Shown one piece after another: positions 1-64,000 of a DNA stretch of 64,000 nucleotides; the stretch's first letter is position 1, and every line of letters begins with the position of its first letter. The notes beneath the pieces are model-generated. The model saw nothing but the letters and a program-made list of their open reading frames with translations. It was not told where the DNA came from and ran no database searches. Origin of the DNA: Calothrix sp. PCC 7103 (GTDB taxonomy: Bacteria > Cyanobacteriota > Cyanobacteriia > Cyanobacteriales > Nostocaceae); the NCBI RefSeq assembly GCF_000331305.1, contig NZ_KB217478.1:991366-1055365 (forward strand), given 5' to 3'. Both the position numbers and the translations under genes were made by a program.

Positions 1-765
1 CTTTTTCCGCGTTTAAAGTTATTTTTACGACTATGGTGACAACGAAACACAGCATCTGCAAGTCTTCCTTTAACAAGTGCTAAATCTACATAAGTGCCAT
101 AAGCTCTGTCTGCAAGAGCCACATCTTGTGGTGACAACAAATAATACATTTGTCGAGCCATAACTATTTCACTTGTATTAAAAGCTTCTATCAAAACTCC
201 CATAGCTGCTCCTGTTACTAAACTAAACATAACTACCAGTTTAGCAATTGGAAAGCCGCATCCAGGTGATTGATTCGAGTGCTGTGGATAACATAATTGA
301 TTCGCTGGTGTATCTGGCATTAAAACACTTGAACCGTCTATCATTTTTACATGACGACCACACCATAAATCTTGTGGTTGCGCCTTTTCTTCAAGATTAT
401 CTCCTGTTTTTTTAAATAAATTTTTTAAAAAGTTTTCTGATAATCTTTGTTTCGCTTTTGTGTAACCCCCTGTGTTTGATGAAGGTGTTTTCATATTACT
501 TGCTGCTAACCATGCAACTATTTTACTTACTGCGTTGCTGCAACTTTTATCTTCGTCAAGTACTTGGTACAAAAAAGCCCAAAGTGTAACAATCGGATTG
601 AAAAAACGGTTACGACGTTTTTTGGTCTGTGATGATAATTCTGTGTCTGAGATAGTTGATGACAACAGAACTTCTTCAATTGTTGATGCTGATAAGATCC
701 CTTGCCACGGTATTCCTAGAGAACGACTGAATTTTTCCGCATCGAATTTCTACACAATTAGGCAT
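1..765 (-). pseudogene. IS4-family transposase, frameshifted near the N-terminus and cut by the window edge
   Basis: Reading the minus strand from about 749 to the window edge gives one long open frame with IS4-type DDE transposase features: MIDGSSVLMPDTP carries the first catalytic Asp, and VALADRAYGTYVDL carries the second. The third catalytic residue would lie beyond the edge. That frame has an in-frame stop at 750-752 and no good start. An ATG at 765 begins MPNCVEI in another frame, and removing one base near 744 would join it smoothly to DAEKFSRSLGIPW. I infer a single-base frameshift that inactivates the gene, or a sequencing error. IS4 transposases cut and paste their element using terminal inverted repeats; I could not define the terminal repeats here. 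It borders the Dnd island. Confidence 0.8.
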
Positions 766-1362
766 AGTAGATATAATCGTTTTTTAATTTTGTCTCCAAG
801 TCCTGAATGAAGTGAAATAAAGCAGGTTTCTATTTAACCTTGCTCTCCAGTTCACTTTTTATCTTGCTTGGAGATTTTTTACATGCCTATTTTCTCATAT
901 TGCACATACTATTTCCGGAGCTAAATTCTGATATAAACATAAGTAAGCTCCTTATATTGATGTGATATTTTTAACATAGTCTTACAGGCGCCTGCCGTCG
1001 GCGCGATTTAATAACGCGCCCTCCGGTTCTATTAGTAAGTATTAAATAGTACTTAAGTATTAATTAAAATTTTATAATTGATAGTTAGATTTAAGAAAAT
1101 GATAAATTATTGTTCACCACTGATAAATTAATCGCGCTTTACGTTAATGTATAGTTGATACGTATTGGTCTTGATGCTGGCGCCGACCGTGTAAATCGCC
1201 ATCACCAAAGCGTGAAAGCCTATCATACCAATACGTTTACCCTTAAGTAAGTGCCATTCAATCGTAGGGTGCGTTACAGCATTAATGAACTAGACACAAA
1301 ATAAAAATTAAAGTACTGTAACGCACCATAAACATTGATATAGAATTACATTTTTTTTATTA
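766..1362. other. Intergenic stretch between transposase relic and Dnd island
   Basis: No convincing gene. It holds small palindromic pieces: GGCGCG/CGCGCC arms at 1000-1020, a 10-bp inverted pair ACGTATTGGT / ACCAATACGT near 1160 and 1230, and the inverted repeat at 1268-1327 listed separately. The upstream end of the IS element should lie in the first part of this stretch, but I could not define its terminal repeat. Confidence 0.5.
1268..1327. repeat. 60-bp inverted-repeat element, GGTGCGTTACAG ... CTGTAACGCACC
   Basis: Perfect 12-bp arms at 1268-1279 and 1316-1327 enclose an AT-rich centre. Two further elements with the same architecture (GGTGCGTGACGC arms) lie at 24503-24561 and 31012-31071, so this is a dispersed MITE/REP-like family. 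It sits just downstream of the minus-strand DGQHR gene and could act as its transcription terminator. Confidence 0.8.
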
Positions 1363-2526
1363 TTACCACCCCAATGATGCTTTTACGACTGTGACAGCAT
1401 CACCAATAGCGCCAGCCCCAAATATAATGTAATTATTGTCTGATTTTGTGTTCTTAGGGTCTACCCTAACTAAACTACCTCGCCAAAGTTCATGTTCTCT
1501 TGACCAATCAAGTTGTGCAAGCTCAGAAACTTTAGATGCATCGAATCGATTATTTGCTTTATCATAAGTATAATAAAGCATCCTTCCTAAGAATTGTATA
1601 CCCATACTTACGCCTAATAAGCATTCTTTCTTGAAATTATTTACCTCATCAAAAGTTAATTTTTCTACGCTTGTTTGGGCTATTGGTAGAGTTTGTACGC
1701 ACTCAGAAAAGAACTGATTTAAACATGAAGCTAAAGCTTGCGAGCATTCTTCAACAGGAAAGTCATCTAACTGATCATTTTGGCTATCAGCAAAAGCATA
1801 ACTTACAAGCGTAGCTATGTAATTACTTGTATAAATTAGTTTACCTTTCTTATCAGGTGCCTTCTTTACCCTATCTGTTTTACCGCGAAACATTGAAACC
1901 TGTTCTATCAATTTGTTTGTAATACCAGTTCTACCAGACGCTTCACCAAAGGATAATAACAAAGATTTATCTACAGGTTTGGCTTGTGCCATATCTCGAA
2001 AGTCTATTTGACACTGACGAAAGTTACTCTCTAATATTAGGTTAACCGGGAAATAATCTTCGTTTATTAATGCTCCTAGTGTACTTTGTGCTATTTCACT
2101 AATCGCTTTGATGCGATGTTGACCATCAGTAACGTCTAATTTCACATCATGAGGAATAATTACTAAACAAAAACCTTGACCTAATTCAATGACTGTAATA
2201 TCTTCAGGCGCCACGTTTGCTGTTAATGTAGCAAGAAGCCAAGGTTCTTTATTACTCGCACGTTCAATAACGTAGTCTTTGATTTCTTCTACATGACCCT
2301 TAATTTCTGGACGGTCTTTACCTGAATCAGGGTTATTAGCAGTTAGTGGTTTCGCTTGAAGAAGATTAGCTATATCAGCACCAGGAACATTAATTTGCAA
2401 CATCGTTCGTTGTCCCTGCTTAAAAATTAATCCAGAGTAACACCGCTTAGATTTGTATTTATCCAAGTAAGGTTTTAAAACTGGATAAACAAGACTATGA
2501 TGAATACCATTATCGGGTGTACTCAT
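1363..2526 (-). CDS. DGQHR-domain protein, DndB-type (387 aa)
   Basis: The signature DGQHR is at residues 134-138 in the context LDVTDGQHRIKAIS. It is followed by a downstream block, FRDMAQAKPVDKSLLLSF, matching the F-x-x-(L/M)-x-(Q/R)-x-A pattern seen in DndB. DndB is the DNA-binding repressor or modulator of phosphorothioation operons. The gene lies in tandem with another DGQHR gene (113 bp apart, same strand) and both diverge from dndC, which suits an autoregulatory or modification-tuning role. It is the most diverged of the three DGQHR proteins here. The start at ATG 2526 (MSTPDNG) has no competitor nearby. Family assignment is firm; whether it is the orthologue of the E. coli/Salmonella repressor is inference. 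Confidence 0.8.
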   Translation of the reverse strand: MSTPDNGIHHSLVYPVLKPYLDKYKSKRCYSGLIFKQGQRTMLQINVPGADIANLLQAKPLTANNPDSGKDRPEIKGHVEEIKDYVIERASNKEPWLLATLTANVAPEDITVIELGQGFCLVIIPHDVKLDVTDGQHRIKAISEIAQSTLGALINEDYFPVNLILESNFRQCQIDFRDMAQAKPVDKSLLLSFGEASGRTGITNKLIEQVSMFRGKTDRVKKAPDKKGKLIYTSNYIATLVSYAFADSQNDQLDDFPVEECSQALASCLNQFFSECVQTLPIAQTSVEKLTFDEVNNFKKECLLGVSMGIQFLGRMLYYTYDKANNRFDASKVSELAQLDWSREHELWRGSLVRVDPKNTKSDNNYIIFGAGAIGDAVTVVKASLGW

Positions 2527-2638
2527 ATCAATTATTTATATATAGGATGTGCTAATAATTAGTCTACATAGTAAGTGATATTTAATACTACGCAGACCAT
2601 TAAAATCACAGTATATAACACACTTCCAATAAGTGTGT

Positions 2639-4234
2639 CTACAAAACAGGTGGAAGCATAATTTCTTTAGAGTCTACAAAGTCACCCTCAAAATTTATCG
2701 TCTGATTCTCGAAGGTTCTTGCTTTTGCAAGACTTGAGCGTAATTTCGCGCGCTCAACTGAATCTTGGACTCCACCCAAAATATATATTAGTAATTTTGC
2801 TGCTAAGTCTTTTCCAGCTACGAGTATTCGCTTGCGGTTAGGGTCATATAAAATACCGTACCATATGGATTTTGGAAACTCAATGTTACTAAAACCACCT
2901 TCACGGTCAAATTTACGGAGCTTCTTAAAAATCTTTTCGAGCGATAGTTCTTTTTTGAAGACTAAAACACCTAGCGCTTGAACTACTGCAACTTGACCAA
3001 CTGGACGGAAAAGCATGTTTCCCTCTCCACTCTCTTTCTCAAAGCTAAAGCGTCGTAGTGATGGTGTGTCCTCTTCTTCTAAAACTTTATAGCTCGATAG
3101 ACTGGCTAAATAATCAAACAGCTTATGAAACTCAGCAATTCCTTCGGACAATTCATCGCTCTCAGGACGTTTGGGGACTAAACCTTTTTCTTGTTTCCAA
3201 TGTGGATATTTCTGTCCTAAGTAGCGCTCTGACATTTCTTTGAGTGCTTGCAGCGTTGTCAAGACTGTAGATTTTGTGGCAACAGTCGCACTATTCCAGT
3301 TTACGCGCGCTTTTCTATCCTCACGTTGTTCTAATAAGGGATGGGTAACAGCTATTTTTCTTGCGGCAATAGAGAAACCATCATCTTCATCTAGCTGTGT
3401 CAGCTGACCTTTGGTTAAAGGTACTGCCATTAGGTTGACGTGGACAAAAATCGAGCGTACTCTTTGCCTTGCTTCTTCGCGCGTTTCTCCAATCCCTACT
3501 GCTGATATAAACTCGATACCAATTTTTTCTTGTGGTATGTTTTTTAGGTAACTTTGTGAAATGTCGAATTGTTCGACTAAATCATCAATAGTTATAAATG
3601 ATTCGTAAGGAGTCTTGTCTCTTTTATAACGTTGAAGCTTGCGTGCGGAAAGCAATTCTATTAAACCTTGCACTCCCATTAAACGATGCTGCCCGTCTAA
3701 GGCATAAATAGTTACATCTTCATCAGATATATTGAGTAAGCCAAATTTCTTTCCGCTATCCAATGGGGTAAATTCTATAGCAGACCTTCTAGCTTTTCCT
3801 TTGTTATCCCACTCTTCTGCGTGTGGAATGTCTACCCAAGGTTGGTTGACAACTACCAAAACTGGGGGAAATTTATGGTGCTTACGCGATGCAAGATATT
3901 GTACCAAAGCTGATTGACGTGACCAGTCGATAGGGCGCTGTTGAATTTCGTCGATACTTTCGGCATCTATCTCGATATTGCCTGTTTGAGGATTATACTT
4001 GTGACGAAGCAAAGGTAAATATGAAGCAAAGTTAACCCGATTCGCAAACCATTCGAGAGTAACAGAGCCTACATATGCTTCTGTACCACCCATTTCAACT
4101 TTTTGCACTGGGATTTGATTATTATTGTCGAAACACTTATCGAGGAGTTGAGTAAGCACCTGTTTATCGGTGGTTCCTCCCACTGTGTAAGAACCTGTAG
4201 TATCCTTAACTTGCTTAGATGTTCTGGCGCCCAT
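2639..4234 (-). CDS. DGQHR-domain protein, long form (531 aa)
   Basis: DGQHR lies at residues 180-184 (IYALDGQHRLMGVQG). A second shared block, RSIFVHVNLMAVPLTKGQL followed by DEDD, corresponds to the conserved F-x-x-L/V-N-x-x-A segment of DndB. At 531 residues it is far longer than a typical DndB of about 360 aa, with extra sequence on both sides of the core. It is transcribed divergently from dndC across a 281-bp gap, so it is well placed to control that promoter. Its start codon overlaps a GGCGCC palindrome (ATGGGCGCC). The precise role is unknown; a DNA-binding regulator or a phosphorothioate-site factor are both possible. Confidence 0.8.
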   Translation of the reverse strand: MGARTSKQVKDTTGSYTVGGTTDKQVLTQLLDKCFDNNNQIPVQKVEMGGTEAYVGSVTLEWFANRVNFASYLPLLRHKYNPQTGNIEIDAESIDEIQQRPIDWSRQSALVQYLASRKHHKFPPVLVVVNQPWVDIPHAEEWDNKGKARRSAIEFTPLDSGKKFGLLNISDEDVTIYALDGQHRLMGVQGLIELLSARKLQRYKRDKTPYESFITIDDLVEQFDISQSYLKNIPQEKIGIEFISAVGIGETREEARQRVRSIFVHVNLMAVPLTKGQLTQLDEDDGFSIAARKIAVTHPLLEQREDRKARVNWNSATVATKSTVLTTLQALKEMSERYLGQKYPHWKQEKGLVPKRPESDELSEGIAEFHKLFDYLASLSSYKVLEEEDTPSLRRFSFEKESGEGNMLFRPVGQVAVVQALGVLVFKKELSLEKIFKKLRKFDREGGFSNIEFPKSIWYGILYDPNRKRILVAGKDLAAKLLIYILGGVQDSVERAKLRSSLAKARTFENQTINFEGDFVDSKEIMLPPVL

Positions 4235-4450
4235 ATGAATTTTTAAAAACGAGGGTTGACATAAGAGTCAAATTTTTTAACAATTATATGTCTGTAGTGT
4301 AGTTTTTAAAAACCATATAATGCTATATTTTATTATAAATATTTTTACTTAATATCCAGTAACAATTGTTATAATCACGTTACAGCTATTTTGGGTTATC
4401 TTTGTAAAGAAATGATAAGAATAATAAGTGAAATTAGTTTGATACTTGTT

Positions 4451-4475
4451 AAGTCCGCTTCGGTCGCGCGGACTT
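4451..4475 (+). promoter_or_regulatory. Stem-loop in the leader of dndC
   Basis: A perfect 8-bp stem, AAGTCCGC / GCGGACTT, with a 9-nt loop (TTCGGTCGC) is followed by the T-rich run TTTATTTG, about 40 bp before the dndC ATG. In form it resembles an intrinsic terminator or attenuator in the leader, or an operator between the divergent DGQHR gene and dndC. No reader peptide was found. Confidence 0.5.
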
Positions 4476-4515
4476 TATTTGTGAGGTGTAATTTTGTGTT
4501 AGGTAGGGAACTCGT

Positions 4516-6159
4516 ATGGCAAAAGTAAAAACAGCAGACAGTAAAGGTCAGCAAAAGCGTGGATTACCAGAGTTTATCGAAGATGTTCAAGCTCTAACAA
4601 AAGAAATTCAAGATTTATACTGCTTAGACGCTGTACCCTGGTGTCTTGGCTACAGTGGTGGCAAAGATAGTACTGCGACTTTACAGTTAATATGGAATGC
4701 TATAGCCCAACTTCCACTAGAAAAACGTAAAAAAACCATATACGTAATTACAACAGATACTCTTGTAGAAAATCCTTATGTTTCCAATTGGGTACGCAAA
4801 TCTTTAGAGCAAATCAAAGTCGCCGCTAACTCACAGCAAATGCCAATGGAACCCCATTTGTTACAACCAGAATGGAAAGAGACATTTTGGGTTGGATTAA
4901 TTGGCAAAGGGTACCCTGCACCAAGAAGAAAATTTCGTTGGTGTACAGAGCGTTTAAAAATTAGCCCATCAAACCGTTTTATTCGAGATGTAATTCGCTC
5001 CTTTGGGGAAGCTATTGTAGTTTTAGGGATTCGGAAAGCAGAAAGCGCTCCACGTGCAAAACGGATGAAAGAGTGGGAGGCAAAGCGAGTTCGCGACCAT
5101 CTCAGTCCTAATATGAACTTACCAAACTCTTTAGTGTATAGTCCAATTGAAGATTGGCGAAATGACGAAGTTTGGCTTTATTTAATGCAGTGGGAAAATC
5201 CTTGGGGATATAGTAACAAGGATTTGTTTAGTATGTACAGAGGCGCCAGTGCTGATAACGAATGTCCACTGGTTGTAGATACATCAACACCGAGTTGTGG
5301 GAGTTCTCGTTTTGGATGTTGGGTTTGTACATTAGTAAGCGAAGATAGCTCACTTTCGGCAATGATTCACAACGACGAAGAGAAAGAATGGTTACAACCA
5401 CTTTTAGATCTTCGTAGAGAATTAGATGTAGAAGATGAAGACCGTTCATGGAGAGATTTTAGACGTAGAACCGGAAATGTCCAATTATATGAGCGTAATA
5501 TAGAAGGGGATATTTCTGTAGAACCAATTCCTGGTCCATATATAAAAGAAGCGCGTGAACATTGGCTCAGAACACTTTTAACTGTTGAGCAAAAGTTACG
5601 ACGCGATGCACCAAAAGATATGAACGATATAACATTAATTTCTCTTGAGGAATTAAGTGAAATTCGTCGTATCTGGTTAGAAGAAAGACACGAGTTCGAT
5701 GATAGTTTACCTCGCATTTATAAAGAAGTGACTGGAGAAGAATTTAAAGACCCGCGTCCAGGTGCTGGCTATAGTTTACTTGGTAGCGATGAATGGGAAG
5801 TACTCGAAGAAATTTGTGATGGTGATGCTATGCATTTAGAATTAATTGCAAAGCTATTAAACACTGAGTATCAGTTTCGTAAGCGCGCGCGTCGTGTGGG
5901 AATTTATGATGAGTTATTAAAGTGCTTTGAAACAAGCTCACGCTCACAAGAAGAAGCAATTAAAAACGCTCACTTCAAGAAAGATTTAAAAGATGCAGTG
6001 AGTGAAGGTAACCTTCAGAAGGTCAAACAATTAACCATAGGAGATGCTTTACTCTCCGAAGAAAATTCCTCTAATAATTCATCTTTAAACGCAAATGACA
6101 ACAATGATTCAACTGCATCAATAAATTGGGGAAAAAAGAAGTACAAATCTAAAGATTGA
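4516..6159 (+). CDS. dndC: DNA phosphorothioation protein DndC (PAPS-reductase-like ATP pyrophosphatase)
   Basis: DndC activates the DNA backbone for sulfur insertion, using an N-type ATP-pyrophosphatase fold and a 4Fe-4S cluster. The PP-loop SGGKDST is at residues 47-53. Four candidate cluster cysteines are visible: C143 (FRWCTERLK), C261, C268 and C271 (CGSSRFGCWVC). Length 547 aa is normal. The C-terminal ~40 residues are Asn/Ser-rich and low complexity. Start at ATG 4516 (MAKVKTAD), preceded by a purine-rich GGTAGGGAA. dndD follows 221 bp downstream on the same strand. The cysteine desulfurase DndA that normally feeds DndC is absent here, so a chromosomal IscS/SufS probably substitutes (inference from other dndA-less clusters). 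Confidence 0.95.
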   Translation: MAKVKTADSKGQQKRGLPEFIEDVQALTKEIQDLYCLDAVPWCLGYSGGKDSTATLQLIWNAIAQLPLEKRKKTIYVITTDTLVENPYVSNWVRKSLEQIKVAANSQQMPMEPHLLQPEWKETFWVGLIGKGYPAPRRKFRWCTERLKISPSNRFIRDVIRSFGEAIVVLGIRKAESAPRAKRMKEWEAKRVRDHLSPNMNLPNSLVYSPIEDWRNDEVWLYLMQWENPWGYSNKDLFSMYRGASADNECPLVVDTSTPSCGSSRFGCWVCTLVSEDSSLSAMIHNDEEKEWLQPLLDLRRELDVEDEDRSWRDFRRRTGNVQLYERNIEGDISVEPIPGPYIKEAREHWLRTLLTVEQKLRRDAPKDMNDITLISLEELSEIRRIWLEERHEFDDSLPRIYKEVTGEEFKDPRPGAGYSLLGSDEWEVLEEICDGDAMHLELIAKLLNTEYQFRKRARRVGIYDELLKCFETSSRSQEEAIKNAHFKKDLKDAVSEGNLQKVKQLTIGDALLSEENSSNNSSLNANDNNDSTASINWGKKKYKSKD

Positions 6160-6380
6160 TTTAGCATTACCCAATAGCTAACAATTCATTCAACAATACG
6201 TATCTAGAGACAATGTATATAATGTCTCTAAACAAATTATAAATATTTTTCTCTCCTCACGTATTATTTATTTGTGTTCTTAGCGACTATTTGAACTATA
6301 ATCTTCATGTGCAAAGGAGTAAAAGGCTATCACTAATATTGCATCGTATGCATCTACATAGCTCTAAATAAAAAACTATT

Positions 6381-8381
6381 ATGAAATTTATTGAACTAGT
6401 ATTACAAAACTTTGGGCCATATAGCGGGAGAAACGTTATCAATCTTGACACAGAAGTTGAGAAAGACACTTCACGTCCAATTTTACTGCTAGGTGGAATG
6501 AATGGTGGTGGAAAAACAACATTTATGGACGCGATACGTCTCGCACTGTACGGACATCGTGCAGAGTGTTCAACTCGCGGAAACCTAAGCTATAGTGATT
6601 TTTTAAGTCAATGTGTTAATAACAACGCAACTCCTGTTGATAAAACAAGGATTGAATTAACTTTTGAACATATTCAAGAGAATAAACCTGTAGTATATAA
6701 AATTGTACGCTATTGGGATAGTATTCCAAAAGAAGGCAAAGACTCATTAGGTGTTCTAGAATTAGACCCGAAAGTACCTGATGGGTTGACAAGAGAAGAA
6801 TTAGTAAATACGTGGGATGATTATATTGAAAATATACTACCCGTAGGAATTTCTAATTTATTCCTCTTTGATGGTGAGCAAGTTAAAGAGCTAGCAGAGC
6901 AAGAAATTCCTCCTGCTGCTGTTGCAGATGCTATACGCGCGATGTTGGGATTGGAACTTGCAGATAAGTTAGCAGTTGACATTGAAATTCTAGTAAACCG
7001 TAAGCGTAAAGAATTAGCTGATACAAAAGATTTAGCTGACCTTGAAGAAATTGAGGAAAAGCTGAGTTTGTTGCAAGAAAAACACATAAAAATCAAAGAC
7101 GAAGAAGCTTCATATATAAGTTATTTCAATCAAGCGGAAAAAGATCAAAAAGATGCACTAGATAAATTTGTTGCAGAAGGAGGAAAAATAGCGGCAGAAC
7201 GTAATCAATTAGAAAAACAGCGTGACCAAAAAGTATTAGAAGTTGAGGAAGCACGCTTGGGTATGTGTAATATTTCAGCAAACGTATTACCCTTAGCTTT
7301 AGTAGAAAATTTACTTATCCAGGGACAAACACAAGGAGAAAAAGAATATCGTATACAACAAGCACAAATTGCTAGCGACATATTATATGAGCGTGATAAG
7401 CGTTTGTTAGATTTAATATCAAAATTAGATATCTCATCTGAAGAATCTCAAAAAATTAAGAGTTTTTTGGATGAAGATATTACAACTCTCAATGCTAACC
7501 TGATACAGCCAGAAGAACTTTGGTTATTACCAGATGCAGATAGTTTAAGCCAGTTAAGTAATATATTTTATCAGTTACAAAACACAAAAATCTTAGCCAA
7601 ACAACAATTAAAGATATTAAAGCAAAAAGAAGATGAAATAATCACCTTAGAACGTCAAATTCAAACTGCTGCTTCTCCTGAAGAATATACTTATTTAGTA
7701 GATGTTTTGAAAAAAGCTCAGAAAAAAGTTACTGAAGCAGGTGCCAAATGCGAGTCTATTAAAGGACGTGTTCGAGAATTAGAAGTAGAAATTGAAAGCA
7801 CAAAGAAAGATTTAAGAGAATATACCACACAAACAATAGATAAGAAAAACACCGAGCATATTATTGCAGCATCGGCAAGAGTACAACAAACACTCAAACT
7901 ATTTCGAGAAAAGCTGACATTAAAAAAATTAAATAAGCTAGAAATTGAAATAACTGAATGCTTTCGCTATTTGCTGCACAAATCAGATTTAGTTCATCGT
8001 GTAGCCATTAATACTGATAACTTTAGCCTTTCATTATACGACGTGCGCGGTAAAGGTGTTCCCAAACATCGTTTATCGGCAGGGGAAAAGCAACTTTTAG
8101 CCATTGCTTTTTTATGGGGACTCGCGCGCGTTTCTGGGCGCCGTTTACCTGTTGCCATTGACACACCATTAGGGCGCCTTGACTCATCGCACCGAGGAAA
8201 CTTAGTAGAAAAATACTTCCCAGCAGCAAGTCACCAGGTAATATTACTCTCCACTGATACAGAAATAGGTAAAGCCGAAGTTGAAAAACTCCGAGAAAAC
8301 GAAGCTATTGCGCGCGAGTATCTACTTAAGTATGACTCGGAAAAGCGTCAAACTTCGGTAGTTGATGGATATTTCTGGTAA
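6381..8381 (+). CDS. dndD: DNA phosphorothioation protein DndD (SMC/RecN-like ATPase)
   Basis: DndD is an ABC-class ATPase of the SMC/Rad50 type that nicks or opens DNA during phosphorothioate insertion. Walker A GGMNGGGKTT is at residues 38-47. The C-terminal ABC signature LSAGEKQLL is near residue 565, followed by Walker B and D-loop VAIDTPLGRLD. Between the two half-sites lies a long Glu/Lys-rich coiled coil (roughly residues 190-530). Length 666 aa fits the family. It lies between dndC and dndE in the standard C-D-E order. Codon use is AT-rich. GGCGCC, frequent elsewhere, is absent from position 5248 to 8137, which spans most of dndC and dndD. Confidence 0.95.
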   Translation: MKFIELVLQNFGPYSGRNVINLDTEVEKDTSRPILLLGGMNGGGKTTFMDAIRLALYGHRAECSTRGNLSYSDFLSQCVNNNATPVDKTRIELTFEHIQENKPVVYKIVRYWDSIPKEGKDSLGVLELDPKVPDGLTREELVNTWDDYIENILPVGISNLFLFDGEQVKELAEQEIPPAAVADAIRAMLGLELADKLAVDIEILVNRKRKELADTKDLADLEEIEEKLSLLQEKHIKIKDEEASYISYFNQAEKDQKDALDKFVAEGGKIAAERNQLEKQRDQKVLEVEEARLGMCNISANVLPLALVENLLIQGQTQGEKEYRIQQAQIASDILYERDKRLLDLISKLDISSEESQKIKSFLDEDITTLNANLIQPEELWLLPDADSLSQLSNIFYQLQNTKILAKQQLKILKQKEDEIITLERQIQTAASPEEYTYLVDVLKKAQKKVTEAGAKCESIKGRVRELEVEIESTKKDLREYTTQTIDKKNTEHIIAASARVQQTLKLFREKLTLKKLNKLEIEITECFRYLLHKSDLVHRVAINTDNFSLSLYDVRGKGVPKHRLSAGEKQLLAIAFLWGLARVSGRRLPVAIDTPLGRLDSSHRGNLVEKYFPAASHQVILLSTDTEIGKAEVEKLRENEAIAREYLLKYDSEKRQTSVVDGYFW

Positions 8382-8537
8382 AAAAGGACAATGGGAATAA
8401 TGTTAAGCTGTTTTGATGTAGCTACATATTTTTTGACTCAAGCTTCTGAGGATGCAGGAGATTTAATATCAAATATTTTAAAACTCAGCTAGATACTGAA
8501 GAAGCTGGTTGATGTAATAAACTTTATCCTAGACTCT

Positions 8538-8557
8538 AGACGCGACATGTCGCGTCT
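8538..8557. repeat. REP-like palindrome AGACGCGACATGTCGCGTCT
   Basis: Perfect 20-bp palindrome in the dndD-dndE gap. The same family (outer arms GTAGAGACGCGA) recurs at 12727-12746, 37098-37117, 47471-47498, 49779-49806 and 52377-52404. Confidence 0.85.
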
Positions 8558-8561
8558 CTAC

Positions 8562-8596
8562 ACTCAGCACTCAGAACTTTATACTCAGCACTCATT
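8562..8596 (+). repeat. ACTCAGC heptamer repeat directly before the dndE ATG
   Basis: Heptamers ACTCAGC at 8562-8568 and 8583-8589 and the variant ACTCATT at 8590-8596 run up to the ATG of dndE, occupying the place of a Shine-Dalgarno sequence. The same heptamers recur near 17207, 22808, 51190, 51319 and 63076. Confidence 0.75.
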
Positions 8597-8989
8597 ATGG
8601 AACCACCTCTTGAACGTGTCAAATTATCGCAAACGGCAAAAGAGCAATTAATTAAGCTCAAGCGCATTACAAAAATAGACCAATGGAATATATTATGCCG
8701 TTGGGCACTATGTCGTTCGCTAGCAGAACCAACACCTCCCTCCCCAGTACCTATAAAATTAGATAGTAATGTAGAGATGAATTGGCGTGTATTTGGGGGT
8801 GAGATTTCGGATATGCTGTTAATTGCCCTTAAACAGCGTTGTTATAACGATGGTTTAGGCACCACAAAAGAAGTTTTAGCAGAACAGCTAACATTACATC
8901 TACACCGTGGGATTGGTTATTTGGCTGGCGACCAAAAGATTAAGAAAATTGAAGATTTCATTGAGTTAACTGTAAATACACCGTCTTAG
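8597..8989 (+). CDS. dndE: DNA phosphorothioation protein DndE
   Basis: Small basic protein of 130 aa, within the usual DndE range, beginning MEPPLERVKLSQTAKEQL and containing WNILCRWALCRSL and the C-terminal helix HLHRGIGYLAGD typical of DndE. DndE forms tetramers that bind nicked double-stranded DNA and is essential for phosphorothioation. It is third in dndC-D-E, 215 bp after dndD; the gap is mostly dispersed repeats. Immediately upstream of the ATG is the heptamer repeat rather than a recognisable Shine-Dalgarno, so translation may be leaderless-like or repeat-dependent. The next gene, on the opposite strand, ends 28 bp beyond the stop. Confidence 0.92.
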   Translation: MEPPLERVKLSQTAKEQLIKLKRITKIDQWNILCRWALCRSLAEPTPPSPVPIKLDSNVEMNWRVFGGEISDMLLIALKQRCYNDGLGTTKEVLAEQLTLHLHRGIGYLAGDQKIKKIEDFIELTVNTPS

Positions 8990-9016
8990 ATAACCCATAA
9001 AAATCAAGCTCAGTAA

Positions 9017-9928
9017 TTAGTGTTTGATTTTTAACGTTGAGATGCTTTTATATCTTGGGTTCCGCAAAGCCTCCACCCAACCTACTATAGTCTTACTCAG
9101 GAGTATCCTCTTGCTCATTTTCTGGTAAAAATTGTCTAATTCTTCATCAGAAGGTCGAAACTGTTTAAATTTCGCATCAATTTCTAACCCACCATTATAA
9201 GCTTTAAGCAATACTTCATTCGTTTCATAGAATGTTGGCAAGGTCGCAATATAAGGGTCATGTACTTTCTTTGGAGATATTTGCTTGGAACCTAAGTTAC
9301 CCAAAACTAGTATCTTTAATGTATCATTCTCTTTTATTAAACGACGTGAAAGAATTGCCACTGCATCATCTTCATCAATGGCAATATTCATTCCAGAGCT
9401 TGTAGGTTTTGCTCGACGATTTAAAGTCGAAAATAATCTTCGAGTTCTCTCAAGTCCTTCTTTTGTATTCTCGTGCTTTAAAATAATAACAGTAATTTCT
9501 TCTTTGCCTAGCTCAGGATTTTGTCTTAACGCTTCTTGAATTGACTTGAGTCGGTGTTGACCATCTAAAGCATAATATATTTGGCTACCATCAAACCGTA
9601 GTAAACCAAATCCATAACTTGAACGGTCTTCTTTATCATCAATTAAATGATGTTCATCTACTTTAACGTGGGAAAACACCGGTTCTCCTCCATATACAGC
9701 TACCACTAAGGCGCCGTAAAATCTTTGTGGTGCATTCAAAAGATAAGGTACCATTTCCTTTTGCACACGGTCTTGAATTTCTCTTTGAATTAATTCATCT
9801 AAATGTTGATTTGCGTGAATCTCTTCTGCTAACCTACATTCACGTGAAACTTTACCTAATTTCATCACGGTGACATAATAATCCCAATCACCCATTTTCG
9901 CTTTTAATGCTGGTACATAATCTGCCAT
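9017..9928 (-). CDS. DGQHR-domain protein, DndB-type, apparently truncated at the C-terminus (303 aa)
   Basis: DGQHR at residues 122-126 (YYALDGQHRLKSIQEAL) is followed by a DndB-like block, RRLFSTLNRRAKPTS, and then IDEDDAV. It is the closest of the three paralogues here to the DndB pattern. Start at ATG 9928 (MADYVPALK) with AGGGAAG upstream. At 303 aa it is shorter than a typical DndB (~360 aa). Its last ~25 residues, including VGWVEALRNPR, are encoded by a dispersed repeat (9055-9085) that also occurs near 44885 and 17307. I infer that repeat insertion replaced the native C-terminus. It converges with dndE. Confidence 0.8.
   Translation of the reverse strand: MADYVPALKAKMGDWDYYVTVMKLGKVSRECRLAEEIHANQHLDELIQREIQDRVQKEMVPYLLNAPQRFYGALVVAVYGGEPVFSHVKVDEHHLIDDKEDRSSYGFGLLRFDGSQIYYALDGQHRLKSIQEALRQNPELGKEEITVIILKHENTKEGLERTRRLFSTLNRRAKPTSSGMNIAIDEDDAVAILSRRLIKENDTLKILVLGNLGSKQISPKKVHDPYIATLPTFYETNEVLLKAYNGGLEIDAKFKQFRPSDEELDNFYQKMSKRILLSKTIVGWVEALRNPRYKSISTLKIKH
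9055..9085. repeat. Dispersed ~31-bp repeat, TTGGGTT...CCACCCAACCTAC
   Basis: Matches the elements at 44885-44914 and, in reverse orientation, 17307-17336. It lies inside the 3' end of the DGQHR gene and is translated there. Confidence 0.75.
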
Positions 9929-10247
9929 GATAGTGCTTCCCTAATTAAATGATTTTACTATTTATATTTCGTGTGCGGCGCCGATGACAAAATTGAGCAA
10001 GGTTCTCATTCTCATAAGAACCCGCTATCTATTCGTCAATGCGACACTAGCTTGGTGTAGTTACAAATTAATTAACTGATTTGAGTATGGAAATAATCTG
10101 GGCGATATTAAAAGATGTTAACTTAAACTTTTATAACAAATACTTAATTAATTCGTATGTAAATTAGGTTGGCTTTACAGTAATTTTACATAATTAAGCA
10201 CTTTTATGTATTTAAAATATATGAAGATATACAAGTAAAATTATAAG
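9929..10247. other. Intergenic, no gene seen
   Basis: AT-rich stretch between the DGQHR gene (start side) and the 3' end of the Uma2 gene. It contains one GGCGCC near 9977 and no convincing coding frame, palindrome family member or RNA gene. Confidence 0.5.
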
Positions 10248-10826
10248 TTACTCAAATTTAACCTTGCTATAAATATCAGCTAGCATTATTTGGAAGGGCA
10301 TTGAGTTCAAAGATAAAGTTTGATTTAAATCATCATATTCTGTAAATGTCCAAGTTTTGCTGTTAGTTTTATAATATTGCTCAACATGTACGCTATATTG
10401 ATCTATTAAAATATATTCTTTAAAGCTAGGTATAGTACGATAAGCAGCAAATTTTTGATCTTTATCATATGCCCTTGTAGATTCTGATAATACCTCAGCA
10501 ATCATTAAAGGATTAATAATTGTGTCTCGGCGCCCTTCTTGTAATTGTATCTCACCTTCAACTACCATTACATCAGGATAAGTGTTAATGCGTTTTTTAG
10601 GTATCCAGAGTTTTTGGTCTGCAACAAAGGTTTCGTATGATTGCTGTTTGACTGCTAAATTTAATGCTGCGCTAAAGTTTAAAGCTATTCTATTGTGATT
10701 CGGCGTTCCACCAGTCATAAGAATAATTTCACCATCAATGTACTCATGACGTTCCTGTGAATTAATTTCTAATTCAAAATATTCGTCAAGAGTATAATAT
10801 TCTTTTTTGTTAGCTTGTACAATCAT
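10248..10826 (-). CDS. Uma2-family (DUF820) putative endonuclease
   Basis: 192 aa, the normal length for the Uma2/DUF820 restriction-endonuclease-like fold that is hugely expanded in cyanobacteria. Diagnostic segments: YYTLDEYFELE near the N-terminus, HEYIDGEIILMTG, the PD of YPDVMVV, and IAEVLSESTRAYDKDQKFAAYRTIPSFKEYILIDQ with the E and K of the PD-(D/E)xK core. The substrate is unknown for the family. It sits between a DGQHR gene and the Dnd-associated methyltransferase, but this family is scattered widely, so a link to Dnd is not implied. Confidence 0.88.
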   Translation of the reverse strand: MIVQANKKEYYTLDEYFELEINSQERHEYIDGEIILMTGGTPNHNRIALNFSAALNLAVKQQSYETFVADQKLWIPKKRINTYPDVMVVEGEIQLQEGRRDTIINPLMIAEVLSESTRAYDKDQKFAAYRTIPSFKEYILIDQYSVHVEQYYKTNSKTWTFTEYDDLNQTLSLNSMPFQIMLADIYSKVKFE

Positions 10827-11124
10827 TTGATTATTGCCTAAGCATTCAAGTTATTACCTTATATTATAAATATATTTAGAGTAATTTTAGAGCATTTGTA
10901 ACAATTTAGACTTATGGTATGAACCACATAATCCGGAGGATTTCCCGCAGGGTAGGCACAAAGGACACAAAGAAAGAGGAAAGAGGAATAGTCTTTGTGT
11001 TAAATATAATACTAGAAGCAAGTTGAGGCGCCTGAAATATCAAGAAAGTTGAAGATTTGGTCTAAATTACAGCAAAAAATATATATAGATAGTATATAGT
11101 CCCCCTTTGCGCTTCTTTCTTCCT

Positions 11125-12585
11125 ATGACTGGGAGTTACATTGAAATTGAACGTCATCGTGCTGCGATACAGCGTGTTGATATATCACGTCCTGTGAAAC
11201 TTGCCCTTGAGTGGAATATTCTTACTCTCAGCAAAAGCTTTTTTGACTACGGTTGTGGTTATGGTGGTGATGTTCAGCGTACTACGAAATTAGGGTATCA
11301 AAGTACGGGTTGGGACCCTTATTACTTTCCGAATGAGACGCCAGTCGCTGCGGATGTCGTCAATATTGGTTATGTTCTGAATGTCATTGAAGATACTACT
11401 GAACGTGCAGAAGCTCTTTCTAAAGCTTGGAATCTTACGCAAAAAGTACTCGTTGTCTCAGCACAAGTATTAGTTAATGCTCCAAGTCATCATCAAATAT
11501 CTTACGGTGATGGAATAGTTACTCGTTTAAATACATTTCAGAAATATTACGAGCAAGAAGAACTTAAAAAGTATATAGATGAGACATTAAACGTTGATGC
11601 TGTACCCGTAGCATTAGGTGTTTATTTTGTCTTTCGTGATGAAGAAGAAAAACAACATTTTAAAGCTATTAGATACTTCTCTCGCACCTCTACACCGCGC
11701 GTTCGCATTCCTACTAAGCGTTTTGAAGACTACAAAGAAATACTGCAACCGCTTATGGAGTTTTATACACAACGCGGTAGACTCCCTATAAAAGGAGAAT
11801 TAGCAAACCAAGAACAATTATTAATCGAGTTTAGTAACTTCAAGCGCGCGTTCGCTGTTATTCTCCAAGCAACCGATGAAGCTGAATGGGATGCTATCGC
11901 TTACCGTCGTTCACTCGATATCCAAGTATACCTAGCATTAATGCAACTCGAAGGTAATCGTTCCCTCTACAAGCTACCACTAGAAATGCGCCAAGATATC
12001 AAAGCCTTTTTTGGTGACTACCAAGATGCTTGTGATGTCGCTGACCGAAAACTATTTAGCTTAGGACAAGCAGGAGTCGTTAAAACTGCGTGTGATAAAA
12101 GTAAAGTCGGCAAACGTACCCGCAGCGCACTTTACGTTCACGCTTCCGCACTTCAAGAACTTGACCCTTTACTACGAATATACGAAGGATGTGCTACCCG
12201 TTTTATAGGGCGTGTCGATGATGCTACTTTGATAAAATTTTACATTGACGAACCGCGAATATCTTATCTATATTATCCAGATTTCGACACAGACCCACAT
12301 CCAGCTTTAAAAGCAAGTATTAATATTGACCTCAAAACACTTAGAGTAACTCACTACGATTATTCAGATCGAGCAAACCCACCTGTTCTTCACCGTAAGG
12401 AAACATTTGTTGTATCAACTTATCCCCAGTATGATTTATTTGCCAAGCTGACTCAACAAGAAGTGGAATTAGGTTTACTCAAAAATAAAAACGAAATTGG
12501 CACGCGCGATGGTTGGTTAAAGTGTCTAGCTGAACATAATGTGGAAATTAAAGAACATCAACTGCAACGGATAGAGCGGATGTAA
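11125..12585 (+). CDS. DNA phosphorothioation-associated putative methyltransferase
   Basis: A SAM-binding motif I, FFDYGCGYGGD, lies about residues 39-49 counted from ATG 11125 (MTGSYIEIERHRAAI). The N-terminal block matches my recollection of the methyltransferase family found next to dnd genes, which keeps the Y-x-E-I-x-R-H-R start and the YGCGxGxD loop. About 486 aa; the large C-terminal half has no known function. A TTG at 11107 would add six residues, but the ATG is more plausible. The last codons and stop (…ERM*) fall in a copy of the CGGATGTAA repeat. The target (DNA base, DNA backbone or protein) is unknown. About 2.1 kb beyond dndE, with the Uma2 gene between. Confidence 0.85.
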   Translation: MTGSYIEIERHRAAIQRVDISRPVKLALEWNILTLSKSFFDYGCGYGGDVQRTTKLGYQSTGWDPYYFPNETPVAADVVNIGYVLNVIEDTTERAEALSKAWNLTQKVLVVSAQVLVNAPSHHQISYGDGIVTRLNTFQKYYEQEELKKYIDETLNVDAVPVALGVYFVFRDEEEKQHFKAIRYFSRTSTPRVRIPTKRFEDYKEILQPLMEFYTQRGRLPIKGELANQEQLLIEFSNFKRAFAVILQATDEAEWDAIAYRRSLDIQVYLALMQLEGNRSLYKLPLEMRQDIKAFFGDYQDACDVADRKLFSLGQAGVVKTACDKSKVGKRTRSALYVHASALQELDPLLRIYEGCATRFIGRVDDATLIKFYIDEPRISYLYYPDFDTDPHPALKASINIDLKTLRVTHYDYSDRANPPVLHRKETFVVSTYPQYDLFAKLTQQEVELGLLKNKNEIGTRDGWLKCLAEHNVEIKEHQLQRIERM

Positions 12586-12675
12586 CGGATGAGCTATCTG
12601 TTATAAGTGGAGACTTGTTATCTAAAATAAACTATCCGTTGCATCCGTTTATCATCCGTTGCTAACTGACCGTTC
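12564..12675. repeat. Inverted pair of CGGATGTAA-type repeats supplying two stop codons
   Basis: The plus-strand copy (about 12564-12592) provides the stop of the methyltransferase. The inverse copy (about 12632-12662) provides the stop of the minus-strand gene that follows. The two face each other across about 40 bp and could fold into a bidirectional hairpin between the convergent genes. Confidence 0.75.
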
Positions 12676-12945
12676 ATACGTCTGCGATATTTCCAAAACT
12701 CTTTGTAACCATTGTTGTGCTTGGGCAGACGCGATATATCGCGTCTCTACATTATCTGTCAAATCAGACCAGATTTTTTCCTTATCAAATAACCAACGTG
12801 TTAAAACACGTCCTAAATCAACTAGTTCTGCTGCTTGGTCAATGTCATCCTTTTTGACCATATCTGGAACTATCCACTCTATATAATGTCTACTTTCTTT
12901 AGCCAAATCTAATACTGCTTGTTGTTGCGATGCATCGGTAAACAA
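12652..12945 (-). CDS. Small conserved-looking protein of unknown function, disrupted by repeats
   Basis: 97 aa from TTG 12945, rich in helices (AVLDLAKESRHYIEWIVPDMV; LVDLGRVLTRWLFD; QAQQWLQRVLEISQ). I do not recognise the family. The sequence upstream stays in frame as ...ALGANLASIQTLFTDAS without a start codon, so this looks like the 3' part of a broken gene. A REP palindrome (12727-12746) sits in frame and is translated as roughly ETRYIA. The stop codon lies in a CGGATG repeat (…SNG*). Confidence that it is coding is moderate; confidence that it is intact is low. Confidence 0.45.
   Translation of the reverse strand: MFTDASQQQAVLDLAKESRHYIEWIVPDMVKKDDIDQAAELVDLGRVLTRWLFDKEKIWSDLTDNVETRYIASAQAQQWLQRVLEISQTYERSVSNG
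12727..12746. repeat. REP-like palindrome AGACGCGATATATCGCGTCT inside a coding frame
   Basis: Perfect 20-bp palindrome of the dispersed family. Unlike the other copies, which are intergenic, this one lies within the frame of the 97-aa minus-strand ORF and keeps it open. Confidence 0.85.
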
Positions 12946-13222
12946 GGTTTGAATGGAAGCTAAATTGGCGCCTAGAGCGCCGGTCGAGTAATATATATTG
13001 ACGAAAGTTTAAATTTATGCGTCAGGGCGAAACCCTCATTTTTAGATTAAATCGTTTAGCCAAAGCATCGATAATTGGGTGCCTCAATGTTCGATTTCTA
13101 AGACACTCATAATTAAACTCTTATGTCAACCACTTCTAGTTGACCGACGCTCTAGTTGTTGCAAGCGAGTATATATATCGTTAATTGTAAAGTTTTGTTG
13201 CTGTAAACTGAAGTCTGTCATA
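12946..13222 (-). pseudogene. Possible 5' part of the broken small gene plus inserted sequence
   Basis: An ATG at 13220 with AGGTGAAAT just upstream begins MTDFSLQQQNFTINDIYTRL and runs to ...QQLERRSTRSG before a stop near 13128. After about 150 bp of unrelated sequence, coding-like sequence resumes near 12975 (ALGANLASIQTLF) and continues into the 97-aa frame. I infer one ancestral gene split by a small insertion. The insert contains another short coding-like run, HPIIDALAKRFNLKMRVSP. No family recognised. Confidence 0.35.
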
Positions 13223-13470
13223 TTTCACCTAAAAATCGCAGTTAACTTTTTTGTCTATAATCCCCAAGCTAGCGCCTCAAACTTCATAGCTTGGAACAAG
13301 ATGTTTGTATAATCACTCATTCTCTTACATTGTGTGTGGTGTTTGCGTGAAATTACTTAATATATGTGGCAATATATTGTGGATTCTTTATAAAGAACCG
13401 GGTGCGGCGCCTATAAGTATGAAATAAGTTGGTTATCAAAATAAAACTATTCCAATATAAGGATGTTGAA

Positions 13471-14997
13471 GTGGTGAATGATATAAAAGCATTAACAAAA
13501 GTTTTTAGCAGTCGCAAGATGACTTCACTGCTAATTCTTGGTTTCGCGTCAGGGTTGCCGTTATTTTTAACGAGTAAGACTCTACAGTATTGGATGCAAG
13601 ATGCGAAAATTGATATTGGGGTAATAACACTGTTTGGCTTGGTCAGTTTGCCCTATTCATTAAAATTCTTATGGTCGCCTTTACTAGATAGATTTAATCT
13701 CCCTTTTCTAGACCCACGACGTGGATGGCTGTTAATAACTCAGGTTGGGTTAGTTTTGGCAATTGTGGCACTAGCATTTCAGCAACCAGCCCAAGATATC
13801 CAAGTTTTACAGCTTTTGGGGATAAATTGCTTAATTATCGCGTTTTTGAGTGCTACGCAAGATATTGCAGGTGATAGCTATCGTACAGATGTTTTAAACA
13901 AACTGGAAATAGAAGCTGGAGCATCGCTCTGGGTTTTAGGATATCGTTTGGCACTGTTCATCACGCTTTCTCTGGCGCCAGTGCTTGCCGATGTTATGCC
14001 TTGGAATGCTGTATATCTTCTGATAGCGGCAATTATGGGTGTGGGGATAATTGCCACGTTAATTGCTCCACCAATACAACGACGTGAACCGCAAAATCAT
14101 TCTTCGCTATCAATTAAAGATTTAGGCATCGTCGTTGCGATTATAGGTTTAATCGTTGGATTACTATATTGGGTGATGGGAGACCCTTGTTTGGATGCAG
14201 CGAAAAAATGCACACCTTATGAAGCACGCTTATTTCAGTTTTATTGGATACTTGCTGGCTTGTTAATTGGCTGGATTGCCTTAGCCGTTTTTTCACCCCA
14301 AAGGGCAGTATCTCAACATGCAGAAGAACAGGCGCCGCAAACTCTCCAAGATGCCTTAATTCTACCGTTCCAAGAATTTTTTCACCGTTATGGATTAACT
14401 CAAGCGAGTTTGATATTAATATTTATTTTGCTGTATAAGTTGGGTGACTCTTTAGTGGGAGTTACGGGTAATTTGTTCTTACGCGAAGTTGGTTTTACTA
14501 AAACTGAACTCGGCGCCATTCAAGGGGGAATGGGATTCATTGCTACCACTGTTGGTGTTCTTGTTGGTGGTATTATCCTTTCCAAGATTGGTATAAATAG
14601 AGCGCTATGGATATTTGGAATACTGCAATTACTCAGCAACCTTGGGTATTATGCTTTATCACTATCTGGCAGAAAGGACTTTACGCTTTTAATTTTGGCG
14701 ATTAACATTGAAAATTTCTGTGCTGGACTCGTTACTGTGGTGACTGTGGCGTATTTAATGAGCTTGTGTAATCACAACTTTACAACTACACAGTTCGCCT
14801 TGTTCTCTAGCTTGATGGCAATTAGCCGTGATATTCTCTCAGCACCTGCAGGACAATTCGCTAAGGTAACAGGTTGGTCTTCATTTTTTCTGCTTACACT
14901 AGTTGCAGCATTGCCAGGATTGCTTCTACTACCTGTTATTGCCCCTTGGGAACGCAAGCCAGTTTCAACAATGCCCAGACCCGGACTAGATGAATAA
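13471..14997 (+). CDS. ampG: AmpG-like major facilitator permease
   Basis: An MFS membrane protein of about 508 aa with 12-14 hydrophobic segments. Its N-terminal block is characteristic of AmpG: LLILGFASGLPLFLTSKTLQYWM, then LPYSLKFLWSPLLDRF and LDPRRGWLL. AmpG imports anhydro-muropeptides for cell-wall recycling in Gram-negative bacteria; the cyanobacterial substrate is not proven. I place the start at GTG 13471/13474, with AAGGA shortly upstream, rather than at TTG 13429, which would add a non-conserved charged extension. The next gene follows 19 bp after the stop and may be co-transcribed. Confidence 0.87.
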   Translation: MVNDIKALTKVFSSRKMTSLLILGFASGLPLFLTSKTLQYWMQDAKIDIGVITLFGLVSLPYSLKFLWSPLLDRFNLPFLDPRRGWLLITQVGLVLAIVALAFQQPAQDIQVLQLLGINCLIIAFLSATQDIAGDSYRTDVLNKLEIEAGASLWVLGYRLALFITLSLAPVLADVMPWNAVYLLIAAIMGVGIIATLIAPPIQRREPQNHSSLSIKDLGIVVAIIGLIVGLLYWVMGDPCLDAAKKCTPYEARLFQFYWILAGLLIGWIALAVFSPQRAVSQHAEEQAPQTLQDALILPFQEFFHRYGLTQASLILIFILLYKLGDSLVGVTGNLFLREVGFTKTELGAIQGGMGFIATTVGVLVGGIILSKIGINRALWIFGILQLLSNLGYYALSLSGRKDFTLLILAINIENFCAGLVTVVTVAYLMSLCNHNFTTTQFALFSSLMAISRDILSAPAGQFAKVTGWSSFFLLTLVAALPGLLLLPVIAPWERKPVSTMPRPGLDE

Positions 14998-15016
14998 ATA
15001 TAAGGAAGTTTAATCT

Positions 15017-15430
15017 ATGGGGCAAAGAGTTGTCGTTATTATTTCTACGACCATCCTTTTCTTAACAGGTCTTTTACTCGGTTACGTCCTCTCACAACTT
15101 GTTCTCGGACGCTTGGCACTTAATATTGTCACCTTCCTAGGAACATTTAGCTTGATTGTTATCTTCGCCACCCTTTACTACGTATTATTTTGGGAGTTCC
15201 GCAGACAGCAAGCACAACCAGTAGGACGCCAACCGTTAAACCAACAATACAGCGCGGATGAATTTGCACCCCCCATCACCCAACTAAAAAACCAACTTGT
15301 TAATTTATTAGGAGGAGATAGCGAAGGCGCCGAGCGTCTTGTAGCCCAAGCGCGTAAAACCTATCCCAAAATGCCAGAACATTGGTACTGGGAAAGAGTT
15401 ATCGCCGATGTAGAACGCGATAGACGATAA
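15017..15430 (+). CDS. Conserved small membrane protein of unknown function (137 aa)
   Basis: Two N-terminal transmembrane segments (about residues 5-27 and 34-58) are followed by a soluble cytoplasmic tail ending GAERLVAQARKTYPKMPEHW, which resembles a short helical repeat. Starts at ATG 15017 with AAGGAAG about 10 bp upstream, a good ribosome site. It lies 19 bp after the AmpG-like gene, so an operon is likely. No named domain recognised; the pattern fits a family seen mainly in cyanobacteria. Confidence 0.7.
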   Translation: MGQRVVVIISTTILFLTGLLLGYVLSQLVLGRLALNIVTFLGTFSLIVIFATLYYVLFWEFRRQQAQPVGRQPLNQQYSADEFAPPITQLKNQLVNLLGGDSEGAERLVAQARKTYPKMPEHWYWERVIADVERDRR

Positions 15431-15532
15431 TCTCGTAGGATAGGCATCCTGCCTGTCCTTTCCATTTTTTAAAAGCTGTATTGACGCTAAAATATGTGAG
15501 GCAAGGTTAATAAATCTTTAACTAATAGAATC

Positions 15533-15730
15533 ATGAATATTGTTCGTCAATACATCGCCCCTTTCATCGCCATTATTATTTTCTTTATTGCTCTAGCAGC
15601 AACCAGCGCGCGTATATTTTTACCATCTGATATGTTGGCGCCTGCTCCTGTAGATGGTGTGGGATTCAATGGTAATGATTTACATAATCAAAACAATACG
15701 TTGGTTTCGATGAAGGCGCCTGTATTTTAA
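15533..15730 (+). CDS. Small exported or membrane-anchored protein (65 aa)
   Basis: MNIVRQYIAPFIAIIIFFIA begins a single strong hydrophobic segment (residues 8-24), followed by a 40-residue polar tail rich in Asn and Pro. It looks like a signal-anchor protein facing the periplasm or lumen. Two GGCGCC palindromes fall in the short coding region. No family recognised. Expression is not shown by the sequence. Confidence 0.5.
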   Translation: MNIVRQYIAPFIAIIIFFIALAATSARIFLPSDMLAPAPVDGVGFNGNDLHNQNNTLVSMKAPVF

Positions 15731-15883
15731 GATTGCCTGCTTTAAATTTTGGGACGGCCGAGGACAGCCATCCCACAAGAGAAAATAACAAAGTTGGTAT
15801 ATATAAAGTAAAATTTACCAAAGGTTATTTTTTTCAGTGAGTTTTTGTGTCAGATTGTACTTACTGAGTTCCCTTAAGCAGCT

Positions 15884-16375
15884 TTGAATTCCTTTTTAAT
15901 ACCGTCATATAAAATTCGCAAAGGCTCGACTCTAGATAGAGCGTTACTGGTAAAGTTCATGCAACGGACTTACCAAGACATTTTTCCGAACCAGGATTTT
16001 TCACATTTGTCGAAGACTGTTGAGCAATATCTATCTAGCGAAACCCCTCTGTGGTGGGTAAACTTTACAGACACTCAAACTCTCACCCAAGAAACTTCTC
16101 CTGTAGCTTGTCTTTGGATGGGAAACGCTATCGACCAAATTACAGGTCAGCGTCATGCTCACCTATTTTTACTCTACGTTGTTCCTGAACATCGGCGCCG
16201 AGGTGTAGGTAGAGCATTAATGGAATATGCACAAACCTGGGCAAGAGCGAGAGGAGACAAGCAAATTGGTTTACAAGTGTTTTCTTCAAACATACCTGCA
16301 CTTAACTTATATAATCAACTTGGTTTTCAAACACAATCTTTGTGGATGATCAAACCATTGGAAAATGGAGAGTGA
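15884..16375 (+). CDS. GNAT-family N-acetyltransferase
   Basis: 163 aa with the acetyl-CoA-binding motif A of GNAT enzymes: LFLLYVVPEHRRRGVGRALMEYAQTWARARG, with the R/Q-x-x-G-x-G/A loop as RRGVGRA. The C-terminal motif B, IGLQVFSSNIPALNLYNQLGFQ, is the typical N-x-x-A-x-x-L-Y-x-x-x-G-F. The substrate is unknown; RimI-like protein or small-molecule acetylation is possible. The start is TTG 15884 (MNSFLIPSYKIRKG), since the RKG-x-x-x-D start of the fold must be included and no ATG precedes it. Confidence 0.88.
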   Translation: MNSFLIPSYKIRKGSTLDRALLVKFMQRTYQDIFPNQDFSHLSKTVEQYLSSETPLWWVNFTDTQTLTQETSPVACLWMGNAIDQITGQRHAHLFLLYVVPEHRRRGVGRALMEYAQTWARARGDKQIGLQVFSSNIPALNLYNQLGFQTQSLWMIKPLENGE

Positions 16376-16445
16376 AAAGCGGCCTTCCCCAAATTAAAAT
16401 CAAAAAGGTGTGGAAGATGACCGCTTGTAATGGTACTTTTTATTT

Positions 16446-17204
16446 ATGTATGATGAAGATGATCTCAGCCTACTCGACCCAGAAGCCGAGCTAGAAAGTC
16501 CTCTCGACAGTATTGAACCGCTGAATGAAGAATCAGAGGCACAATTACCTGACCCGGATGAGATGCTCGCGCTTCTTGATAGTCCCGTGCCACAGCAAAG
16601 AATGCTAGCGGCACGTGCTTTTAGTGACATAGAAGATGCGCGCGCAACTTCTCCCTTAATACGTTTATTAACAGACACTTGTCCTTTAGTAAGGGTAAGT
16701 GCAGCTTATGGAATTGGACGTAATCCCAGTTCAGAAGCAGTAGAACCACTGATATATCAGTTAAATCGCGACTGGAACGGCTACGTGCGTAAAGGCGTAG
16801 TTTGGGCATTAGGAAACTGTCGCGACCGTAGAAGTTTAGCCCCCTTAGCTAATGCACTTAAAACAGATATTTCGGCTGTACGACTGTGGGCAGCTAGCGC
16901 ACTTGCTCAAATGGCAAACATCGGTTATGACGCTGTTGTTGGCGCCATGCCTCCTTTAGTAGCAGCTTTGGTTCAAGACTCAGTTGGTGCAGTTCGGAGT
17001 AATTGCGCTTGGTCTATTGGACAATTATGTCGTGAGCTACCTTCTAACGTAGTTTACGCCACCGCAATTGATGCCTTAATCCAAACCTTTGCCGAAGACA
17101 CCGACCTAGGAGTACGCGAAGACGCAAAAGCCGCTATTTTAGGTGTCGGAGATACGCGCGGACTTCAAATGATAGAAACGCTGGAACAAGAAGGATGGTT
17201 TTAA
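16446..17204 (+). CDS. HEAT-repeat protein of the phycobilin lyase/NblB-like type
   Basis: 252 aa. An acidic N-terminal tail (residues 1-40, many Asp/Glu) precedes about five HEAT repeats. Recurrent units such as RMLAARAFSDIEDARATSPL, VRVSAAYGIGR, VRKGVVWALGNCRDRRSLAPL, VRLWAASALAQM and VRSNCAWSIGQL show the alternating helix pattern. HEAT proteins of this kind in cyanobacteria include CpcE/NblB relatives acting on phycobilisomes. Whether this one is a lyase or a general scaffold cannot be told from sequence. Start at ATG 16446 (MYDEDDLSL). Confidence 0.85.
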   Translation: MYDEDDLSLLDPEAELESPLDSIEPLNEESEAQLPDPDEMLALLDSPVPQQRMLAARAFSDIEDARATSPLIRLLTDTCPLVRVSAAYGIGRNPSSEAVEPLIYQLNRDWNGYVRKGVVWALGNCRDRRSLAPLANALKTDISAVRLWAASALAQMANIGYDAVVGAMPPLVAALVQDSVGAVRSNCAWSIGQLCRELPSNVVYATAIDALIQTFAEDTDLGVREDAKAAILGVGDTRGLQMIETLEQEGWF

Positions 17205-17386
17205 TTAAGTGCTGAGTGGAAAGTGCTGAGTGCTGAGTAGGTTAAGAGTTAAGAGTTAATAGTTAGGAGTAGAGTGGGCACCAATACTGCTTGGTTAAGA
17301 ATAATCGTAGGTTGGGTGTAGCGTAGCGTAACCCAACAAAAGCATGAATTCGTTGGGTTTCAACCAACCTACAAATAACTTATCCG
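17205..17386. repeat. Cluster of dispersed short repeats between convergent genes
   Basis: In order: GTGCTGA heptamers (17207-17240), GAGTTAAGAGTTA-type runs, then an inverted element with GTAGGTTGGGT at 17307 and ACCAACCTAC ending at 17372, and finally a CGGATGTAA-type repeat that supplies the stop codon of the next gene. The inverted element probably forms a hairpin that terminates transcription from both sides. Confidence 0.7.
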
Positions 17387-20170
17387 TTACATCCGTTGCG
17401 AGCGTTCACCGTAGCGTAACAATTTTTCAATTGCTCCTAAACGATTTTGCCAGACGCGCACTTGGTAGGGATTTTCTGCTGACTGTTGACGCATCCACCC
17501 TCTAAATTGTGATTGGAAACGCGAGAGTGATGACTTTGCTGTGGTTAAGCGTGAGGCACTCGGTGTTTCTGCTAGTTGATTTAATGCTGTTTCTAAAACA
17601 TTTGCTTGTTCTTTGAAAGCTGATAGTCCTGTTGGTGTTAATTTTAATTGATTGTTTTGCTCAATCCATTTCCATTCTGCTTGTAGTGCTGTGTAACGTG
17701 CTGCTGCTGTTTTAAAGGGTTGACGATGGGGTATTGGTTCAGAGGCGCCTGTTGATGATTTAACGGTAGCTGAATTACCTTGGGTATTATTAAATACTTG
17801 TTGCAATTCACCTGTTAAATTTTCTGCTGCAAATAATGCATAACCAACAGCAGGCAAGTCTCTAATAACTTGAAGTTGGTCGAATGCTCCTGGTGTTGGT
17901 AAGTTTAGTAAGCGTATACCTGGTACTAATAATGCTGCACCAAGTTGCCCAAATTGTGTGGAAGCTATCCACGGTTGTGCGAGTCGCTCGAAGCGTGTGG
18001 TATCTAGCGCATAAGTCATTGGCACTATTAAATCTATATCACCTCGTCTTGCCCAAACTTCCCAGTTTTGCTGAATTTTTTGAATTCGTTCTTGTTCAGG
18101 TAAGGGAAACACGGCTACTGATATAGTTAAATCAGGTTTCTTTTGCCGTAAGGAACGTGAGACTTCTGCCACAAAACTGTTAACTTGCTCTGTGCGGAAT
18201 GCCGTCCATTTCTGCCATAAATCTGTTTGACTTGGTGAAATGGTTGCTGGGTCTATACCATATATTTGCCGAAATTGAAGACGTGCCGCTGTTCCATACC
18301 CATAAAGTCTTCCTGCACTGGGGTCTTGAAATGGGTAACGAATATAATCTAGCTGTAACCCGTCTACGTCATATTTGGTAATTATTTCTTCGTATAACAG
18401 CCGCAAATATTGCCTTACCTGGGGATTTGCTGGGTCGAAAAATGGTTTACCTTGGCCTTGAGGTACCATTTGACCTCTATGGTCATATCCTGCCCAAGAA
18501 GGATTTGCTGCTAGTACTGGGCCTGGATAGTTTTTATCTATACCTAATAATTCGTTATGTCGCTGATTTCCGGCTGCAAATACCCAAACCCAAGCGTGTA
18601 ATTCCATATTACGCGCTTTTGCTAGTCTTACAGCAGATGCAAGGGGATCCCAACCTCGAATCAATGGGTTTTGCTGCGGCGCCACTTTACTTGGGTAAAT
18701 TGGATAACTGGCGTTGAGTGTTTCAAAAAATACTGTGTTAATTCCGGCTTGAGCGAGTCTATCAAAAATACGTGCGAGTCCAGCCTCGCTTCCGGCTCGA
18801 ACTATTGTGCCTCTATCTAGCCACATAGATCGAATTTCTGGTTGTGCCATTCGCTGGTCAACAGGAAACTGCTTCCATAAGGAACTGCGCGCTGCTAACC
18901 ATGCAGAACGAGCTTGAGCATATTGCCCTCTGGCAACAAGTTGAGGGATGCTGTCTGCGACTTGGCGCGCTTGGGAGTTACTAAAAGTTGGCGCCCCAGG
19001 TCTAACAGATGCAAACTGCGCTTGTTGCCCTTTTAGTGGCTGTGCTTTACCAGAAATTGCTGATGCCGATAGCTGGGAACTTTCGACTCGTCCAATTAAA
19101 TTTTGTAATTCTTGGCGAAGTGCTGCTGCTTCTGAAGCACTTATGGGCTTACTCGAATTTGGCACAACATCTAGGCGCACATTTTGTTCGAGTTGGTCAA
19201 TTGCTTCGTCACTTCTAGGTATATTTCTAGGAAAACCACTTTGAGAGTTTGTAGCTGTCGCCGTTGTCCTTGCTGTTGGAGAGGTAAATATTGAGGGGTC
19301 AACTCTTATTGCTCCAAATTGCTGTGTATTTGAAGCCGCAGTATTTATAGATGTAGAAGGGGATGATTTGGGAAGTTCTGCGACGGATGTGACACAATTT
19401 TTGGCGGCACCTGAAACTGTTCTAGAGGCACCTGGTGGTAACTGCATATGACGGTTAATTGCTGCTTGTAACCATCTAGAATCTAATTCGCTAGCAGCTA
19501 CTGTATCAACACCCCAACGCCAACCAAAAAAGGTCGAACGGTCGGTTGTTAAAACTGCTGTTGAATTGTCTTTTGTATCCCATATTGCTGCTGGTTGTCC
19601 AGTAGATTCATCGGAAATAACAACTCCACCCCGTACTTGTCCAAAAACACCAGCTTTTGCCCAATCTTGAGTAACTTTAACTTTTGTTGGCTGGATTTTT
19701 TGAACATTATTCAGACTAAACCCCCAATAACCACCTAGTAATGCCCGTACTAACTGCCGCACTCCTGGCGCCGATGTAGTTCCAACTGGTCCTGATGCGA
19801 TTAGGCGCCCACCTTTACTCATCCACTCTTCCAAAGCAATAGCTTGTCCAGGACTTAAGGTTTCAACGTTGGGTAAAAATAAAACTTTACGCTCTCCCCA
19901 GTCAGCAGCAGTTCTGATTGAATTTAGAGAAACAACACAATAATTAACGCCTGCTGCCTGTAAGCGGTTGGTAATACCCGACCACTGGTTAGCGTTGTCT
20001 TGACTATAAATAATAGTTAAATTTCTATCCGAGGCTGCCGTTGCCGGAATACTGAACAAATGAAAAATAATAAATTGTAAATTAAAGAAAAATAAGCCAA
20101 ATTTTGTAATGCTGTTTACCTTGGTTGACTTAATTATTTCTTCCTTAACTAATTTAGCCCGTTTGATCAC
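17387..20170 (-). CDS. GHL10-type (family-10-like) glycoside hydrolase, exported
   Basis: 927 aa. A basic N-terminus followed by a hydrophobic stretch ending in ATAASD looks like a signal peptide or anchor. Residues ~45-260 resemble a ThuA/GATase-like region (VLFLPNVETLSPGQAIALEEW...GGRLIASGP). A low-complexity Ser/Thr linker follows. The catalytic GHL10 domain starts about residue 450 with RSMWLDRGTIV, then FETLNASYPIYPS, LHAWVWVFAAGN, VDGLQLDYIRYPF and DLIVPMTYA. GHL10 proteins are predicted glycan hydrolases of the cell envelope. The last codons (…SQRM*) lie in a CGGATGTAA repeat. Start at ATG/GTG around 20170 (MIKRAKLVKEE). Confidence 0.88.
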   Translation of the reverse strand: MIKRAKLVKEEIIKSTKVNSITKFGLFFFNLQFIIFHLFSIPATAASDRNLTIIYSQDNANQWSGITNRLQAAGVNYCVVSLNSIRTAADWGERKVLFLPNVETLSPGQAIALEEWMSKGGRLIASGPVGTTSAPGVRQLVRALLGGYWGFSLNNVQKIQPTKVKVTQDWAKAGVFGQVRGGVVISDESTGQPAAIWDTKDNSTAVLTTDRSTFFGWRWGVDTVAASELDSRWLQAAINRHMQLPPGASRTVSGAAKNCVTSVAELPKSSPSTSINTAASNTQQFGAIRVDPSIFTSPTARTTATATNSQSGFPRNIPRSDEAIDQLEQNVRLDVVPNSSKPISASEAAALRQELQNLIGRVESSQLSASAISGKAQPLKGQQAQFASVRPGAPTFSNSQARQVADSIPQLVARGQYAQARSAWLAARSSLWKQFPVDQRMAQPEIRSMWLDRGTIVRAGSEAGLARIFDRLAQAGINTVFFETLNASYPIYPSKVAPQQNPLIRGWDPLASAVRLAKARNMELHAWVWVFAAGNQRHNELLGIDKNYPGPVLAANPSWAGYDHRGQMVPQGQGKPFFDPANPQVRQYLRLLYEEIITKYDVDGLQLDYIRYPFQDPSAGRLYGYGTAARLQFRQIYGIDPATISPSQTDLWQKWTAFRTEQVNSFVAEVSRSLRQKKPDLTISVAVFPLPEQERIQKIQQNWEVWARRGDIDLIVPMTYALDTTRFERLAQPWIASTQFGQLGAALLVPGIRLLNLPTPGAFDQLQVIRDLPAVGYALFAAENLTGELQQVFNNTQGNSATVKSSTGASEPIPHRQPFKTAAARYTALQAEWKWIEQNNQLKLTPTGLSAFKEQANVLETALNQLAETPSASRLTTAKSSLSRFQSQFRGWMRQQSAENPYQVRVWQNRLGAIEKLLRYGERSQRM

Positions 20171-20375
20171 GCCCTAATCCTCAGTTGGTTGTTTACGATT
20201 AAAATAGTTATTAGCCAATACATCATTGGCATTATCAGCGGAAGCAATCGAGTCAAAACCATTCTGCGTTCATTAAAACATTAAAGAACGCACGAAATGG
20301 AACTAATAAAAATTCCTGGCTTTCCTAGTGAAAAAAGCAGACGCTTTTAATTAAAGGTAGCTTATCACTAATAGT

Positions 20376-21698
20376 CTAATTTATACAGGTGTTTATTAAC
20401 TCATTAACCCCAGTGACTGGAAAAATTTTGGTATTGAGTCTAGAAGCGACTTCCTCGACACTAATATCGTCCAGAAAAATTAATTCACCGTGTTTAAGCA
20501 TGACGCTTGGTAATAAAATTCCATCACCTAAGTCAACACCTTGTAACTTAGATAACAAATCATGACCAGTGAGTAATCCAGTGACACTTATATCTTGCCC
20601 CCAGTATTCGCTTGATAAAGCTTGCATATTTACTTGCAATCCTTCAACCGAATTTAACTGTTTGTTTAGAGGTTGAAATGCTTTTTCTACAGCATTGCCC
20701 ACAACCCAAGTCAATTTTCTGGGTTTGACTTTTGCTGGTAATAATTCCGATGCTGTGGTTGTAAATTCTTTGATAAACAAGCGAATTGAACCAACACCGT
20801 TATCAATTTGGGGATAATCTTCGTAATCAACTTCACATGGTAACTCCTCACCAGCAATTAAAAACCATTCATCAGCTAACCAAACAACAGTAGAACCCAA
20901 CTTTTTGCGAAACTCCTCTTGTAGACTTTTAACTTGTGAAATCACTTCTCTAGCTTTTTGAGGGGTGACAGGTACAAGTTCGTCTTCAGTGGGCCGAAAT
21001 CGCGTTAATCCTACAGGTACCACCGCAATTGATGCTACCGCAGGCACATCACCTGTATAGAACGACGCTAAATCACGAATTGTTTGTTCCAAGTGCTTGC
21101 CATCATTTATACCCGGACATACTACTACTTGGGCATGAATTTGCAGGCGCCGTTCTTGAAACCACTTGATTTGTTCTAATATCTCACCAGCACGCTGATT
21201 TTTGAGAAGTCTAATTCTAACATCGGGTTCCGTAGCGTGTACTGATACGAACAAAGGCGAAAGTCGCATTGCTTCAATGCGTTGCCATTCGCGAGCAGGT
21301 AAATTGGTCAGCGTCAAATACGAACCGTAAAGAAAACTAAGACGGTAATCATCGTCCTTATAATATAAAGACTCGCGTTTACCTGGTGGTTGTTGGTCGA
21401 TAAAACAAAACGGGCATTTGTTATTGCACTGAATCAGATTGTCGAACAGCGCAGTTTCAAACTCTAACCCTAAATCTTCGTCGTAATCCTTTTCAATCTC
21501 AAAGCAGTGAGTTTTACCCGAAGCGTCTAATACTTCAAGTTCGAGTACCTCATCGGCACACAAAAATCTATAATCAATCAAATCGCGCGGATGACTACCA
21601 TTGATGCTGACAATTGCGTCTCCTGCTTCAAAGCCGATTTCAGCAGCTATCGAGTCAGATAATACTTTTGTTATACGAGCAGGTTTAATAACCGACAT
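20376..21698 (-). CDS. PDZ-radical SAM-DUF512 protein (TIGR03279 family)
   Basis: 440 aa, a well-conserved family best known from cyanobacteria. N-terminal PDZ-like domain (IAAEIGFEAGDAIVSINGSHPRDLIDYRF), then the radical-SAM cluster motif CNNKCPFCF (C-x3-C-x2-C), a TIM-barrel core (SLYYKDDDYRLSFLYGSYLTLTNL, VSVHATEPDVR) and a C-terminal DUF512 domain (ITGLL-like, SVMLKHGELIFLDD). The enzyme's reaction is unknown. Start at ATG 21698 (MSVIKPARITKVL). Upstream is a hairpin-forming dispersed repeat separating it from uppP. Confidence 0.9.
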   Translation of the reverse strand: MSVIKPARITKVLSDSIAAEIGFEAGDAIVSINGSHPRDLIDYRFLCADEVLELEVLDASGKTHCFEIEKDYDEDLGLEFETALFDNLIQCNNKCPFCFIDQQPPGKRESLYYKDDDYRLSFLYGSYLTLTNLPAREWQRIEAMRLSPLFVSVHATEPDVRIRLLKNQRAGEILEQIKWFQERRLQIHAQVVVCPGINDGKHLEQTIRDLASFYTGDVPAVASIAVVPVGLTRFRPTEDELVPVTPQKAREVISQVKSLQEEFRKKLGSTVVWLADEWFLIAGEELPCEVDYEDYPQIDNGVGSIRLFIKEFTTTASELLPAKVKPRKLTWVVGNAVEKAFQPLNKQLNSVEGLQVNMQALSSEYWGQDISVTGLLTGHDLLSKLQGVDLGDGILLPSVMLKHGELIFLDDISVEEVASRLNTKIFPVTGVNELINTCIN

Positions 21699-21718
21699 AC
21701 GAGAAACTATACTAATAT

Positions 21719-21793
21719 TGTCATTCTGAGCGTAGCGAAGAATCTCTTTTACTTCGTAATTTATTTAGATGCTTCACTACGTTCAGCATGACA
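21719..21793. repeat. Imperfect inverted repeat TGTCATTCTGAGCGTAG ... CTACGTTCAGCATGACA
   Basis: 75-bp hairpin element upstream of the radical SAM gene start and downstream side of uppP. Related units (TGTCATGCTGA, GCTCAGAATGACA) occur near 44534, 56525-56672 and 63022. Confidence 0.75.
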
Positions 21794-21810
21794 TAATTTT
21801 AGAGCTATAC

Positions 21811-22722
21811 CTACCGCAAGCCTTTTACTCCTGTAGCAATGGCGCCTAAAATAGCTGCACCAAAAGCGAGACGATACCAAACGAACACCCAGTTACTATT
21901 GCGCTGTAGAAATTTGAGCAGCCAAGCGATGGATAAGTAAGAAAATATAAAGGTTGAAATAATGCCAACAATCATTGGCACAAACATATTTGAGACTTCA
22001 ATAACGTCTTTAGTCTGAACTAATGTAGCAATAGCAAGGGTAGGAAATCCCAGTAAAAACGAGAATCTAGCCGCAGTTTGACGTTCTAGTCCTAAAAACA
22101 GAGCAGTTGTCAGTGTTGAGCCAGAACGCGAAGCACCTGGTAATAAGGCTATCATCTGCCCTAAACCAACGAGAATTCCATCTTTAATTTCTAACTCTTC
22201 AAACCCACGCTTGCGTGAACCTATTTTCTCCGCTAACCCCAATAGTGTCGCCATTACTATCGACATACCAGCAATTGTTAACGGACTTTCTAATTCGACT
22301 TTTAATATTTTTAACACCAGTCCACCTAAAAGTGCTGGTGCCGTACCAATTATAATTCCAACAAATATTTTCCACTCCTCACGCTGCCACTGTTTGCGTT
22401 GAAATGCAGCCCAGGCGCCTTCTAAAATACTAAAAATATCTTTACGAAAATACCACCCAACTGCAAAAACACTGCCTAGTTGAATTCCATCGATTGCGGC
22501 TTTACTCCATGTCGCTTTCCATCCCAAGACATCCCGAAAAATAATAAGGTGCGCTGTGCTGCTAATGGGCAAAAACTCTGTAATGCCCTGCACTATGCCT
22601 AAAACTATACCTTGTATAACTTGCCAAATTAAGTTCGACTCAACCGCAGTGGTACTACCTTCCTGCATCAAATACGTAAATGCAGGCAAATAATCTACAC
22701 CTGCTATAAACATTGTTGCCAT
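21811..22722 (-). CDS. uppP: Undecaprenyl-diphosphatase UppP (BacA)
   Basis: Integral membrane enzyme that dephosphorylates undecaprenyl pyrophosphate, recycling the lipid carrier used for peptidoglycan and other glycans. The two diagnostic motifs are present: GITEFLPISSTAHL (the E-F-L-P-x-S-S-T-x-H loop) near residue 47 and LLPGASRSGST near residue 195. About eight hydrophobic segments. The conserved part begins at IWQVIQGIVLGIVQG, so the ~30 residues before it (from ATG 22722) are an extension; an internal start is possible. Length 303 aa is slightly longer than usual for that reason. Confidence 0.94.
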   Translation of the reverse strand: MATMFIAGVDYLPAFTYLMQEGSTTAVESNLIWQVIQGIVLGIVQGITEFLPISSTAHLIIFRDVLGWKATWSKAAIDGIQLGSVFAVGWYFRKDIFSILEGAWAAFQRKQWQREEWKIFVGIIIGTAPALLGGLVLKILKVELESPLTIAGMSIVMATLLGLAEKIGSRKRGFEELEIKDGILVGLGQMIALLPGASRSGSTLTTALFLGLERQTAARFSFLLGFPTLAIATLVQTKDVIEVSNMFVPMIVGIISTFIFSYLSIAWLLKFLQRNSNWVFVWYRLAFGAAILGAIATGVKGLR

Positions 22723-22807
22723 TAACCAGACTCCCGAAGTTGCCGCGTTTTATGAATTATCCAACTTTACGTTACCAGCGTCAGCACTTCCGGGTGACAT
22801 TTAAGTC

Positions 22808-22872
22808 AAAAGTTCTGAGTGCTGGGTGAGAAGTTAGTACTCAGCACTCAGCGCTTTCTACTCATCACTCAT
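22808..22872. repeat. Inverted cluster of GTGCTGAG/ACTCAGCAC heptamers
   Basis: TTCTGAGTGCTGGGTGAG on one side faces ACTCAGCACTCAGCGC and ACTCATCACTCAT on the other, so the region can fold into a hairpin between the divergent uppP and DUF3120 genes. Confidence 0.65.
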
Positions 22873-22970
22873 TAGGGGTATAATGTTTTTTAAATGCCCT
22901 AGGGGGGGATTTATTGTTATGTTACTTTAAATAAGATAAAGTTAAGTAACAAATATTAAAATTAAAAATT

Positions 22971-23792
22971 TTGGTTAATACAGCCTTGGTTAACACAGTT
23001 TTGCCTTCACACGCAGCTTCTACCCAATCATTAAAAAGACTAGATACGCAAGAGGAATCCAGCACCGTTGCTACTCAAACCGGACTTCTAGATTTAAAGA
23101 ATGATTTAACAAGTGATTTCACACTTTATACATCTACGGCGCCTGTATCGTTAGTACCTCCTGTTACGCTTCTCATTTTTGGTGCGGCAGTATTTCTAGT
23201 GTCGGTGCCAGTATTTATTGAGGCGCCTTTAGTTAGATCTTTGCCAGCTTTAAGCTTGGGGCTAACTGGGTTTTGGATGTGGCTAAGTTTCAGCTTAATG
23301 TCACATCACAAAACTTATATATGGGGCGATTTACTCTATGGTTTTAGCTGGAGTTGGTTGGCTGGGTCGATTTATTGGGGTTGGTTACGATGGGAACCCC
23401 TATGGCATTTACCTGTGGAAGCTATTGGTTTACCTTTTGCTATATGGTGCTTGCAGCGCAACTGGGGTAAAGTTGGCAACTGGTTTTACTTAGGTTCGCT
23501 TTTTGGTACTGTTGTCACAGATATTTATTTTTATTTAACAAACTTAATACCTTATTGGCGCCAAATTATGCATGTAGAGCCAGAAGCAGTATCTGGGATT
23601 TTACAGGCAGCTTTAGTTCAGGTGGAAACACCAATGGGTCAGTTATGGGCAGTAATTCTTGGAGTTGTATTGTTAACAGTGGGAATTTTACCACTGGCAA
23701 GACACCGAAATCATTGGTTTGCCTTTGGTGGCGCCGTGTTAAGTACTATTTTGGTTGATATGTTGTTTTTGGCTGCTGCCATGTTCGCTTAA
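22971..23792 (+). CDS. DUF3120 membrane protein
   Basis: Cyanobacterial membrane family. After a ~60-residue polar N-terminus there are six or seven hydrophobic segments; conserved stretches include PVFIEAPLVRSLPALSLGLT, WGDLLYGFSWSWLAGSIYWG, EPLWHLPVEAIGLPFAIWCL and the C-terminal GGAVLSTILVDMLFL. Function unknown. The start is uncertain: TTG 22971 opens a 15-bp near-duplication (TTGGTTAATACAGCC / TTGGTTAACACAGTT) offering two TTG starts, and the conserved region begins only at about residue 58. No clear Shine-Dalgarno is visible. Confidence 0.85.
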   Translation: MVNTALVNTVLPSHAASTQSLKRLDTQEESSTVATQTGLLDLKNDLTSDFTLYTSTAPVSLVPPVTLLIFGAAVFLVSVPVFIEAPLVRSLPALSLGLTGFWMWLSFSLMSHHKTYIWGDLLYGFSWSWLAGSIYWGWLRWEPLWHLPVEAIGLPFAIWCLQRNWGKVGNWFYLGSLFGTVVTDIYFYLTNLIPYWRQIMHVEPEAVSGILQAALVQVETPMGQLWAVILGVVLLTVGILPLARHRNHWFAFGGAVLSTILVDMLFLAAAMFA

Positions 23793-24051
23793 ACTTTGCT
23801 TAAGGACATTGTGTAGATTTGTATCGTTTCTTCATGAAAAAATTCACGGTAGATTAACCATTTTCGTTAGTTTTGAGCAAATATTTAACCAAACCCATAA
23901 GGCATCAGAGTTTTGAGTGTTAATACGCTGTATATTAGTTTCTGATAACTGCTGTGTTGGTTTATAAGTTGTCGGTTGTCAAAGTTTAACTATTGACTAT
24001 TGATTTCTTAAAACAGTGATATTTGTTCGATGATGAAAGGTGGAAAGTATC

Positions 24052-24492
24052 GTGAAACGATTCGCGCGTATATTATCAGTATTTAGCTTGCTAGTAGCTT
24101 GTTTAGGATGGTTGGGCACTTCTCAACCTGTTCAAGCTAGTACATTGAATAGCTTTGCTTTTCGGTCGGTTCCTGTATTCGCGGCAGAAACTAGCGAAAC
24201 GTATCGTAACCGTGCAGATGACAGACTGGCAGAAGTTTATGGTAAAAAAATAGATTTAAATAATACCAATATTGCTTCTTTCCAGCGTTTTCCAGGACTT
24301 TACCCAACGCTTGCAAGTAAAATCGTTCAAAATGCTCCATACAAAGATGTTCAGGACGTTTTGGAATTGAAAGGACTTAGCAAACGTCAAAAGCAAATTC
24401 TGGAAGCTAATCTCGACAACTTCGTTGTTCATGAAGTTGAGTCTGTTTTTACCGAAGGTGACGACCGTTACAATAACGGTATTTATAGATAA
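24052..24492 (+). CDS. psbU: Photosystem II extrinsic protein PsbU
   Basis: Lumenal 12-kDa subunit that stabilises the oxygen-evolving complex of photosystem II. I chose GTG 24052 ([20 protein letters not shown]), because PsbU proteins start with this basic-then-hydrophobic signal peptide and GGTGGAAAG lies at ribosome-site distance; a GTG at 24040 would add four residues. The signal peptide probably ends after VQA or, with a thylakoid-type second part, after FAAE. The mature part contains the DNA-polymerase-like helix-hairpin-helix fold: [20 protein letters not shown] and [15 protein letters not shown]. 146 aa is normal. Confidence 0.95.
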
Positions 24493-24502
24493 AAATTAGT
24501 AA

Positions 24503-24561
24503 GGTGCGTGACGCTATTAAATCTTGTGCTTTGCTGTAAGGTTTTTGTCGCGTCACGCACC
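24503..24561. repeat. Inverted-repeat element, GGTGCGTGACGC ... GCGTCACGCACC
   Basis: Perfect 12-bp arms at 24503-24514 and 24550-24561, just after psbU and before nadB. Same family as 1268-1327 and 31012-31071. May terminate psbU transcription. Confidence 0.85.
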
Positions 24562-24593
24562 CTACTCCTAAATCCTAATTATTTTTTTGTCAA

Positions 24594-26243
24594 TTGAACG
24601 CTGTTAAGAATAAATTTGATGTTTTAGTAGTAGGCGCTGGTGCGGCTGGACTCTATACTGCACTGTGTTTACCTAAAAGCTTGCGAGTTGGCTTAATTAC
24701 TAAAGAAACTATTTCATTATCTGCTAGTGATTGGGCACAGGGTGGTATAGCGGCTGCTGTTTCACCCGAAGATTCTCCGCAGTTACATATAGAAGATACT
24801 TTAAAAGCCGGCGCCGGGTTATGTGATGTGGCGGCAGTTGAGTTTCTGGCTCAGAATGCTTCAGTTTGTATTAAGTCGCTTGTAGATTTGGGTGTCGCTT
24901 TTGACCGTCACGGTAATAATTTGGCGCTAACTCTGGAAGCCGCTCATTCTAGGCATCGTGTTCTTCATGCTGCTGATACAACAGGACGCGAAGTCACGAC
25001 GACGTTGGCAAATCAAGTTCTTAAACGTCCTAATATTCATGTTATTCAACAAGCGCTGGCATTAGATTTATGGCTTGAACCAGAAACAAAGCGCTGTTGC
25101 GGTATTAGTTTATTTCACGATAATCAAATTACTTGGGTACATGCTGCTGCTGTTGTGTTGGCAACAGGTGGTGGAGGTCAAGTATTTGCACAAACAACCA
25201 ACCCTGCGGTAAGTACTGGTGACGGTGTGGCTATTGCTTGGCGAGCTGGCGCCATTTTACGTGATTTAGAATTTGTACAGTTTCATCCAACTGCTTTGAC
25301 TAAAGCTGGTGCTGACCGTTTTTTGATTAGCGAAGCTGTTCGAGGTGAAGGCGCCCATTTAATTGATGATACTGGACAGCGCTTTGCATTCGATTATCAT
25401 GAAGCTGGTGAACTGGCGCCACGCGATATTGTGAGTCGAGCAATTTATAGCCACCTACAAAAAAATGCCTCTGACCCATCAACGGCAAATGTATGGCTAG
25501 ATATGCGCCCTATTCCCAAAGAAACTATTCGTTATCGCTTTCCTAACATTATTAAAATATGTCAGTTCTGGGGAGTAGATGTATTTTCAACTCCAATTCC
25601 TGTTGCCCCTGCTGCACATTACTGGATGGGTGGCATTGTTAGTGATTTAACTAATAGTACTAATATTAACGGTTTATACGCTGTTGGTGAAACAGCTAGT
25701 ACAGGAGTTCATGGAGCAAACCGTTTAGCGAGCAACTCACTGCTCGAATGCATTGTGTTCGGTGCCCAAATGGCTAATCTAAAATTAGAGCAGGTAAAAA
25801 TTTCTACAATAGGGGCCAATGCCGTAGATTTTACGTTAAGTGCAGCGCAACTTGAATCTTCTCAAGTTTATCTTAATGACTTGCGCGAAAATATTCCGCG
25901 TTTAATGTGGCAAAGTGCTGGGATATGTCGTGAACAAAATCTTTTAGAAAGCGCTATTACAACTGTTGAAATTTGGCAGCGTGATTTTAATAGTTTACCG
26001 CTTAGTCAATTTTTACTTGCTCTGCGTCCTAATGAATGCGTATTTGATATATCTAGGGTAGAAAAAATGTTGCGACTGTGGGCAGAAACCCGCAATTTGC
26101 TTGATGTTGCTTACTTAATTCTGAAGAGTGCAGCTTTTAGAACTGAAAGTAGGGGCGGACATTATCGCACGGACTTTCCATCACCCAATACTGACTGGGA
26201 ATTACATACGCTTGTGCAAAATCAACTTTGGTATAAGTCATAA
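24594..26243 (+). CDS. nadB: L-aspartate oxidase NadB
   Basis: Flavoenzyme that oxidises L-aspartate to iminoaspartate, the first step of de novo NAD synthesis. FAD Rossmann motif VLVVGAGAAGLYTAL is at residues 10-24, then ASDWAQGGIAA, EAAHSRHRVLHAADTTGRE, FHPTAL, EAVRGEGAHLID and the C-terminal FAD motif GLYAVGETASTGVHGANRLASNSLLE. Length 549 aa is normal. Start at TTG 24594 (MNAVKNKFDVLVVG), which places the FAD motif at the expected distance; no ATG serves. No Shine-Dalgarno is obvious. Confidence 0.95.
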   Translation: MNAVKNKFDVLVVGAGAAGLYTALCLPKSLRVGLITKETISLSASDWAQGGIAAAVSPEDSPQLHIEDTLKAGAGLCDVAAVEFLAQNASVCIKSLVDLGVAFDRHGNNLALTLEAAHSRHRVLHAADTTGREVTTTLANQVLKRPNIHVIQQALALDLWLEPETKRCCGISLFHDNQITWVHAAAVVLATGGGGQVFAQTTNPAVSTGDGVAIAWRAGAILRDLEFVQFHPTALTKAGADRFLISEAVRGEGAHLIDDTGQRFAFDYHEAGELAPRDIVSRAIYSHLQKNASDPSTANVWLDMRPIPKETIRYRFPNIIKICQFWGVDVFSTPIPVAPAAHYWMGGIVSDLTNSTNINGLYAVGETASTGVHGANRLASNSLLECIVFGAQMANLKLEQVKISTIGANAVDFTLSAAQLESSQVYLNDLRENIPRLMWQSAGICREQNLLESAITTVEIWQRDFNSLPLSQFLLALRPNECVFDISRVEKMLRLWAETRNLLDVAYLILKSAAFRTESRGGHYRTDFPSPNTDWELHTLVQNQLWYKS

Positions 26244-26300
26244 AAGTTATGAGTCATAAGTTCAATTTTTAACGTCTAACTCTTAACTCCTAACTAATAT

Positions 26301-26546
26301 TTATCTTGTTCCACTGGCGTGTTCGCTGTCTGGTCCACCGTAATTAGGTGGTTCATATTCCCTATGAGAATTTTGAAGCAACTCTACTTGATTTAAGTTT
26401 TGGTTATTAAGCTCAATATTAGTCGAACCATTTGCTGCGGCAACAGGTTGGTTCAACATTGCTGCCGCATCAGCTATTCTTGGGACTAATACATGGGCGC
26501 CGACAAAGAACAATAGCGCACTTGCTAATTTTAAGCTAGTTACCAT
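26301..26546 (-). CDS. Small exported protein of unknown function (81 aa)
   Basis: A clear signal peptide (KLASALLFFVGAHVLVPRIADAAA, cleavage probably after DAA) precedes a polar mature part rich in Asn and Gln. The C-terminal tail YEPPNYGGPDSEHASGTR resembles, from memory, a recurring tail of small cyanobacterial exported proteins. ATG 26546 is preceded by AAAGGAGTAATACC, a strong ribosome site. Function unknown. Convergent with nadB. Confidence 0.65.
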   Translation of the reverse strand: MVTSLKLASALLFFVGAHVLVPRIADAAAMLNQPVAAANGSTNIELNNQNLNQVELLQNSHREYEPPNYGGPDSEHASGTR

Positions 26547-26976
26547 AAGCTCGGTATTACTCCTTTCTATGGCTAAAGTATTATTACGTAAGTGTTTTTA
26601 CTGAATTTTTCTGAAAAGTGAAAAGCCTATAAACTTTTAACAAACATTTAACAAAGATTCGAGTCTTTGTTGTTACAAAGTTAGCTTAAAATTAATTACC
26701 AGTTGGCAATTAGGTATAACCAACTGAATAACTGAATAACAAATCTAAAGCAATATTAAAGTAATACTGCTGCTGTATCTTCCCTCGCATCACCCAAAAG
26801 AGCGATATATTTATTTCGGAAATAACACGTTAATCGTTACAAACCTTTCTTCCTTTCACAATATTTTAATGTGTTTGCGTATAAATACGGTGTAAACCAC
26901 ACAACATACTTATCAAAAAATACTAATAGTCAAGCAGCGATGAGTAGAATACAAGCTATAGCAATGGTAAAAATGA
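26547..26976. other. Intergenic, leader region of the small exported gene
   Basis: AT-rich. It contains the ribosome site of the 81-aa gene and runs of ACAAAGATTC and AACTGAATAACTGAATAAC. No gene or repeat-family member recognised; a promoter for the small gene should lie here. Confidence 0.4.
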
Positions 26977-27255
26977 CTATATTTTTGACTTAGATAGTCG
27001 TAAAACATGAATTATCGGTTTTGCTGATATAAAATATAAAATAATCATATTAGTGTTTTTACTTACAATGTTTACTACTTTGGGATTAATACTATCGTCT
27101 AAGTTAGATTTATTTGCTACCAGTACACGTTCAAAGACTTCTTTCATGTCTTCAGTCATTTGACTTGTAAAAACCTTGCGTCGATACTTTGTCACAAATA
27201 CTACATGCATTTTGATAGAAAAAATAACGTGTGAGCCGCTCCTCAAATTAGTCAT
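26977..27255 (-). pseudogene. IS200/IS605 TnpA transposase relic
   Basis: The first ~50 residues, MTNLRSGSHVIFSIKMHVVF and then VTKYRRKVFTSQMTEDMKEVFERV, match the N-terminus of IS200/IS605 Y1 transposases (H-V-V-F-x-T-K-Y-R-R-K-V-F). The catalytic H-x-H motif and the nucleophilic Tyr that should follow are missing. After about ANKSNL the sequence becomes unrelated and stops at 92 aa instead of ~140. It is therefore a truncated relic. The single-strand hairpin ends of such elements were not identified. Confidence 0.75.
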
Positions 27256-27426
27256 AAAGATTTCTTGTCATATCCAAGAACTATGGTGTATTAATTGTAG
27301 TCAAAAATATCGAGTCAACTAAATTAAGCGATTACTTTATTTGTAGGTAAAGAGTATTATCTATATCGAGTGATATAAATTTATGCGTTTTGGGAGTAAT
27401 TATGGCTTTCAAAAGTAAAGGGTGGT

Positions 27427-29622
27427 TTATGCAAACTCATAACGATTTTTACCCATGTGTTTGGCACGATACATTGCAGCATCAGCTTGCTTGATTATGG
27501 TTTCAGTATCATGACTATTGATAGGGTATATGCTAATACCAATACTTGCAGATACTCTGGCAACGTTACCTTCTAAGAGAATTGGTTCTGTTATTGTTAG
27601 TAGTATTTTTTTAGCTACTTTGGCGGCGACTTCTTGTTTAGGTATTGCACGTAGTATGACGGTAAATTCGTCACCACCAAGCCGCGCGACAGTATCGCTT
27701 CCACGCAGGCAGTTGTTGAGTCTGCTAGCAACAGTAATTAATAATCGGTCTCCCATTTCGTGACCTAAAGTATCATTAACTTTCTTGAACCCATCTAGAT
27801 CAATGAACAATAGTCCAACCATAAGGCTATTGCTTTGGGCCCATAAGAGCGATTCTTCGAGTTGTTCGGCAAATAGTTTGCGGTTTGGTAAACCTGTGAG
27901 GGGGTCGTGATAGGCTAAGTAACGTAAGCGGTCTTCTCGGATTTTTAACTCCTTGTTGGAGCGAAATAACTCTGCTTTTTCGCGTTTGAGGTCTTCCTCG
28001 ATTAATTTTCGTTTGGTAATATCACGAATGACTCCTACTAAGTAGCAGTTACCAGCAGCGTCTTTGTGGAGCGAACGTTTTGTGGCAATTGAGTAAGTAT
28101 TACCATTCTTGTCAGTAAATTGTTCTTCGGTTTCGCATGGTTGTTGAGTTCTAAAAACTAAATCATCATGAAAGCGAAATACTTCAGCTTGAGATTGACA
28201 AAAGTATTCGTAGTCACTTTTTTCTAACAAAACTTCTTTTGGATAACCCAAAAATTCACAGTAAGCTTCATTTAGAACAATCCACTGATAGTTTTGGTTT
28301 TTAACAAAAACCGGGTCAGGAATTGTGTTGATAATTTGGTCTAAAAATTCTTTGGAGCGTTTTAACTCTTCTTGAACGTAATTAATCTGGCAAGTAACAA
28401 CAAACGCTGAAGCAGATAAGCTAATTAATCCGGGTATAATCGGTATCCACCAACCATCGAGAAATATTACAAATGCGCTTCCAGCTAGTACAGAACTAAA
28501 AAATATAATTATTAAAAAGCTTATGGTAGTTTTCTTAATTTGGTATCGTGTAACTGCACCTAAATACGCGCAAGTCCAAATCCATAAGTATTCAATTAGG
28601 TCTGACCATACTTTAATTAATGGTCTTGAGTATAAGGCGCCAGAAATGAGTTCGCTGATAAAATAAGCTTGTAATTCAACTCCAGCTATTGTTTTAGCTT
28701 GACCAACAAATTGATTAGAATATGGTATTTGCACATAATCTTGTAGAGAAGGTGCTGTAGAACCAATCAAGATAATACGGTCTTTAATCCACTTTTCTGG
28801 AACTTTATCGCTGAGAACTTCACGTAATGAAATTTTACGAAAACCCCAATTATTAGAAGAACAACTTGCACAGCCAGGTTTAGGGAAATTAGATATAATT
28901 TGATAGCCTCTATTATCTGCTCCTACATACGAACCATCGTTTGGTAAAAAGCGAGGAAAGACTGCTTTTCCTAACTGTAAATACTCTGGATTACTCTGTG
29001 CTGCTAATGGCACAATACCTGCTGATTGTAAATAAAGCTTTGCGATTTTAAGCGCAAAACTTTCGTGCTTTTGACTGTATGTGTGCCAATATAGTAAACT
29101 TCGCCTTACTTTTGCATCACTATCAAGTACTATATTATTAAAACCTACTTGGGTTGGATTTAAACCAATTGGTGGCAAAACATGATTATCTTGATTTTGC
29201 GATAGCTTTTCAATACCAACTAAGTTGGGAAAAGTTTTATAAGCAGCTAGTAGCTGTTCGTGACCAGGGTACACTTTAAAATCTCGATAAATATCTAAGC
29301 CAATAGCACGTGGCTGATACTTATTCAATTTCGTCAATAACTCCGCAATTGTACCATCTGGTATAGGCCATGTACCAATAGTTCTCAATGATATCTCATC
29401 AACAGCAATAATTGTGATAGGTTGAGGATACGTTTCCAATGGACGTAACTGGAACAAGACATCTAACGCAATCCATTCAAAAAGCTGAAAAAATCCCAAT
29501 GCGCGTAAAGCAACAATGCAGCCTGCAACTCCAAGCGAAACAAATAACTCTCTTTTATTTAAAAGAGGTCGTTTTTGCTTAAACCGAAACATTTGCAGAA
29601 ACTTATATCGCTGCTTACTCAT
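27427..29622 (-). CDS. CHASE2-PAS-GGDEF diguanylate cyclase
   Basis: 731 aa. Domains in order: N-terminal transmembrane segment (~27-45), extracytoplasmic CHASE2 sensor (~50-330; LDVLFQLRPLE, IIAVDEISLRTIGTWPIPDG, RAIGLDIYRD, IILIGSTAPSLQDY), three transmembrane helices (~340-410), a PAS domain (~425-545; INTIPDPVFVKN...GVIRDITKRK), a short coiled coil, and a GGDEF domain (~565-731; DPLTGLPNRKLF, ARLGGDEFTV). The intact GGDEF motif implies c-di-GMP synthesis. The ligand sensed by CHASE2 is unknown. No RxxD product-inhibition site is evident (LNNCLRGSDTVARLGGDEF; check). No EAL domain. Confidence 0.93.
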   Translation of the reverse strand: MSKQRYKFLQMFRFKQKRPLLNKRELFVSLGVAGCIVALRALGFFQLFEWIALDVLFQLRPLETYPQPITIIAVDEISLRTIGTWPIPDGTIAELLTKLNKYQPRAIGLDIYRDFKVYPGHEQLLAAYKTFPNLVGIEKLSQNQDNHVLPPIGLNPTQVGFNNIVLDSDAKVRRSLLYWHTYSQKHESFALKIAKLYLQSAGIVPLAAQSNPEYLQLGKAVFPRFLPNDGSYVGADNRGYQIISNFPKPGCASCSSNNWGFRKISLREVLSDKVPEKWIKDRIILIGSTAPSLQDYVQIPYSNQFVGQAKTIAGVELQAYFISELISGALYSRPLIKVWSDLIEYLWIWTCAYLGAVTRYQIKKTTISFLIIIFFSSVLAGSAFVIFLDGWWIPIIPGLISLSASAFVVTCQINYVQEELKRSKEFLDQIINTIPDPVFVKNQNYQWIVLNEAYCEFLGYPKEVLLEKSDYEYFCQSQAEVFRFHDDLVFRTQQPCETEEQFTDKNGNTYSIATKRSLHKDAAGNCYLVGVIRDITKRKLIEEDLKREKAELFRSNKELKIREDRLRYLAYHDPLTGLPNRKLFAEQLEESLLWAQSNSLMVGLLFIDLDGFKKVNDTLGHEMGDRLLITVASRLNNCLRGSDTVARLGGDEFTVILRAIPKQEVAAKVAKKILLTITEPILLEGNVARVSASIGISIYPINSHDTETIIKQADAAMYRAKHMGKNRYEFA

Positions 29623-29941
29623 TCACAATTACCGAGTCGAGTTTTTAAACATAAAAACTGTTTGAACAGTTATTGCTATATCCATTACTATGGCTTATTT
29701 CATTTATAACTATTTGTCAAGTCTAATGATCTCTAAATGTAATTATTTTTGATCAAACTAAATCGCAACCATGAGAGTAGCCTATTTAGCAGCTATTAAA
29801 ATATTAACTAGATAACAATTTATTACGATTTACCACAATTCTCTATAATTTGTGACAACATTATAAGCTCTCTATAAATAAAAATACCTCCTCTAAGGTT
29901 AGAGAAGGCATGAATTTTATAAAACCTTACAAATAAGATGA
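29623..29941. other. Intergenic, no gene seen
   Basis: AT-rich gap between the GGDEF gene's start and the 3' end of the VKOR gene. No open frame of note. A short hairpin-like segment CCTCTAAGGTTAGAG near 29888-29906 may terminate one of the flanking transcripts. Confidence 0.4.
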
Positions 29942-30979
29942 TTACCTGAAATATTTGAAATTACGAGAACCCGCATAACCAGATGCGTTCGCTAAATCAT
30001 TCAAGTTCTGGACTCCACTGTAAGATTTCTTATTAATAATCCAAGTGGGAAACCCTTTAACACCAGCAGATGTACAGTCTTGGGGTTTACCAACGGGACT
30101 TTCTGGCGCGCATTCTGTTTTCACGTTATTATCAGTAATTACTTTGTAAGCTTCTTTACCAAACAGTAACTTTTGTTCGTGACAGTGCGGGCACCAGAAA
30201 GCAACATATTCTTTGGCGCCAACTTTCGCCAAGTGGTTTGCTAATTCAATTTCAGCTTCACCACTGGTAGTAGTTATTTCCCAACCTGATTTTGGGTCAG
30301 GTTCACCAGCTTTGCGCGCATCGAAGAAAATTTGTCCGGCGCCAGAACCAGTTTGTGCGACAGTTACACCAGCACGATTTGGGTTAGTTGGGTCAGCATT
30401 ATTTCCATTTTTAACCAACTCATTAATGGGAGCGTAAGCAGCAAGAGTACCTATTAGCGTTACCATGCCCACAATAACTGCTGTAAAAAATATTTGACCG
30501 ATATCGTCCCACGAACGACCAATAATAGTCAATACTAATATACTAAGTGAAAAGAATGCACTTGCAATACAGTAATAACAAACAGTTTTTATTTGGAAAG
30601 CGAGCAGGTACATTAAGTAACTGCTGAACACGGTCATGGCTATACTACCAGCTAGTAGTAATAGCCAGGTTATGTTTTCTAATTTTTTGCGTTGCTCTTT
30701 ATTGGTTTCTGGCTTAATAGCTAATGGCGCCAGTGCAAAACCAGTCATGCTGGCATAAGCCAAAAACCCAAATATAGCTAGTGGCACACCAAAAATGGTA
30801 GCCCAAGGGCTAGAAAGAACACTATCACAACCAGCAGTTTTACCCACGCAGGCAACGGCGGCTCCGCTTAACTTGACGTAGCTAAGATAGCCTGTGTTTA
30901 CAGCGCCAAGTCCAGCTATCGCAGCAATAATTAAGCGCGAAGTGCGATGAATCCAAGGGATAGAACGACGGCGACTCAT
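29942..30979 (-). CDS. Vitamin K epoxide reductase (VKOR)-thioredoxin fusion
   Basis: Disulfide-forming membrane protein. The N-terminal VKOR domain has about five transmembrane helices, a loop Cys pair in CVGKTAGCDSVLSS, and the active-site CYYC in IKTVCYYCIASAFF. The C-terminal thioredoxin-like domain carries WCPHC (VAFWCPHCHEQK). Such fusions oxidise folding proteins in the lumen or periplasm of cyanobacteria and affect photosystem II assembly. I place the start at ATG 30979 (MSRRRSIPWIHR): the alternative at 31066 runs back through a dispersed hairpin repeat and would add a non-conserved leader. 345 aa is normal. Confidence 0.93.
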   Translation of the reverse strand: MSRRRSIPWIHRTSRLIIAAIAGLGAVNTGYLSYVKLSGAAVACVGKTAGCDSVLSSPWATIFGVPLAIFGFLAYASMTGFALAPLAIKPETNKEQRKKLENITWLLLLAGSIAMTVFSSYLMYLLAFQIKTVCYYCIASAFFSLSILVLTIIGRSWDDIGQIFFTAVIVGMVTLIGTLAAYAPINELVKNGNNADPTNPNRAGVTVAQTGSGAGQIFFDARKAGEPDPKSGWEITTTSGEAEIELANHLAKVGAKEYVAFWCPHCHEQKLLFGKEAYKVITDNNVKTECAPESPVGKPQDCTSAGVKGFPTWIINKKSYSGVQNLNDLANASGYAGSRNFKYFR

Positions 30980-31011
30980 AATTTTGATCAAGGGGTTAGA
31001 ATTAAAAGTAG

Positions 31012-31071
31012 GGTGCGTGACGCAATAAACAATTTTCAACCGAAGCCAATAACCTACTAGCGTCACGCACC
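31012..31071. repeat. Inverted-repeat element, GGTGCGTGACGC ... GCGTCACGCACC
   Basis: Perfect 12-bp arms at 31012-31023 and 31060-31071 between btpA and the VKOR gene, which are on the same strand. Third copy of the family at 1268 and 24503. It may attenuate or terminate between the two genes. Confidence 0.85.
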
Positions 31072-31081
31072 ATATAGGGAG

Positions 31082-31954
31082 CTAAGAATGTAGTTTTACC
31101 GAAGACGTAGACTTTTTGCCATCTTTGGAATTACTACTAGAGTTGTTACTAGAATTACGGATGATTCGGGCTGCTTCGACAAATGTAGCAACACGGTTGG
31201 GGTCGATAGTTTGCTCAATCCGCCCTTGACGTTTGAGCGAACTAGATACAATTACACCATCCGCAGCTTGCATTAGTGTAGCTATATTATCCACGCTAGC
31301 ACCACTGCCTATAAATACTGGAGTCCCATCTGCTGCTGCTGATGCTAATTCTAAATCTTCTAAAGAAGGTGGGCTACCTGTCGCCCAGCCAGATAAAATA
31401 ACAGCATCAGCTAGACCACGTTCAATTGTATCTTTGACGGCAACGGTCAAATTGGGAGAACTAAGGGGACGTGCGTGTTTAACAAGCACGTCAGCAAGAA
31501 TTTTGACATCGCTACCTAATTCACGCCGATAGCGTAGTAATTGATGTGCTTCTCCTTCAATTAATCCTTGGTCGGTTGCCATCACCCCAGTTAAAACATT
31601 AACCCGAATAAATTGTGCATGAACACAGGTAGCTATTGCCATAGCACTTTTGGCATCATTCCGCAACACATTCAACCCAATGGGTTGCGTTACTAAATTT
31701 TGAATTCGCTGCACTACTACCGTTATGGCGCTGACAACAGCTGGGTCAACTTGGTTTTTAGTAAATGGCGCATCGAAAAAATTTTCGACTATAATACCGT
31801 CAACTCCTCCACTGGCTAAAGCGGCAGCTTCTCTTTCGGCGCGGTCAATAACCGCTTTCAAACTTCCCCCCCAACGCGGAGAAGTCGGCAGCGGCAAAAG
31901 GTGAACCACGCCAATAATTGGGGTTTGGGTTTTAAATAACTGATATAAGTCCAC
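31082..31954 (-). CDS. btpA: BtpA-family photosystem I biogenesis protein
   Basis: TIM-barrel protein of 290 aa; BtpA in Synechocystis stabilises the photosystem I reaction-centre proteins PsaA/PsaB at the thylakoid. Diagnostic segments: IIGVVHLLPLPTSPRW, GGVDGIIVENFFDAPF, IGLNVLRNDAKSAMAIA, FIRVNVLTGVMATDQGLIEG and GSGASVDNIATLMQAADGVIVSS. The Ser/Asn-rich C-terminus is variable. Start at ATG 31954 (MDLYQLFKTQTPIIG). Faces the same way as the VKOR gene 100 bp downstream. Confidence 0.93.
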   Translation of the reverse strand: MDLYQLFKTQTPIIGVVHLLPLPTSPRWGGSLKAVIDRAEREAAALASGGVDGIIVENFFDAPFTKNQVDPAVVSAITVVVQRIQNLVTQPIGLNVLRNDAKSAMAIATCVHAQFIRVNVLTGVMATDQGLIEGEAHQLLRYRRELGSDVKILADVLVKHARPLSSPNLTVAVKDTIERGLADAVILSGWATGSPPSLEDLELASAAADGTPVFIGSGASVDNIATLMQAADGVIVSSSLKRQGRIEQTIDPNRVATFVEAARIIRNSSNNSSSNSKDGKKSTSSVKLHS

Positions 31955-32777
31955 TCTTCAATTAAACCGCTCTTGCGGAGTCCTCTATCTAATGTCACAG
32001 CCTTCTCTATTGAAAAACAACCGTGCTGAAAGTGAAAGGGGTAGACTTTGCTATATTTTCTCAAATATGTGCTATATGGTTCGGTTTTCTGCCTCCTCCT
32101 TAAGGAATAATTTGAGGTGAAACCTTTCATAAGATATGTTAAGATAGAAAGTGGCTACAAGAGGAGACTGCCACTTAATAAAATGCACTCTGACTCGTAC
32201 TATGTGGAAAAGTCTACACAATCGGTACACTTTCCTGTAGAATGGCGACGTGATGAACAAAGTGAGATAACAAGCAGCCCACAGTTCTTGCGCTTTTTAA
32301 ACAGAGCAACGAGCTAACACCACCGCATGGCAGCACAAAATGCGCGCTTGCGATACTACCTACGGGTTGCGACTTCTTTTGGATACGCCACAGACTAGTA
32401 ATAACGAACCTTAGTTCTTATATTTTAGTCATCCAGAGGGCGGACTTGACTAGGGGTAAATTCACAACGCATTTGCTAGCTCCGGTAGTGTACAATACCT
32501 ATAGCTATAAATTTATAGAATTGTAAAGAGTGTTAAATTTGCCCTAAGAATAAATTTTGTTTTTCTCTGGAAACACAGAATCAAGCATAATCATAGCATG
32601 TCTCGTTACTGTAAGCAGTGGTAGCCCCTAGGGAAGGCGCCCGACGCTTGATAAGCATTTGTAGGGATATTACTCTCGAATGTAAAATCAAATTCCACCA
32701 TATAGTGAAGGGAAAATGATGCTTAACTGTTTGATAATTAACAAACGTGACAAAATAAGCAAGAATGATATTAAAAT
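31955..32777. other. Long intergenic region upstream of btpA and rimO
   Basis: 823 bp between divergent genes; it must hold the btpA and rimO promoters. It contains one possible small gene (listed separately) and a GGCGCC at 32636. From 32318 to 32577 I see no coding frame; a structured RNA here cannot be excluded but no known fold was recognised. Confidence 0.5.
32117..32317 (+). CDS. Possible small protein of unknown function (66 aa)
   Basis: GTG 32117 is preceded by AAGGAATAATTTGAG, a plausible ribosome site. The product (MKPFIRYVKIESGYKRRLPL...) is basic at the start, with PVEWRRDEQSE and a C-terminal FLRFLNRATS, and no hydrophobic segment. I recognise no family. Overlapping frames on the other strand are also open, so coding is uncertain. 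Confidence 0.3.
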   Translation: MKPFIRYVKIESGYKRRLPLNKMHSDSYYVEKSTQSVHFPVEWRRDEQSEITSSPQFLRFLNRATS

Positions 32778-34112
32778 ATGGGTGAAAAGCCAACGATTGC
32801 CATTTCTCATCTAGGCTGCGAGAAAAATAGAATTGACACGGAACATATGCTGGGGCTGCTTGTAGAAGCAGGTTATGGCGTAGATAGTAACGAAGAGTTA
32901 GCAGATTACGTTATTGTAAATACATGTAGTTTTATTGAAGCGGCGCGCGCTGAATCGGTTCGGACTTTAGTCGAACTAGCAGAAGCGAACAAGAAAATTG
33001 TCATTACCGGCTGTATGGCGCAGCATTTCCAAGAGCAATTATTGGAAGAGTTGCCCGAAGCGGTTGCAGTAGTGGGGACGGGCGATTATCACAAAATCGT
33101 AGACGTGATTGAGCGCGCATCGAGTGGCGAGCGAGTAAAAGAAGTTAGTGCCGAGCCAACTTATATAGCGGATGAGTTGACACCACGCTACCGAACAACA
33201 ACAGAAGGCGTAGCTTACCTGCGAGTTGCGGAGGGATGCGATTATAGATGTGCATTTTGTATAATTCCCCATCTCAGAGGAAACCAACGTTCGCGTACTA
33301 TAGAATCGATTGTTACTGAAGCCGAACAATTGGCATCTCAAGGAGTCCGAGAAATTATCTTGATTTCTCAAATTACAACTAACTACGGTATGGATATATA
33401 TGGCAAACCGAAGTTAGCTGAGTTACTGCGCGCGTTAGGTAAAGTTGATGTACCGTGGATTCGGATGCATTACGCCTATCCAACGGGACTTACCCCTGAT
33501 GTAATTGCGGCAATTCAAGGGACACCCAATGTTTTGCCTTACTTGGATTTACCGTTACAACACTCACACCCCGATGTTCTTCGTGCAATGAACCGTCCTT
33601 GGCAAGGACGAGTTAACGATGCGATTATCGAGCGCATCAAGGAAGCGTTACCAAACGCGGTGCTGCGAACAACATTTATTGTTGGGTTTCCTGGAGAAAC
33701 GGATGAACAATTTGAACATTTGTTGCAATTTGTTCAACGTCATGAATTTGACCATGTTGGGGTATTCACATTTTCAGCGGAAGAGGGAACACCAGCCCAA
33801 AATTTACCTGACCAGGTACCGCAAGAAATTATGGATACAAGACGGGATGCCTTGATGGCACTCCAACAACCGATTTCTGAAAATAAAAATCAACAACTTA
33901 TTAATCAAGTTGTGGATGTGCTGATTGAACAAGAAAATCCAGAAACAGGTGAATTAATCGGTCGTTCGAGTCGTTTTGCTCCAGAAGTTGATGGGCTTGT
34001 ATACGTGAGTGGACAAGCCAGTTTAGGAAGCATCGTCCAAGTTGAAATTACTGGCGCCGATGCATATGACCTTTATGGTCAAGTTGTTAAACAGTTAGTA
34101 GCTGTTAATTAG
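32778..34112 (+). CDS. rimO: Ribosomal protein S12 methylthiotransferase RimO
   Basis: Radical-SAM enzyme that adds a methylthio group to an aspartate of ribosomal protein S12. The N-terminal UPF0004 domain has the three cluster cysteines in [21 protein letters not shown] and ITGCMAQ. The radical-SAM motif is [17 protein letters not shown], followed by [16 protein letters not shown] and a C-terminal TRAM domain (residues ~375-440). The Cys-Glu-Lys-Asn (GCEKN) start separates RimO from MiaB. 444 aa is normal. Start at ATG 32778. A DEAD-box helicase gene follows 126 bp on. Confidence 0.95.
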
Positions 34113-34238
34113 CTGTTAACTTTGCCCGTCATGGCTAGTAGATTATTTCTGATTATAATAATTACCCTTTTCTATTAGCCCTTATTAGCCATATCAAGTT
34201 AATTACCCATTACCAAATAAGAAGATTTAGGAGAATTA

Positions 34239-35837
34239 ATGAATCCTTCCTTTCAAGAATTAGGTCTCTCAGAAGAACGTGTACAACAATTAGAAACACT
34301 TGGTTTCACTGAACCTACCAATATTCAGGCACAAGCGATTCCACATTTGCTGTCTGGACGTGATGTTGTTGGTCAATCGCAAACAGGTACAGGTAAGACC
34401 GCTGCTTTCTCCTTACCTATATTAGAGAGATTAGACGTTAACCATCGCGCCGTACAAGCTTTAGTTTTGGCGCCAACTCGTGAATTAGCGATTCAAGTTC
34501 ACGATGCAGTTTCTACTTTTATCGGTAATACTGGATTGCGTACAGCAGCTATTTATGGTGGTCAGTCGATAGACCGTCAAATTATGCAACTGCGACGTGG
34601 TGTCCACATTGTTGTTGGTACACCTGGACGTGTGATTGACTTGTTAGAGCGTGGTAGCCTCAAACTTGATTATGTTCGCTGGTTTGTATTAGATGAAGCC
34701 GACGAAATGTTAAGCATGGGCTTTATCGACGATGTTGAAAAAATTCTCTCGCAGGCGCCAACAGAGCGTCAAACGGCATTATTCTCAGCGACAATGCCAC
34801 CAAGTATACGTCAGCTTGTCAACACCTTTTTGAACGACCCCGTTACCGTTACCGTACAACAACCAAAAGCGGCGCCGAACAAAATTAACCAAGTAGCGTA
34901 TGTAGTGCCTCGTAACTGGAGCAAAGCCAGAGCATTACAACCTATTTTGGAAATGGAAGACCCAGAGTCAGCGTTGATATTTGTACGTACTCGTCGTACA
35001 GCAGCAGAACTTACCAATCAGCTTCAATCAGCAGGTCATAGTGTCGATGAATACCACGGTGACTTGTCGCAACAAGCCAGAGAACGGTTATTAGGAAGAT
35101 TCCGTAATCGTCAAGTTCGTTGGGTAGTAGCAACTGATATTGCTGCACGTGGTTTAGACGTAGACCAGTTATCACACGTAATTAACTTTGACTTACCTGA
35201 TAGCGTAGAAACTTATGTACACCGAATTGGTCGTACAGGTCGTGCAGGTAAAGAAGGTACCGCGATTACTTTAGTACAGCCATTCGAGCGTCGTAAACAG
35301 CAAATATTTGAGCGTCACGTTCGTCAAGCTTGGCAAGTACTGCCAATTCCAACACGCGCACAAATAGAAGCACGCCATATTCAAAAGTTACAAGAACAAG
35401 TGCGCGAAGCACTAACTGGCGAAAGATTGGCATCTTTCTTACCAATTGTTCGTGAGTTGAGCGAAGAATATGATGCTCACGCAATTGCAGCAGCAGCATT
35501 ACAACTAGCTTACGACCAAACTCGTCCAGCTTGGTTACAAACCGAAGCTGATGCAAGTGAAGAAGAATTACTATCCCCAACACCCAAGCCAAAACTTCGT
35601 GGAGGTGGTGGTTCACCCCGTCGTGAATATTCAGGAGAACGTCGTGGTGGTCGTTCCTGGGATAATGGCGAAGGTGGACGTGGTGAAGGTGGACGTGGCG
35701 AAGGTGGACGTGGCGAAGGTGGACGTTCCGTTAAACCCAAACTTAAAGGAGGTTCTTCCTCCCCTCGTCGTGAGTCAGCAGCATCAGGCAAGAAAATAGG
35801 TTCTGTTAGCGCTGCTCAAGAATCAGCTTCTTCATAG
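34239..35837 (+). CDS. DEAD-box RNA helicase (CsdA/DeaD/CrhR-like)
   Basis: 532 aa with all helicase motifs: Q motif GFTEPTNIQAQAIP, I QTGTGKT, Ia PTRELA, Ib TPGR, II DEAD, III SAT, IV IFVRT, V ARGLD, VI HRIGRTGRAG. Beyond the RecA core lies a ~90-residue dimerisation-like region and a Gly/Arg-rich tail with four GEGGR units, then basic SPRRES. In cyanobacteria CrhR-type helicases respond to cold and redox stress. Start at ATG 34239 with AGGAG 8 bp upstream, a strong ribosome site. Confidence 0.93.
   Translation: MNPSFQELGLSEERVQQLETLGFTEPTNIQAQAIPHLLSGRDVVGQSQTGTGKTAAFSLPILERLDVNHRAVQALVLAPTRELAIQVHDAVSTFIGNTGLRTAAIYGGQSIDRQIMQLRRGVHIVVGTPGRVIDLLERGSLKLDYVRWFVLDEADEMLSMGFIDDVEKILSQAPTERQTALFSATMPPSIRQLVNTFLNDPVTVTVQQPKAAPNKINQVAYVVPRNWSKARALQPILEMEDPESALIFVRTRRTAAELTNQLQSAGHSVDEYHGDLSQQARERLLGRFRNRQVRWVVATDIAARGLDVDQLSHVINFDLPDSVETYVHRIGRTGRAGKEGTAITLVQPFERRKQQIFERHVRQAWQVLPIPTRAQIEARHIQKLQEQVREALTGERLASFLPIVRELSEEYDAHAIAAAALQLAYDQTRPAWLQTEADASEEELLSPTPKPKLRGGGGSPRREYSGERRGGRSWDNGEGGRGEGGRGEGGRGEGGRSVKPKLKGGSSSPRRESAASGKKIGSVSAAQESASS
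35668..35727 (+). repeat. Four tandem 15-bp units encoding GEGGR
   Basis: GGCGAAGGTGGACGT and one variant (GGT for GGC) repeat four times in frame in the helicase tail. RGG-like repeats bind RNA; copy number could vary by slippage. Confidence 0.9.
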
Positions 35838-35844
35838 ATTTTAG

Positions 35845-35890
35845 GCGCCCTCTTTGAATAAAGGCTAAGTAAAGTCTAAATAAAGGGCGC
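35845..35890 (+). terminator. Possible hairpin terminator after the helicase gene
   Basis: GCGCCCT (35845-35851) pairs with AGGGCGC (35884-35890) with a 32-nt AT-rich loop containing CTTTGAATAAAGG, itself a mini-hairpin. No long T-run follows, so termination strength is uncertain. Confidence 0.4.
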
Positions 35891-36115
35891 ATCCCACACT
35901 AATTAAAAACATCAGCCTGCTGCAAAGCTTTTCCGGTTTGGTCTTTCTTAGATAGGATTAGCGGTGCAGCATGTTGTCTTGTTTTTATTTAATAAACTAA
36001 TTTAAATTTTGAAGAGGCACGGGGCAAGATAAAGCCCATCCCACAAGAGGTTTATTGTAAAAGTTACTTAGAACTTTTAAATACATTTAACTATTTTGCT
36101 TTAATTTATTATATT

Positions 36116-37045
36116 TTACTTAATTGGGTCAATTAATGTTTTGTCTAGTTGCTTTATCAAACCTTGATAGGTTCCTACCAAACAAGCCCAAACCTTAAGC
36201 GGTTTTTGCTCGGTATCAAATAACACAATTTTCATGATAGTCCAAATTGCGTATTTAATGCGATGTTTTAAACTTAATAAACGATACCATCCTTGAGCGT
36301 ATTTAATATCTAAATATGTGTGATTACGACAAATGTAGTAATGACGTAACGCCGAGTATTTATGTATATAATATTTTTTATATAAAAATTTGACAGCTAA
36401 GGGATTACCAAAATTATGCTGCATGGTAGCTTTAGTAATAATTAAATTAGAATAATTTTTGTATCTTAAACGCAGTCCATAATCAAGGTCTATTCCGTCA
36501 ATAAATAATTCGGCACGTGGAGGAGAAATTGTTTTAGCTTTTTCTATAGAAATTAATGAACCAGAGGTAATGGGAGCGTCACATTCGTAAAAGTCTATTT
36601 TATTTATGTGTTGGCATCCAATAAAACGATACTTTGCAAATACGGCGCCTTCAACAACGGTATTAGTTTTTACATCAATTGCAGTTGGAGCAATAATACC
36701 AATTTCATATTGTCCAGATAATCTTTGATGTGCTGCTAAAAGTATCTCTAGACAATCTGATGCAGGTACACTATCTTGGTCAAAAGCCCATAAAAAATCG
36801 TACTTATTAGCTTGTGCTAAATTTAGTGCTATATTCAATCCGGCACCGATACCTATATTTTCTGGATGACGTTCGATGATAATATTTGTTAAGTTACTCA
36901 GTGAAATAGGCTCAATACGGGAATTATCTATAATAAAAATTTTATCAATTGGGAATGATTGATTTTGAATAGCTCTAACGCAAGTTTTTACAGCTTGATT
37001 ATCTTCGTAAGCTGTAATGTATGCTAAAACTTTGATTTTTTTCAC
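36116..37045 (-). CDS. Family-2 glycosyltransferase, rhamnosyltransferase-like
   Basis: 309 aa, GT-A fold. N-terminal VLAYITAYEDNQAVKTCVRAIQNQSFPIDKIFIIDN is the nucleotide-sugar half; FLWAFDQDSVPASD holds the metal-binding D-x-D-type motif (DQDS), as in RfbN/WbbL rhamnosyltransferases; GSLISIEKA and FIDGIDLDYGLRLR follow. The C-terminus has an amphipathic segment near the membrane. The donor is most likely dTDP-rhamnose by family resemblance, unproven. Last gene in transcription order of the minus-strand polysaccharide cluster, about 90 bp after the next gene's stop. Confidence 0.88.
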   Translation of the reverse strand: MKKIKVLAYITAYEDNQAVKTCVRAIQNQSFPIDKIFIIDNSRIEPISLSNLTNIIIERHPENIGIGAGLNIALNLAQANKYDFLWAFDQDSVPASDCLEILLAAHQRLSGQYEIGIIAPTAIDVKTNTVVEGAVFAKYRFIGCQHINKIDFYECDAPITSGSLISIEKAKTISPPRAELFIDGIDLDYGLRLRYKNYSNLIITKATMQHNFGNPLAVKFLYKKYYIHKYSALRHYYICRNHTYLDIKYAQGWYRLLSLKHRIKYAIWTIMKIVLFDTEQKPLKVWACLVGTYQGLIKQLDKTLIDPIK

Positions 37046-37097
37046 ATTTTTAATTATTTTTTAACAAATTAAGGCGTGATGTAAAGACGTGATGTAA

Positions 37098-37117
37098 AGA
37101 CGCGATTAATCGCGTCT
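37098..37117. repeat. REP-like palindrome AGACGCGATTAATCGCGTCT
   Basis: Perfect 20-bp palindrome between two glycosyltransferase genes, followed by the usual CTAC flank; AAAGACGTGATGTAAAGACG next to it is a degenerate half copy. Confidence 0.85.
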
Positions 37118-37132
37118 CTACGTTTGGTCTTT

Positions 37133-39748
37133 TTACGAATGGTTTAGTACGATAGATTCGTAAATTGTTTCTAGTTCGTTTATTTGTTCTTCGATTCTTC
37201 GTATGTGTTGAGTATTAGGTTCAAGTTGCTTCTGGTACTTTTCAGACGCCTGTTCAATTCTTTTTAAAATCTCAATTAATTCGCTAATATCGTCAGGAGA
37301 AAAAATGTCTCCAGTTATATCTGGATAAATATCTTCTGCAAGTCCACCTTTATTGGAAGCGACTACCCAGACTCCTGCTAAAGTGGCTTCGCGCGTGATT
37401 AAACCAAAACTTTCTGACCATAATGACGGCGCCACTAAAACATCAATTTGACTATAAAAGTCAGCCATTCTTTCGTGTGGCAGCTTTGGTATCAATTGAA
37501 CTGGAGTGCTACCCCAGGTTTCATATCTTGGTAAACCTGAGTCTATAAATAAGTCAATTACAGTGACTTCTGTTTTATAAAGATTCGCTGCTGTGATGGC
37601 TTCTTTAAGAAAGTAATATCCTTTATGGACACAAATTCCACCAGCGAAACCTAAGCGAATGCGTTTTGATGGAGTTCGCGCTAGAACTGGTAATGGTTTA
37701 ATGCCGTTGCGGTTGACTTGAATTTGAGTAAAACCATTAAGACTATACAAGGAAGCTTGAAACTCAGAGACGGCGAGAATTAGTTTAGCACGGTTTAACT
37801 GTTGTGCTAAATAGCGGCGCCGAGCAAGTGACTTATTTAAATCATCGGCGTAACGCGCGACTACTAGAGGGTCATTTTGGTGAAAATTCCTTTCGACTCC
37901 ATCACGGTCGAGCATAAATTGGTGGTCGCATATCCACCATGCATCATGTACGGTAACGATGGAAGGAATGTTTAAGTCAGCTGCGGCTTCGAGAACTGAT
38001 GCAGTTAATCGCTGTATACAGTGGAAGTGTATTAAGTCTGGTTGTGTTAATTTGAGGTATTGAGAAAAAATTTCGTATACTCTTTGGTCTTGATAGCGCC
38101 AGTCGATATCGGGATAGGGAGGTAAACTTAGGCGGGTAACATGAACTGAGTCTTGAAGGTATTCACATAGTTCATAACCGTTTGGGTTGTGTAAGTCGTA
38201 GGTAAAAACAGAAATTTCGTAATGGTCATCAAATTTTTCTTTTAGGGTGTCAATTATATTTTTGACTACACCTGTTGCTCCACCTAGCGCTTGAGGTGGA
38301 TATAATACATTGACAAATAGTAATTTTGCCTTGGTCTGCTTTTGTATTGCGCGGTTTTGTGATATTGCTTCTAAGATTGCGTTTTCAAGAATAATTTGGA
38401 AATTTTCTGCCATTACAGTAGGGTGATACTCCCGTAAGGCTTTTTGTTTTGCTTGATGTGCAATATGAAGACGATATTGGCTGTCACCTATCATTTGGTC
38501 AAGCTTCTCAAACCATTCTTGTTGTGTAGAGGCAATCAAAACATCTTCACCGTCTTGTAAAACTTCTAGATACATTTTGGTATCAGTGACAACCGAAGGA
38601 ACTCCCAATATTGCCGCTTCTAACCATTTGATTTCGCTCTTACAGTCGTTAAACAGGTTTGATTTGAGTGGTGCAATATTTATATCAGCTTGAGACAGAA
38701 ATTCCCAATACACTTCTAGATTACTCAATAGCCCAATTCGGTCTACTCTATCTTGGTAAGGCTCCAACAAATTTGGAAGCGTTAGATATCCGACTAGAGT
38801 TAATCGAACGTTTGGGTATTTTTCCATGATGCGGGCAATTGCTGGCGCCGCTATTAAAAAATCAGCATCGTGAGTTTTTGTACCACTGCCATAAAAAATC
38901 GAGATGTAATCACGTGTGATTTTAGGAGACTGCGTGTGCATAAATTGCAGTAGTGTGCTGTCAATTGCATTGCGGTGGCACCAAACGGCGCCTTCACCAA
39001 TCACACGTTCCATTTCTTCAGCAAGTGAAGGAGTAGAAGCAATGGCATAATCACATAATGTTAATGCTTCGCGGTAAAGTTTAACTCCTTGTACCAAACC
39101 TTCGTATTCGTCGGGTGATACTTGTCCTACCAAGTTCTCGTATGGTTCGGGGTATGCATCACCATTGAATATTAAGTCATCAATGTCAAAAAATACAATT
39201 TTATTGAGTGATTTTGCGTATTTAATTGTTTCTACTACTTCTCGAAATGCCGGCACTCGATAAAATATGGCAATATGACAAAAATGTAACTGCGCTTGTG
39301 CTTGTTTATAATGGCGCCAAGACACCCAACTAACTTGATATTTTAATGCTTGTAATTGTTCGAGTTTTTGCTGAACACGATAGCGAAAACACTGCGGTAA
39401 GGTTTCTTCGACTATCAGTAATACTGTGGGTTTTTCTGGTATATAGCGAGGTAAGTTGATATGATCAAAGTTTGTATCTGATGATATTGATGTTAGTTGA
39501 TTTTGTATAAAATGCTTCTTAGGTAATATTGCTTGTAATTTTTGTTGAACTTGTTTAATTTTATTTCTTGATTCGATAAATTGAAGACGGAGTTTCCAAA
39601 ACTTGCTCGTCTGCATCCACGAGACGAGTCCTTGTAATTGTGCTAATTCGGCTTGTGTTGATTGTAACTGCGCTTTGATGTGTTCTAATTCCAGCTGGGT
39701 TGTGCGTAATTGAGTTTGTGTTTGCTTTGCCTCAAATTCACTAACCAT
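37133..39748 (-). CDS. Large two-domain family-4 glycosyltransferase
   Basis: 871 aa. A Gln/Glu/Leu-rich coiled coil (residues 1-45) leads to the peptide MQTSKFWKLR, also found in the methyltransferase of this locus. A first GT-B domain follows (~105-450; VEETLPQCFRYRVQQKL, FFDIDDLIFNGDAYPEPYENL, RLTLVGYLTLPNLLEPYQDRVDRIGLL, GVPSVVTDT), then a second GT4 domain (~475-850; LFVNVLYPPQALGGATGVVKNI, VTVHDAWWICDHQFML, RLGFAGGICVHKGYYFL, PSLWSESFGLITREA with the E-x7-E). Two transferases on one chain suggest a bifunctional enzyme adding two sugars. Start at ATG 39748. Acceptor unknown. Confidence 0.88.
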   Translation of the reverse strand: MVSEFEAKQTQTQLRTTQLELEHIKAQLQSTQAELAQLQGLVSWMQTSKFWKLRLQFIESRNKIKQVQQKLQAILPKKHFIQNQLTSISSDTNFDHINLPRYIPEKPTVLLIVEETLPQCFRYRVQQKLEQLQALKYQVSWVSWRHYKQAQAQLHFCHIAIFYRVPAFREVVETIKYAKSLNKIVFFDIDDLIFNGDAYPEPYENLVGQVSPDEYEGLVQGVKLYREALTLCDYAIASTPSLAEEMERVIGEGAVWCHRNAIDSTLLQFMHTQSPKITRDYISIFYGSGTKTHDADFLIAAPAIARIMEKYPNVRLTLVGYLTLPNLLEPYQDRVDRIGLLSNLEVYWEFLSQADINIAPLKSNLFNDCKSEIKWLEAAILGVPSVVTDTKMYLEVLQDGEDVLIASTQQEWFEKLDQMIGDSQYRLHIAHQAKQKALREYHPTVMAENFQIILENAILEAISQNRAIQKQTKAKLLFVNVLYPPQALGGATGVVKNIIDTLKEKFDDHYEISVFTYDLHNPNGYELCEYLQDSVHVTRLSLPPYPDIDWRYQDQRVYEIFSQYLKLTQPDLIHFHCIQRLTASVLEAAADLNIPSIVTVHDAWWICDHQFMLDRDGVERNFHQNDPLVVARYADDLNKSLARRRYLAQQLNRAKLILAVSEFQASLYSLNGFTQIQVNRNGIKPLPVLARTPSKRIRLGFAGGICVHKGYYFLKEAITAANLYKTEVTVIDLFIDSGLPRYETWGSTPVQLIPKLPHERMADFYSQIDVLVAPSLWSESFGLITREATLAGVWVVASNKGGLAEDIYPDITGDIFSPDDISELIEILKRIEQASEKYQKQLEPNTQHIRRIEEQINELETIYESIVLNHS

Positions 39749-39888
39749 TTGTATTGATTCCTATAATTTTTAGCTATATTTGTTTGAATTATGTTTGACT
39801 ATTTATTCATGAAAAAATATTTGTATCAGGATGCTCAATGCTTGAAATTTGCAGTTTTAATTTGTATAAAATATCACTGTATAAAATG

Positions 39889-40863
39889 TTAGTTATTTAA
39901 ACTATCAACTATCTTAAGTAATTCTTTAACTCGATGTGAATAAGAGTGATTATCTATAACAAATTTTTGGACAAATGAAGCCGCGCGATTCCTAATTTCA
40001 GGGTTGTGTTTTGCGTAGGTTATTGTATCTATTATTTCGTGTGCGTTTTGTAGTTGAAAAATATGGTCTTTTATTTCTGGGTAAAATTCTGGTATGTTGA
40101 TGTCATTTGATACAATTATCTGCCCTGTACCTGCTAGGGCTGTTTCGTAAAATCTGTTGGTTGGTGAACTTTGAGGTCTTGGGTTGCCGTCACCCGAAAA
40201 GTCTCGAAATAGTGTTAGCGCAAATAATGAATGGTTTTGTAGGTTGGCTAAGTCAGTAGGCGCCAGTCGAAAGTCACGTTCAAATTTGATAATGTCTATA
40301 TCTGATAGTGTGTCTTGAGGTATGTGGGGATTTGTTGGCAGTATAAATCTACTGGTGAGATGGTTTTGTTTGAGTAAGGTTATTAGTTCTTTGAGGAAGT
40401 TGGTACGGTTGGGCCAAGCTGTACCTATAAAGATTAAATCGTATAGTAGTTTTGAGGGTTGTTTGATTACTGGATGATAAAACCAGTTTTTGGATGCTGC
40501 GAGGGGAAGGTAGTAACAATGAGGATGCCTGTATAAGTTTTGGCTGGCTTTGTCTGATGTTAGTACAATGTCAAAGTGTTTTGCGATTTGTTTGTTAAAG
40601 TTTATTTCAAATGGGTCTTCTGTTGTCCATAATATCCATGTGGTGTTAGGGGGTTTGAGGTGTTCGATTGTTGGTGATATTTGTTCTCCTCCGAAGCATA
40701 TTATGAGTTCGGGTTGGAAGTTTTTGATGAATAGCTGTAGTGTTTGCGGTTGAGATATTTGTATTTGTAGTGATGTTTCTTTAAATGCTTGCCATAGAGA
40801 GTGGACTAGGTGGTAGTTGTTGTTTGTTGTTTTGGTGTTATGAATTAATATACGATTTATCAT
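39889..40863 (-). CDS. CgeB-like glycosyltransferase (324 aa)
   Basis: Matches the CgeB/DUF3880-type glycosyltransferase family: an N-terminal Rossmann half containing ELIICFGGEQ and TTWILWTTEDPFEINFN, then the middle block DIVLTSDKASQNLYRHPHCYYLPLAAS, DLIFIGTAWPNRTNFLKEL, and the C-terminal PTNRFYETALAGTGQIIVSNDINIPEFYPE. The pattern E-D-P-(F/Y)-E is shared with the next gene, so the two are paralogues. Donor and acceptor unknown. About 140 bp from its downstream neighbour. Confidence 0.82.
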   Translation of the reverse strand: MINRILIHNTKTTNNNYHLVHSLWQAFKETSLQIQISQPQTLQLFIKNFQPELIICFGGEQISPTIEHLKPPNTTWILWTTEDPFEINFNKQIAKHFDIVLTSDKASQNLYRHPHCYYLPLAASKNWFYHPVIKQPSKLLYDLIFIGTAWPNRTNFLKELITLLKQNHLTSRFILPTNPHIPQDTLSDIDIIKFERDFRLAPTDLANLQNHSLFALTLFRDFSGDGNPRPQSSPTNRFYETALAGTGQIIVSNDINIPEFYPEIKDHIFQLQNAHEIIDTITYAKHNPEIRNRAASFVQKFVIDNHSYSHRVKELLKIVDSLNN

Positions 40864-40888
40864 ATTTTTTATTTATAAACCCGGTTTC

Positions 40889-41893
40889 TTAGAGATTATT
40901 AAGGACTTGTTGGACTAGTGTTTGTAGTCTGTGTCTATATAAGTGTTCTTTATGTACTTTTTGTTTGGCTTTGTTAGCTATGCTATGGCATAGTTGAGGG
41001 TTGTTGATATATTTATCTGCTAAATATGCGAATTCTTGTTTGCTGCTATATGTTATTATTTCTTCTTGGGTGAAATATTCGTGTATTTCTGGTCGGTCGA
41101 AGAAGACTAGTTGGAATATTCCCATTGCTGCTACTTCAAATGTTCTTGGCGCCACTGTAGATGGTACTATTTCATAAATTTGGTTTGTGATGTTATGGTT
41201 TCGTGATAAATTTAAAACTATTTTGCTGTTTCTATAAATTGATATTAGTTCGTCATAATCAACTTGAGTTCGTGTAAAAAAGTTTTCGGTGATTTGTTTT
41301 GACCAATTTGACCCGATAATTAATGTTGAGTAATTTTTGAGGATGTCTTGCAACCCTTCGATAATATCAATACGGTTCGGAAACCCCACACCACAAAACA
41401 CAAAATCCCATTCGGGTTCTGTTAGTGGTTCCAATGTATTAGATGCAGTTGCTAAGGGTAAATGATAAACATTTTGAGAATGATAATAGTTACACGAGTT
41501 TTTGTCGTTGCTAAATACAAAATCCACTAGTTTTGGTAATAAGTAGTTACAATCAAATTCATAAGGGTCTTCTGTTATCCAAGCAGCGACACGGGTTCCT
41601 AAGTAATGGCATGTTTGTGTGATGAGGTTGTATATATCTATATTAGGTTTATAGAATGAGCCAAATAATACTACTAATTCTGGTTGTTTTGTTTTGCGTG
41701 CTTCGTGTAGATAAGTTTCGCTCTGATAAAATTGAATTGTAAAATCACATTGTGTTGCTTCTGACATCAACATTTGACGAATGTGTTGATTACTATCTAA
41801 GTGTTCTGGAAGCATCCAAATAAAATGAAGGATAAAATTTGCAACGGATGTAACGGATGTAACGGATGGTTGATTTATATTTTTTGTATCCAT
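40889..41893 (-). CDS. CgeB-like glycosyltransferase with repeat-modified N-terminus
   Basis: Paralogue of the preceding gene: ELVVLFGSFYKPN, RVAAWITEDPYEFDCNYL, DFVFSNDKNSCNYYHSQNVYHLPLATAS, DFVFCGVGFPNRIDIIEGL and APRTFEVAAMGIFQLVFFDRPEI. The N-terminus is unusual: from ATG 41893 it reads MDTKNINQPSVTSVTSVA, where PSVTSVTSVA is encoded by three CGGATGTAA repeats (41838-41868). The natural core starts near NFILHFIWMLPEHL. Alternatives are ATG 41959 or ATG near 41815 (MLPEHL). It overlaps the 3' end of the upstream gene by 19 bp if 41893 is used. Confidence 0.78.
   Translation of the reverse strand: MDTKNINQPSVTSVTSVANFILHFIWMLPEHLDSNQHIRQMLMSEATQCDFTIQFYQSETYLHEARKTKQPELVVLFGSFYKPNIDIYNLITQTCHYLGTRVAAWITEDPYEFDCNYLLPKLVDFVFSNDKNSCNYYHSQNVYHLPLATASNTLEPLTEPEWDFVFCGVGFPNRIDIIEGLQDILKNYSTLIIGSNWSKQITENFFTRTQVDYDELISIYRNSKIVLNLSRNHNITNQIYEIVPSTVAPRTFEVAAMGIFQLVFFDRPEIHEYFTQEEIITYSSKQEFAYLADKYINNPQLCHSIANKAKQKVHKEHLYRHRLQTLVQQVLNNL
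41838..41868. repeat. Three tandem CGGATGTAA units at the start of a CgeB-like gene
   Basis: CAACGGATGTAACGGATG continuing with one more unit; 6 bp after the stop codon of the upstream gene and in frame with the downstream one. Confidence 0.85.
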
Positions 41894-43359
41894 TGCGAAG
41901 TGTAATTCACGCTGTGTTTGATTGTGGAGAGTAATCCTTGTTGTTTGTAGTATTGCCATGCTTTATATAAAAGATGTTTATTTTCACGGATAGGAGGAAT
42001 AGGTTGTTCTGGGTCTGGTAATTGTTGGATTTCTGGGTATGTTTCGATATGATGTGTTTCGATATGATGTTCTTCGATAATGACGCGCGATAGTAGTTCT
42101 AGAGTATTAAGTTCATATTTTGTGTTTTGTATATGGGTGTAGAGTGATAAATATTGATTAATATTAGATTCTAAAGAGGGGTATTTTACTTGGCTAACTT
42201 CTTTGAGCAAATTAAAAAAACTTTCTGTACTCATTTTTATAAAATTGTCTAATATTGTGATAATTGAACCAGAATCTGTCAATTCGTAAAGGAATCCGTT
42301 TTTACCATGAGTAATTCGCTCACGAAATGCTCCGATATTAGGCGCCACTGGAATTAAGCCACATGACCAAACTTCCGATAAAGTTAATACAAACGTTTCA
42401 GGCCATATTGAGGCAAATAAAGCGACATGACATTGTTGCAGTAGGTTAGGTAATTCTTCAGGAGTATATTGTCCATGCACTTTAACCTTTTTATTTGCTG
42501 ATGCTAAAATGTCTGAGTAAGGATAACGAACATCTCCATGTATATGAAATGCGATATTTTGTTGTGTTGATTGGTAGTAATCGATAATTTGTATAATTAA
42601 TTCTGCGCCTTTGTTAGTGTCAAAGTTACCTACACAAGCAACTTTTAAAGGTAATGTAAAGTTATTTAGCTTGTTGCGTATATCTTGCTCTGTAAAAAAG
42701 GCGCCTATCCCTAAACCCATTATTAAGTTAAGTTTGTCTTGTAAATATGGATAAGTTATAATAAATCGTTTATATTGGTCTTGACACAAATAGTGGACAG
42801 CATCAGCATAGTAAAGTATTTGTGAGATTGTATTTCTTCGCGTATTTTGTGTACCTACTTGAGAATTAAAGTTTTTATTTAAACATAAATCACAAGTTGG
42901 TATATTAATATTTGGATAATTACAAAAAATTTTATTTTCTTTTAACAAATTAAATTGTTGACAGATGAAATAGTAATCAAAAAACGAAATAATTACCTTT
43001 GCACCAGCTTTTTTTGCTATTAATGGCATGTTTAGGGGAAAGCGGATTAGATGAAAGAAGTGAACTATGTCAATCTTTTGTTGTAAAATTAGAAATTCAA
43101 ATTTAGCAAAAAATTCTTGATGTGAGTAACAGTCAGAAGTAACAGGGGAGCTTAAGTTTATTTGCTTGAAAGTTTTATTATTTATATTGAATAATATATA
43201 TTTATTGCAGTCACTAGCTATTTTCGCATCAGGAAATAATACGTAAATTTGATTACTTTCAGTCTGAGATAATGCTTCCACTAAAGTTATAGCGTGAACT
43301 TCTGTACCTCCGTGTGGAGCATAACCAACCCAGTTATGTATGACAAATAATAAGTTCAT
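41875..43359 (-). CDS. Family-4 glycosyltransferase
   Basis: 494 aa GT-B enzyme. N-terminal acceptor half: LLFVIHNWVGYAPHGGTEVHAITLVEAL, with the G-G-T/S-E loop typical of GT4. A Cys-rich insert (CQQFNLLKENKIFCNYPNINI then CDLCL) could bind a metal. The C-terminal donor half has VACVGNFDTNKGAELIIQII, VKVHGQYTPEELPNLLQQCHV and ASIWPETFVLTLSEVWSCGL with the catalytic-type E-x7-E. Near the end, HHIETHHIETYPEIQ comes from a short tandem DNA repeat. Start at ATG 43359 (MNLLFVIHN). Substrate unknown. Confidence 0.9.
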   Translation of the reverse strand: MNLLFVIHNWVGYAPHGGTEVHAITLVEALSQTESNQIYVLFPDAKIASDCNKYILFNINNKTFKQINLSSPVTSDCYSHQEFFAKFEFLILQQKIDIVHFFHLIRFPLNMPLIAKKAGAKVIISFFDYYFICQQFNLLKENKIFCNYPNINIPTCDLCLNKNFNSQVGTQNTRRNTISQILYYADAVHYLCQDQYKRFIITYPYLQDKLNLIMGLGIGAFFTEQDIRNKLNNFTLPLKVACVGNFDTNKGAELIIQIIDYYQSTQQNIAFHIHGDVRYPYSDILASANKKVKVHGQYTPEELPNLLQQCHVALFASIWPETFVLTLSEVWSCGLIPVAPNIGAFRERITHGKNGFLYELTDSGSIITILDNFIKMSTESFFNLLKEVSQVKYPSLESNINQYLSLYTHIQNTKYELNTLELLSRVIIEEHHIETHHIETYPEIQQLPDPEQPIPPIRENKHLLYKAWQYYKQQGLLSTIKHSVNYTSQWIQKI

Positions 43360-43442
43360 TACGGACAGTTTTGCTATTTTTACATGATGAATTATATATA
43401 TATTTACATATACAAAAAATTGGGCAGTAAACAGTAATATTT

Positions 43443-44504
43443 TTATTTATTTAACTTGAGAAAACTTTTTATTTTAAACCATTGTTCACGTAATTGCCAA
43501 AATTTACTGGTTTGCATTGCCACAATCATATACTCAAGGTCTTGTAGCATTGACTCTTTTTGTTGAATTTGAGAATTTAAAATATCTATTTTTATTGAAG
43601 ATTGTGCTTGTTCAGTAATTGCTTCTGTTCGAGCTTGTTGTAATTCTTGTAATTTAGACTCTGTGAGTGCTAGTTCTGACTCTGTATGTTTTAATTGAAA
43701 CTCTAGTTGCTGATTTTTTTCAAGAAGCTGGGAATATTCCTCGTTTAAGCAAGTATACTGTTTTTCTAATATCATGTACTTGTTTTCAACTGTGCAAGGG
43801 AAAGCTTGAATGACAAACTGTAAAGTGTCTGCTTCCTCATCTTGTTCAATTTGAGCAATAACTTCTTGATGGAAATCATCACGCTGAAAAGAAGGAACGA
43901 GATGAACGTCTGTAAAAATATTTAATTTTGTTCTATCAATTCCTTTTACTAAATATCCTGTTGTTTCAAACAATTCTTCTATAGTCTTTTTTGTAAAAAA
44001 TCTTAAATGTGTATTGTCTAATATACCAAACTGTGTATATTCAAATTTACCTTGCAATAAAGCTAAACGAATAGCTCCATGAGCAATATTTGGGATAGAA
44101 GCAACTACATAGCCACCAGGCTGTAAAATATTCTTTGTATCTTCTAAGACTTTCCAAGGGTTACGGAGATGCTCTAAAACATCTCCAAAAACAGCAACGT
44201 CAAACTTTTGATTAGGGAATATTTCTGTGATACTGGTAAAATCTAAGTCAGCAATTATAACTTGTTGGCAGTGCTTTTCTGCTTCTTGTGCTGCTTCTTG
44301 ATTATAATCTACTCCTGTAACTACACAACCATTATGTTTAAGTAACTGAGCTAAATAACCTGTAGCGCAGCCAAAATCAACTACACTTTTATTTTTGCCA
44401 ATAAAATGTAAGGTCTTTTTTAAACTGGTATTATTATCAAGAGTTTCCTCAGTTAATTCATCAAAAGAAGGATAATCTTTAATCAAGTCTTTATGTTTTT
44501 CCAT
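43443..44504 (-). CDS. SAM-dependent methyltransferase with C-terminal coiled coil
   Basis: Class I methyltransferase of the UbiG-like fold in the first ~220 residues: SVVDFGCATGYLAQLL (motif I), VVTGVDYNQEAAQEA, FDVAVFGDVLEHLRNPWKVLE, LQPGGYVVASIPNIAHG. From ~245 a Gln/Glu coiled coil follows, ending MQTSKFWQLREQWFKIK, which repeats the MQTSKFW peptide of the 871-aa glycosyltransferase. I placed the start at ATG 44504 (MEKHKDLIKDYPS); an upstream ATG adds a non-conserved leader. It probably methylates a sugar or lipid-linked glycan in this pathway, and the shared peptide may dock it to the transferase. Confidence 0.87.
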   Translation of the reverse strand: MEKHKDLIKDYPSFDELTEETLDNNTSLKKTLHFIGKNKSVVDFGCATGYLAQLLKHNGCVVTGVDYNQEAAQEAEKHCQQVIIADLDFTSITEIFPNQKFDVAVFGDVLEHLRNPWKVLEDTKNILQPGGYVVASIPNIAHGAIRLALLQGKFEYTQFGILDNTHLRFFTKKTIEELFETTGYLVKGIDRTKLNIFTDVHLVPSFQRDDFHQEVIAQIEQDEEADTLQFVIQAFPCTVENKYMILEKQYTCLNEEYSQLLEKNQQLEFQLKHTESELALTESKLQELQQARTEAITEQAQSSIKIDILNSQIQQKESMLQDLEYMIVAMQTSKFWQLREQWFKIKSFLKLNK

Positions 44505-44604
44505 ATTATTTTTAAATATATAAATAAGTGTCATACGGAACATAAACAAGTGTCATGCTGAACGCAGTGAAGCATCTGTTAATTCATACAATTTTTTACT
44601 ATCG

Positions 44605-44751
44605 CTCAGAGTGACAAATCTATTTGTTGCTGATAATTGAGATTATTCGCAAGCTCAGAGTAACAAATCTATTTGTTGCTGATAATTGAGATTATTCGCA
44701 AGCTCAGAATGACAAATTTATTTGTTGCTGATAATTGAGATTCTTCGCAAG
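44605..44751. repeat. Three tandem 49-bp repeats
   Basis: Units at 44605-44653, 44654-44702 and 44703-44751, each starting CTCAGARTRACAAATYTATT and ending TTCGCAAG, followed by a partial fourth unit. The first unit continues a TGTCATGCTGA-type repeat. Intergenic, between the ABC-exporter genes and the methyltransferase. Confidence 0.9.
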
Positions 44752-44894
44752 CTCAGAATCACAAAGATGATTATCAATATAATTAAAATATTTGTATTTT
44801 TTAATCATTGTATACTTCCTCTTTTCTTCCTTTGCGTTCTTTGCGTCCTTTGCGGTTCGTTAAATAAACATTTTGTTTTTACTGTTGGGTTGCG

Positions 44895-46178
44895 CTACGC
44901 TCCACCCAACCTACAAGGTGTGCAAATAGTTACATCAATAGGGTGGTCAATTAGAGCATAAATCTGTTTGCCTGTTTTTGGTGGTAAAACTTGAAACACC
45001 ATTGCGTTATCAATCCAGTCAAAAGTTAAGGCTTCGTTATTTTCGGCGCCTGCAACAGTTAAACTATACGAAGCGGGTCTTAGTGGTAATTTAAATTTAA
45101 AATTGACAACGACTCGTTGTCTAAATTCTAGCTTATCGATTTTGATATTTTCTTCAAATGTGTTAGTTCCAATAATCTCGTTACCATTTTTATCACAAAT
45201 ATAAAACCCTAAAATACAGCTAAGGAGTTTTTCATTGGCTTTTATTTCTACAACTAGCGTTACTTCTTCATTAAAACCAAACACGGGTGTTTCACCAGCA
45301 TCTTCACCCAAATGATTAAGCATTTTTACTGTTTCAATTCTGGCTTTACCGCTTCCTCTACGTACAATAGTTGTATCTTTATTACATTTTTCTTCTTGCT
45401 GCGTTTGTTTAGACTCGGTTGTTGATATACCTAATTCTAAATCTGTTAATAATTTAAGATATGTAATTGTGACATCGTTAGGCGCCCCTTTGGTATATAT
45501 TTGTCCATCATGAATCATGATAGCTGAGTTACATAACGTTTTAATGGCGCCAGAATCATGCGATACAAATAGTGTAGTCACACCAGAGTCCATAAGCGCA
45601 CGCATTCGTCGCATACAACGGTGTTGAAACACGATATCACCCACAGCTAGCGCTTCATCTACAATAAGTACTTCGGGGTCAACGTTTACTGCAACTGCAA
45701 ACGCTAAACGGACAAACATTCCACTAGAGTAAGTTTTTACAGGTTGGTCGATAAAATCACCAATATCGGCAAACCCAGCAATATCATCAAACTTATTTTC
45801 AATTTCTTTTTGACTCAACCCTAGTAACCTGCCATTAAAAAATACATTTTGTCTTCCTGTAAATTCTGGGTTAAAACCACTGCCTAACTCCAATAGCGCT
45901 GAGACTCTACCCTTAACTACCACTTCTCCTGTAGTTGGTGTCAAAGTTCCTGCAATAATTTGCAGCATTGTACTTTTACCCGAACCGTTACGTCCAATAA
46001 TTCCCACTGTCTGACCTTTGGGGATATTTAAGTTAATATCACGCAAAGCGAAAAACTCCTGAACTTTATTGGAGTGGGGTAATAATAATTCCTGAAGTCT
46101 ATCCATTGGACGTGCGTAACGCTTGTAGCACTTGGATACAGAATGAAGTGAAATTGCTATTTCCTCACTCATTATCAA
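44895..46178 (-). CDS. Polysaccharide ABC exporter ATPase, Wzt/KpsT-like with C-terminal domain
   Basis: 427 aa. ATPase domain: Walker A GRNGSGKST at about residue 61, Q-loop region, ABC signature YSSGMFVRLAF, Walker B VLIVDEALAVGD, H-loop FVSHDSG. The ~160-residue C-terminal extension (residues ~260-427, ending at VFQVLPPKTGKQIYALIDHPID) is the immunoglobulin-like Wzt domain, which in O-antigen exporters recognises the end-modified glycan. Pairs with the permease gene 98 bp upstream on the same strand. A methylated glycan end made by the nearby methyltransferase would fit this system, as in E. coli O8/O9a, by analogy. Confidence 0.92.
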   Translation of the reverse strand: MIMSEEIAISLHSVSKCYKRYARPMDRLQELLLPHSNKVQEFFALRDINLNIPKGQTVGIIGRNGSGKSTMLQIIAGTLTPTTGEVVVKGRVSALLELGSGFNPEFTGRQNVFFNGRLLGLSQKEIENKFDDIAGFADIGDFIDQPVKTYSSGMFVRLAFAVAVNVDPEVLIVDEALAVGDIVFQHRCMRRMRALMDSGVTTLFVSHDSGAIKTLCNSAIMIHDGQIYTKGAPNDVTITYLKLLTDLELGISTTESKQTQQEEKCNKDTTIVRRGSGKARIETVKMLNHLGEDAGETPVFGFNEEVTLVVEIKANEKLLSCILGFYICDKNGNEIIGTNTFEENIKIDKLEFRQRVVVNFKFKLPLRPASYSLTVAGAENNEALTFDWIDNAMVFQVLPPKTGKQIYALIDHPIDVTICTPCRLGGA

Positions 46179-46276
46179 ATACCTTGATAACTATATAACT
46201 ATTTTTCAATACAAAAGCAAAAAGAAAAGGACATCGCTGTCCTACTTCCGTTTACCCTTTTCCTTTTTCTACGAAA

Positions 46277-47128
46277 TTACAACACATCCGCAAAGGCAGG
46301 ACGCAGGCGCCGATAAACCCATAATCCGCAGCAAAATAATACAAAGGATATTGTCGTCGCGACTCCCCACTCTCCCCAATGCTTAACTTCACCATTTAAA
46401 ACGATATCACGGTAAAATTCGGCAATTGCGGTCATTGGATTTAACCAAAATATCCAAGTTCGCAGTCCTTCAGGTATAGCTGTGGCAGGGTAAATAATTG
46501 GTGTTGCGTACATCCAAATGTTTAATAGTACACCTAAAGTTTGTGGAATATCTCGTAAAAATACAGTTAAACCAGCAGCTAAATAACCCATTCCTGCGGT
46601 TAAAAGCAACTGCGTTAACCATACCAAAGGCAACAGTGCCAAAGTCGCATGTAAGGTATGAGAACTAAAAGCGACGAAAACAATTAGAACCATTAAACCA
46701 AAAGAGCTTTCGATAAAAGATGACAAAATTGGTACTAAAGGCAGCAAAGACAGAGGGAATACAACTTTTTTGACTAAATTAGGCTGTCCAACTACTGAGT
46801 TTGCTGACTGTACTAAACCACTAGAAAAAGCAATCCAAGGCAACAAACCAGCAAATAACCATAAGCCAAAAGTAAAGTTATTATCAGGCAAAGCTTTGAG
46901 AGTTAGTTTGACTTTAAGTACAAACGAGAAAACATATGTATAAATTAATAGCTGTGATAGTTGATTTAATAGCGGCCAAAGATTTCCTAGCACAGAACCT
47001 TTATAACGTGCTTCCAAATCACGTCTTACCAGCGTTCGTAGCAAATCATATTTTGCCAGAAACTTCTCGTTAACAGGCAGCAAACGCTTTAACTTTCTAA
47101 GTTTGCCGCTAATACGCTGAACTTCCAT
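46277..47128 (-). CDS. Polysaccharide ABC exporter permease, Wzm/TagG-like
   Basis: 283 aa ABC-2 permease: cytoplasmic N-terminus with DLLRTLVRRDLEARYKGSVLGNLWPLLNQL, a typical start of the family, followed by six transmembrane helices and the C-terminal LNPMTAIAEFYRDIVLNGE. Partners the Wzt-like ATPase immediately downstream. Together they should move a lipid-linked polysaccharide across the inner membrane. First gene of the minus-strand cluster; a promoter should lie in 47129-47258, the gap shared with the divergent DUF2862 gene. Confidence 0.92.
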   Translation of the reverse strand: MEVQRISGKLRKLKRLLPVNEKFLAKYDLLRTLVRRDLEARYKGSVLGNLWPLLNQLSQLLIYTYVFSFVLKVKLTLKALPDNNFTFGLWLFAGLLPWIAFSSGLVQSANSVVGQPNLVKKVVFPLSLLPLVPILSSFIESSFGLMVLIVFVAFSSHTLHATLALLPLVWLTQLLLTAGMGYLAAGLTVFLRDIPQTLGVLLNIWMYATPIIYPATAIPEGLRTWIFWLNPMTAIAEFYRDIVLNGEVKHWGEWGVATTISFVLFCCGLWVYRRLRPAFADVL

Positions 47129-47258
47129 AAGTATCTCCTAGTCCTCACACACACCTAGCTTATGTCTCAAATGAATCAAGTTATCGTCTCAAGTTCCTTT
47201 ATTGTTGCAGATTCAGATAAACTGAGTCTTGGTTTACTGCATAGTTTATATAGTTGGC

Positions 47259-47450
47259 ATGGAAATCGGACAAAGAGTTAAAGTATATCGTTTACGCGAC
47301 CGCGTTAGTGCTACAACAGCTAAAAAATTAGGACAAACCGGCATAGTCCAAGGTTATAAAATGACCGATTCTAGCGGTGTTGGTCTTGTAGTACTGTTTG
47401 ATGACAATTATTCTACCTGGTTCTTTGAGGATGAACTCAAAGTAGTGTAG
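47259..47450 (+). CDS. DUF2862 small protein
   Basis: 63 aa from ATG 47259 (MEIGQRVKVYRLRDRVS). Resembles the cyanobacterial DUF2862 family: a short SH3-like beta barrel with GQTGIVQGYKMTDSSGVG and the conserved end WFFEDELKVV. Function unknown. An upstream GTG at 47229 would add a hydrophobic leader not seen in relatives as I recall them. Confidence 0.8.
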   Translation: MEIGQRVKVYRLRDRVSATTAKKLGQTGIVQGYKMTDSSGVGLVVLFDDNYSTWFFEDELKVV

Positions 47451-47470
47451 AAGCGTGAGGAACATCGTGT

Positions 47471-47498
47471 GTAGAGACGTGATTAATCACGTCTCTAC
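47471..47498. repeat. 28-bp perfect REP-like palindrome, GTAGAGACGTGA half-site
   Basis: Perfect self-complementary 28-mer between DUF2862 and the ArsA-like gene; variant with GTGATTAATCAC centre rather than GCGA. Confidence 0.9.
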
Positions 47499-47592
47499 GA
47501 CGGGTTTACAACTTTGGGGGAAGTCAACAGCCCCATTAACAGTGCTAATTTGTGAGTGCTGCACTACATTTACGAGTATAGGAATTATTTCA

Positions 47593-48693
47593 ATGGCGTT
47601 GATATTAACATTTTTAGGTAAAAGCAGTACAGCGCGGACTAAAATTGCAATTGCTGCTGCAATGAAACAAGCACGTGAGGGTAAGCGTGTACTTTTAGCT
47701 GGAAATTCCGAACCAGCGATGCAAATTCTTTTAGGAACAACTTTATCTAACGAACCTCAAGAAGTTGCACCTAACTTACAAGCAGTGCAATTTCATGCTA
47801 GTACGCTACTCGAAAGCAATTGGGATGAAGTGAAAAAGCTGGAAGCACAGTATTTAAAAACACCATTTTTAAAGGATGTGTACGGTCAAGAACTTGCCGT
47901 ATTACCAGGAATGGATGCAGCTTTAGCTCTCAACGCAGTTCGACAGTACGATGAAAGTGGTAAATACGACACCATTGTTTATGATGGTAGTGGTGACTCT
48001 ACAACTTTACGATTACTCGGTTTACCTGAATCATTAAGTTGGTACGTGCGACGATTTAGACAGGTCTTTGTTAACTCTGATTTAGGTAAAGCTATTTCTG
48101 AATCACCTTTAATTCAACCTTTAATCAGCACATTCTTTAATATCAACTGGACATCAGATAACTTTTCGCAACCCACCAACATGGCGAATAACTTACTCGA
48201 TAAGGGTAAAGCTGCACTTGCCGACCCAAAGCGAATAGCTGCTTTTTTGGTGACAAACGATGACCCAGTTGAAATTGCATCTGCCCGTTACTTATGGGGT
48301 AGCGCACAGCTAGTAGGGTTAACGATAGGGGGTGTTATACTTACAGGCGCCGTTTCGAGTCCAACTTTACAAGAACAATTTGACCCTTTAACTATTACCA
48401 CAATCAACGATGCGACCGAAGGGCAGTGGCAATCAATAATAGACACATTACCTGACTTCGTAGCACGAGCCACACAAGCACCTCGTCCAATGGAAATAGA
48501 TACAGGTGCCCGTCAAGTACGTTTATTTTTGCCAGGATTCGACAAAAAGCAAGTTAAACTAACTCAGTACGGTCCAGAAGTAACCATAGAAGCAGGAGAC
48601 CAGCGTCGGAATATACTTTTGCCACCTCCATTGAGTGGAAAACCTATAACTGGCGCCAAATTCCAGAATGGTTATTTGATAATCTCATTTTAA
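47593..48693 (+). CDS. ArsA/Get3-like protein with HSP20-like C-terminal domain, degenerate P-loop
   Basis: 366 aa from ATG 47593 (MALILTFLGKSS). The fold order matches cyanobacterial Get3/ArsA-like proteins: deviant P-loop, EGKRVLLAGNSEPAMQILLG, LPGMDAALALNAVRQY and YDTIVYDGSGDSTTLRLLGLPESLSWY. The C-terminal ~75 residues (RQVRLFLPGFDKKQVKLTQY to LIISF) form the small HSP20-like beta domain found in this group. The usual Walker A G-K-G-G-V-G-K-T is G-K-S-S-T-A-R-T here, lacking the P-loop Lys, so ATPase activity is doubtful. A non-canonical start further upstream would pass through the palindrome repeat and is rejected. Confidence 0.8.
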   Translation: MALILTFLGKSSTARTKIAIAAAMKQAREGKRVLLAGNSEPAMQILLGTTLSNEPQEVAPNLQAVQFHASTLLESNWDEVKKLEAQYLKTPFLKDVYGQELAVLPGMDAALALNAVRQYDESGKYDTIVYDGSGDSTTLRLLGLPESLSWYVRRFRQVFVNSDLGKAISESPLIQPLISTFFNINWTSDNFSQPTNMANNLLDKGKAALADPKRIAAFLVTNDDPVEIASARYLWGSAQLVGLTIGGVILTGAVSSPTLQEQFDPLTITTINDATEGQWQSIIDTLPDFVARATQAPRPMEIDTGARQVRLFLPGFDKKQVKLTQYGPEVTIEAGDQRRNILLPPPLSGKPITGAKFQNGYLIISF

Positions 48694-48734
48694 GGCAACG
48701 GAAATTTTGGTTCCCTTTGCAAAAAAAAAAGCTT

Positions 48735-49736
48735 ATGTCAGAAACACCGATTACCCCATCTACTGAAGAAATAAACGCTACTGTAGACCGCAATGCGAAA
48801 GCCAGACAATTGCTCGGCATGAAAGGCGCCGCATCTGGTGAAAGTTCTATATGGAAAATTCGCCTGCAATTAATGAAGCCGATTACGTGGATACCCTTAA
48901 TTTGGGGTGTTGTATGCGGCGCCGCTTCTAGTGGTGAATTTACATGGACACTGGAAAACGTTCTTAAGTCGTTGACTTGCATGTTGCTATCGGGACCACT
49001 GATGGCAGGATATTGTCAAATTACCAATGATTATTACGACCGAGAAATAGACGCAATAAACGAACCCTATCGTCCCATACCCTCTGGAGCGATTTCTATA
49101 CCCCAGGTATTGACGCAAATTTGGGTATTGTTAATAGCAGGTTTGGTATTAGCGTTTGCTCTCGATAAATGGGCGGGTAATAGTTATCCTACAATTACAA
49201 CTATTGCCGTCATCGGCGCCATTATTTCATATATCTACTCGGCACCACCTTTAAAGTTAAAACAAAATGGATGGCTTGGTAGTTATGCACTTGGCGCCAG
49301 TTATATAACATTTCCTTGGTGTACAGGTCATGCATTATTTGGCTCACTGCACTGGCAAATAATCGTTTTGACTATGTTTTACAGTTTAGCTGGCTTAGGT
49401 ATTGCCATAGTCAACGACTTCAAGAGCGTAGAAGGAGATGCCAAACTCGGTTTAAAATCACTACCAGTAATGTTTGGTACCAAAACTGCCGCTTGGATTT
49501 GTGTGTTGATGATTGATATATTCCAAGCTGGGATTGCAGTATACCTTATTTCTATTCATCAGCAACTCTACGCAGCAATTTTGTTACTGCTTGTAATACC
49601 GCAAATTACATTCCAAGACATGTACTTTTTACGTGACCCATTAAAGAACGACGTAAAATACCAAGCATCAGCGCAACCGTTCCTCGTTCTGGGAATGTTG
49701 GTGACAGGTATTGCAATTGGTCATGCGGGATTGTAA
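48735..49736 (+). CDS. chlG: Chlorophyll synthase ChlG
   Basis: UbiA-family prenyltransferase that esterifies chlorophyllide with phytyl/geranylgeranyl diphosphate, the last step of chlorophyll a synthesis, in the thylakoid membrane. Motifs: NDYYDREIDAINEPYRPIPSG (first Asp-rich motif), YSAPPLKLKQNGWLG, and NDFKSVEGDAKLGLKSLPVMFG (second motif). About eight transmembrane helices. 333 aa from ATG 48735 (MSETPITPS). Two GGCGCC sites flank the first helix. 42 bp after the ArsA-like gene, possibly co-transcribed. Confidence 0.95.
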   Translation: MSETPITPSTEEINATVDRNAKARQLLGMKGAASGESSIWKIRLQLMKPITWIPLIWGVVCGAASSGEFTWTLENVLKSLTCMLLSGPLMAGYCQITNDYYDREIDAINEPYRPIPSGAISIPQVLTQIWVLLIAGLVLAFALDKWAGNSYPTITTIAVIGAIISYIYSAPPLKLKQNGWLGSYALGASYITFPWCTGHALFGSLHWQIIVLTMFYSLAGLGIAIVNDFKSVEGDAKLGLKSLPVMFGTKTAAWICVLMIDIFQAGIAVYLISIHQQLYAAILLLLVIPQITFQDMYFLRDPLKNDVKYQASAQPFLVLGMLVTGIAIGHAGL

Positions 49737-49778
49737 TTTTTAGGCTTGCTTTGAATCATTGATGTAATTCACAATTGT

Positions 49779-49806
49779 GTAGAGACGCGACATGTCGCGT
49801 CTCTAC
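49779..49806. repeat. 28-bp perfect REP-like palindrome, GTAGAGACGCGA half-site
   Basis: Intergenic, 43 bp after chlG; centre CATG. May serve as its transcription terminator. Confidence 0.9.
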
Positions 49807-49898
49807 ATTTTTTTATATAAATTGCGAATTATAACAATCTCTCTTTAGTGGGAAGTTAAAAATATATAATCCAGATTACATAGTACTTATACTACGTC

Positions 49899-50243
49899 TT
49901 GTATTTTAAGCTATCAACTGAGCATATTGCTGTGTTACAAATAATTCTAAACATAATTCTAAACATAATTCTAAACGTAATTAGGGACATTCAACCTTTT
50001 CTCGTCCCCATTTGCTTTGTAGGCGCCTGGTGCTTGCTAATTCTCTCGATTTTGAGTATCTGGTCAGCCGCACGTGATAGTGTATCGGCAGCAAAGCAGA
50101 TGCATCAAATACCCTGTACTGGTTGCCAATACTTTACTGCTGACTATCGACTAAAATGTACTATCCATCCTTCTATCGCAAGCACCGAAGAAGCGATTAG
50201 TTGTATGGATTATCAACCCAAGACAAATCCTATGTTTTACTAA
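49899..50243 (+). CDS. Small membrane protein with a Cys-rich tail (114 aa)
   Basis: One or two hydrophobic segments: IILNIILNIILN, encoded by a 12-bp tandem repeat, and LVPICFVGAWCLLILSILSIW. A conserved-looking cytoplasmic tail follows: AAKQMHQIPCTGCQYFTADYRLKCTIHP ... AISCMDYQP with the C-x2-C and two more Cys, suggesting metal or Fe-S binding. The start is uncertain: TTG 49899, GTG 49932 or a codon within the repeat. Family not recognised. The stop overlaps the convergent dehydrogenase gene by 14 bp. Confidence 0.7.
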   Translation: MYFKLSTEHIAVLQIILNIILNIILNVIRDIQPFLVPICFVGAWCLLILSILSIWSAARDSVSAAKQMHQIPCTGCQYFTADYRLKCTIHPSIASTEEAISCMDYQPKTNPMFY

Positions 50244-51189
50244 TTTCGAGTAAAACCTTCATAACACCCTTTGTTTTCGCTTGTTCAAATGCAGTAATTC
50301 CTTCATCCAGAGGAAATATTGAATGAATGAGCGGTTTAACATCTATTTTTCCTGTTGCTAACAGTTCAAGTGCTGGTGCAAATGGACCGCAACGTGAACC
50401 AATTAGAGTTATTTCATCAACAACTAAAGCAGAAGCATCTAAGCTAAGATTTCCTGCATAAGTGCTTTTTAATACTAATATTCCGCGCGGACGTAAAGCG
50501 CGACGAGCGATATCGAAGCCTGCACTATTACCTGTACATTCAACAGAAATATCAAAGCTACGTGTTTGTACGTCATCAGCATAGCCAACTTTAATACCTT
50601 TTGCTTGTAAATTAGCTAGTTTTTCGGCATGACGCCCAATAGCCAACAAATCGCAACCAGTAAGGGCAAGTGTTTGAGCAACCAATTGTCCTAATTTACC
50701 ATCTCCTACAACCAATACTTTATCATCCGAAGAAATAGAGATTTGCTGCTGAATTTCCAAAGCTGCTGCAACAGGTTCAGTGAATGTTGCCACATCCGTC
50801 GGAACATTATCGGGAACTAGATGTAAATTTGCTACAGGTAAAGATAAATAATCAGCAAAGGCGCCGTTACGGTTAACAATACCTAATACCGTGCGGTTTT
50901 CACAATGAGTAGGAATTCCTTTAAGACAATAATGGCACTTTCCACAAGCAGCATTAATTTCGCCAACAACCCTTTTATTAATTAAATTATCGGGTCCTTG
51001 TTCAACGACACCCACAAACTCGTGACCTAAAATACCACTGTAAGGATAATAACCGCGCGTTAGCTCAAGGTCAGTGTTACATATACCCGCTTTACATACC
51101 CTTACCAAAGCTTCTTCTGAACCAGGTTCAGGAACTGATATATCAGTACGCAGTTCAAGCTGTTGATTTTCTAACCAAAGTCCTTTCAT
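50230..51189 (-). CDS. Zinc-dependent MDR alcohol/sorbitol-type dehydrogenase
   Basis: 319 aa medium-chain dehydrogenase. Catalytic zinc residues: C37-like in CKAGICNTDLELTRGYYPY, then GHEFVGVVEQG (GHE). Structural zinc site: NAACGKCHYCLKGIPTHCENR, the four-Cys pattern, intact. NAD(P) Rossmann motif VLVVGDGKLGQLVAQTLAL. Substrate unknown; resembles L-threonine/alcohol dehydrogenase relatives. Start at ATG 51189 (MKGLWLENQQ), preceded by ACTCAGC heptamers rather than a clear ribosome site. It overlaps the convergent small gene at the 3' end. Confidence 0.9.
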   Translation of the reverse strand: MKGLWLENQQLELRTDISVPEPGSEEALVRVCKAGICNTDLELTRGYYPYSGILGHEFVGVVEQGPDNLINKRVVGEINAACGKCHYCLKGIPTHCENRTVLGIVNRNGAFADYLSLPVANLHLVPDNVPTDVATFTEPVAAALEIQQQISISSDDKVLVVGDGKLGQLVAQTLALTGCDLLAIGRHAEKLANLQAKGIKVGYADDVQTRSFDISVECTGNSAGFDIARRALRPRGILVLKSTYAGNLSLDASALVVDEITLIGSRCGPFAPALELLATGKIDVKPLIHSIFPLDEGITAFEQAKTKGVMKVLLEISKT

Positions 51190-51224
51190 AATTATAAAGT
51201 GCTGAGTTTTGAGTGCTGAGTTTT
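51190..51224. repeat. ACTCAGC heptamers before the dehydrogenase start
   Basis: Read on the minus strand, ACTCAGCACTCAAAACTCAG and a further CACT lie about 10 bp before ATG 51189. Same repeat class as before dndE and cas2. Confidence 0.75.
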
Positions 51225-51303
51225 AGAAATTAAATTTGTTCTAGCACTAAGGTAGCAAATTGCGCGCATTTACTTATATGCTTATTTTAAAAGGTGTCAC
51301 AAA

Positions 51304-52239
51304 ATGAAGAAAAGCTTTACACTCACCACTCAGCACTCACCACTTTACACTCATTACTTGAGGCGAGTATTTGTCGTAACACTAGGATGCTTTGTACTTT
51401 GTACTTTACCAGCAGGCGCCTTACAAGAAAATGCAAAAACCTGTGAAACTCGTTTTCCTTTAAGTAAATGCGTTAACAGCGTTACTCAACTAGTTTCCCA
51501 AATTGCGCGAGCGAACGTAATATATCTAGGAGAAACGCACGATAGCGCTAAAGACCATGAAAACCAATTAAAAATTATTCAAGAACTACATAAACGAAAC
51601 AAGAAAATTGCCATAGCAATGGAAATGTTTCAGCGTCCCTTTCAAAACGTTATTAATGAGTACCTAGCAGGTAAGATAACTGAAGAAGAACTAGTTAAGC
51701 AAACAGAGTATGAACAACGTTGGGGTTTTGATTGGAAATTATACGCACCCATTGTAAGATTTGCCAAAGAGAATAAAATACCAGTTTTAGCAACAAACAC
51801 TCCCTCAGAAATTACCCGTAAAGTTTCGCGTCAAGGTTTAGAAAGTTTAACACCCGAAGAACGTAAGCAAATACCACCATTTTCAGAAATTCGCACCTCT
51901 CCCGAAGAATACCGCAAAATGGTATTAGCGGCATTTGAAGCGCATCAAAGTGCAGGACATGGGAAAAGCAACAGTGCAGAAAGATTTTTTCTTGCCCAAG
52001 TTTTATGGGATGAGACAATGGCAGAGAGTATTGCCAACTTCATAAAAGATAATCGCGATTATCAAGTAGTAGTTTTAGCAGGCCAAGGACACATCGTCTA
52101 CGATTATGGTATTCCGAGTCGTGTAGAAAGGCGCCTTTCTGGAAAACAAATAACTCAACATTCAATATTATTAAGTCCACCAAACGATGATAGTTTACCC
52201 AATAACAAGCAAATAGCTGACTTGATATGGCGCCATTAA
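51304..52239 (+). CDS. ChaN-like haem-binding/iron-uptake protein
   Basis: 311 aa. Signal peptide-like segment (VFVVTLGCFVLCTLPAGALQ) after an N-terminus that reads SFTLTTQHSPLYTHYLRR, encoded by ACTCAC/ACTCAGC repeats. The mature part matches ChaN-family lipoproteins (DUF399): VIYLGETHDSAKDHENQLKII, IAMEMFQRPFQNVINEYLAG, YEQRWGFDWKLYAPIVRFAKE, ERFFLAQVLWDETMAESIA and VVLAGQGHIVYDYGIPSRVERR. ChaN binds haem cofacially and is tied to iron uptake. The native start may be lost to the repeat; ATG 51304 has AGGTG upstream. Confidence 0.85.
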   Translation: MKKSFTLTTQHSPLYTHYLRRVFVVTLGCFVLCTLPAGALQENAKTCETRFPLSKCVNSVTQLVSQIARANVIYLGETHDSAKDHENQLKIIQELHKRNKKIAIAMEMFQRPFQNVINEYLAGKITEEELVKQTEYEQRWGFDWKLYAPIVRFAKENKIPVLATNTPSEITRKVSRQGLESLTPEERKQIPPFSEIRTSPEEYRKMVLAAFEAHQSAGHGKSNSAERFFLAQVLWDETMAESIANFIKDNRDYQVVVLAGQGHIVYDYGIPSRVERRLSGKQITQHSILLSPPNDDSLPNNKQIADLIWRH

Positions 52240-52307
52240 ATTGATAATTATTGTCATGAGTTGCGAACATTAACTGGCATCTTGCACCATTCTCAACAAG
52301 CTCAAAG

Positions 52308-52475
52308 AAACCGGGCTTATTGCAAAAAATATCGCAATAATATCATGTTCGGGTACATAACCATAATAAAACCATCGTAGAGACGCGATTAATCGCGTCT
52401 CTACATTGTCGGGAATTATGGGCAAGCAACCGGACATGATATAAAACCTTAATTTATCGTAAATAAGCCCGGTTT
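52308..52475. repeat. Nested inverted-repeat element with a REP palindrome at its centre
   Basis: Outer arms AAACCGGGCTTATT (52308-52321) and AATAAGCCCGGTTT (52462-52475) are perfect complements. Inner arms ATATCATGTTCGGGT / ACCGGACATGATAT also pair, and a perfect 28-bp GTAGAGACGCGA palindrome (52377-52404) sits in the centre. Total 168 bp, no coding. It looks like a MITE that took in a REP element, in the gap between the ChaN-like and cold-shock genes. Confidence 0.85.
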
Positions 52476-52644
52476 ATATTCAAGGTGCAAGTTAGAAGTT
52501 AACGCAGTTTTGCCGCAGGGTAGCATCTCAGGTATTGTTTAGAAAATTTTGAGTATAATAAGTCGCTAGATAATTTGACGCTGCTAATTAGGCAGTTATT
52601 GAAGTTTGTTGCTTGAGATATTATACGTTACGTAAGGTTTGTAC

Positions 52645-53283
52645 ATGAAACCCGGTTTACAAAAAGGACAACTAATAAGGTGGAAGGATGACCGGGGGTT
52701 TGGATTTATACAACCTGCGGATGGAAGCAAAGAAGTCTTTCTGCACATTTCTGAACTTAACGACACAAATCGGCGCCCAGTAGCAGGTGATACTATTTAC
52801 TATTACGTTGTACCAGAAAAAGGCGGAAAACTTCGTGCAAGCAAAGCTTACATTGAGAGTGGAACAGCCAACACAGTATCTTCTAGTAGCAAAGCTGCAT
52901 TTAAAACCAGGTCTTTTTTATCTAAAGTCCCAGTATTCAAAACAATCTTAGTATCTAGCATACCGTTATTTGGGGCAGTTCATTTTGCATTGACAACTAC
53001 CATTGTGTTCCCACTTATTCTCTATACTGTGATGAGCTTATTAACTTTTGGGCTGTACGCTGATGATAAATCTCGTGCAAAACAAGGAAAATGGAGGACT
53101 TCAGAAAATACATTACATCTATTTGAACTAGCAGGTGGATGGTTTGGAGGATTTATAGCTCAACAAACTCTACACCACAAAAGCAGTAAAAGTTCATATC
53201 AGGCTGTATTCTGGACAATTGTTGTAATTCACTACATGCTTTGGTTAATATGGCTGCTTTTTGGTAAATCTTTATTAAGATAG
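52645..53283 (+). CDS. Cold-shock domain fused to DUF1294 membrane domain
   Basis: 212 aa from ATG 52645 (MKPGLQKGQLIRWKDDRG). Residues ~6-70 form a cold-shock OB fold with RNP-like motifs (GQLIRWKDDRGFGFIQPADG and EVFLHISEL). Residues ~95-212 are the DUF1294 membrane domain with four hydrophobic segments and RAKQGKWRTSENTLHLFELAGGWFGGFIAQ, the conserved family signature. The combination is known in bacteria, but its role is not. Nucleic-acid binding next to a membrane domain suggests RNA or DNA tethering at the membrane (inference). Confidence 0.9.
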   Translation: MKPGLQKGQLIRWKDDRGFGFIQPADGSKEVFLHISELNDTNRRPVAGDTIYYYVVPEKGGKLRASKAYIESGTANTVSSSSKAAFKTRSFLSKVPVFKTILVSSIPLFGAVHFALTTTIVFPLILYTVMSLLTFGLYADDKSRAKQGKWRTSENTLHLFELAGGWFGGFIAQQTLHHKSSKSSYQAVFWTIVVIHYMLWLIWLLFGKSLLR

Positions 53284-53346
53284 CCACACATAAACTTTTG
53301 CTAGAAATAGAAATATAGATAGTAGGTGGTTGTTTGAGCAAGGGCA

Positions 53347-54588
53347 ATGATGACAGGGCAAGATAAGTTTAGTTTAAAATCTCAAATATCTAAAAGCGAA
53401 GATTCTAAAGATTGGTCTTGGCCATTTTGGTTTGCCGTACCATTTTATCCTTACGGCAGGCGCCGGACTATAAAGACCGAAGTTATAAAAGATACGATTT
53501 GGACTTTCGACCAGCTTCACGGCATTCTTTATACTATTACACCAATTCGGATGACGGTTGTAAAGTTAAAAGCGGGTGGTCTTCTTGTGTATGCACCTGT
53601 GGCGCCAACTCGTGAATGCGTCCGTATGGTTAATGAGATAGTAGCAAAGCATGGTGATGTTAAATACATAATATTACCAACTAGTTCAGGTTTAGAGCAT
53701 AAAGTATTTGTGGGTCCCTTTGCACGATGTTTTCCTACAGCACAAGTATTTGTTGCCCCTCACCAGTGGAGTTTTCCGTTTAATTTACCGCTTGGTTGGT
53801 TAGGGTTTCCTCAAAAAAGAACTCAGGAATTACCGACCAATGTAGAAATGGCGCCTTTTAAAGACGATTTTGATTATACGGTGTTAGATATAAATCTTGG
53901 ACGTGGTTCTTTTGTCGAAGTCGCAATGTTCCATAAGAGTTCGCGTACATTGCTTGTGACAGACTGTGCATTATCTATTTCTGAAGACCCACCAGAGATA
54001 GTTCAACTAGACCCATATGCTTTGTTGTTCCACGCGCGAGATAATGCAACTGAAGTTGTAGAAGACAACGCAGCTAACCGTCGTAAAGGATGGCAGCGCA
54101 TAGCATTGTTTTCAATTTACTTCCGTCCCAGTGCTTTGCAAGTAGCTGGAACATGGGAGTCACTGCGCGATGCTTTAAAAGCACCCGATAAATCTAGAAA
54201 AGCATACTTTGGCTTTTTTCCGTTTCGGTGGAAAGACAACTGGCAAGAATCTTTTAAGGCTTTACGTGGTTATGGGCGCCCATTTGTAGCACCTATTTTA
54301 CAAACCTTAATATTACCACAGGCGCCGAAGCAAGTACTAGACTGGGCAGACAAAATAGCCATATGGAACTTCGCACGTATAATATCCTGTCATTTTGACT
54401 CACCAATTCAAACAACACCACACGAATTTCGCAACAGCTTCGCTTTCCTCGAACAAAATTCTTTTACAAGTCAAGCATTTGGATGTGCTGATGAACCCTT
54501 AGTAAAAGAAGACTTTAAATTTATTAAAGAACTCGAAGCAAATCTCGTCCAACGTGGTGTAGCTACCCCACCCAAAGAAAAAGTTTAA
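53347..54588 (+). CDS. DUF4336 protein
   Basis: 413 aa cytoplasmic protein in the DUF4336 family. Conserved elements: WSWPFWFAVPFYPYGRRRTI, GILYTITPIRMTVVKL, VYAPVAPTRECVRMVNEI, ILPTSSGLEHKVFVGPFARCFP (a metallo-beta-lactamase-like region with H) and EVAMFHKSSRTLLVTDCALSI. Possibly a metal-binding hydrolase-like fold that has lost catalysis; function unknown. Start at ATG 53347. Faces the convergent ABC exporter gene across a terminator. Confidence 0.85.
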   Translation: MMTGQDKFSLKSQISKSEDSKDWSWPFWFAVPFYPYGRRRTIKTEVIKDTIWTFDQLHGILYTITPIRMTVVKLKAGGLLVYAPVAPTRECVRMVNEIVAKHGDVKYIILPTSSGLEHKVFVGPFARCFPTAQVFVAPHQWSFPFNLPLGWLGFPQKRTQELPTNVEMAPFKDDFDYTVLDINLGRGSFVEVAMFHKSSRTLLVTDCALSISEDPPEIVQLDPYALLFHARDNATEVVEDNAANRRKGWQRIALFSIYFRPSALQVAGTWESLRDALKAPDKSRKAYFGFFPFRWKDNWQESFKALRGYGRPFVAPILQTLILPQAPKQVLDWADKIAIWNFARIISCHFDSPIQTTPHEFRNSFAFLEQNSFTSQAFGCADEPLVKEDFKFIKELEANLVQRGVATPPKEKV

Positions 54589-54632
54589 CTTATTCGCACG
54601 GCTAAATAGATTTCGCAATTTTTTGATATTAA

Positions 54633-54663
54633 AATCCCCGCAAACCCTAGGGTTGGGGGGATT
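54633..54663. terminator. Bidirectional hairpin terminator
   Basis: AATCCCC at 54633-54639 pairs with GGGGATT at 54657-54663, with an inner AACCCTAGGGTT stem, between the convergent DUF4336 and ABC-transporter stops. The flanks carry AAAA and TTAA runs, enough for weak termination either way. Confidence 0.65.
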
Positions 54664-54666
54664 AAC

Positions 54667-56418
54667 TCACCTTGATACACTAAATTGTTTTGTATACAAA
54701 TTAGCGTAACGTCCTTGAATATCTAACAACTCTTCATGAGAACCAGATTCAACGATTTGTCCTTTTTCCAAAACTAATATTCTGTCGCTTTTTCGCACAG
54801 TAGATAATCTGTGGGCAATAACAAATACCGTTCTTCCTTCCATTAATCTTTCGAGTGCTTCTTGTACTAAAGCTTCTGACTCTGAGTCTAATGCGGATGT
54901 GGCTTCATCGAGAATAAGAATACGTGGGTCAAGGAGAACTGCACGTGCGATAGCGATACGTTGTCTTTGTCCCCCTGATAAATTAACACCACGCTCGCCA
55001 ACCACAGTATAATAACCATCGGGCATTTGGCTGATAAATTGGTGAGCGTTGGCTATTTTAGCTGCATTCTCCACAGCTTGCATATCAAAAGTCTCTTGTC
55101 CAAAAGCTATATTTTCGGCAATAGTTCCAGAAAACATCGTTGTTTCTTGGGGAACTATGCCTATTTGGCGCCGCAAGCTATTTAATGTCACATCGCGAAT
55201 ATTGACACCATCAATAAATATATCACCGCTTTGAGGGTCATAGAAACGCGGCAACAAGTTAACAAAAGTCGTTTTACCTGAACCACTGGCGCCAACTAGT
55301 GCAATTGCTTCACCTGGATATGCTAATAAACTAATATTATTCAAAACAGGTTCATTTGGTTTATAAGCAAAAGACACGCGACGATATTCAACTTTACCGC
55401 TAACTGTGGGGAGAATATCAGCATTAGGTTTTTCTTCAACTGCGGGTTTGATAGCTAGTAACTCAAATACTCTATCTACCGATGCTTCTGCCTCTTTGAA
55501 TAAATTATAGTTAGTTGTGGTGTGACCTACAGGGTCTATTAATAATGCGGCGCCTGAAAGAAAGCTAAAAAACTTCCCAGTAGTTAAATTACCAGCAGAA
55601 ATTTGCCAAGCTGCAAAGAAAAGTAACAATAAGAAACTTAAAGCCTGTAAAAATCCCACTATTGGCACTTGGATGGCTTTTAAACGTTCCGTAGAATACT
55701 TCGCGCGCATGGCAACTTCCGCTTCCTTACCAAACCGTGCAATTTCGTATGCTTCCGCAGCAAAAGCTTGAACTATCCTAATACCATTGAAAACTTCGGT
55801 TAAAATCGCTGATAAATCTGATACTTGATTTTGACTACGACGCGAGTACTTTTGTAGTCTTTCTCCAAACCAAGCAATCAGCACCAACATAATTGGTACA
55901 ACTAATAACGTTGCCAATGTTAATTGCCAGCTTAGATACACCATATATATGGGAATTGCCACTAGCTGCAACGCACAGGGAATAAAATCATGTAATAGCT
56001 TGTGAACTGCTTCGCCAACTCTATCTACATCTTCAGTAACACGGTAAGATAAATCACCAGCCTTTGCAGTCTCAAAATAGCTCAAGTTAAGCTTCTGTAA
56101 GTGCCCATATAAGTTTTTACGTAGATTAAAAGATACTCGCAGTGCCGCCTTTGCCATGTAAATATCTTGCACCGACTGAAAGAAACCGCGTACAAGAAAC
56201 ACACCTCCTAAAATACCAGCAAGTTCAGCAATAGCAACAACGTTACCATTACCGAAAGGCGCCGATAGTTTCTGCACCAGATGCATTAAAGTTAAAGTAG
56301 CGAGAACATAACCTAAGATACCAATAAATCCCGTGGCAATGTGGCGCCATTGGGGATGGATATACGGTAGAAGTTGCCAATAATTAGAACGGTTCGAGCT
56401 TTTCACCACACCACACAC
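54667..56418 (-). CDS. MsbA/LipA-type ABC exporter, half-transporter
   Basis: 583 aa with six N-terminal transmembrane helices (residues ~25-310) including the coupling-helix segment RKNLYGHLQKLNLSYFETAKAGDL, then an ATPase domain: Walker A GASGSGKTT, signature LSGGQRQRIAIARA, Walker B ILILDEATSALD, H-loop IAHRLS. It resembles MsbA/HlyB-type exporters of lipids or peptides; substrate unknown. Start at ATG 56418 (MCGVVKSSNRSN). Confidence 0.92.
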   Translation of the reverse strand: MCGVVKSSNRSNYWQLLPYIHPQWRHIATGFIGILGYVLATLTLMHLVQKLSAPFGNGNVVAIAELAGILGGVFLVRGFFQSVQDIYMAKAALRVSFNLRKNLYGHLQKLNLSYFETAKAGDLSYRVTEDVDRVGEAVHKLLHDFIPCALQLVAIPIYMVYLSWQLTLATLLVVPIMLVLIAWFGERLQKYSRRSQNQVSDLSAILTEVFNGIRIVQAFAAEAYEIARFGKEAEVAMRAKYSTERLKAIQVPIVGFLQALSFLLLLFFAAWQISAGNLTTGKFFSFLSGAALLIDPVGHTTTNYNLFKEAEASVDRVFELLAIKPAVEEKPNADILPTVSGKVEYRRVSFAYKPNEPVLNNISLLAYPGEAIALVGASGSGKTTFVNLLPRFYDPQSGDIFIDGVNIRDVTLNSLRRQIGIVPQETTMFSGTIAENIAFGQETFDMQAVENAAKIANAHQFISQMPDGYYTVVGERGVNLSGGQRQRIAIARAVLLDPRILILDEATSALDSESEALVQEALERLMEGRTVFVIAHRLSTVRKSDRILVLEKGQIVESGSHEELLDIQGRYANLYTKQFSVSR

Positions 56419-56491
56419 TATATTTTATTCTCTAAGACGCTACCAGATGAAAGGTAGTTTCTGATAGGTTAGCCTAAAACGAAAATTTGGC

Positions 56492-56672
56492 AACGGATAT
56501 AACGGATGTAACGGATATTAAAAAATGTCATGCTGAGGAACGTTAACGCAGTTTTCCCGCAGGGTAGCATCTGATAAATCTCGAAATCTTAGAGATTCTA
56601 GCCTGCGGCAAATGCTCCGCATTACGCTACGCTCAGAATGACATTTTGGTTGGCTACGCTCAGAATGACATT
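56492..56672. repeat. Intergenic repeat cluster
   Basis: In order: CGGATGTAA-type triplet (56492-56520), TGTCATGCTGAGG, GCAGTTTTCCCGCAGGGTAG, and two copies of ACGCTCAGAATGACATT (about 56629-56646 and 56657-56672). Separates the MsbA-like and kinase genes, which lie on the same strand. Confidence 0.75.
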
Positions 56673-56676
56673 GAAG

Positions 56677-58548
56677 TTACAAACTTACTACGACTCGAAA
56701 ACCGCATATTCGTAAACCACCGTCTGACTCGTTCCAACTGCGACTAGCGCTACGACATAGAACGGGACTAAAGCTCCATGAACCTCCACGCAGTACTCGA
56801 CGGTTTTTGTCTCCCTGCCATTCCCATACACTACCATCGGTCGGCGCCCCTATATAGTTATTGTGCCAAGGGTCAGCACACCATTCCCATACTTGACCGT
56901 GCATGTCGTATAGTCCAAAGGAGTTTGCGACTTCAAAGCTACCGACAGGAGTTGTTTCTTTGCGAATTTTGGTTTTGGTTTCAAATTCAAACGTTCTTGT
57001 TTCACTATTGCCGCAGTTTGCAAGGTCGGGGGTGATGGTGTCTCCAAAGTGGAAAGGTGTGGTTGTTCCTGCTCGACAAGCATATTCCCATTCTGCTTCG
57101 CTAGGTAAACGATATTTACGTCCAGTTTTTTGATGCAAACGCGCGCAAAATTCTTGTGCTTCGTGCCAAGATACATTTTCTACAGGACGATTGGCGCCTT
57201 TAAATTTAGATGGATGTGGGTTTAGTGATAAATTAATTTTAGGTAGATTTGAGACGGCACGCCATTGTGCTTGTGTTACTGGGTATTTGCCAATGCAGAT
57301 TGGTTCGATTTGAACATTGTGTTGGGGACGCTCGTCAGCATCACCTTCACCATCGATTGAACCCATCATATAACTACCACCAGGTATTGACACCATTTCT
57401 AAGAAAACACCACTACCTAAATCTTCGGTAAAGAAACGTGCGTTTGCTCGTGTACGTTCGATTATTCGACCTTGTATATCTAATGTAACAACATCAAAAT
57501 CAAAGATGTGGTACTCTGGGTATAAATTGGATTCGGTTGATTTGGAGCGAGGAGTTAATAGTGTTTGAGAGGGTATTTGCGGTGTCTCAAGTTGAGGAAC
57601 GGTGGTCATTCCAAATAAACTTTTAAAGTTATTACTGTTTAAATCTTGTAGTACTTCTACTGCTGTTTGGTATCTTTCTCGCACTACATGTTTAAGTAAT
57701 TTATCAAGAATATATCCTAATTGTTCGCTGACTTGGATATTTTTAGTTTTTGCGTATTCTCGCCATCTCCAATGTGCATTAATTGCGTCGTAAAGTGGGT
57801 CAGTGACATTACCATATGCATCTTGATAGGGTAAACATTGTGTTAATAGACGTACACAAGTTACACCTAATGAATATAAGTCACTTGCATGACAAGCAAA
57901 ACCTGCCATTTGTTCGCTTGATGCATAACCTACTGTATAAATTACTGTTGCTTGTCGAGCTAAACTTGTTTGAGTAATTTGTTTGGCGCCACCAAAGTCA
58001 ATTAATACTAATTTTTTATCACTATAACGACGTATAATGTTTTCGGGTTTAATATCTCGGTGAATAACGTTGCGCGAATGCACAAAATCAAGTATAGGTA
58101 GAATATCTATTAAAACATGGCGAATTTTAGCTTCAGTATATGTGGTGTTCTGAAGCTCTTTGTGTAGAGTATCTCCCTCAATAAATTCTTGCACTAAGTA
58201 CAAACTGGCGCCTTGTTCAAAGTAAGCGAGTAATCTAGGTATAGAAGGATGATTTTCACCTAGTTCATATAATCTAAACGCTTCCTCTTTGAATAACTGT
58301 GCAGCTTTTGCACGTGCAGCAGTTCCCTGAACTTGGGGTACAAATTGCTTGACGACACACGAACCATCCAGTCTATCAACATCTTCAGCATAATATGTCC
58401 TGCTAAAACCACCCTCACCTAACAACCGGATAACGCGAAAGCGGTTTCTTAACAAGTCACCAAAGTTGCTATGTCCGCAGGTCGTACAAAACCGATTACC
58501 GTCTGCGTTAAATGGATTTGAGCAATTGGGATTTTGGCAGATTCGCAT
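56677..58548 (-). CDS. Ser/Thr kinase fused to a formylglycine-generating-enzyme-like (SUMF1) domain
   Basis: 623 aa. N-terminal zinc ribbon (CQNPNCSNPFNADGNRFCTTCG, four Cys as C-x4-C-x11-C-x2-C). Kinase domain, residues ~30-315: glycine loop LLGEGGFSRTY, catalytic loop HRDIKPEN, DFGGAK in place of DFG-x. From ~385 a SUMF1/FGE-sulfatase-modifying domain: SIPGGSYMMGSIDGEGDADE, HNVQIEPICIGKYPVTQAQWRAVS, RPVENVSWHEAQEFCARL, YRLPSEAEWEYACRAGTTTPFHFGD, EWCADPWHNNY and SWSFSPVLCRSASR. Such fusions are recurrent in cyanobacteria; the FGE-like part usually lacks the Cys pair of true FGE, so it is probably a sensor or binding module (inference). Start at ATG 58548. Confidence 0.92.
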   Translation of the reverse strand: MRICQNPNCSNPFNADGNRFCTTCGHSNFGDLLRNRFRVIRLLGEGGFSRTYYAEDVDRLDGSCVVKQFVPQVQGTAARAKAAQLFKEEAFRLYELGENHPSIPRLLAYFEQGASLYLVQEFIEGDTLHKELQNTTYTEAKIRHVLIDILPILDFVHSRNVIHRDIKPENIIRRYSDKKLVLIDFGGAKQITQTSLARQATVIYTVGYASSEQMAGFACHASDLYSLGVTCVRLLTQCLPYQDAYGNVTDPLYDAINAHWRWREYAKTKNIQVSEQLGYILDKLLKHVVRERYQTAVEVLQDLNSNNFKSLFGMTTVPQLETPQIPSQTLLTPRSKSTESNLYPEYHIFDFDVVTLDIQGRIIERTRANARFFTEDLGSGVFLEMVSIPGGSYMMGSIDGEGDADERPQHNVQIEPICIGKYPVTQAQWRAVSNLPKINLSLNPHPSKFKGANRPVENVSWHEAQEFCARLHQKTGRKYRLPSEAEWEYACRAGTTTPFHFGDTITPDLANCGNSETRTFEFETKTKIRKETTPVGSFEVANSFGLYDMHGQVWEWCADPWHNNYIGAPTDGSVWEWQGDKNRRVLRGGSWSFSPVLCRSASRSWNESDGGLRICGFRVVVSL

Positions 58549-58780
58549 GGTTATTGAGATGTTGCATCGTCCAAACTTAGCCCCAATATCATGATTTTGT
58601 ATAGTGTTTGTGTATTGTTTAAATTTGAAGTTTTTCTAAGTACGATTAAATATTTTTTACCTATTAATTTATCCGTAATTAGAGTTTAACAATTTCCTTT
58701 ACAATATCAATTTAATATGGGCACTTTTATGGAATTATAGGGCGAATATTACCTTAATAGAGTAAGTTTTGTCAAGGATT

Positions 58781-58980
58781 GGCAATGGATGTAGCGGATG
58801 TAACGGATGGGGTTATTAGATACAGTTGTGGGTGTAGTTGGCAACGGATGTAACGGATGTAACGGATGGGGTTATCAGATACATTTGTGGGTGTAGTTGG
58901 CAACGGATGTAACGGATGGGGTTATCAGATACAGTTGTGGGTGTAGTTGGCAACGGATGTAACGGATGGGGTTGTGAGAT
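58781..58980. repeat. Tandem minisatellite with CGGATGTAA core
   Basis: Units at 58781-58839 (59 bp), 58840-58898 (59 bp), 58899-58948 (50 bp) and a partial fourth from 58949. Each begins GGCAACGG, carries one to three copies of CGGATGTAA and ends GGGTGTAGTT. Units differ by whole 9-mers, the mark of slippage. Sits in the 628-bp gap between the kinase and GxxExxY genes; the rest of that gap (58549-58780 and 58981-59176) holds no recognised feature. Confidence 0.92.
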
Positions 58981-59176
58981 GTGCTTTGGTTGGATTGTTT
59001 TTGATTTGTTACAAAATGTTTTTTACATTTGCCATTATCTAATACTTAAAATACTTTAGTACTAAGCAATGATTATAAGCAATTGTCACTTTTTCTATTT
59101 GACATGTTTAGAGAATGTAAAGGTTTGCAATGTTTATATAGTTGTTTTTTAAGAAAGTATAAAGATATCATAAAAG

Positions 59177-59647
59177 ATGGAAAGAAGTTTTAATAGTATC
59201 CCACATCAAGATATTACCTATGCTATTATCGGCGCCGCAATGCGTATTCATCGTAGGATGATTCGTGGTTTAAGGGAAATACATTATCAGCGCGCGCTTA
59301 CTCAAGAGATGTGTGAAGCTGGATTAATTGTAGAAGAAGAATATAATATTGAAATTTATGATAATCAAAGATGGTTAGGAAGATTGTATCTTGACCACTG
59401 GGTTAACGAATGTGTAGTGGTTGAAGATAAAGCATTTTCTCATCCATTAGGAGACAAGGAAATAGCACAAACAATTGCTTATTTAGCAGCGACACAAGCA
59501 AAAGTAGGTTTATTACTAAACTTTGGTAGGAAGCGTCTAGAATACAAGCGAATACTACCTCCAAAGTCTTTAGACAGCTGGCAGCAAGAAATACAACCAT
59601 CATTGACCTCCAAGGGTACTGCATCCTTGGCACAAGCCAGGATGTAG
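59177..59647 (+). CDS. GxxExxY protein
   Basis: 156 aa, GxxExxY family: the motif here is GLREIHY (residues ~36-42), in the context IGAAMRIHRRMIRGLREIHYQRAL, followed by QEMCEAGLIVEEEYNIEIYDNQRWLGRLYLDHWVNECVVVEDKAFS and VGLLLNFGRKRLEYKRIL. The family has a PD-(D/E)xK-like fold (D-L-x-V-x-x-x-x-V-V-E-x-K) and unknown function. The core ends at about residue 130; the last 25 residues are variable. ATG 59177 follows AAAGATATC, a weak ribosome site. Sits beside the CRISPR module. Confidence 0.85.
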   Translation: MERSFNSIPHQDITYAIIGAAMRIHRRMIRGLREIHYQRALTQEMCEAGLIVEEEYNIEIYDNQRWLGRLYLDHWVNECVVVEDKAFSHPLGDKEIAQTIAYLAATQAKVGLLLNFGRKRLEYKRILPPKSLDSWQQEIQPSLTSKGTASLAQARM

Positions 59648-59657
59648 GGGAATTGGA

Positions 59658-59734
59658 AGAAAAAGCGAGGCATTCCCTTGAACAAATTGCATTGATTCAA
59701 TGTAAGCGAGAAAGGGAATAGCCGAGCTTTTTCT
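59658..59734. terminator. Long imperfect hairpin after the GxxExxY gene
   Basis: AGAAAAAGC...GGCATTCCCTT (59658-59679) pairs with AAGGGAATAGCC...GCTTTTTCT (59712-59734), and a smaller ATTG/CAAT stem lies inside. Ends in T-rich sequence on the plus strand, so it can act as an intrinsic terminator for the gene 10 bp upstream. Confidence 0.65.
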
Positions 59735-60226
59735 ATATCTCTTTAAATTCTTTTCACACATAAAATAACCTTGCTCGTGTTATTATTGTTGTGGATAAAA
59801 CCCTACTGGTGGTCAGCCAGAAAGTTACGGACAAAACACTGTAAGGAGATATCACTGTCGTTGGATGGTGAGCCTGTCAACCCCGCTGTGCCAGAGCAAC
59901 TTGTATTGCGATGAAGGCAAGGGATGTTGTGAAGACGACCAGCTAAGTCTTCCAGAATCCGAGACTATACTCCAAAGGAGTTAGTCGCGGAGTTTCAAAT
60001 CTATGGACACCCCACCAAACCACTCAACAATTAAAACAAGAACAAAACTTATAGCGTTTCCCGTTCTCATGAAGTACATAAGGACGAGCAAGGATGCCAA
60101 TCCCACAAGAAATTTATTGATTTAATCTGTACCTCACTGGACTAAGAACGCTATATAGCAAAAGAGCTAGCAATAACCTAAACAGCATACACCGTAACGG
60201 ATGAAATCAAAAAAATAATTCATCCG
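59735..60226. other. Non-coding stretch with higher GC, unidentified
   Basis: From about 59800 to 59980 the sequence is more GC-rich and structured than its surroundings. One frame holds SLSLDGEPVNPAVPEQLVLR before a stop, which faintly recalls the C-terminus of IS-encoded TnpB-like proteins, but I cannot confirm this. It could be a mobile-element relic or a structured RNA. From 60000 onward it is ordinary AT-rich DNA, ending with CGGATG repeats near 60180-60245. Confidence 0.35.
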
Positions 60227-61405
60227 TTACATCCGTTCACATCCGTTGCCACTATACCGCATTCTCAAAGCTTCTACATTACTCAAATGTTTCTGCACTA
60301 ACTCTTGGGGATAAAGTACTTGTGCTGATGCCATGTATTTATTTACCCAGAGTAAAAATTCGTCAAAAGAGCGTGGAGGCAATGGCACAATATAATCTAC
60401 GTGTAATATTTCTCCTGTAACTTTATCTTTGGCGCCTTTAATAATTTTTTGTTTAGGATGGCGCCGTTCTCCTTCTAAAATAAAAGTAGTCACAGGTGGG
60501 TAAAATCGGACTTTAACAGGAATTAGTTCTAATTGTCCTGACAGTTCAAGGTATTGTTCTTGTTGTTCTCCTAGCTTTAAACCCCAACCGTTTTCGAGTA
60601 ACTGATAAGCTTTTGTTAAGCTTGTACGTTGTGCATCGATACCTCGACCTGATGTATCAATAATTTTGCAGTGGTCTGCGAAGCGGTTAACTCGACCAAT
60701 GGCAAAATGTCCATTAGTGTACTCGTACAGCAAATACCAAGCAATATCATGATAGATTAGCTGCAATGGGTAAACTTGAATGGTGCCAATACGGTTATTT
60801 TTATAAGGGTCACTGCTACGTAAAATTTCTATTAATTGACCTTGACTAATTGCTTTTTCGACTACAGATAATTGATGAAATAAATTATTTCGGTTTTTGC
60901 CCAAGCTTGCCATTTCTTCTGGGTCTGTGTAAACAATTACTCTGTTGAGATATTGTCTTACAGGGTAAAAAAATTCTCCTTTTGATTCTATATCTAACCC
61001 ACGCAGGCGCCGACTTAATTGGTCGCATATGCGTCGAACTTGGGGGTCTCCCTGAAATTTAGCTTGTGTAAATAAGGCATTGAGGGCAACTTTAAATTCT
61101 TGACTCGACATGGCGCCAGTACCTAAATAATAGCCCCAACGATACATTCGACGCTCAAGAATACCGTATTTTCGCAGTGTTTCTAAATCTTTTCGCAAAG
61201 TCGCAATACCAGGGTAGCCATATGGAAACTTAATACCAAACTCTGCTGCTAACTCTTGAAGTCGTAATTGTACTTCTACTAATGCATCGTGATGTTTTTG
61301 TGGCGCCTTCATACTATCACGACAACCGACACCAGGATACTTTAAAAGAGTTGCAATTAGTAGTAGTAACCTTTCTAATGCTTGGGTGTCGCTGTAAGAA
61401 TGCAT
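60227..61405 (-). CDS. WYL-domain transcriptional regulator beside the CRISPR locus
   Basis: 392 aa. N-terminal winged-helix-like region (RLQELAAEFGIKFPYGYPG then TLRKDLETLRKYGILERR), a middle helical domain, and a WYL-type domain around residues 205-290 (IQVYPLQLIYHDIAWYLLYEYTNGHFAIGRVNR: the conserved W-Y-L is WYL). WYL proteins often control cas and other phage-defence genes by sensing nucleic acids. Divergent from csx18-cas1-cas2 across a 256-bp gap that should hold both promoters. Its last codons (GNGCERM*) are in CGGATGTAA repeats. Start at ATG 61405. Confidence 0.9.
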   Translation of the reverse strand: MHSYSDTQALERLLLLIATLLKYPGVGCRDSMKAPQKHHDALVEVQLRLQELAAEFGIKFPYGYPGIATLRKDLETLRKYGILERRMYRWGYYLGTGAMSSQEFKVALNALFTQAKFQGDPQVRRICDQLSRRLRGLDIESKGEFFYPVRQYLNRVIVYTDPEEMASLGKNRNNLFHQLSVVEKAISQGQLIEILRSSDPYKNNRIGTIQVYPLQLIYHDIAWYLLYEYTNGHFAIGRVNRFADHCKIIDTSGRGIDAQRTSLTKAYQLLENGWGLKLGEQQEQYLELSGQLELIPVKVRFYPPVTTFILEGERRHPKQKIIKGAKDKVTGEILHVDYIVPLPPRSFDEFLLWVNKYMASAQVLYPQELVQKHLSNVEALRMRYSGNGCERM

Positions 61406-61661
61406 ACATAGAAATCAAAAATTTCATGTTTATCTTAAACCACTATATTAGGCAATGTCATGCTGGGAATACGGCATTTGTATCTACGTGTAAACACTTA
61501 ACACACAGTAAATTTACTTATTTTATGAAGAGTTTATATGTAAATTCACAAATGCTTTTGATAACTGTTTTCATTACAAAATACGTATGTTATAGCTAAG
61601 TATAGAACAATTAAGCCTCAGTTAAACCAAGTAAATACTGAGTTATCAGGTTATATAGAAT

Positions 61662-61928
61662 ATGTACACAACACCTCGAACTGCTCAACTTCGGAATCTA
61701 CTAGTATCAATCGGCACTGGTGGTATAACTTTGATTATTTTGCTTATAGCACCATTAGGATTAGCGGCTGTAATTATTAATACGCTGCTCGTCACAGTAT
61801 CAACTTATATAGTTTCCAGCGTTGCTGACAGAGTAATTTTGTGGCTAGAACCAGGACAAACAGCACAAAGGTTAGGGGCGCCGCCGCCAGATTCGTCTAA
61901 TTTTGATATCCGTAGGCGTAGGGAGTAA
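61662..61928 (+). CDS. csx18: Csx18-like CRISPR-associated membrane protein
   Basis: 88 aa with two hydrophobic segments (residues ~10-30 and 32-50: LLVSIGTGGITLIILLIAPLGL). From memory it fits the Csx18 family of small membrane proteins near type III CRISPR loci in cyanobacteria; RTAQLRNLLVSIG and VADRVILWLEP are the shared marks. Role unknown. Start at ATG 61662; stop 61928 is followed within a few bases by CGGATGTAA repeats. Confidence 0.72.
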   Translation: MYTTPRTAQLRNLLVSIGTGGITLIILLIAPLGLAAVIINTLLVTVSTYIVSSVADRVILWLEPGQTAQRLGAPPPDSSNFDIRRRRE

Positions 61929-62002
61929 TTGGCAACGGATGTAACAGATGTAACGGATGGTTTGTGCGGTGTAAGCACAACTGGGTAATCCGTATTCTTA
62001 AT

Positions 62003-62995
62003 ATGCAGACACTTTATGTTTCTCAGCAGAACTGCTACGTAGCGCTGCAAAAGGAATCATTAATTATCAAGCAGGGGGATATCATCTTGGGGGAGGTGCA
62101 GTTACCTTTGCTTGAGCAAATTCTGATTTTTGGGCAGTCGCAATTAACAACACAAGCTATTCGTGCTTGTTTATGGCGAGATATTCCAATTGCTTATCTA
62201 TCGCGGATGGGATATTGTTACGGTCGCATTTTACCTATTGCGCGCGGATATAGGCAATTATCACGTTACCAGCAGCAGTTATCTATAACTGAACAGTTGA
62301 TAACTGCCCGTGCAATTATTCAAGGCAAGTTAAAAAATAGTCGCACTTTATTACGGCGCCAGCGTAAGCGACTAGAGTCAGCAAATTTAGAGACAGTATT
62401 ACAAAGCTTAGATTACTTAGCTTCGCAAGCAAGTCAAGCAGATAACCGCGAAAGGTTGATGGGATTTGAAGGTGCTGGCGCCGCTCAATACTTCTCAGCT
62501 TTTGGAGATTGTTTCACAAACTCTGACTTTGTATTTACTGCCCGTAGCAGGCGCCCGCCAGGAAATCCTGTGAACGCAATGTTAAGTTTTGGCTATCAAG
62601 TTCTGTGGAATCACTTATTCGCCTTAATCGAATTACAAGGACTTGACCCCTATTATGCTTCACTCCACCAAGCACATGATGGACATGCCGCACTTGCTTC
62701 TGATTTAATCGAAGAATTTCGGGCGCCTATTGTTGACTCATTAGTGTTGTGGTTAGTAAATAGTAGGGTTGTTGACGCAAGAGATGATTTTGACTTTCGT
62801 GACGGTGGCTGTTATTTAAACGACACCGGAAGAAGAAAATATTTACAAGCATTTGTCCAGCGCATGTCAGAAGAAATACAAGACGACAGCGGAGAAAAGC
62901 AACCAAGATGGGACATATTAATGCAACAAGTCAAAGCATACAAACAATTTGTCTACAACCCCAGCCACCAATATCAACCCTACCGAATCAGATAA
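62003..62995 (+). CDS. cas1: CRISPR integrase subunit Cas1
   Basis: Cas1 inserts new spacers at the leader end of the array. 330 aa from ATG 62003 (MQTLYVSQQNCYVAL); a further-upstream start would add a non-conserved leader and run into repeats. Catalytic residues can be placed: E in LMGFEGAGAAQYF, H in LHQAHDGHAALASDL (H-x5-H context) and E/D in LIEEFRAPIVD. The GAGAAQYF form suggests the cyanobacterial type III/I-D clade, but a tree would be needed. Next in order is cas2. Confidence 0.95.
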   Translation: MQTLYVSQQNCYVALQKESLIIKQGDIILGEVQLPLLEQILIFGQSQLTTQAIRACLWRDIPIAYLSRMGYCYGRILPIARGYRQLSRYQQQLSITEQLITARAIIQGKLKNSRTLLRRQRKRLESANLETVLQSLDYLASQASQADNRERLMGFEGAGAAQYFSAFGDCFTNSDFVFTARSRRPPGNPVNAMLSFGYQVLWNHLFALIELQGLDPYYASLHQAHDGHAALASDLIEEFRAPIVDSLVLWLVNSRVVDARDDFDFRDGGCYLNDTGRRKYLQAFVQRMSEEIQDDSGEKQPRWDILMQQVKAYKQFVYNPSHQYQPYRIR

Positions 62996-63092
62996 TTAAA
63001 AATTAGGAGTTAACCCTAAATTGTCATTCTGAGCGTAGCGAAGAATCTCATCCGGCGCCTACAAAACAATAACCTACTCAGCACTCACTACT

Positions 63093-63374
63093 ATGTTCCT
63101 ATACGTTGTCGCATACGACCTTCCCTGCGACAAACGACGCAAAAAAGTCTCAGACCTACTCGAAGGATACGGATGTAGAGTTCAATACTCAGTATTTGAA
63201 TGCCAGCTAACCCCTGCAAAAATCAAAGAACTGCGTAAAAGGCTCAGTAAAGTTATAAAATTAGATGAGGACAGCGTGAGATTTTACCCATTATCCCAGC
63301 ACACATTAGGACAAGTCGAAATTATGGGCATTGGCCCTCCAGTCATTTCGCCACCTACTTCGACGATTATCTAA
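63093..63374 (+). CDS. cas2: CRISPR-associated protein Cas2
   Basis: 93 aa ferredoxin-like protein that joins Cas1 in the integrase. The catalytic-type Asp is D9 in VVAYDLPCDKRRKKVSDLLEG; QYSVFECQLTP and the C-terminal VRFYPLSQHTLG are typical. ATG 63093 follows ACTCAGC heptamers (63076-63092) rather than a ribosome site. The 97-bp cas1-cas2 gap is made almost wholly of dispersed repeats, including TGTCATTCTGAGCGTAG and a GGCGCC. The array begins 185 bp after the stop. Confidence 0.95.
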   Translation: MFLYVVAYDLPCDKRRKKVSDLLEGYGCRVQYSVFECQLTPAKIKELRKRLSKVIKLDEDSVRFYPLSQHTLGQVEIMGIGPPVISPPTSTII

Positions 63375-63558
63375 ATAGTGCGAGTGGGTTAGCAATTCCC
63401 TCTAAATGCCGACTTTCTCGTTGAGGCCCTCGCCGCCTTGCTGTATAAGAGTTCCAAGAACTTTCATCATGATTTTTACCCATCTCTCGCGGAAAATTTC
63501 AGACCCCCTCGCAAACTGCCTCTGGGCGCCTTACACAGCAAGAGGTTAAAATGGAGGG
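63375..63558 (+). promoter_or_regulatory. CRISPR leader
   Basis: 184 bp between the cas2 stop and the first repeat; AT-moderate, no coding frame of interest (small frames overlap the array). By position it should hold the array promoter and the Cas1-Cas2 integration site. AGGTTAAAATGGAGGG lies immediately before repeat 1. One GGCGCC at 63525. Confidence 0.7.
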
Positions 63559-64000
63559 GTCCCTACTCGTTAGGGAAATTAATTGATTGGAAACAACTAA
63601 AATTGTTGAGAATAAGCAGAAATCGCTAAGTCCCTACTCGTTAGGGAAATTAATTGATTGGAAACGCAAACCTAAAAACATGATTACTAGTTTTATATCT
63701 AGTCCCTACTCGTTAGGGAAATTAATTGATTGGAAACACCATTGCTTCGCGGTAAGACGTAGTGTGCGCCTCATCCAAGTCCCTACTCGTTAGGGAAATT
63801 AATTGATTGGAAACACAAGCAATTATTCTTTCTACAAAACTGCTGAAATAAAAGGTCCCTACTCGTTAGGGAAATTAATTGATTGGAAACTTGTCCCGTC
63901 TCCGTCAAAATCAAATTCAACGTTTGTATTGTGTCCCTACTCGTTAGGGAAATTAATTGATTGGAAACCTAACAAAAACATTGGGAGAAGAATAAGATTG
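63559..64000 (+). CRISPR. CRISPR array, six identical 36-bp repeats, continues beyond the window
   Basis: Repeats at 63559-63594, 63630-63665, 63702-63737, 63779-63814, 63855-63890 and 63933-63968; five full spacers of 35, 36, 41, 40 and 42 bp, then a partial one. All repeats are identical: they begin GTCCCTACTCGTTAGGGA and end GATTGGAAAC. Internal stem CCCTA / TAGGG suits a processed crRNA hairpin; the end ATTGGAAAC is the probable 5' handle. The type cannot be settled without the effector genes, which are not in the window. The leader-proximal end is here, so these are the newest spacers. Confidence 0.98.

Follow-up and report, generated by a model that had tools for sequence, protein, structure and literature searches.

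GGCGCC in place of HIP1 across the genus of Calothrix PCC 7103, and its association with a putative orphan methyltransferase of the GRCGYC kind

To our knowledge, the reason why cyanobacterial genomes carry HIP1, a highly iterated palindrome, has been an open question for some 30 years. In the accessible portion of the work of Elhai (2015), HIP1 is tied to orphan methyltransferases, and Calothrix PCC 7103, like 19.3 kb of Calothrix D253, is described as having GGCGCC for its alternate HIP (PMC4390886). The alternate HIP of PCC 7103 is thus already published, together with its loss of HIP1 and two GRCGYC enzymes. According to the same source, exceptional HIPs are sporadic and do not follow clades, HIP1 alone persisting; one of its figures lists GRCGYC nucleases and position-wise deviations, and a loss spectrum of GGCGCC is absent from the portion of text available. 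Within the open-access literature searched, GGCGCC is treated with HIP1 or Calothrix in that article alone. In this regard, a second described group is formed by the restriction enzymes BsaHI, HgiDI and HgiGI, which recognise GRCGYC and whose relatives, including the putative HindVP, have the motifs WGKNQF, SPERRFD and DKAF in common (PMC2413257). The methylated base for this specificity, given as unknown in the accessible part of PMC4390886, is stated for M.BsaHI to be the central cytosine (PMC2413257).

The stretch of DNA analysed here (the window) comprises 64,000 bases of Calothrix sp. PCC 7103, in which GGCGCC was located as follows.

987..63530, no strand (palindrome): GGCGCC, 101 copies, 87 inside called genes and 14 outside
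First bases: 987, 1179, 2207, 4226, 5242, 8137, 8173, 9710, 9977, 10529, 11027, 12967, 13406, 13974, 14331, 14512, 15326, 15637, 15715, 16194
First bases (continued): 16941, 17744, 18678, 18990, 19767, 19804, 21146, 21841, 22414, 23138, 23222, 23557, 23730, 24810, 25248, 25350, 25415, 26496, 28636, 30215
First bases (continued): 30338, 30726, 32636, 34053, 34469, 34754, 34871, 35844, 36644, 37428, 37816, 38844, 38987, 39313, 40259, 41148, 42341, 42700, 45045, 45481
First bases (continued): 45546, 46306, 48346, 48652, 48825, 48918, 49215, 49293, 50022, 50860, 51415, 52130, 52229, 52772, 53459, 53601, 53850, 54275, 54321, 55167
First bases (continued): 55288, 55549, 56258, 56343, 56843, 57193, 57985, 58207, 59231, 60431, 60460, 61006, 61112, 61302, 61877, 62355, 62477, 62550, 62722, 63054, 63525

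Since base composition (38.7% G+C) predicts about 3.4 copies where 101 occur, the hand count of about 100 against about 3 made in an earlier sequence-only reading was right, as was its view that the word is hugely over-represented: 17,704 copies occur genome-wide (1,528 per Mb), and in 444 kb of the genome the count is 42.9 times that of an order-2 Markov model with the sites masked, far from expectation. HIP1 (GCGATCGC) and CGATCG are both missing from the window, which holds 18 GATC. The seeming absence of HIP1 noted in that reading becomes scarcity at genome scale (163 copies in 11.58 Mb), and neither result that the reading had named as grounds for giving up its proposal, counts near the Markov expectation or HIP1 at normal density elsewhere in the genome, came about; GATC stands at 0.11 of expectation. 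GGCGCC is therefore a G+C-rich palindrome found genome-wide, far above expectation and at a HIP-like density, in a genome low in HIP1, as befits an alternate HIP. The published frequencies agree, with 14 HIP1 and 159 CAGGCGCC per Mb there (PMC4390886) and 14.07 and 158.8 here. In 14 stretches of 20 kb, five of them picked for HIP1 clusters, the eight 5-kb bins with at least two HIP1 averaged 14.8 GATC and 3.4 GGCGCC and the 44 bins without HIP1 averaged 1.0 and 8.2, a pattern expected of acquired DNA.

All seven genomes returned for the genus share this condition, with 7,475-20,380 GGCGCC each (about 1,150-1,710 per Mb), whereas none of 51 other sampled genomes of the family exceeds 530. HIP1 shows the opposite pattern, 31-163 copies in the seven genus genomes against 535-7,721 in 29 counted genomes from the rest of the family. 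GGCGCC as a substitute for HIP1 is thus common to every genome of the genus seen. GGCGCC-rich genomes of family f9 (G170, G008, G037, G060 and G193) were rejected as alternate-HIP carriers because in the stretches read from three of the five (80 kb of G170, 60 kb of G008 and 40 kb of G060) the word reaches only 1.8-2.6 times base composition and HIP1 dominates.

Could this frequency stem from composition, from codon usage or from a mobile repeat? As a pair of codons GGC GCC stands for Gly-Ala, and of the 398 sites in 264 kb 350 are coding, 188 of them in that frame. We regard this origin as extremely improbable in view of the 42.9-fold excess, the sites in all three reading frames and outside genes, a maintenance beyond that of the same codons outside sites (see below), and the mere eight genomic copies of the reversed word, although the latter is avoided in its own right. 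The flanking base also stays near background except that G is avoided on the left, and the supposed preference for C on the right turned out to be wrong. As for the proposed even spread through coding and non-coding DNA, both do hold sites; evenness fails, the scatter being random (gap coefficient of variation 1.06, variance/mean 0.89-1.36), with no regular spacing seen among the 398 sites in 264 kb, and denser in coding (1.65 per kb) than in non-coding DNA (0.93 per kb) with the open reading frames called in this analysis.

Conservation of the sites was followed in alignments that cover 264 kb (the window and the adjoining 200 kb on its right), are all referenced to the genome of the window (G000), and start from the following stretch.

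16000..35900, + strand: stretch with a counterpart in six of six genus-mates, long matches at 77-97% identity

Alignment pieces shorter than 150 bp or overlapping better ones were dropped, as were codons with a differing amino acid or with A or T as third base; G295, G296, G293 and G291 cover part of the 264 kb, with 54, 83, 71 and 27 kb aligned. Synonymous changes within GGCGCC amounted to 0.19-0.55 of local expectation in all six comparisons (z 4.6-10.1), and to 0.89-1.00 for control G+C words in four of four; one-off words, added as a further control, gave ratios of 0.72, 0.92, 1.03 and 1.08. GGCGCC is evolutionarily maintained in the genus. Such strong synonymous maintenance is exactly what selection on the function of the site would give, whether GGCGCC, methylated or not, were bound by a protein or served as a signal for recombination, segregation or strand discrimination, with weak purifying selection at each site and unbiased repair. 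We take this as a real possibility that falls short of an even chance. The density of the word resembles that of HIP1 in relatives, and in each of four genomes six to seven of nine one-off words fall short of expectation, as selection could also produce; against it, effective selection would be needed at each of some 17,700 sites, neither the random spacing nor the greater density within genes suggests a role tied to position, and a binding protein or function for GGCGCC was not identified. The depletion of one-off words does not help to tell repair from selection, being confounded by the many avoided restriction-type words of the genus. Four-fold-site divergence rises with distance from GGCGCC as a strong trend in the raw data; within genes it is inconsistent (z 2.45, 0.73, 3.20 and -1.28), less divergent genes show no consistent trend, and this test of repair range was set aside for that inconsistency.

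The way in which sites are lost points to a mark on the DNA. Parsimony gave 42 losses of GGCGCC against five gains, which is not read as net decay because such an imbalance is expected where one state is favoured, and the loss spectrum alone was used. Among the 34 one-step losses, a C to T change at the central cytosine accounts for 21, and the outer two cytosines for seven and four. In the GGC|GCC frame, where both changes are synonymous, C3>T occurred 26 times and C6>T five times, against 263 and 235 in the same codons outside sites (Fisher p 0.0006, from comparisons that are not independent because every alignment is referenced to G000; G292 alone gave 10 versus 2, p 0.07). This hot spot is an indirect sign, read from sequence, of probable methylation at the central cytosine. 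A lesion of this kind is what Vsr repairs, and in E. coli CCWGG is enriched by Vsr, so very-short-patch repair restoring T:G in GGTGCC to C:G might likewise enrich the methylated word. In addition, a Vsr-like protein of Caulobacter is functionally tied to a solitary C5 enzyme (PMC12907096). We find this route unlikely: the Vsr endonuclease of the Dcm/Vsr type (PF03852) was found in none of 37 genomes, including the seven of the genus, while 5 of 14 control genomes were positive, and GGTGCC/GGCACC are undepleted in four genus genomes (1.1-1.9 times expectation). A different mark, backbone phosphorothioation in or near GGCGCC driving its enrichment, would have its machinery inside the window.

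1363-9928, in the window: dnd genes (dndB-C-D-E)

Between 62 and 84% of this stretch aligns in all six genus-mates; the C to T hot spot, pointing to a cytosine C5 mark, nevertheless leaves phosphorothioation a slight chance. N4-methyltransferases are candidates as rival modifiers of the word.

C5-methyltransferases (PF00145) were clustered at 50% identity over the seven genus genomes, leaving out eight short PF00145 fragments. Two clusters, the L018 and L013 families, are found in all seven, and two further families (L012 and L019) in six, which counts against the explanation preferred below. The L018 methyltransferase was ruled out as the cause of the excess, being common in relatives without it (full-length, 68-73% identical, in 19 of 29 such family members).

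G000:C7:8004469-8005407, + strand, outside the window: L013 methyltransferase, putative modifier of GGCGCC
G000:C10:143284-144168, - strand, outside the window: L013 copy, 59% identical

L013 orthologues are open frames in the seven genomes, with dN/dS of 0.05-0.17 against G000. Outside the genus, 12 of 18 loci carry upstream a protein of one further family, and all nine scanned are RE_HindVP (PF09519), with the motifs WGKN-F in nine, SPERRFD in six and DKAF in eight. In an alignment of 23 sequences, which compared enzymes of PF09519-bearing loci and did not include M.BsaHI itself, PCQ, ENV, GNAVP and the stretch PSPTIR-VNRP align between L013 and these enzymes, and orphan and paired forms hardly differ in the recognition stretch that surrounds the TI motif. 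Eleven loci, L099-L109 (enzymes 59-70% identical), hold three GRCGYC against about 114 expected from base composition, and the seven non-cyanobacterial ones among them three against about 82; the sums cover 11 of 26 loci, outside them being six genus-mate loci, the fragment L118, L111-L117 and the partial hit L119. GRCGYC is also avoided in L113, L114, L115 and L117 (0 each), and not clearly so in three of the 26, L111, L112 and L116 (enzymes 53-55%): L111 counts 10, 22 and 9, L112 counts 2, 8 and 3, and L116 has 1, 2 and 2 observed for 1.5, 4.3 and 3.1 expected. Since low GGCGCC counts are frequent even among family members that lack PF09519, avoidance says little about specificity where the locus is cyanobacterial.

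The PF09519 nuclease was found in none of the seven genus genomes and in 6 of 60 genomes searched, so that a complete HindVP/BsaHI restriction-modification system is lacking in these seven for want of its cognate nuclease. By its sequence features, L013 is best classed as an orphan C5-methyltransferase of the BsaHI/HgiDI (GRCGYC) kind, and all seven genomes would encode an enzyme for the word, its specificity predicted from family, adjoining nuclease and site avoidance. The suspected link to a different methyltransferase holds in that such an enzyme occurs in 7/7 genomes, and needs correction in that a GRCGYC kind is broader than one specific for GGCGCC. In this line, GACGTC is depleted despite fitting GRCGYC (5 observed, 72.7 expected, four genomes), as is GACGCC, which counts against the explanation because a GRCGYC enzyme should mark both. 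The orphan enzyme alone is insufficient, since G313, which combines a 69% identical L013-type enzyme with the absence of PF09519, shows normal HIP1 (6,611), and its 277 GGCGCC in 6.5 Mb do not exceed what base composition predicts. In G270 and G312 the nuclease frames are interrupted, with just 3 and 4 GGCGCC. Loss of HIP1 alone does not suffice either, given that G314, where the L013-type enzyme is absent, has 535 HIP1 and 326 GGCGCC in 10.7 Mb.

Altogether, we think it probable that the genus has GGCGCC as its alternate highly iterated palindrome, a site methylated by a methyltransferase orphaned from a restriction-modification system and kept by biased repair or selection; that a HIP-like element stands in place of HIP1, as the sequence-only reading proposed, is supported both by the genus data and, for PCC 7103, by PMC4390886. 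HIP1 would have faded before the new word was captured, plausibly through GATC restriction as Elhai proposed, and an ancestral GRCGYC system would have lost its nuclease while the methyltransferase persisted as an orphan, presumably methylating the central cytosine (GG-m5C-GCC). The GGCGCC form of the site may then have been captured and held at HIP-like density by a process that favours intact copies; the likeliest is methyl-biased mismatch repair, as in the G-meC model (Elhai 2015), with weak selection on each site as the alternative. More speculatively, and doubtful as a general rule, HIPs could be domesticated restriction sites: with the nuclease lost and the old HIP faded, the site of an orphan C5 enzyme would pass from being avoided to being favoured, and methyl-biased repair would drive it to about one per kb. 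If true, this would amount to a new repair pathway, in which C5 methylation directs mismatch repair and neither MutH nor Vsr takes part. With a substitute word, an orphan enzyme, a prediction of which base is methylated and a maintenance that can be measured, the idea of methylation and repair becomes directly testable.

New here are the spread through the genus, the active maintenance and the associated orphan methyltransferase. Where the accessible text of PMC4390886 deals with one genome plus 19 kb, an entire genus has and keeps GGCGCC, which runs counter to the published view of alternate HIPs as sporadic and lacking persistence (PMC4390886). Eco29kI has a SacII-like site. Like GGCGCC, the HIP1 of most cyanobacteria is a palindrome spread chromosome-wide at about one per kb; unlike in those cyanobacteria, the word here is different, HIP1 is nearly gone and GATC is depleted. 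With the BsaHI/HgiDI/HindVP systems (GRCGYC; PMC2413257) the genus shares the enzyme family, the recognition stretch and, presumably, the methylated central cytosine, but the nuclease family is missing from its seven genomes and GGCGCC is enriched instead of avoided. Finally, Dcm/Vsr of E. coli and ScmA/VsrA of Caulobacter (PMC12907096) likewise combine a solitary C5 enzyme, thousands of sites and deamination pressure at the methylated base; the genus differs from Dcm/Vsr in lacking a PF03852 match, as do all 37 genomes here, and the VsrA of Caulobacter is itself described as a DUF559 protein (PMC12907096).

The window holds 101 copies of GGCGCC and none of GCGATCGC over its 64 kb, in agreement with the sequence-only reading of about 100 GGCGCC sites where some 3 were expected (~3.4 from base composition at 38.7% G+C). 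This excess is a real and striking feature of the whole genome of Calothrix sp. PCC 7103, whose 12 contigs (11,584,393 bases) carry 17,704 copies and 8 of its reversal, CCGCGG. The latter is a biased control because it is itself depleted, probably through a system of the Eco29kI type, with SacII-like specificity, that contig C12 carries (L019; PF09517). An order-2 Markov model with the sites masked is a better control, and under this model GGCGCC reached 42.9 times its expectation in 444 kb of the genome and 30.0-46.8 times in three genus-mates. The proposed absence of HIP1, the highly iterated palindrome of most cyanobacteria, was true of the window but not of the genome, where 163 copies occur. 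On contig C7, HIP1 clusters at about 654-662 kb, 2,104-2,108 kb and 2,864-2,966 kb, and the 5-kb bins there with at least two copies are higher in GATC and lower in GGCGCC than HIP1-free bins. These clusters are probably DNA acquired from HIP1-bearing cyanobacteria.

All seven genomes returned by a search for the genus were rich in GGCGCC (the extremes being 7,475 copies in a genome of 6.5 Mb and 20,380 in one of 12.4 Mb), and each of the 51 other family genomes sampled (samples of 28 and 29, with 6 common to both) had at most 530 copies. HIP1 ranged from 31 to 163 copies in the genus versus 535-7,721 in 29 counted genomes of the same family.

Other words also departed from expectation in four genus genomes (182-444 kb each). 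A second palindrome, CGCGCG, with 32 copies in the window, reached 4.3-7.3 times its order-2 expectation, and its maintenance ratios (0.52, 0.97, 0.55 and 0.72) gave signs of retention in two of four comparisons. Many restriction-type palindromes were near absent, with GATC at 0.11-0.34 and GGCC at 0.13-0.15 of expectation, and CCATGG, CGTACG, GTCGAC and GTGCAC had no copies at all.

The GGCGCC sites are not only common but maintained. When 264 kb of the PCC 7103 genome was aligned with six genus-mates (27-190 kb each, 81-95% identity), GGCGCC was retained above permuted words in all six comparisons, as with G293 (88 of 114 versus 83 of 149). Moreover, in a test controlled for codon identity and local surroundings, synonymous changes inside GGCGCC fell well below expectation in G292 (44 observed/150.4 expected), G294 (18/95.6), G295 (9/32.3), G296 (28/61.2), G293 (32/87.4) and G291 (20/36.3). 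Since the four genomes in which other G+C-only words were put through this test gave ratios of 0.89, 1.00, 0.95 and 0.95, this deficit indicates that the sites are held in place. Biased repair and selection make much the same predictions for these data. A simple repair-range model is disfavoured by the spacing of GGCGCC, which was random, and by the inconsistency of the distance effect within genes (z 2.45, 0.73, 3.20 and -1.28). An involvement of Vsr is opposed by the lack of PF03852 matches in 37 genomes and of any depletion of GGTGCC.

With regard to the enzyme behind this pattern, PF00145 had 15 matches in PCC 7103, and C5-methyltransferases fetched from the seven genus genomes were clustered at 50% identity. 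Two families, L018 and L013, were common to all seven, and two more, L012 (interrupted in PCC 7103) and L019, occurred in six. L018 was rejected because 19 of 29 family members that show no excess of GGCGCC have full-length relatives of it (68-73% identity). L013 encodes 313 aa with the C5 motifs and a dN/dS of 0.05-0.17, and the same gene, RuBisCO-like by eye, lies upstream in five of six genus loci compared. Several genomes hold further, more distant copies (the one on contig C10 of PCC 7103 is 59% identical), and G296 has two contig-end pieces at 95-96% identity.

A scan of named genomes for L013 gave 26 loci, and surroundings were compared for 18 that lie outside the genus. In 12 of these, a protein of one further family lies upstream of the L013-type enzyme; all nine of these proteins that were scanned matched the RE_HindVP nuclease (PF09519), with the motifs WGKN-F (9/9), DKAF (8/9) and SPERRFD (6/9). 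Around 11 loci with 59-70% identical enzymes, GGCGCC, GGCGTC/GACGCC and GACGTC numbered 0, 2 and 1 versus roughly 25, 56 and 33 predicted from base composition. Many cyanobacteria of the order are GGCGCC-poor without PF09519, so the seven non-cyanobacterial loci (Chloroflexi, Poribacteria, Planctomycetaceae), with 3 words versus about 82 expected, weigh most. Three loci with 53-55% identical enzymes (L111, L112, L116) showed no clear avoidance, and the argument thus holds for closer relatives. Neighbouring nuclease and site avoidance together suggest a GRCGYC-type (BsaHI/HgiDI) specificity for L013. PF09519 was found in none of the seven genus genomes and in 6 of all 60 searched. The methyltransferase tie suspected by the sequence-only reading is supported by this orphaned BsaHI-type enzyme of the genus, probably of the broader GRCGYC kind rather than specific for GGCGCC.

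The most enriched word of the genus is the one that nuclease-paired relatives avoid. In four genus genomes GACGCC stood at 0.17-0.41 of expectation and GACGTC was rare (5 observed versus 72.7 expected). The rarity of GACGTC may be a trace of the lost system, may come from conversion to GGCGCC, or may be due to another nuclease.

The spectrum of site losses carries a probable, indirect footprint of methylation. Among 42 losses polarised with G293/G291, 34 were one-step, and 21 of these turned the central cytosine (C3, either strand) into T; the outer two cytosines accounted for 7 and 4, and other changes for 2. Sites read as GGC|GCC let both C3 and C6 vary freely; summed over six genome comparisons, 436 such site comparisons gave 26 C3>T and 5 C6>T, versus 263/1,053 and 235/1,359 where these codons lie outside a site (p 0.0006 with an odds ratio of 4.6, the comparisons sharing PCC 7103; G292 alone, p 0.07 for the C3/C6 contrast). 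According to PMC2413257, M.BsaHI methylates this same hot base.

Two other stretches of the window also stood out. The first (1363-9928) is a DNA phosphorothioation (dndB-C-D-E) cluster, of which 62-84% aligns in each of six genus-mates. The second (60227-64000) bears Cas1 and a CRISPR-like array.

Features of the two stretches
1363-2526, DndB-like gene
2639-4234, frame without PADLOC match
4516-6159, DndC
6381-8381, DndD (best PADLOC model PbeC, then DndD)
8597-8989, DndE
9017-9928, DndB-like gene
60227-61405, WYL/Csx1-like gene
61964-62995, Cas1
63549-63968, CRISPR-like array (6 repeats, spacing 71-78; may extend past the window end)

Elhai 2015 (PMC4390886) already names GGCGCC an alternate HIP of Calothrix PCC 7103, reports the loss of HIP1 and two GRCGYC methyltransferases for this strain, and proposes that HIPs are created by mismatch repair directed by G-meC. 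Our frequencies match those published there (HIP1, 14.07 versus 14 per Mb; CAGGCGCC, 158.8 per Mb in 444 kb versus 159), so the genome described there is very probably this one. The finding as originally given was already known. That model needs methylation at the hot base, which the paper itself calls undetermined. A candidate for a different alternate HIP occurs in G059, from another family of the order: in 129 kb (L199-L206), CGGCGCCG occurs 157 times versus 4.0 expected, and CAGCGCCG and CGGCGCTG 74 and 87 times versus 3.3 each, with about 2,479 CRGCGCYG per Mb and only 74 HIP1 in 3.8 Mb. The genome has an L013-type enzyme (53%) whose neighbours, judged by eye only, include no obvious nuclease partner. 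Two genomes, a single one for each case, are in keeping with Elhai's proposal that HIP1 loss and an orphan enzyme must come together: G313 has the orphan enzyme, keeps HIP1 and is not enriched in GGCGCC, and G314 is HIP1-poor, lacks an L013-type enzyme and is not enriched either. G314, of the same family as PCC 7103, has 535 HIP1 in 10.7 Mb and avoids GATC (11 versus 114 expected in 31.8 kb; L217-L218), and the words with the strongest over-representation in the stretch read resemble a dispersed repeat, not a palindrome. What is new here is the extension to the genus, with Dulcicalothrix desertica PCC 7102 and Calothrix PCC 7716, NIES-4105 and HK-06 among the named members that the L013 scan found, together with a firmer tie to an orphaned BsaHI-type methyltransferase and the demonstration of maintenance. 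A genus-wide GGCGCC runs counter to the statement in PMC4390886 that exceptional HIPs are sporadic, do not occur in clades and do not persist.
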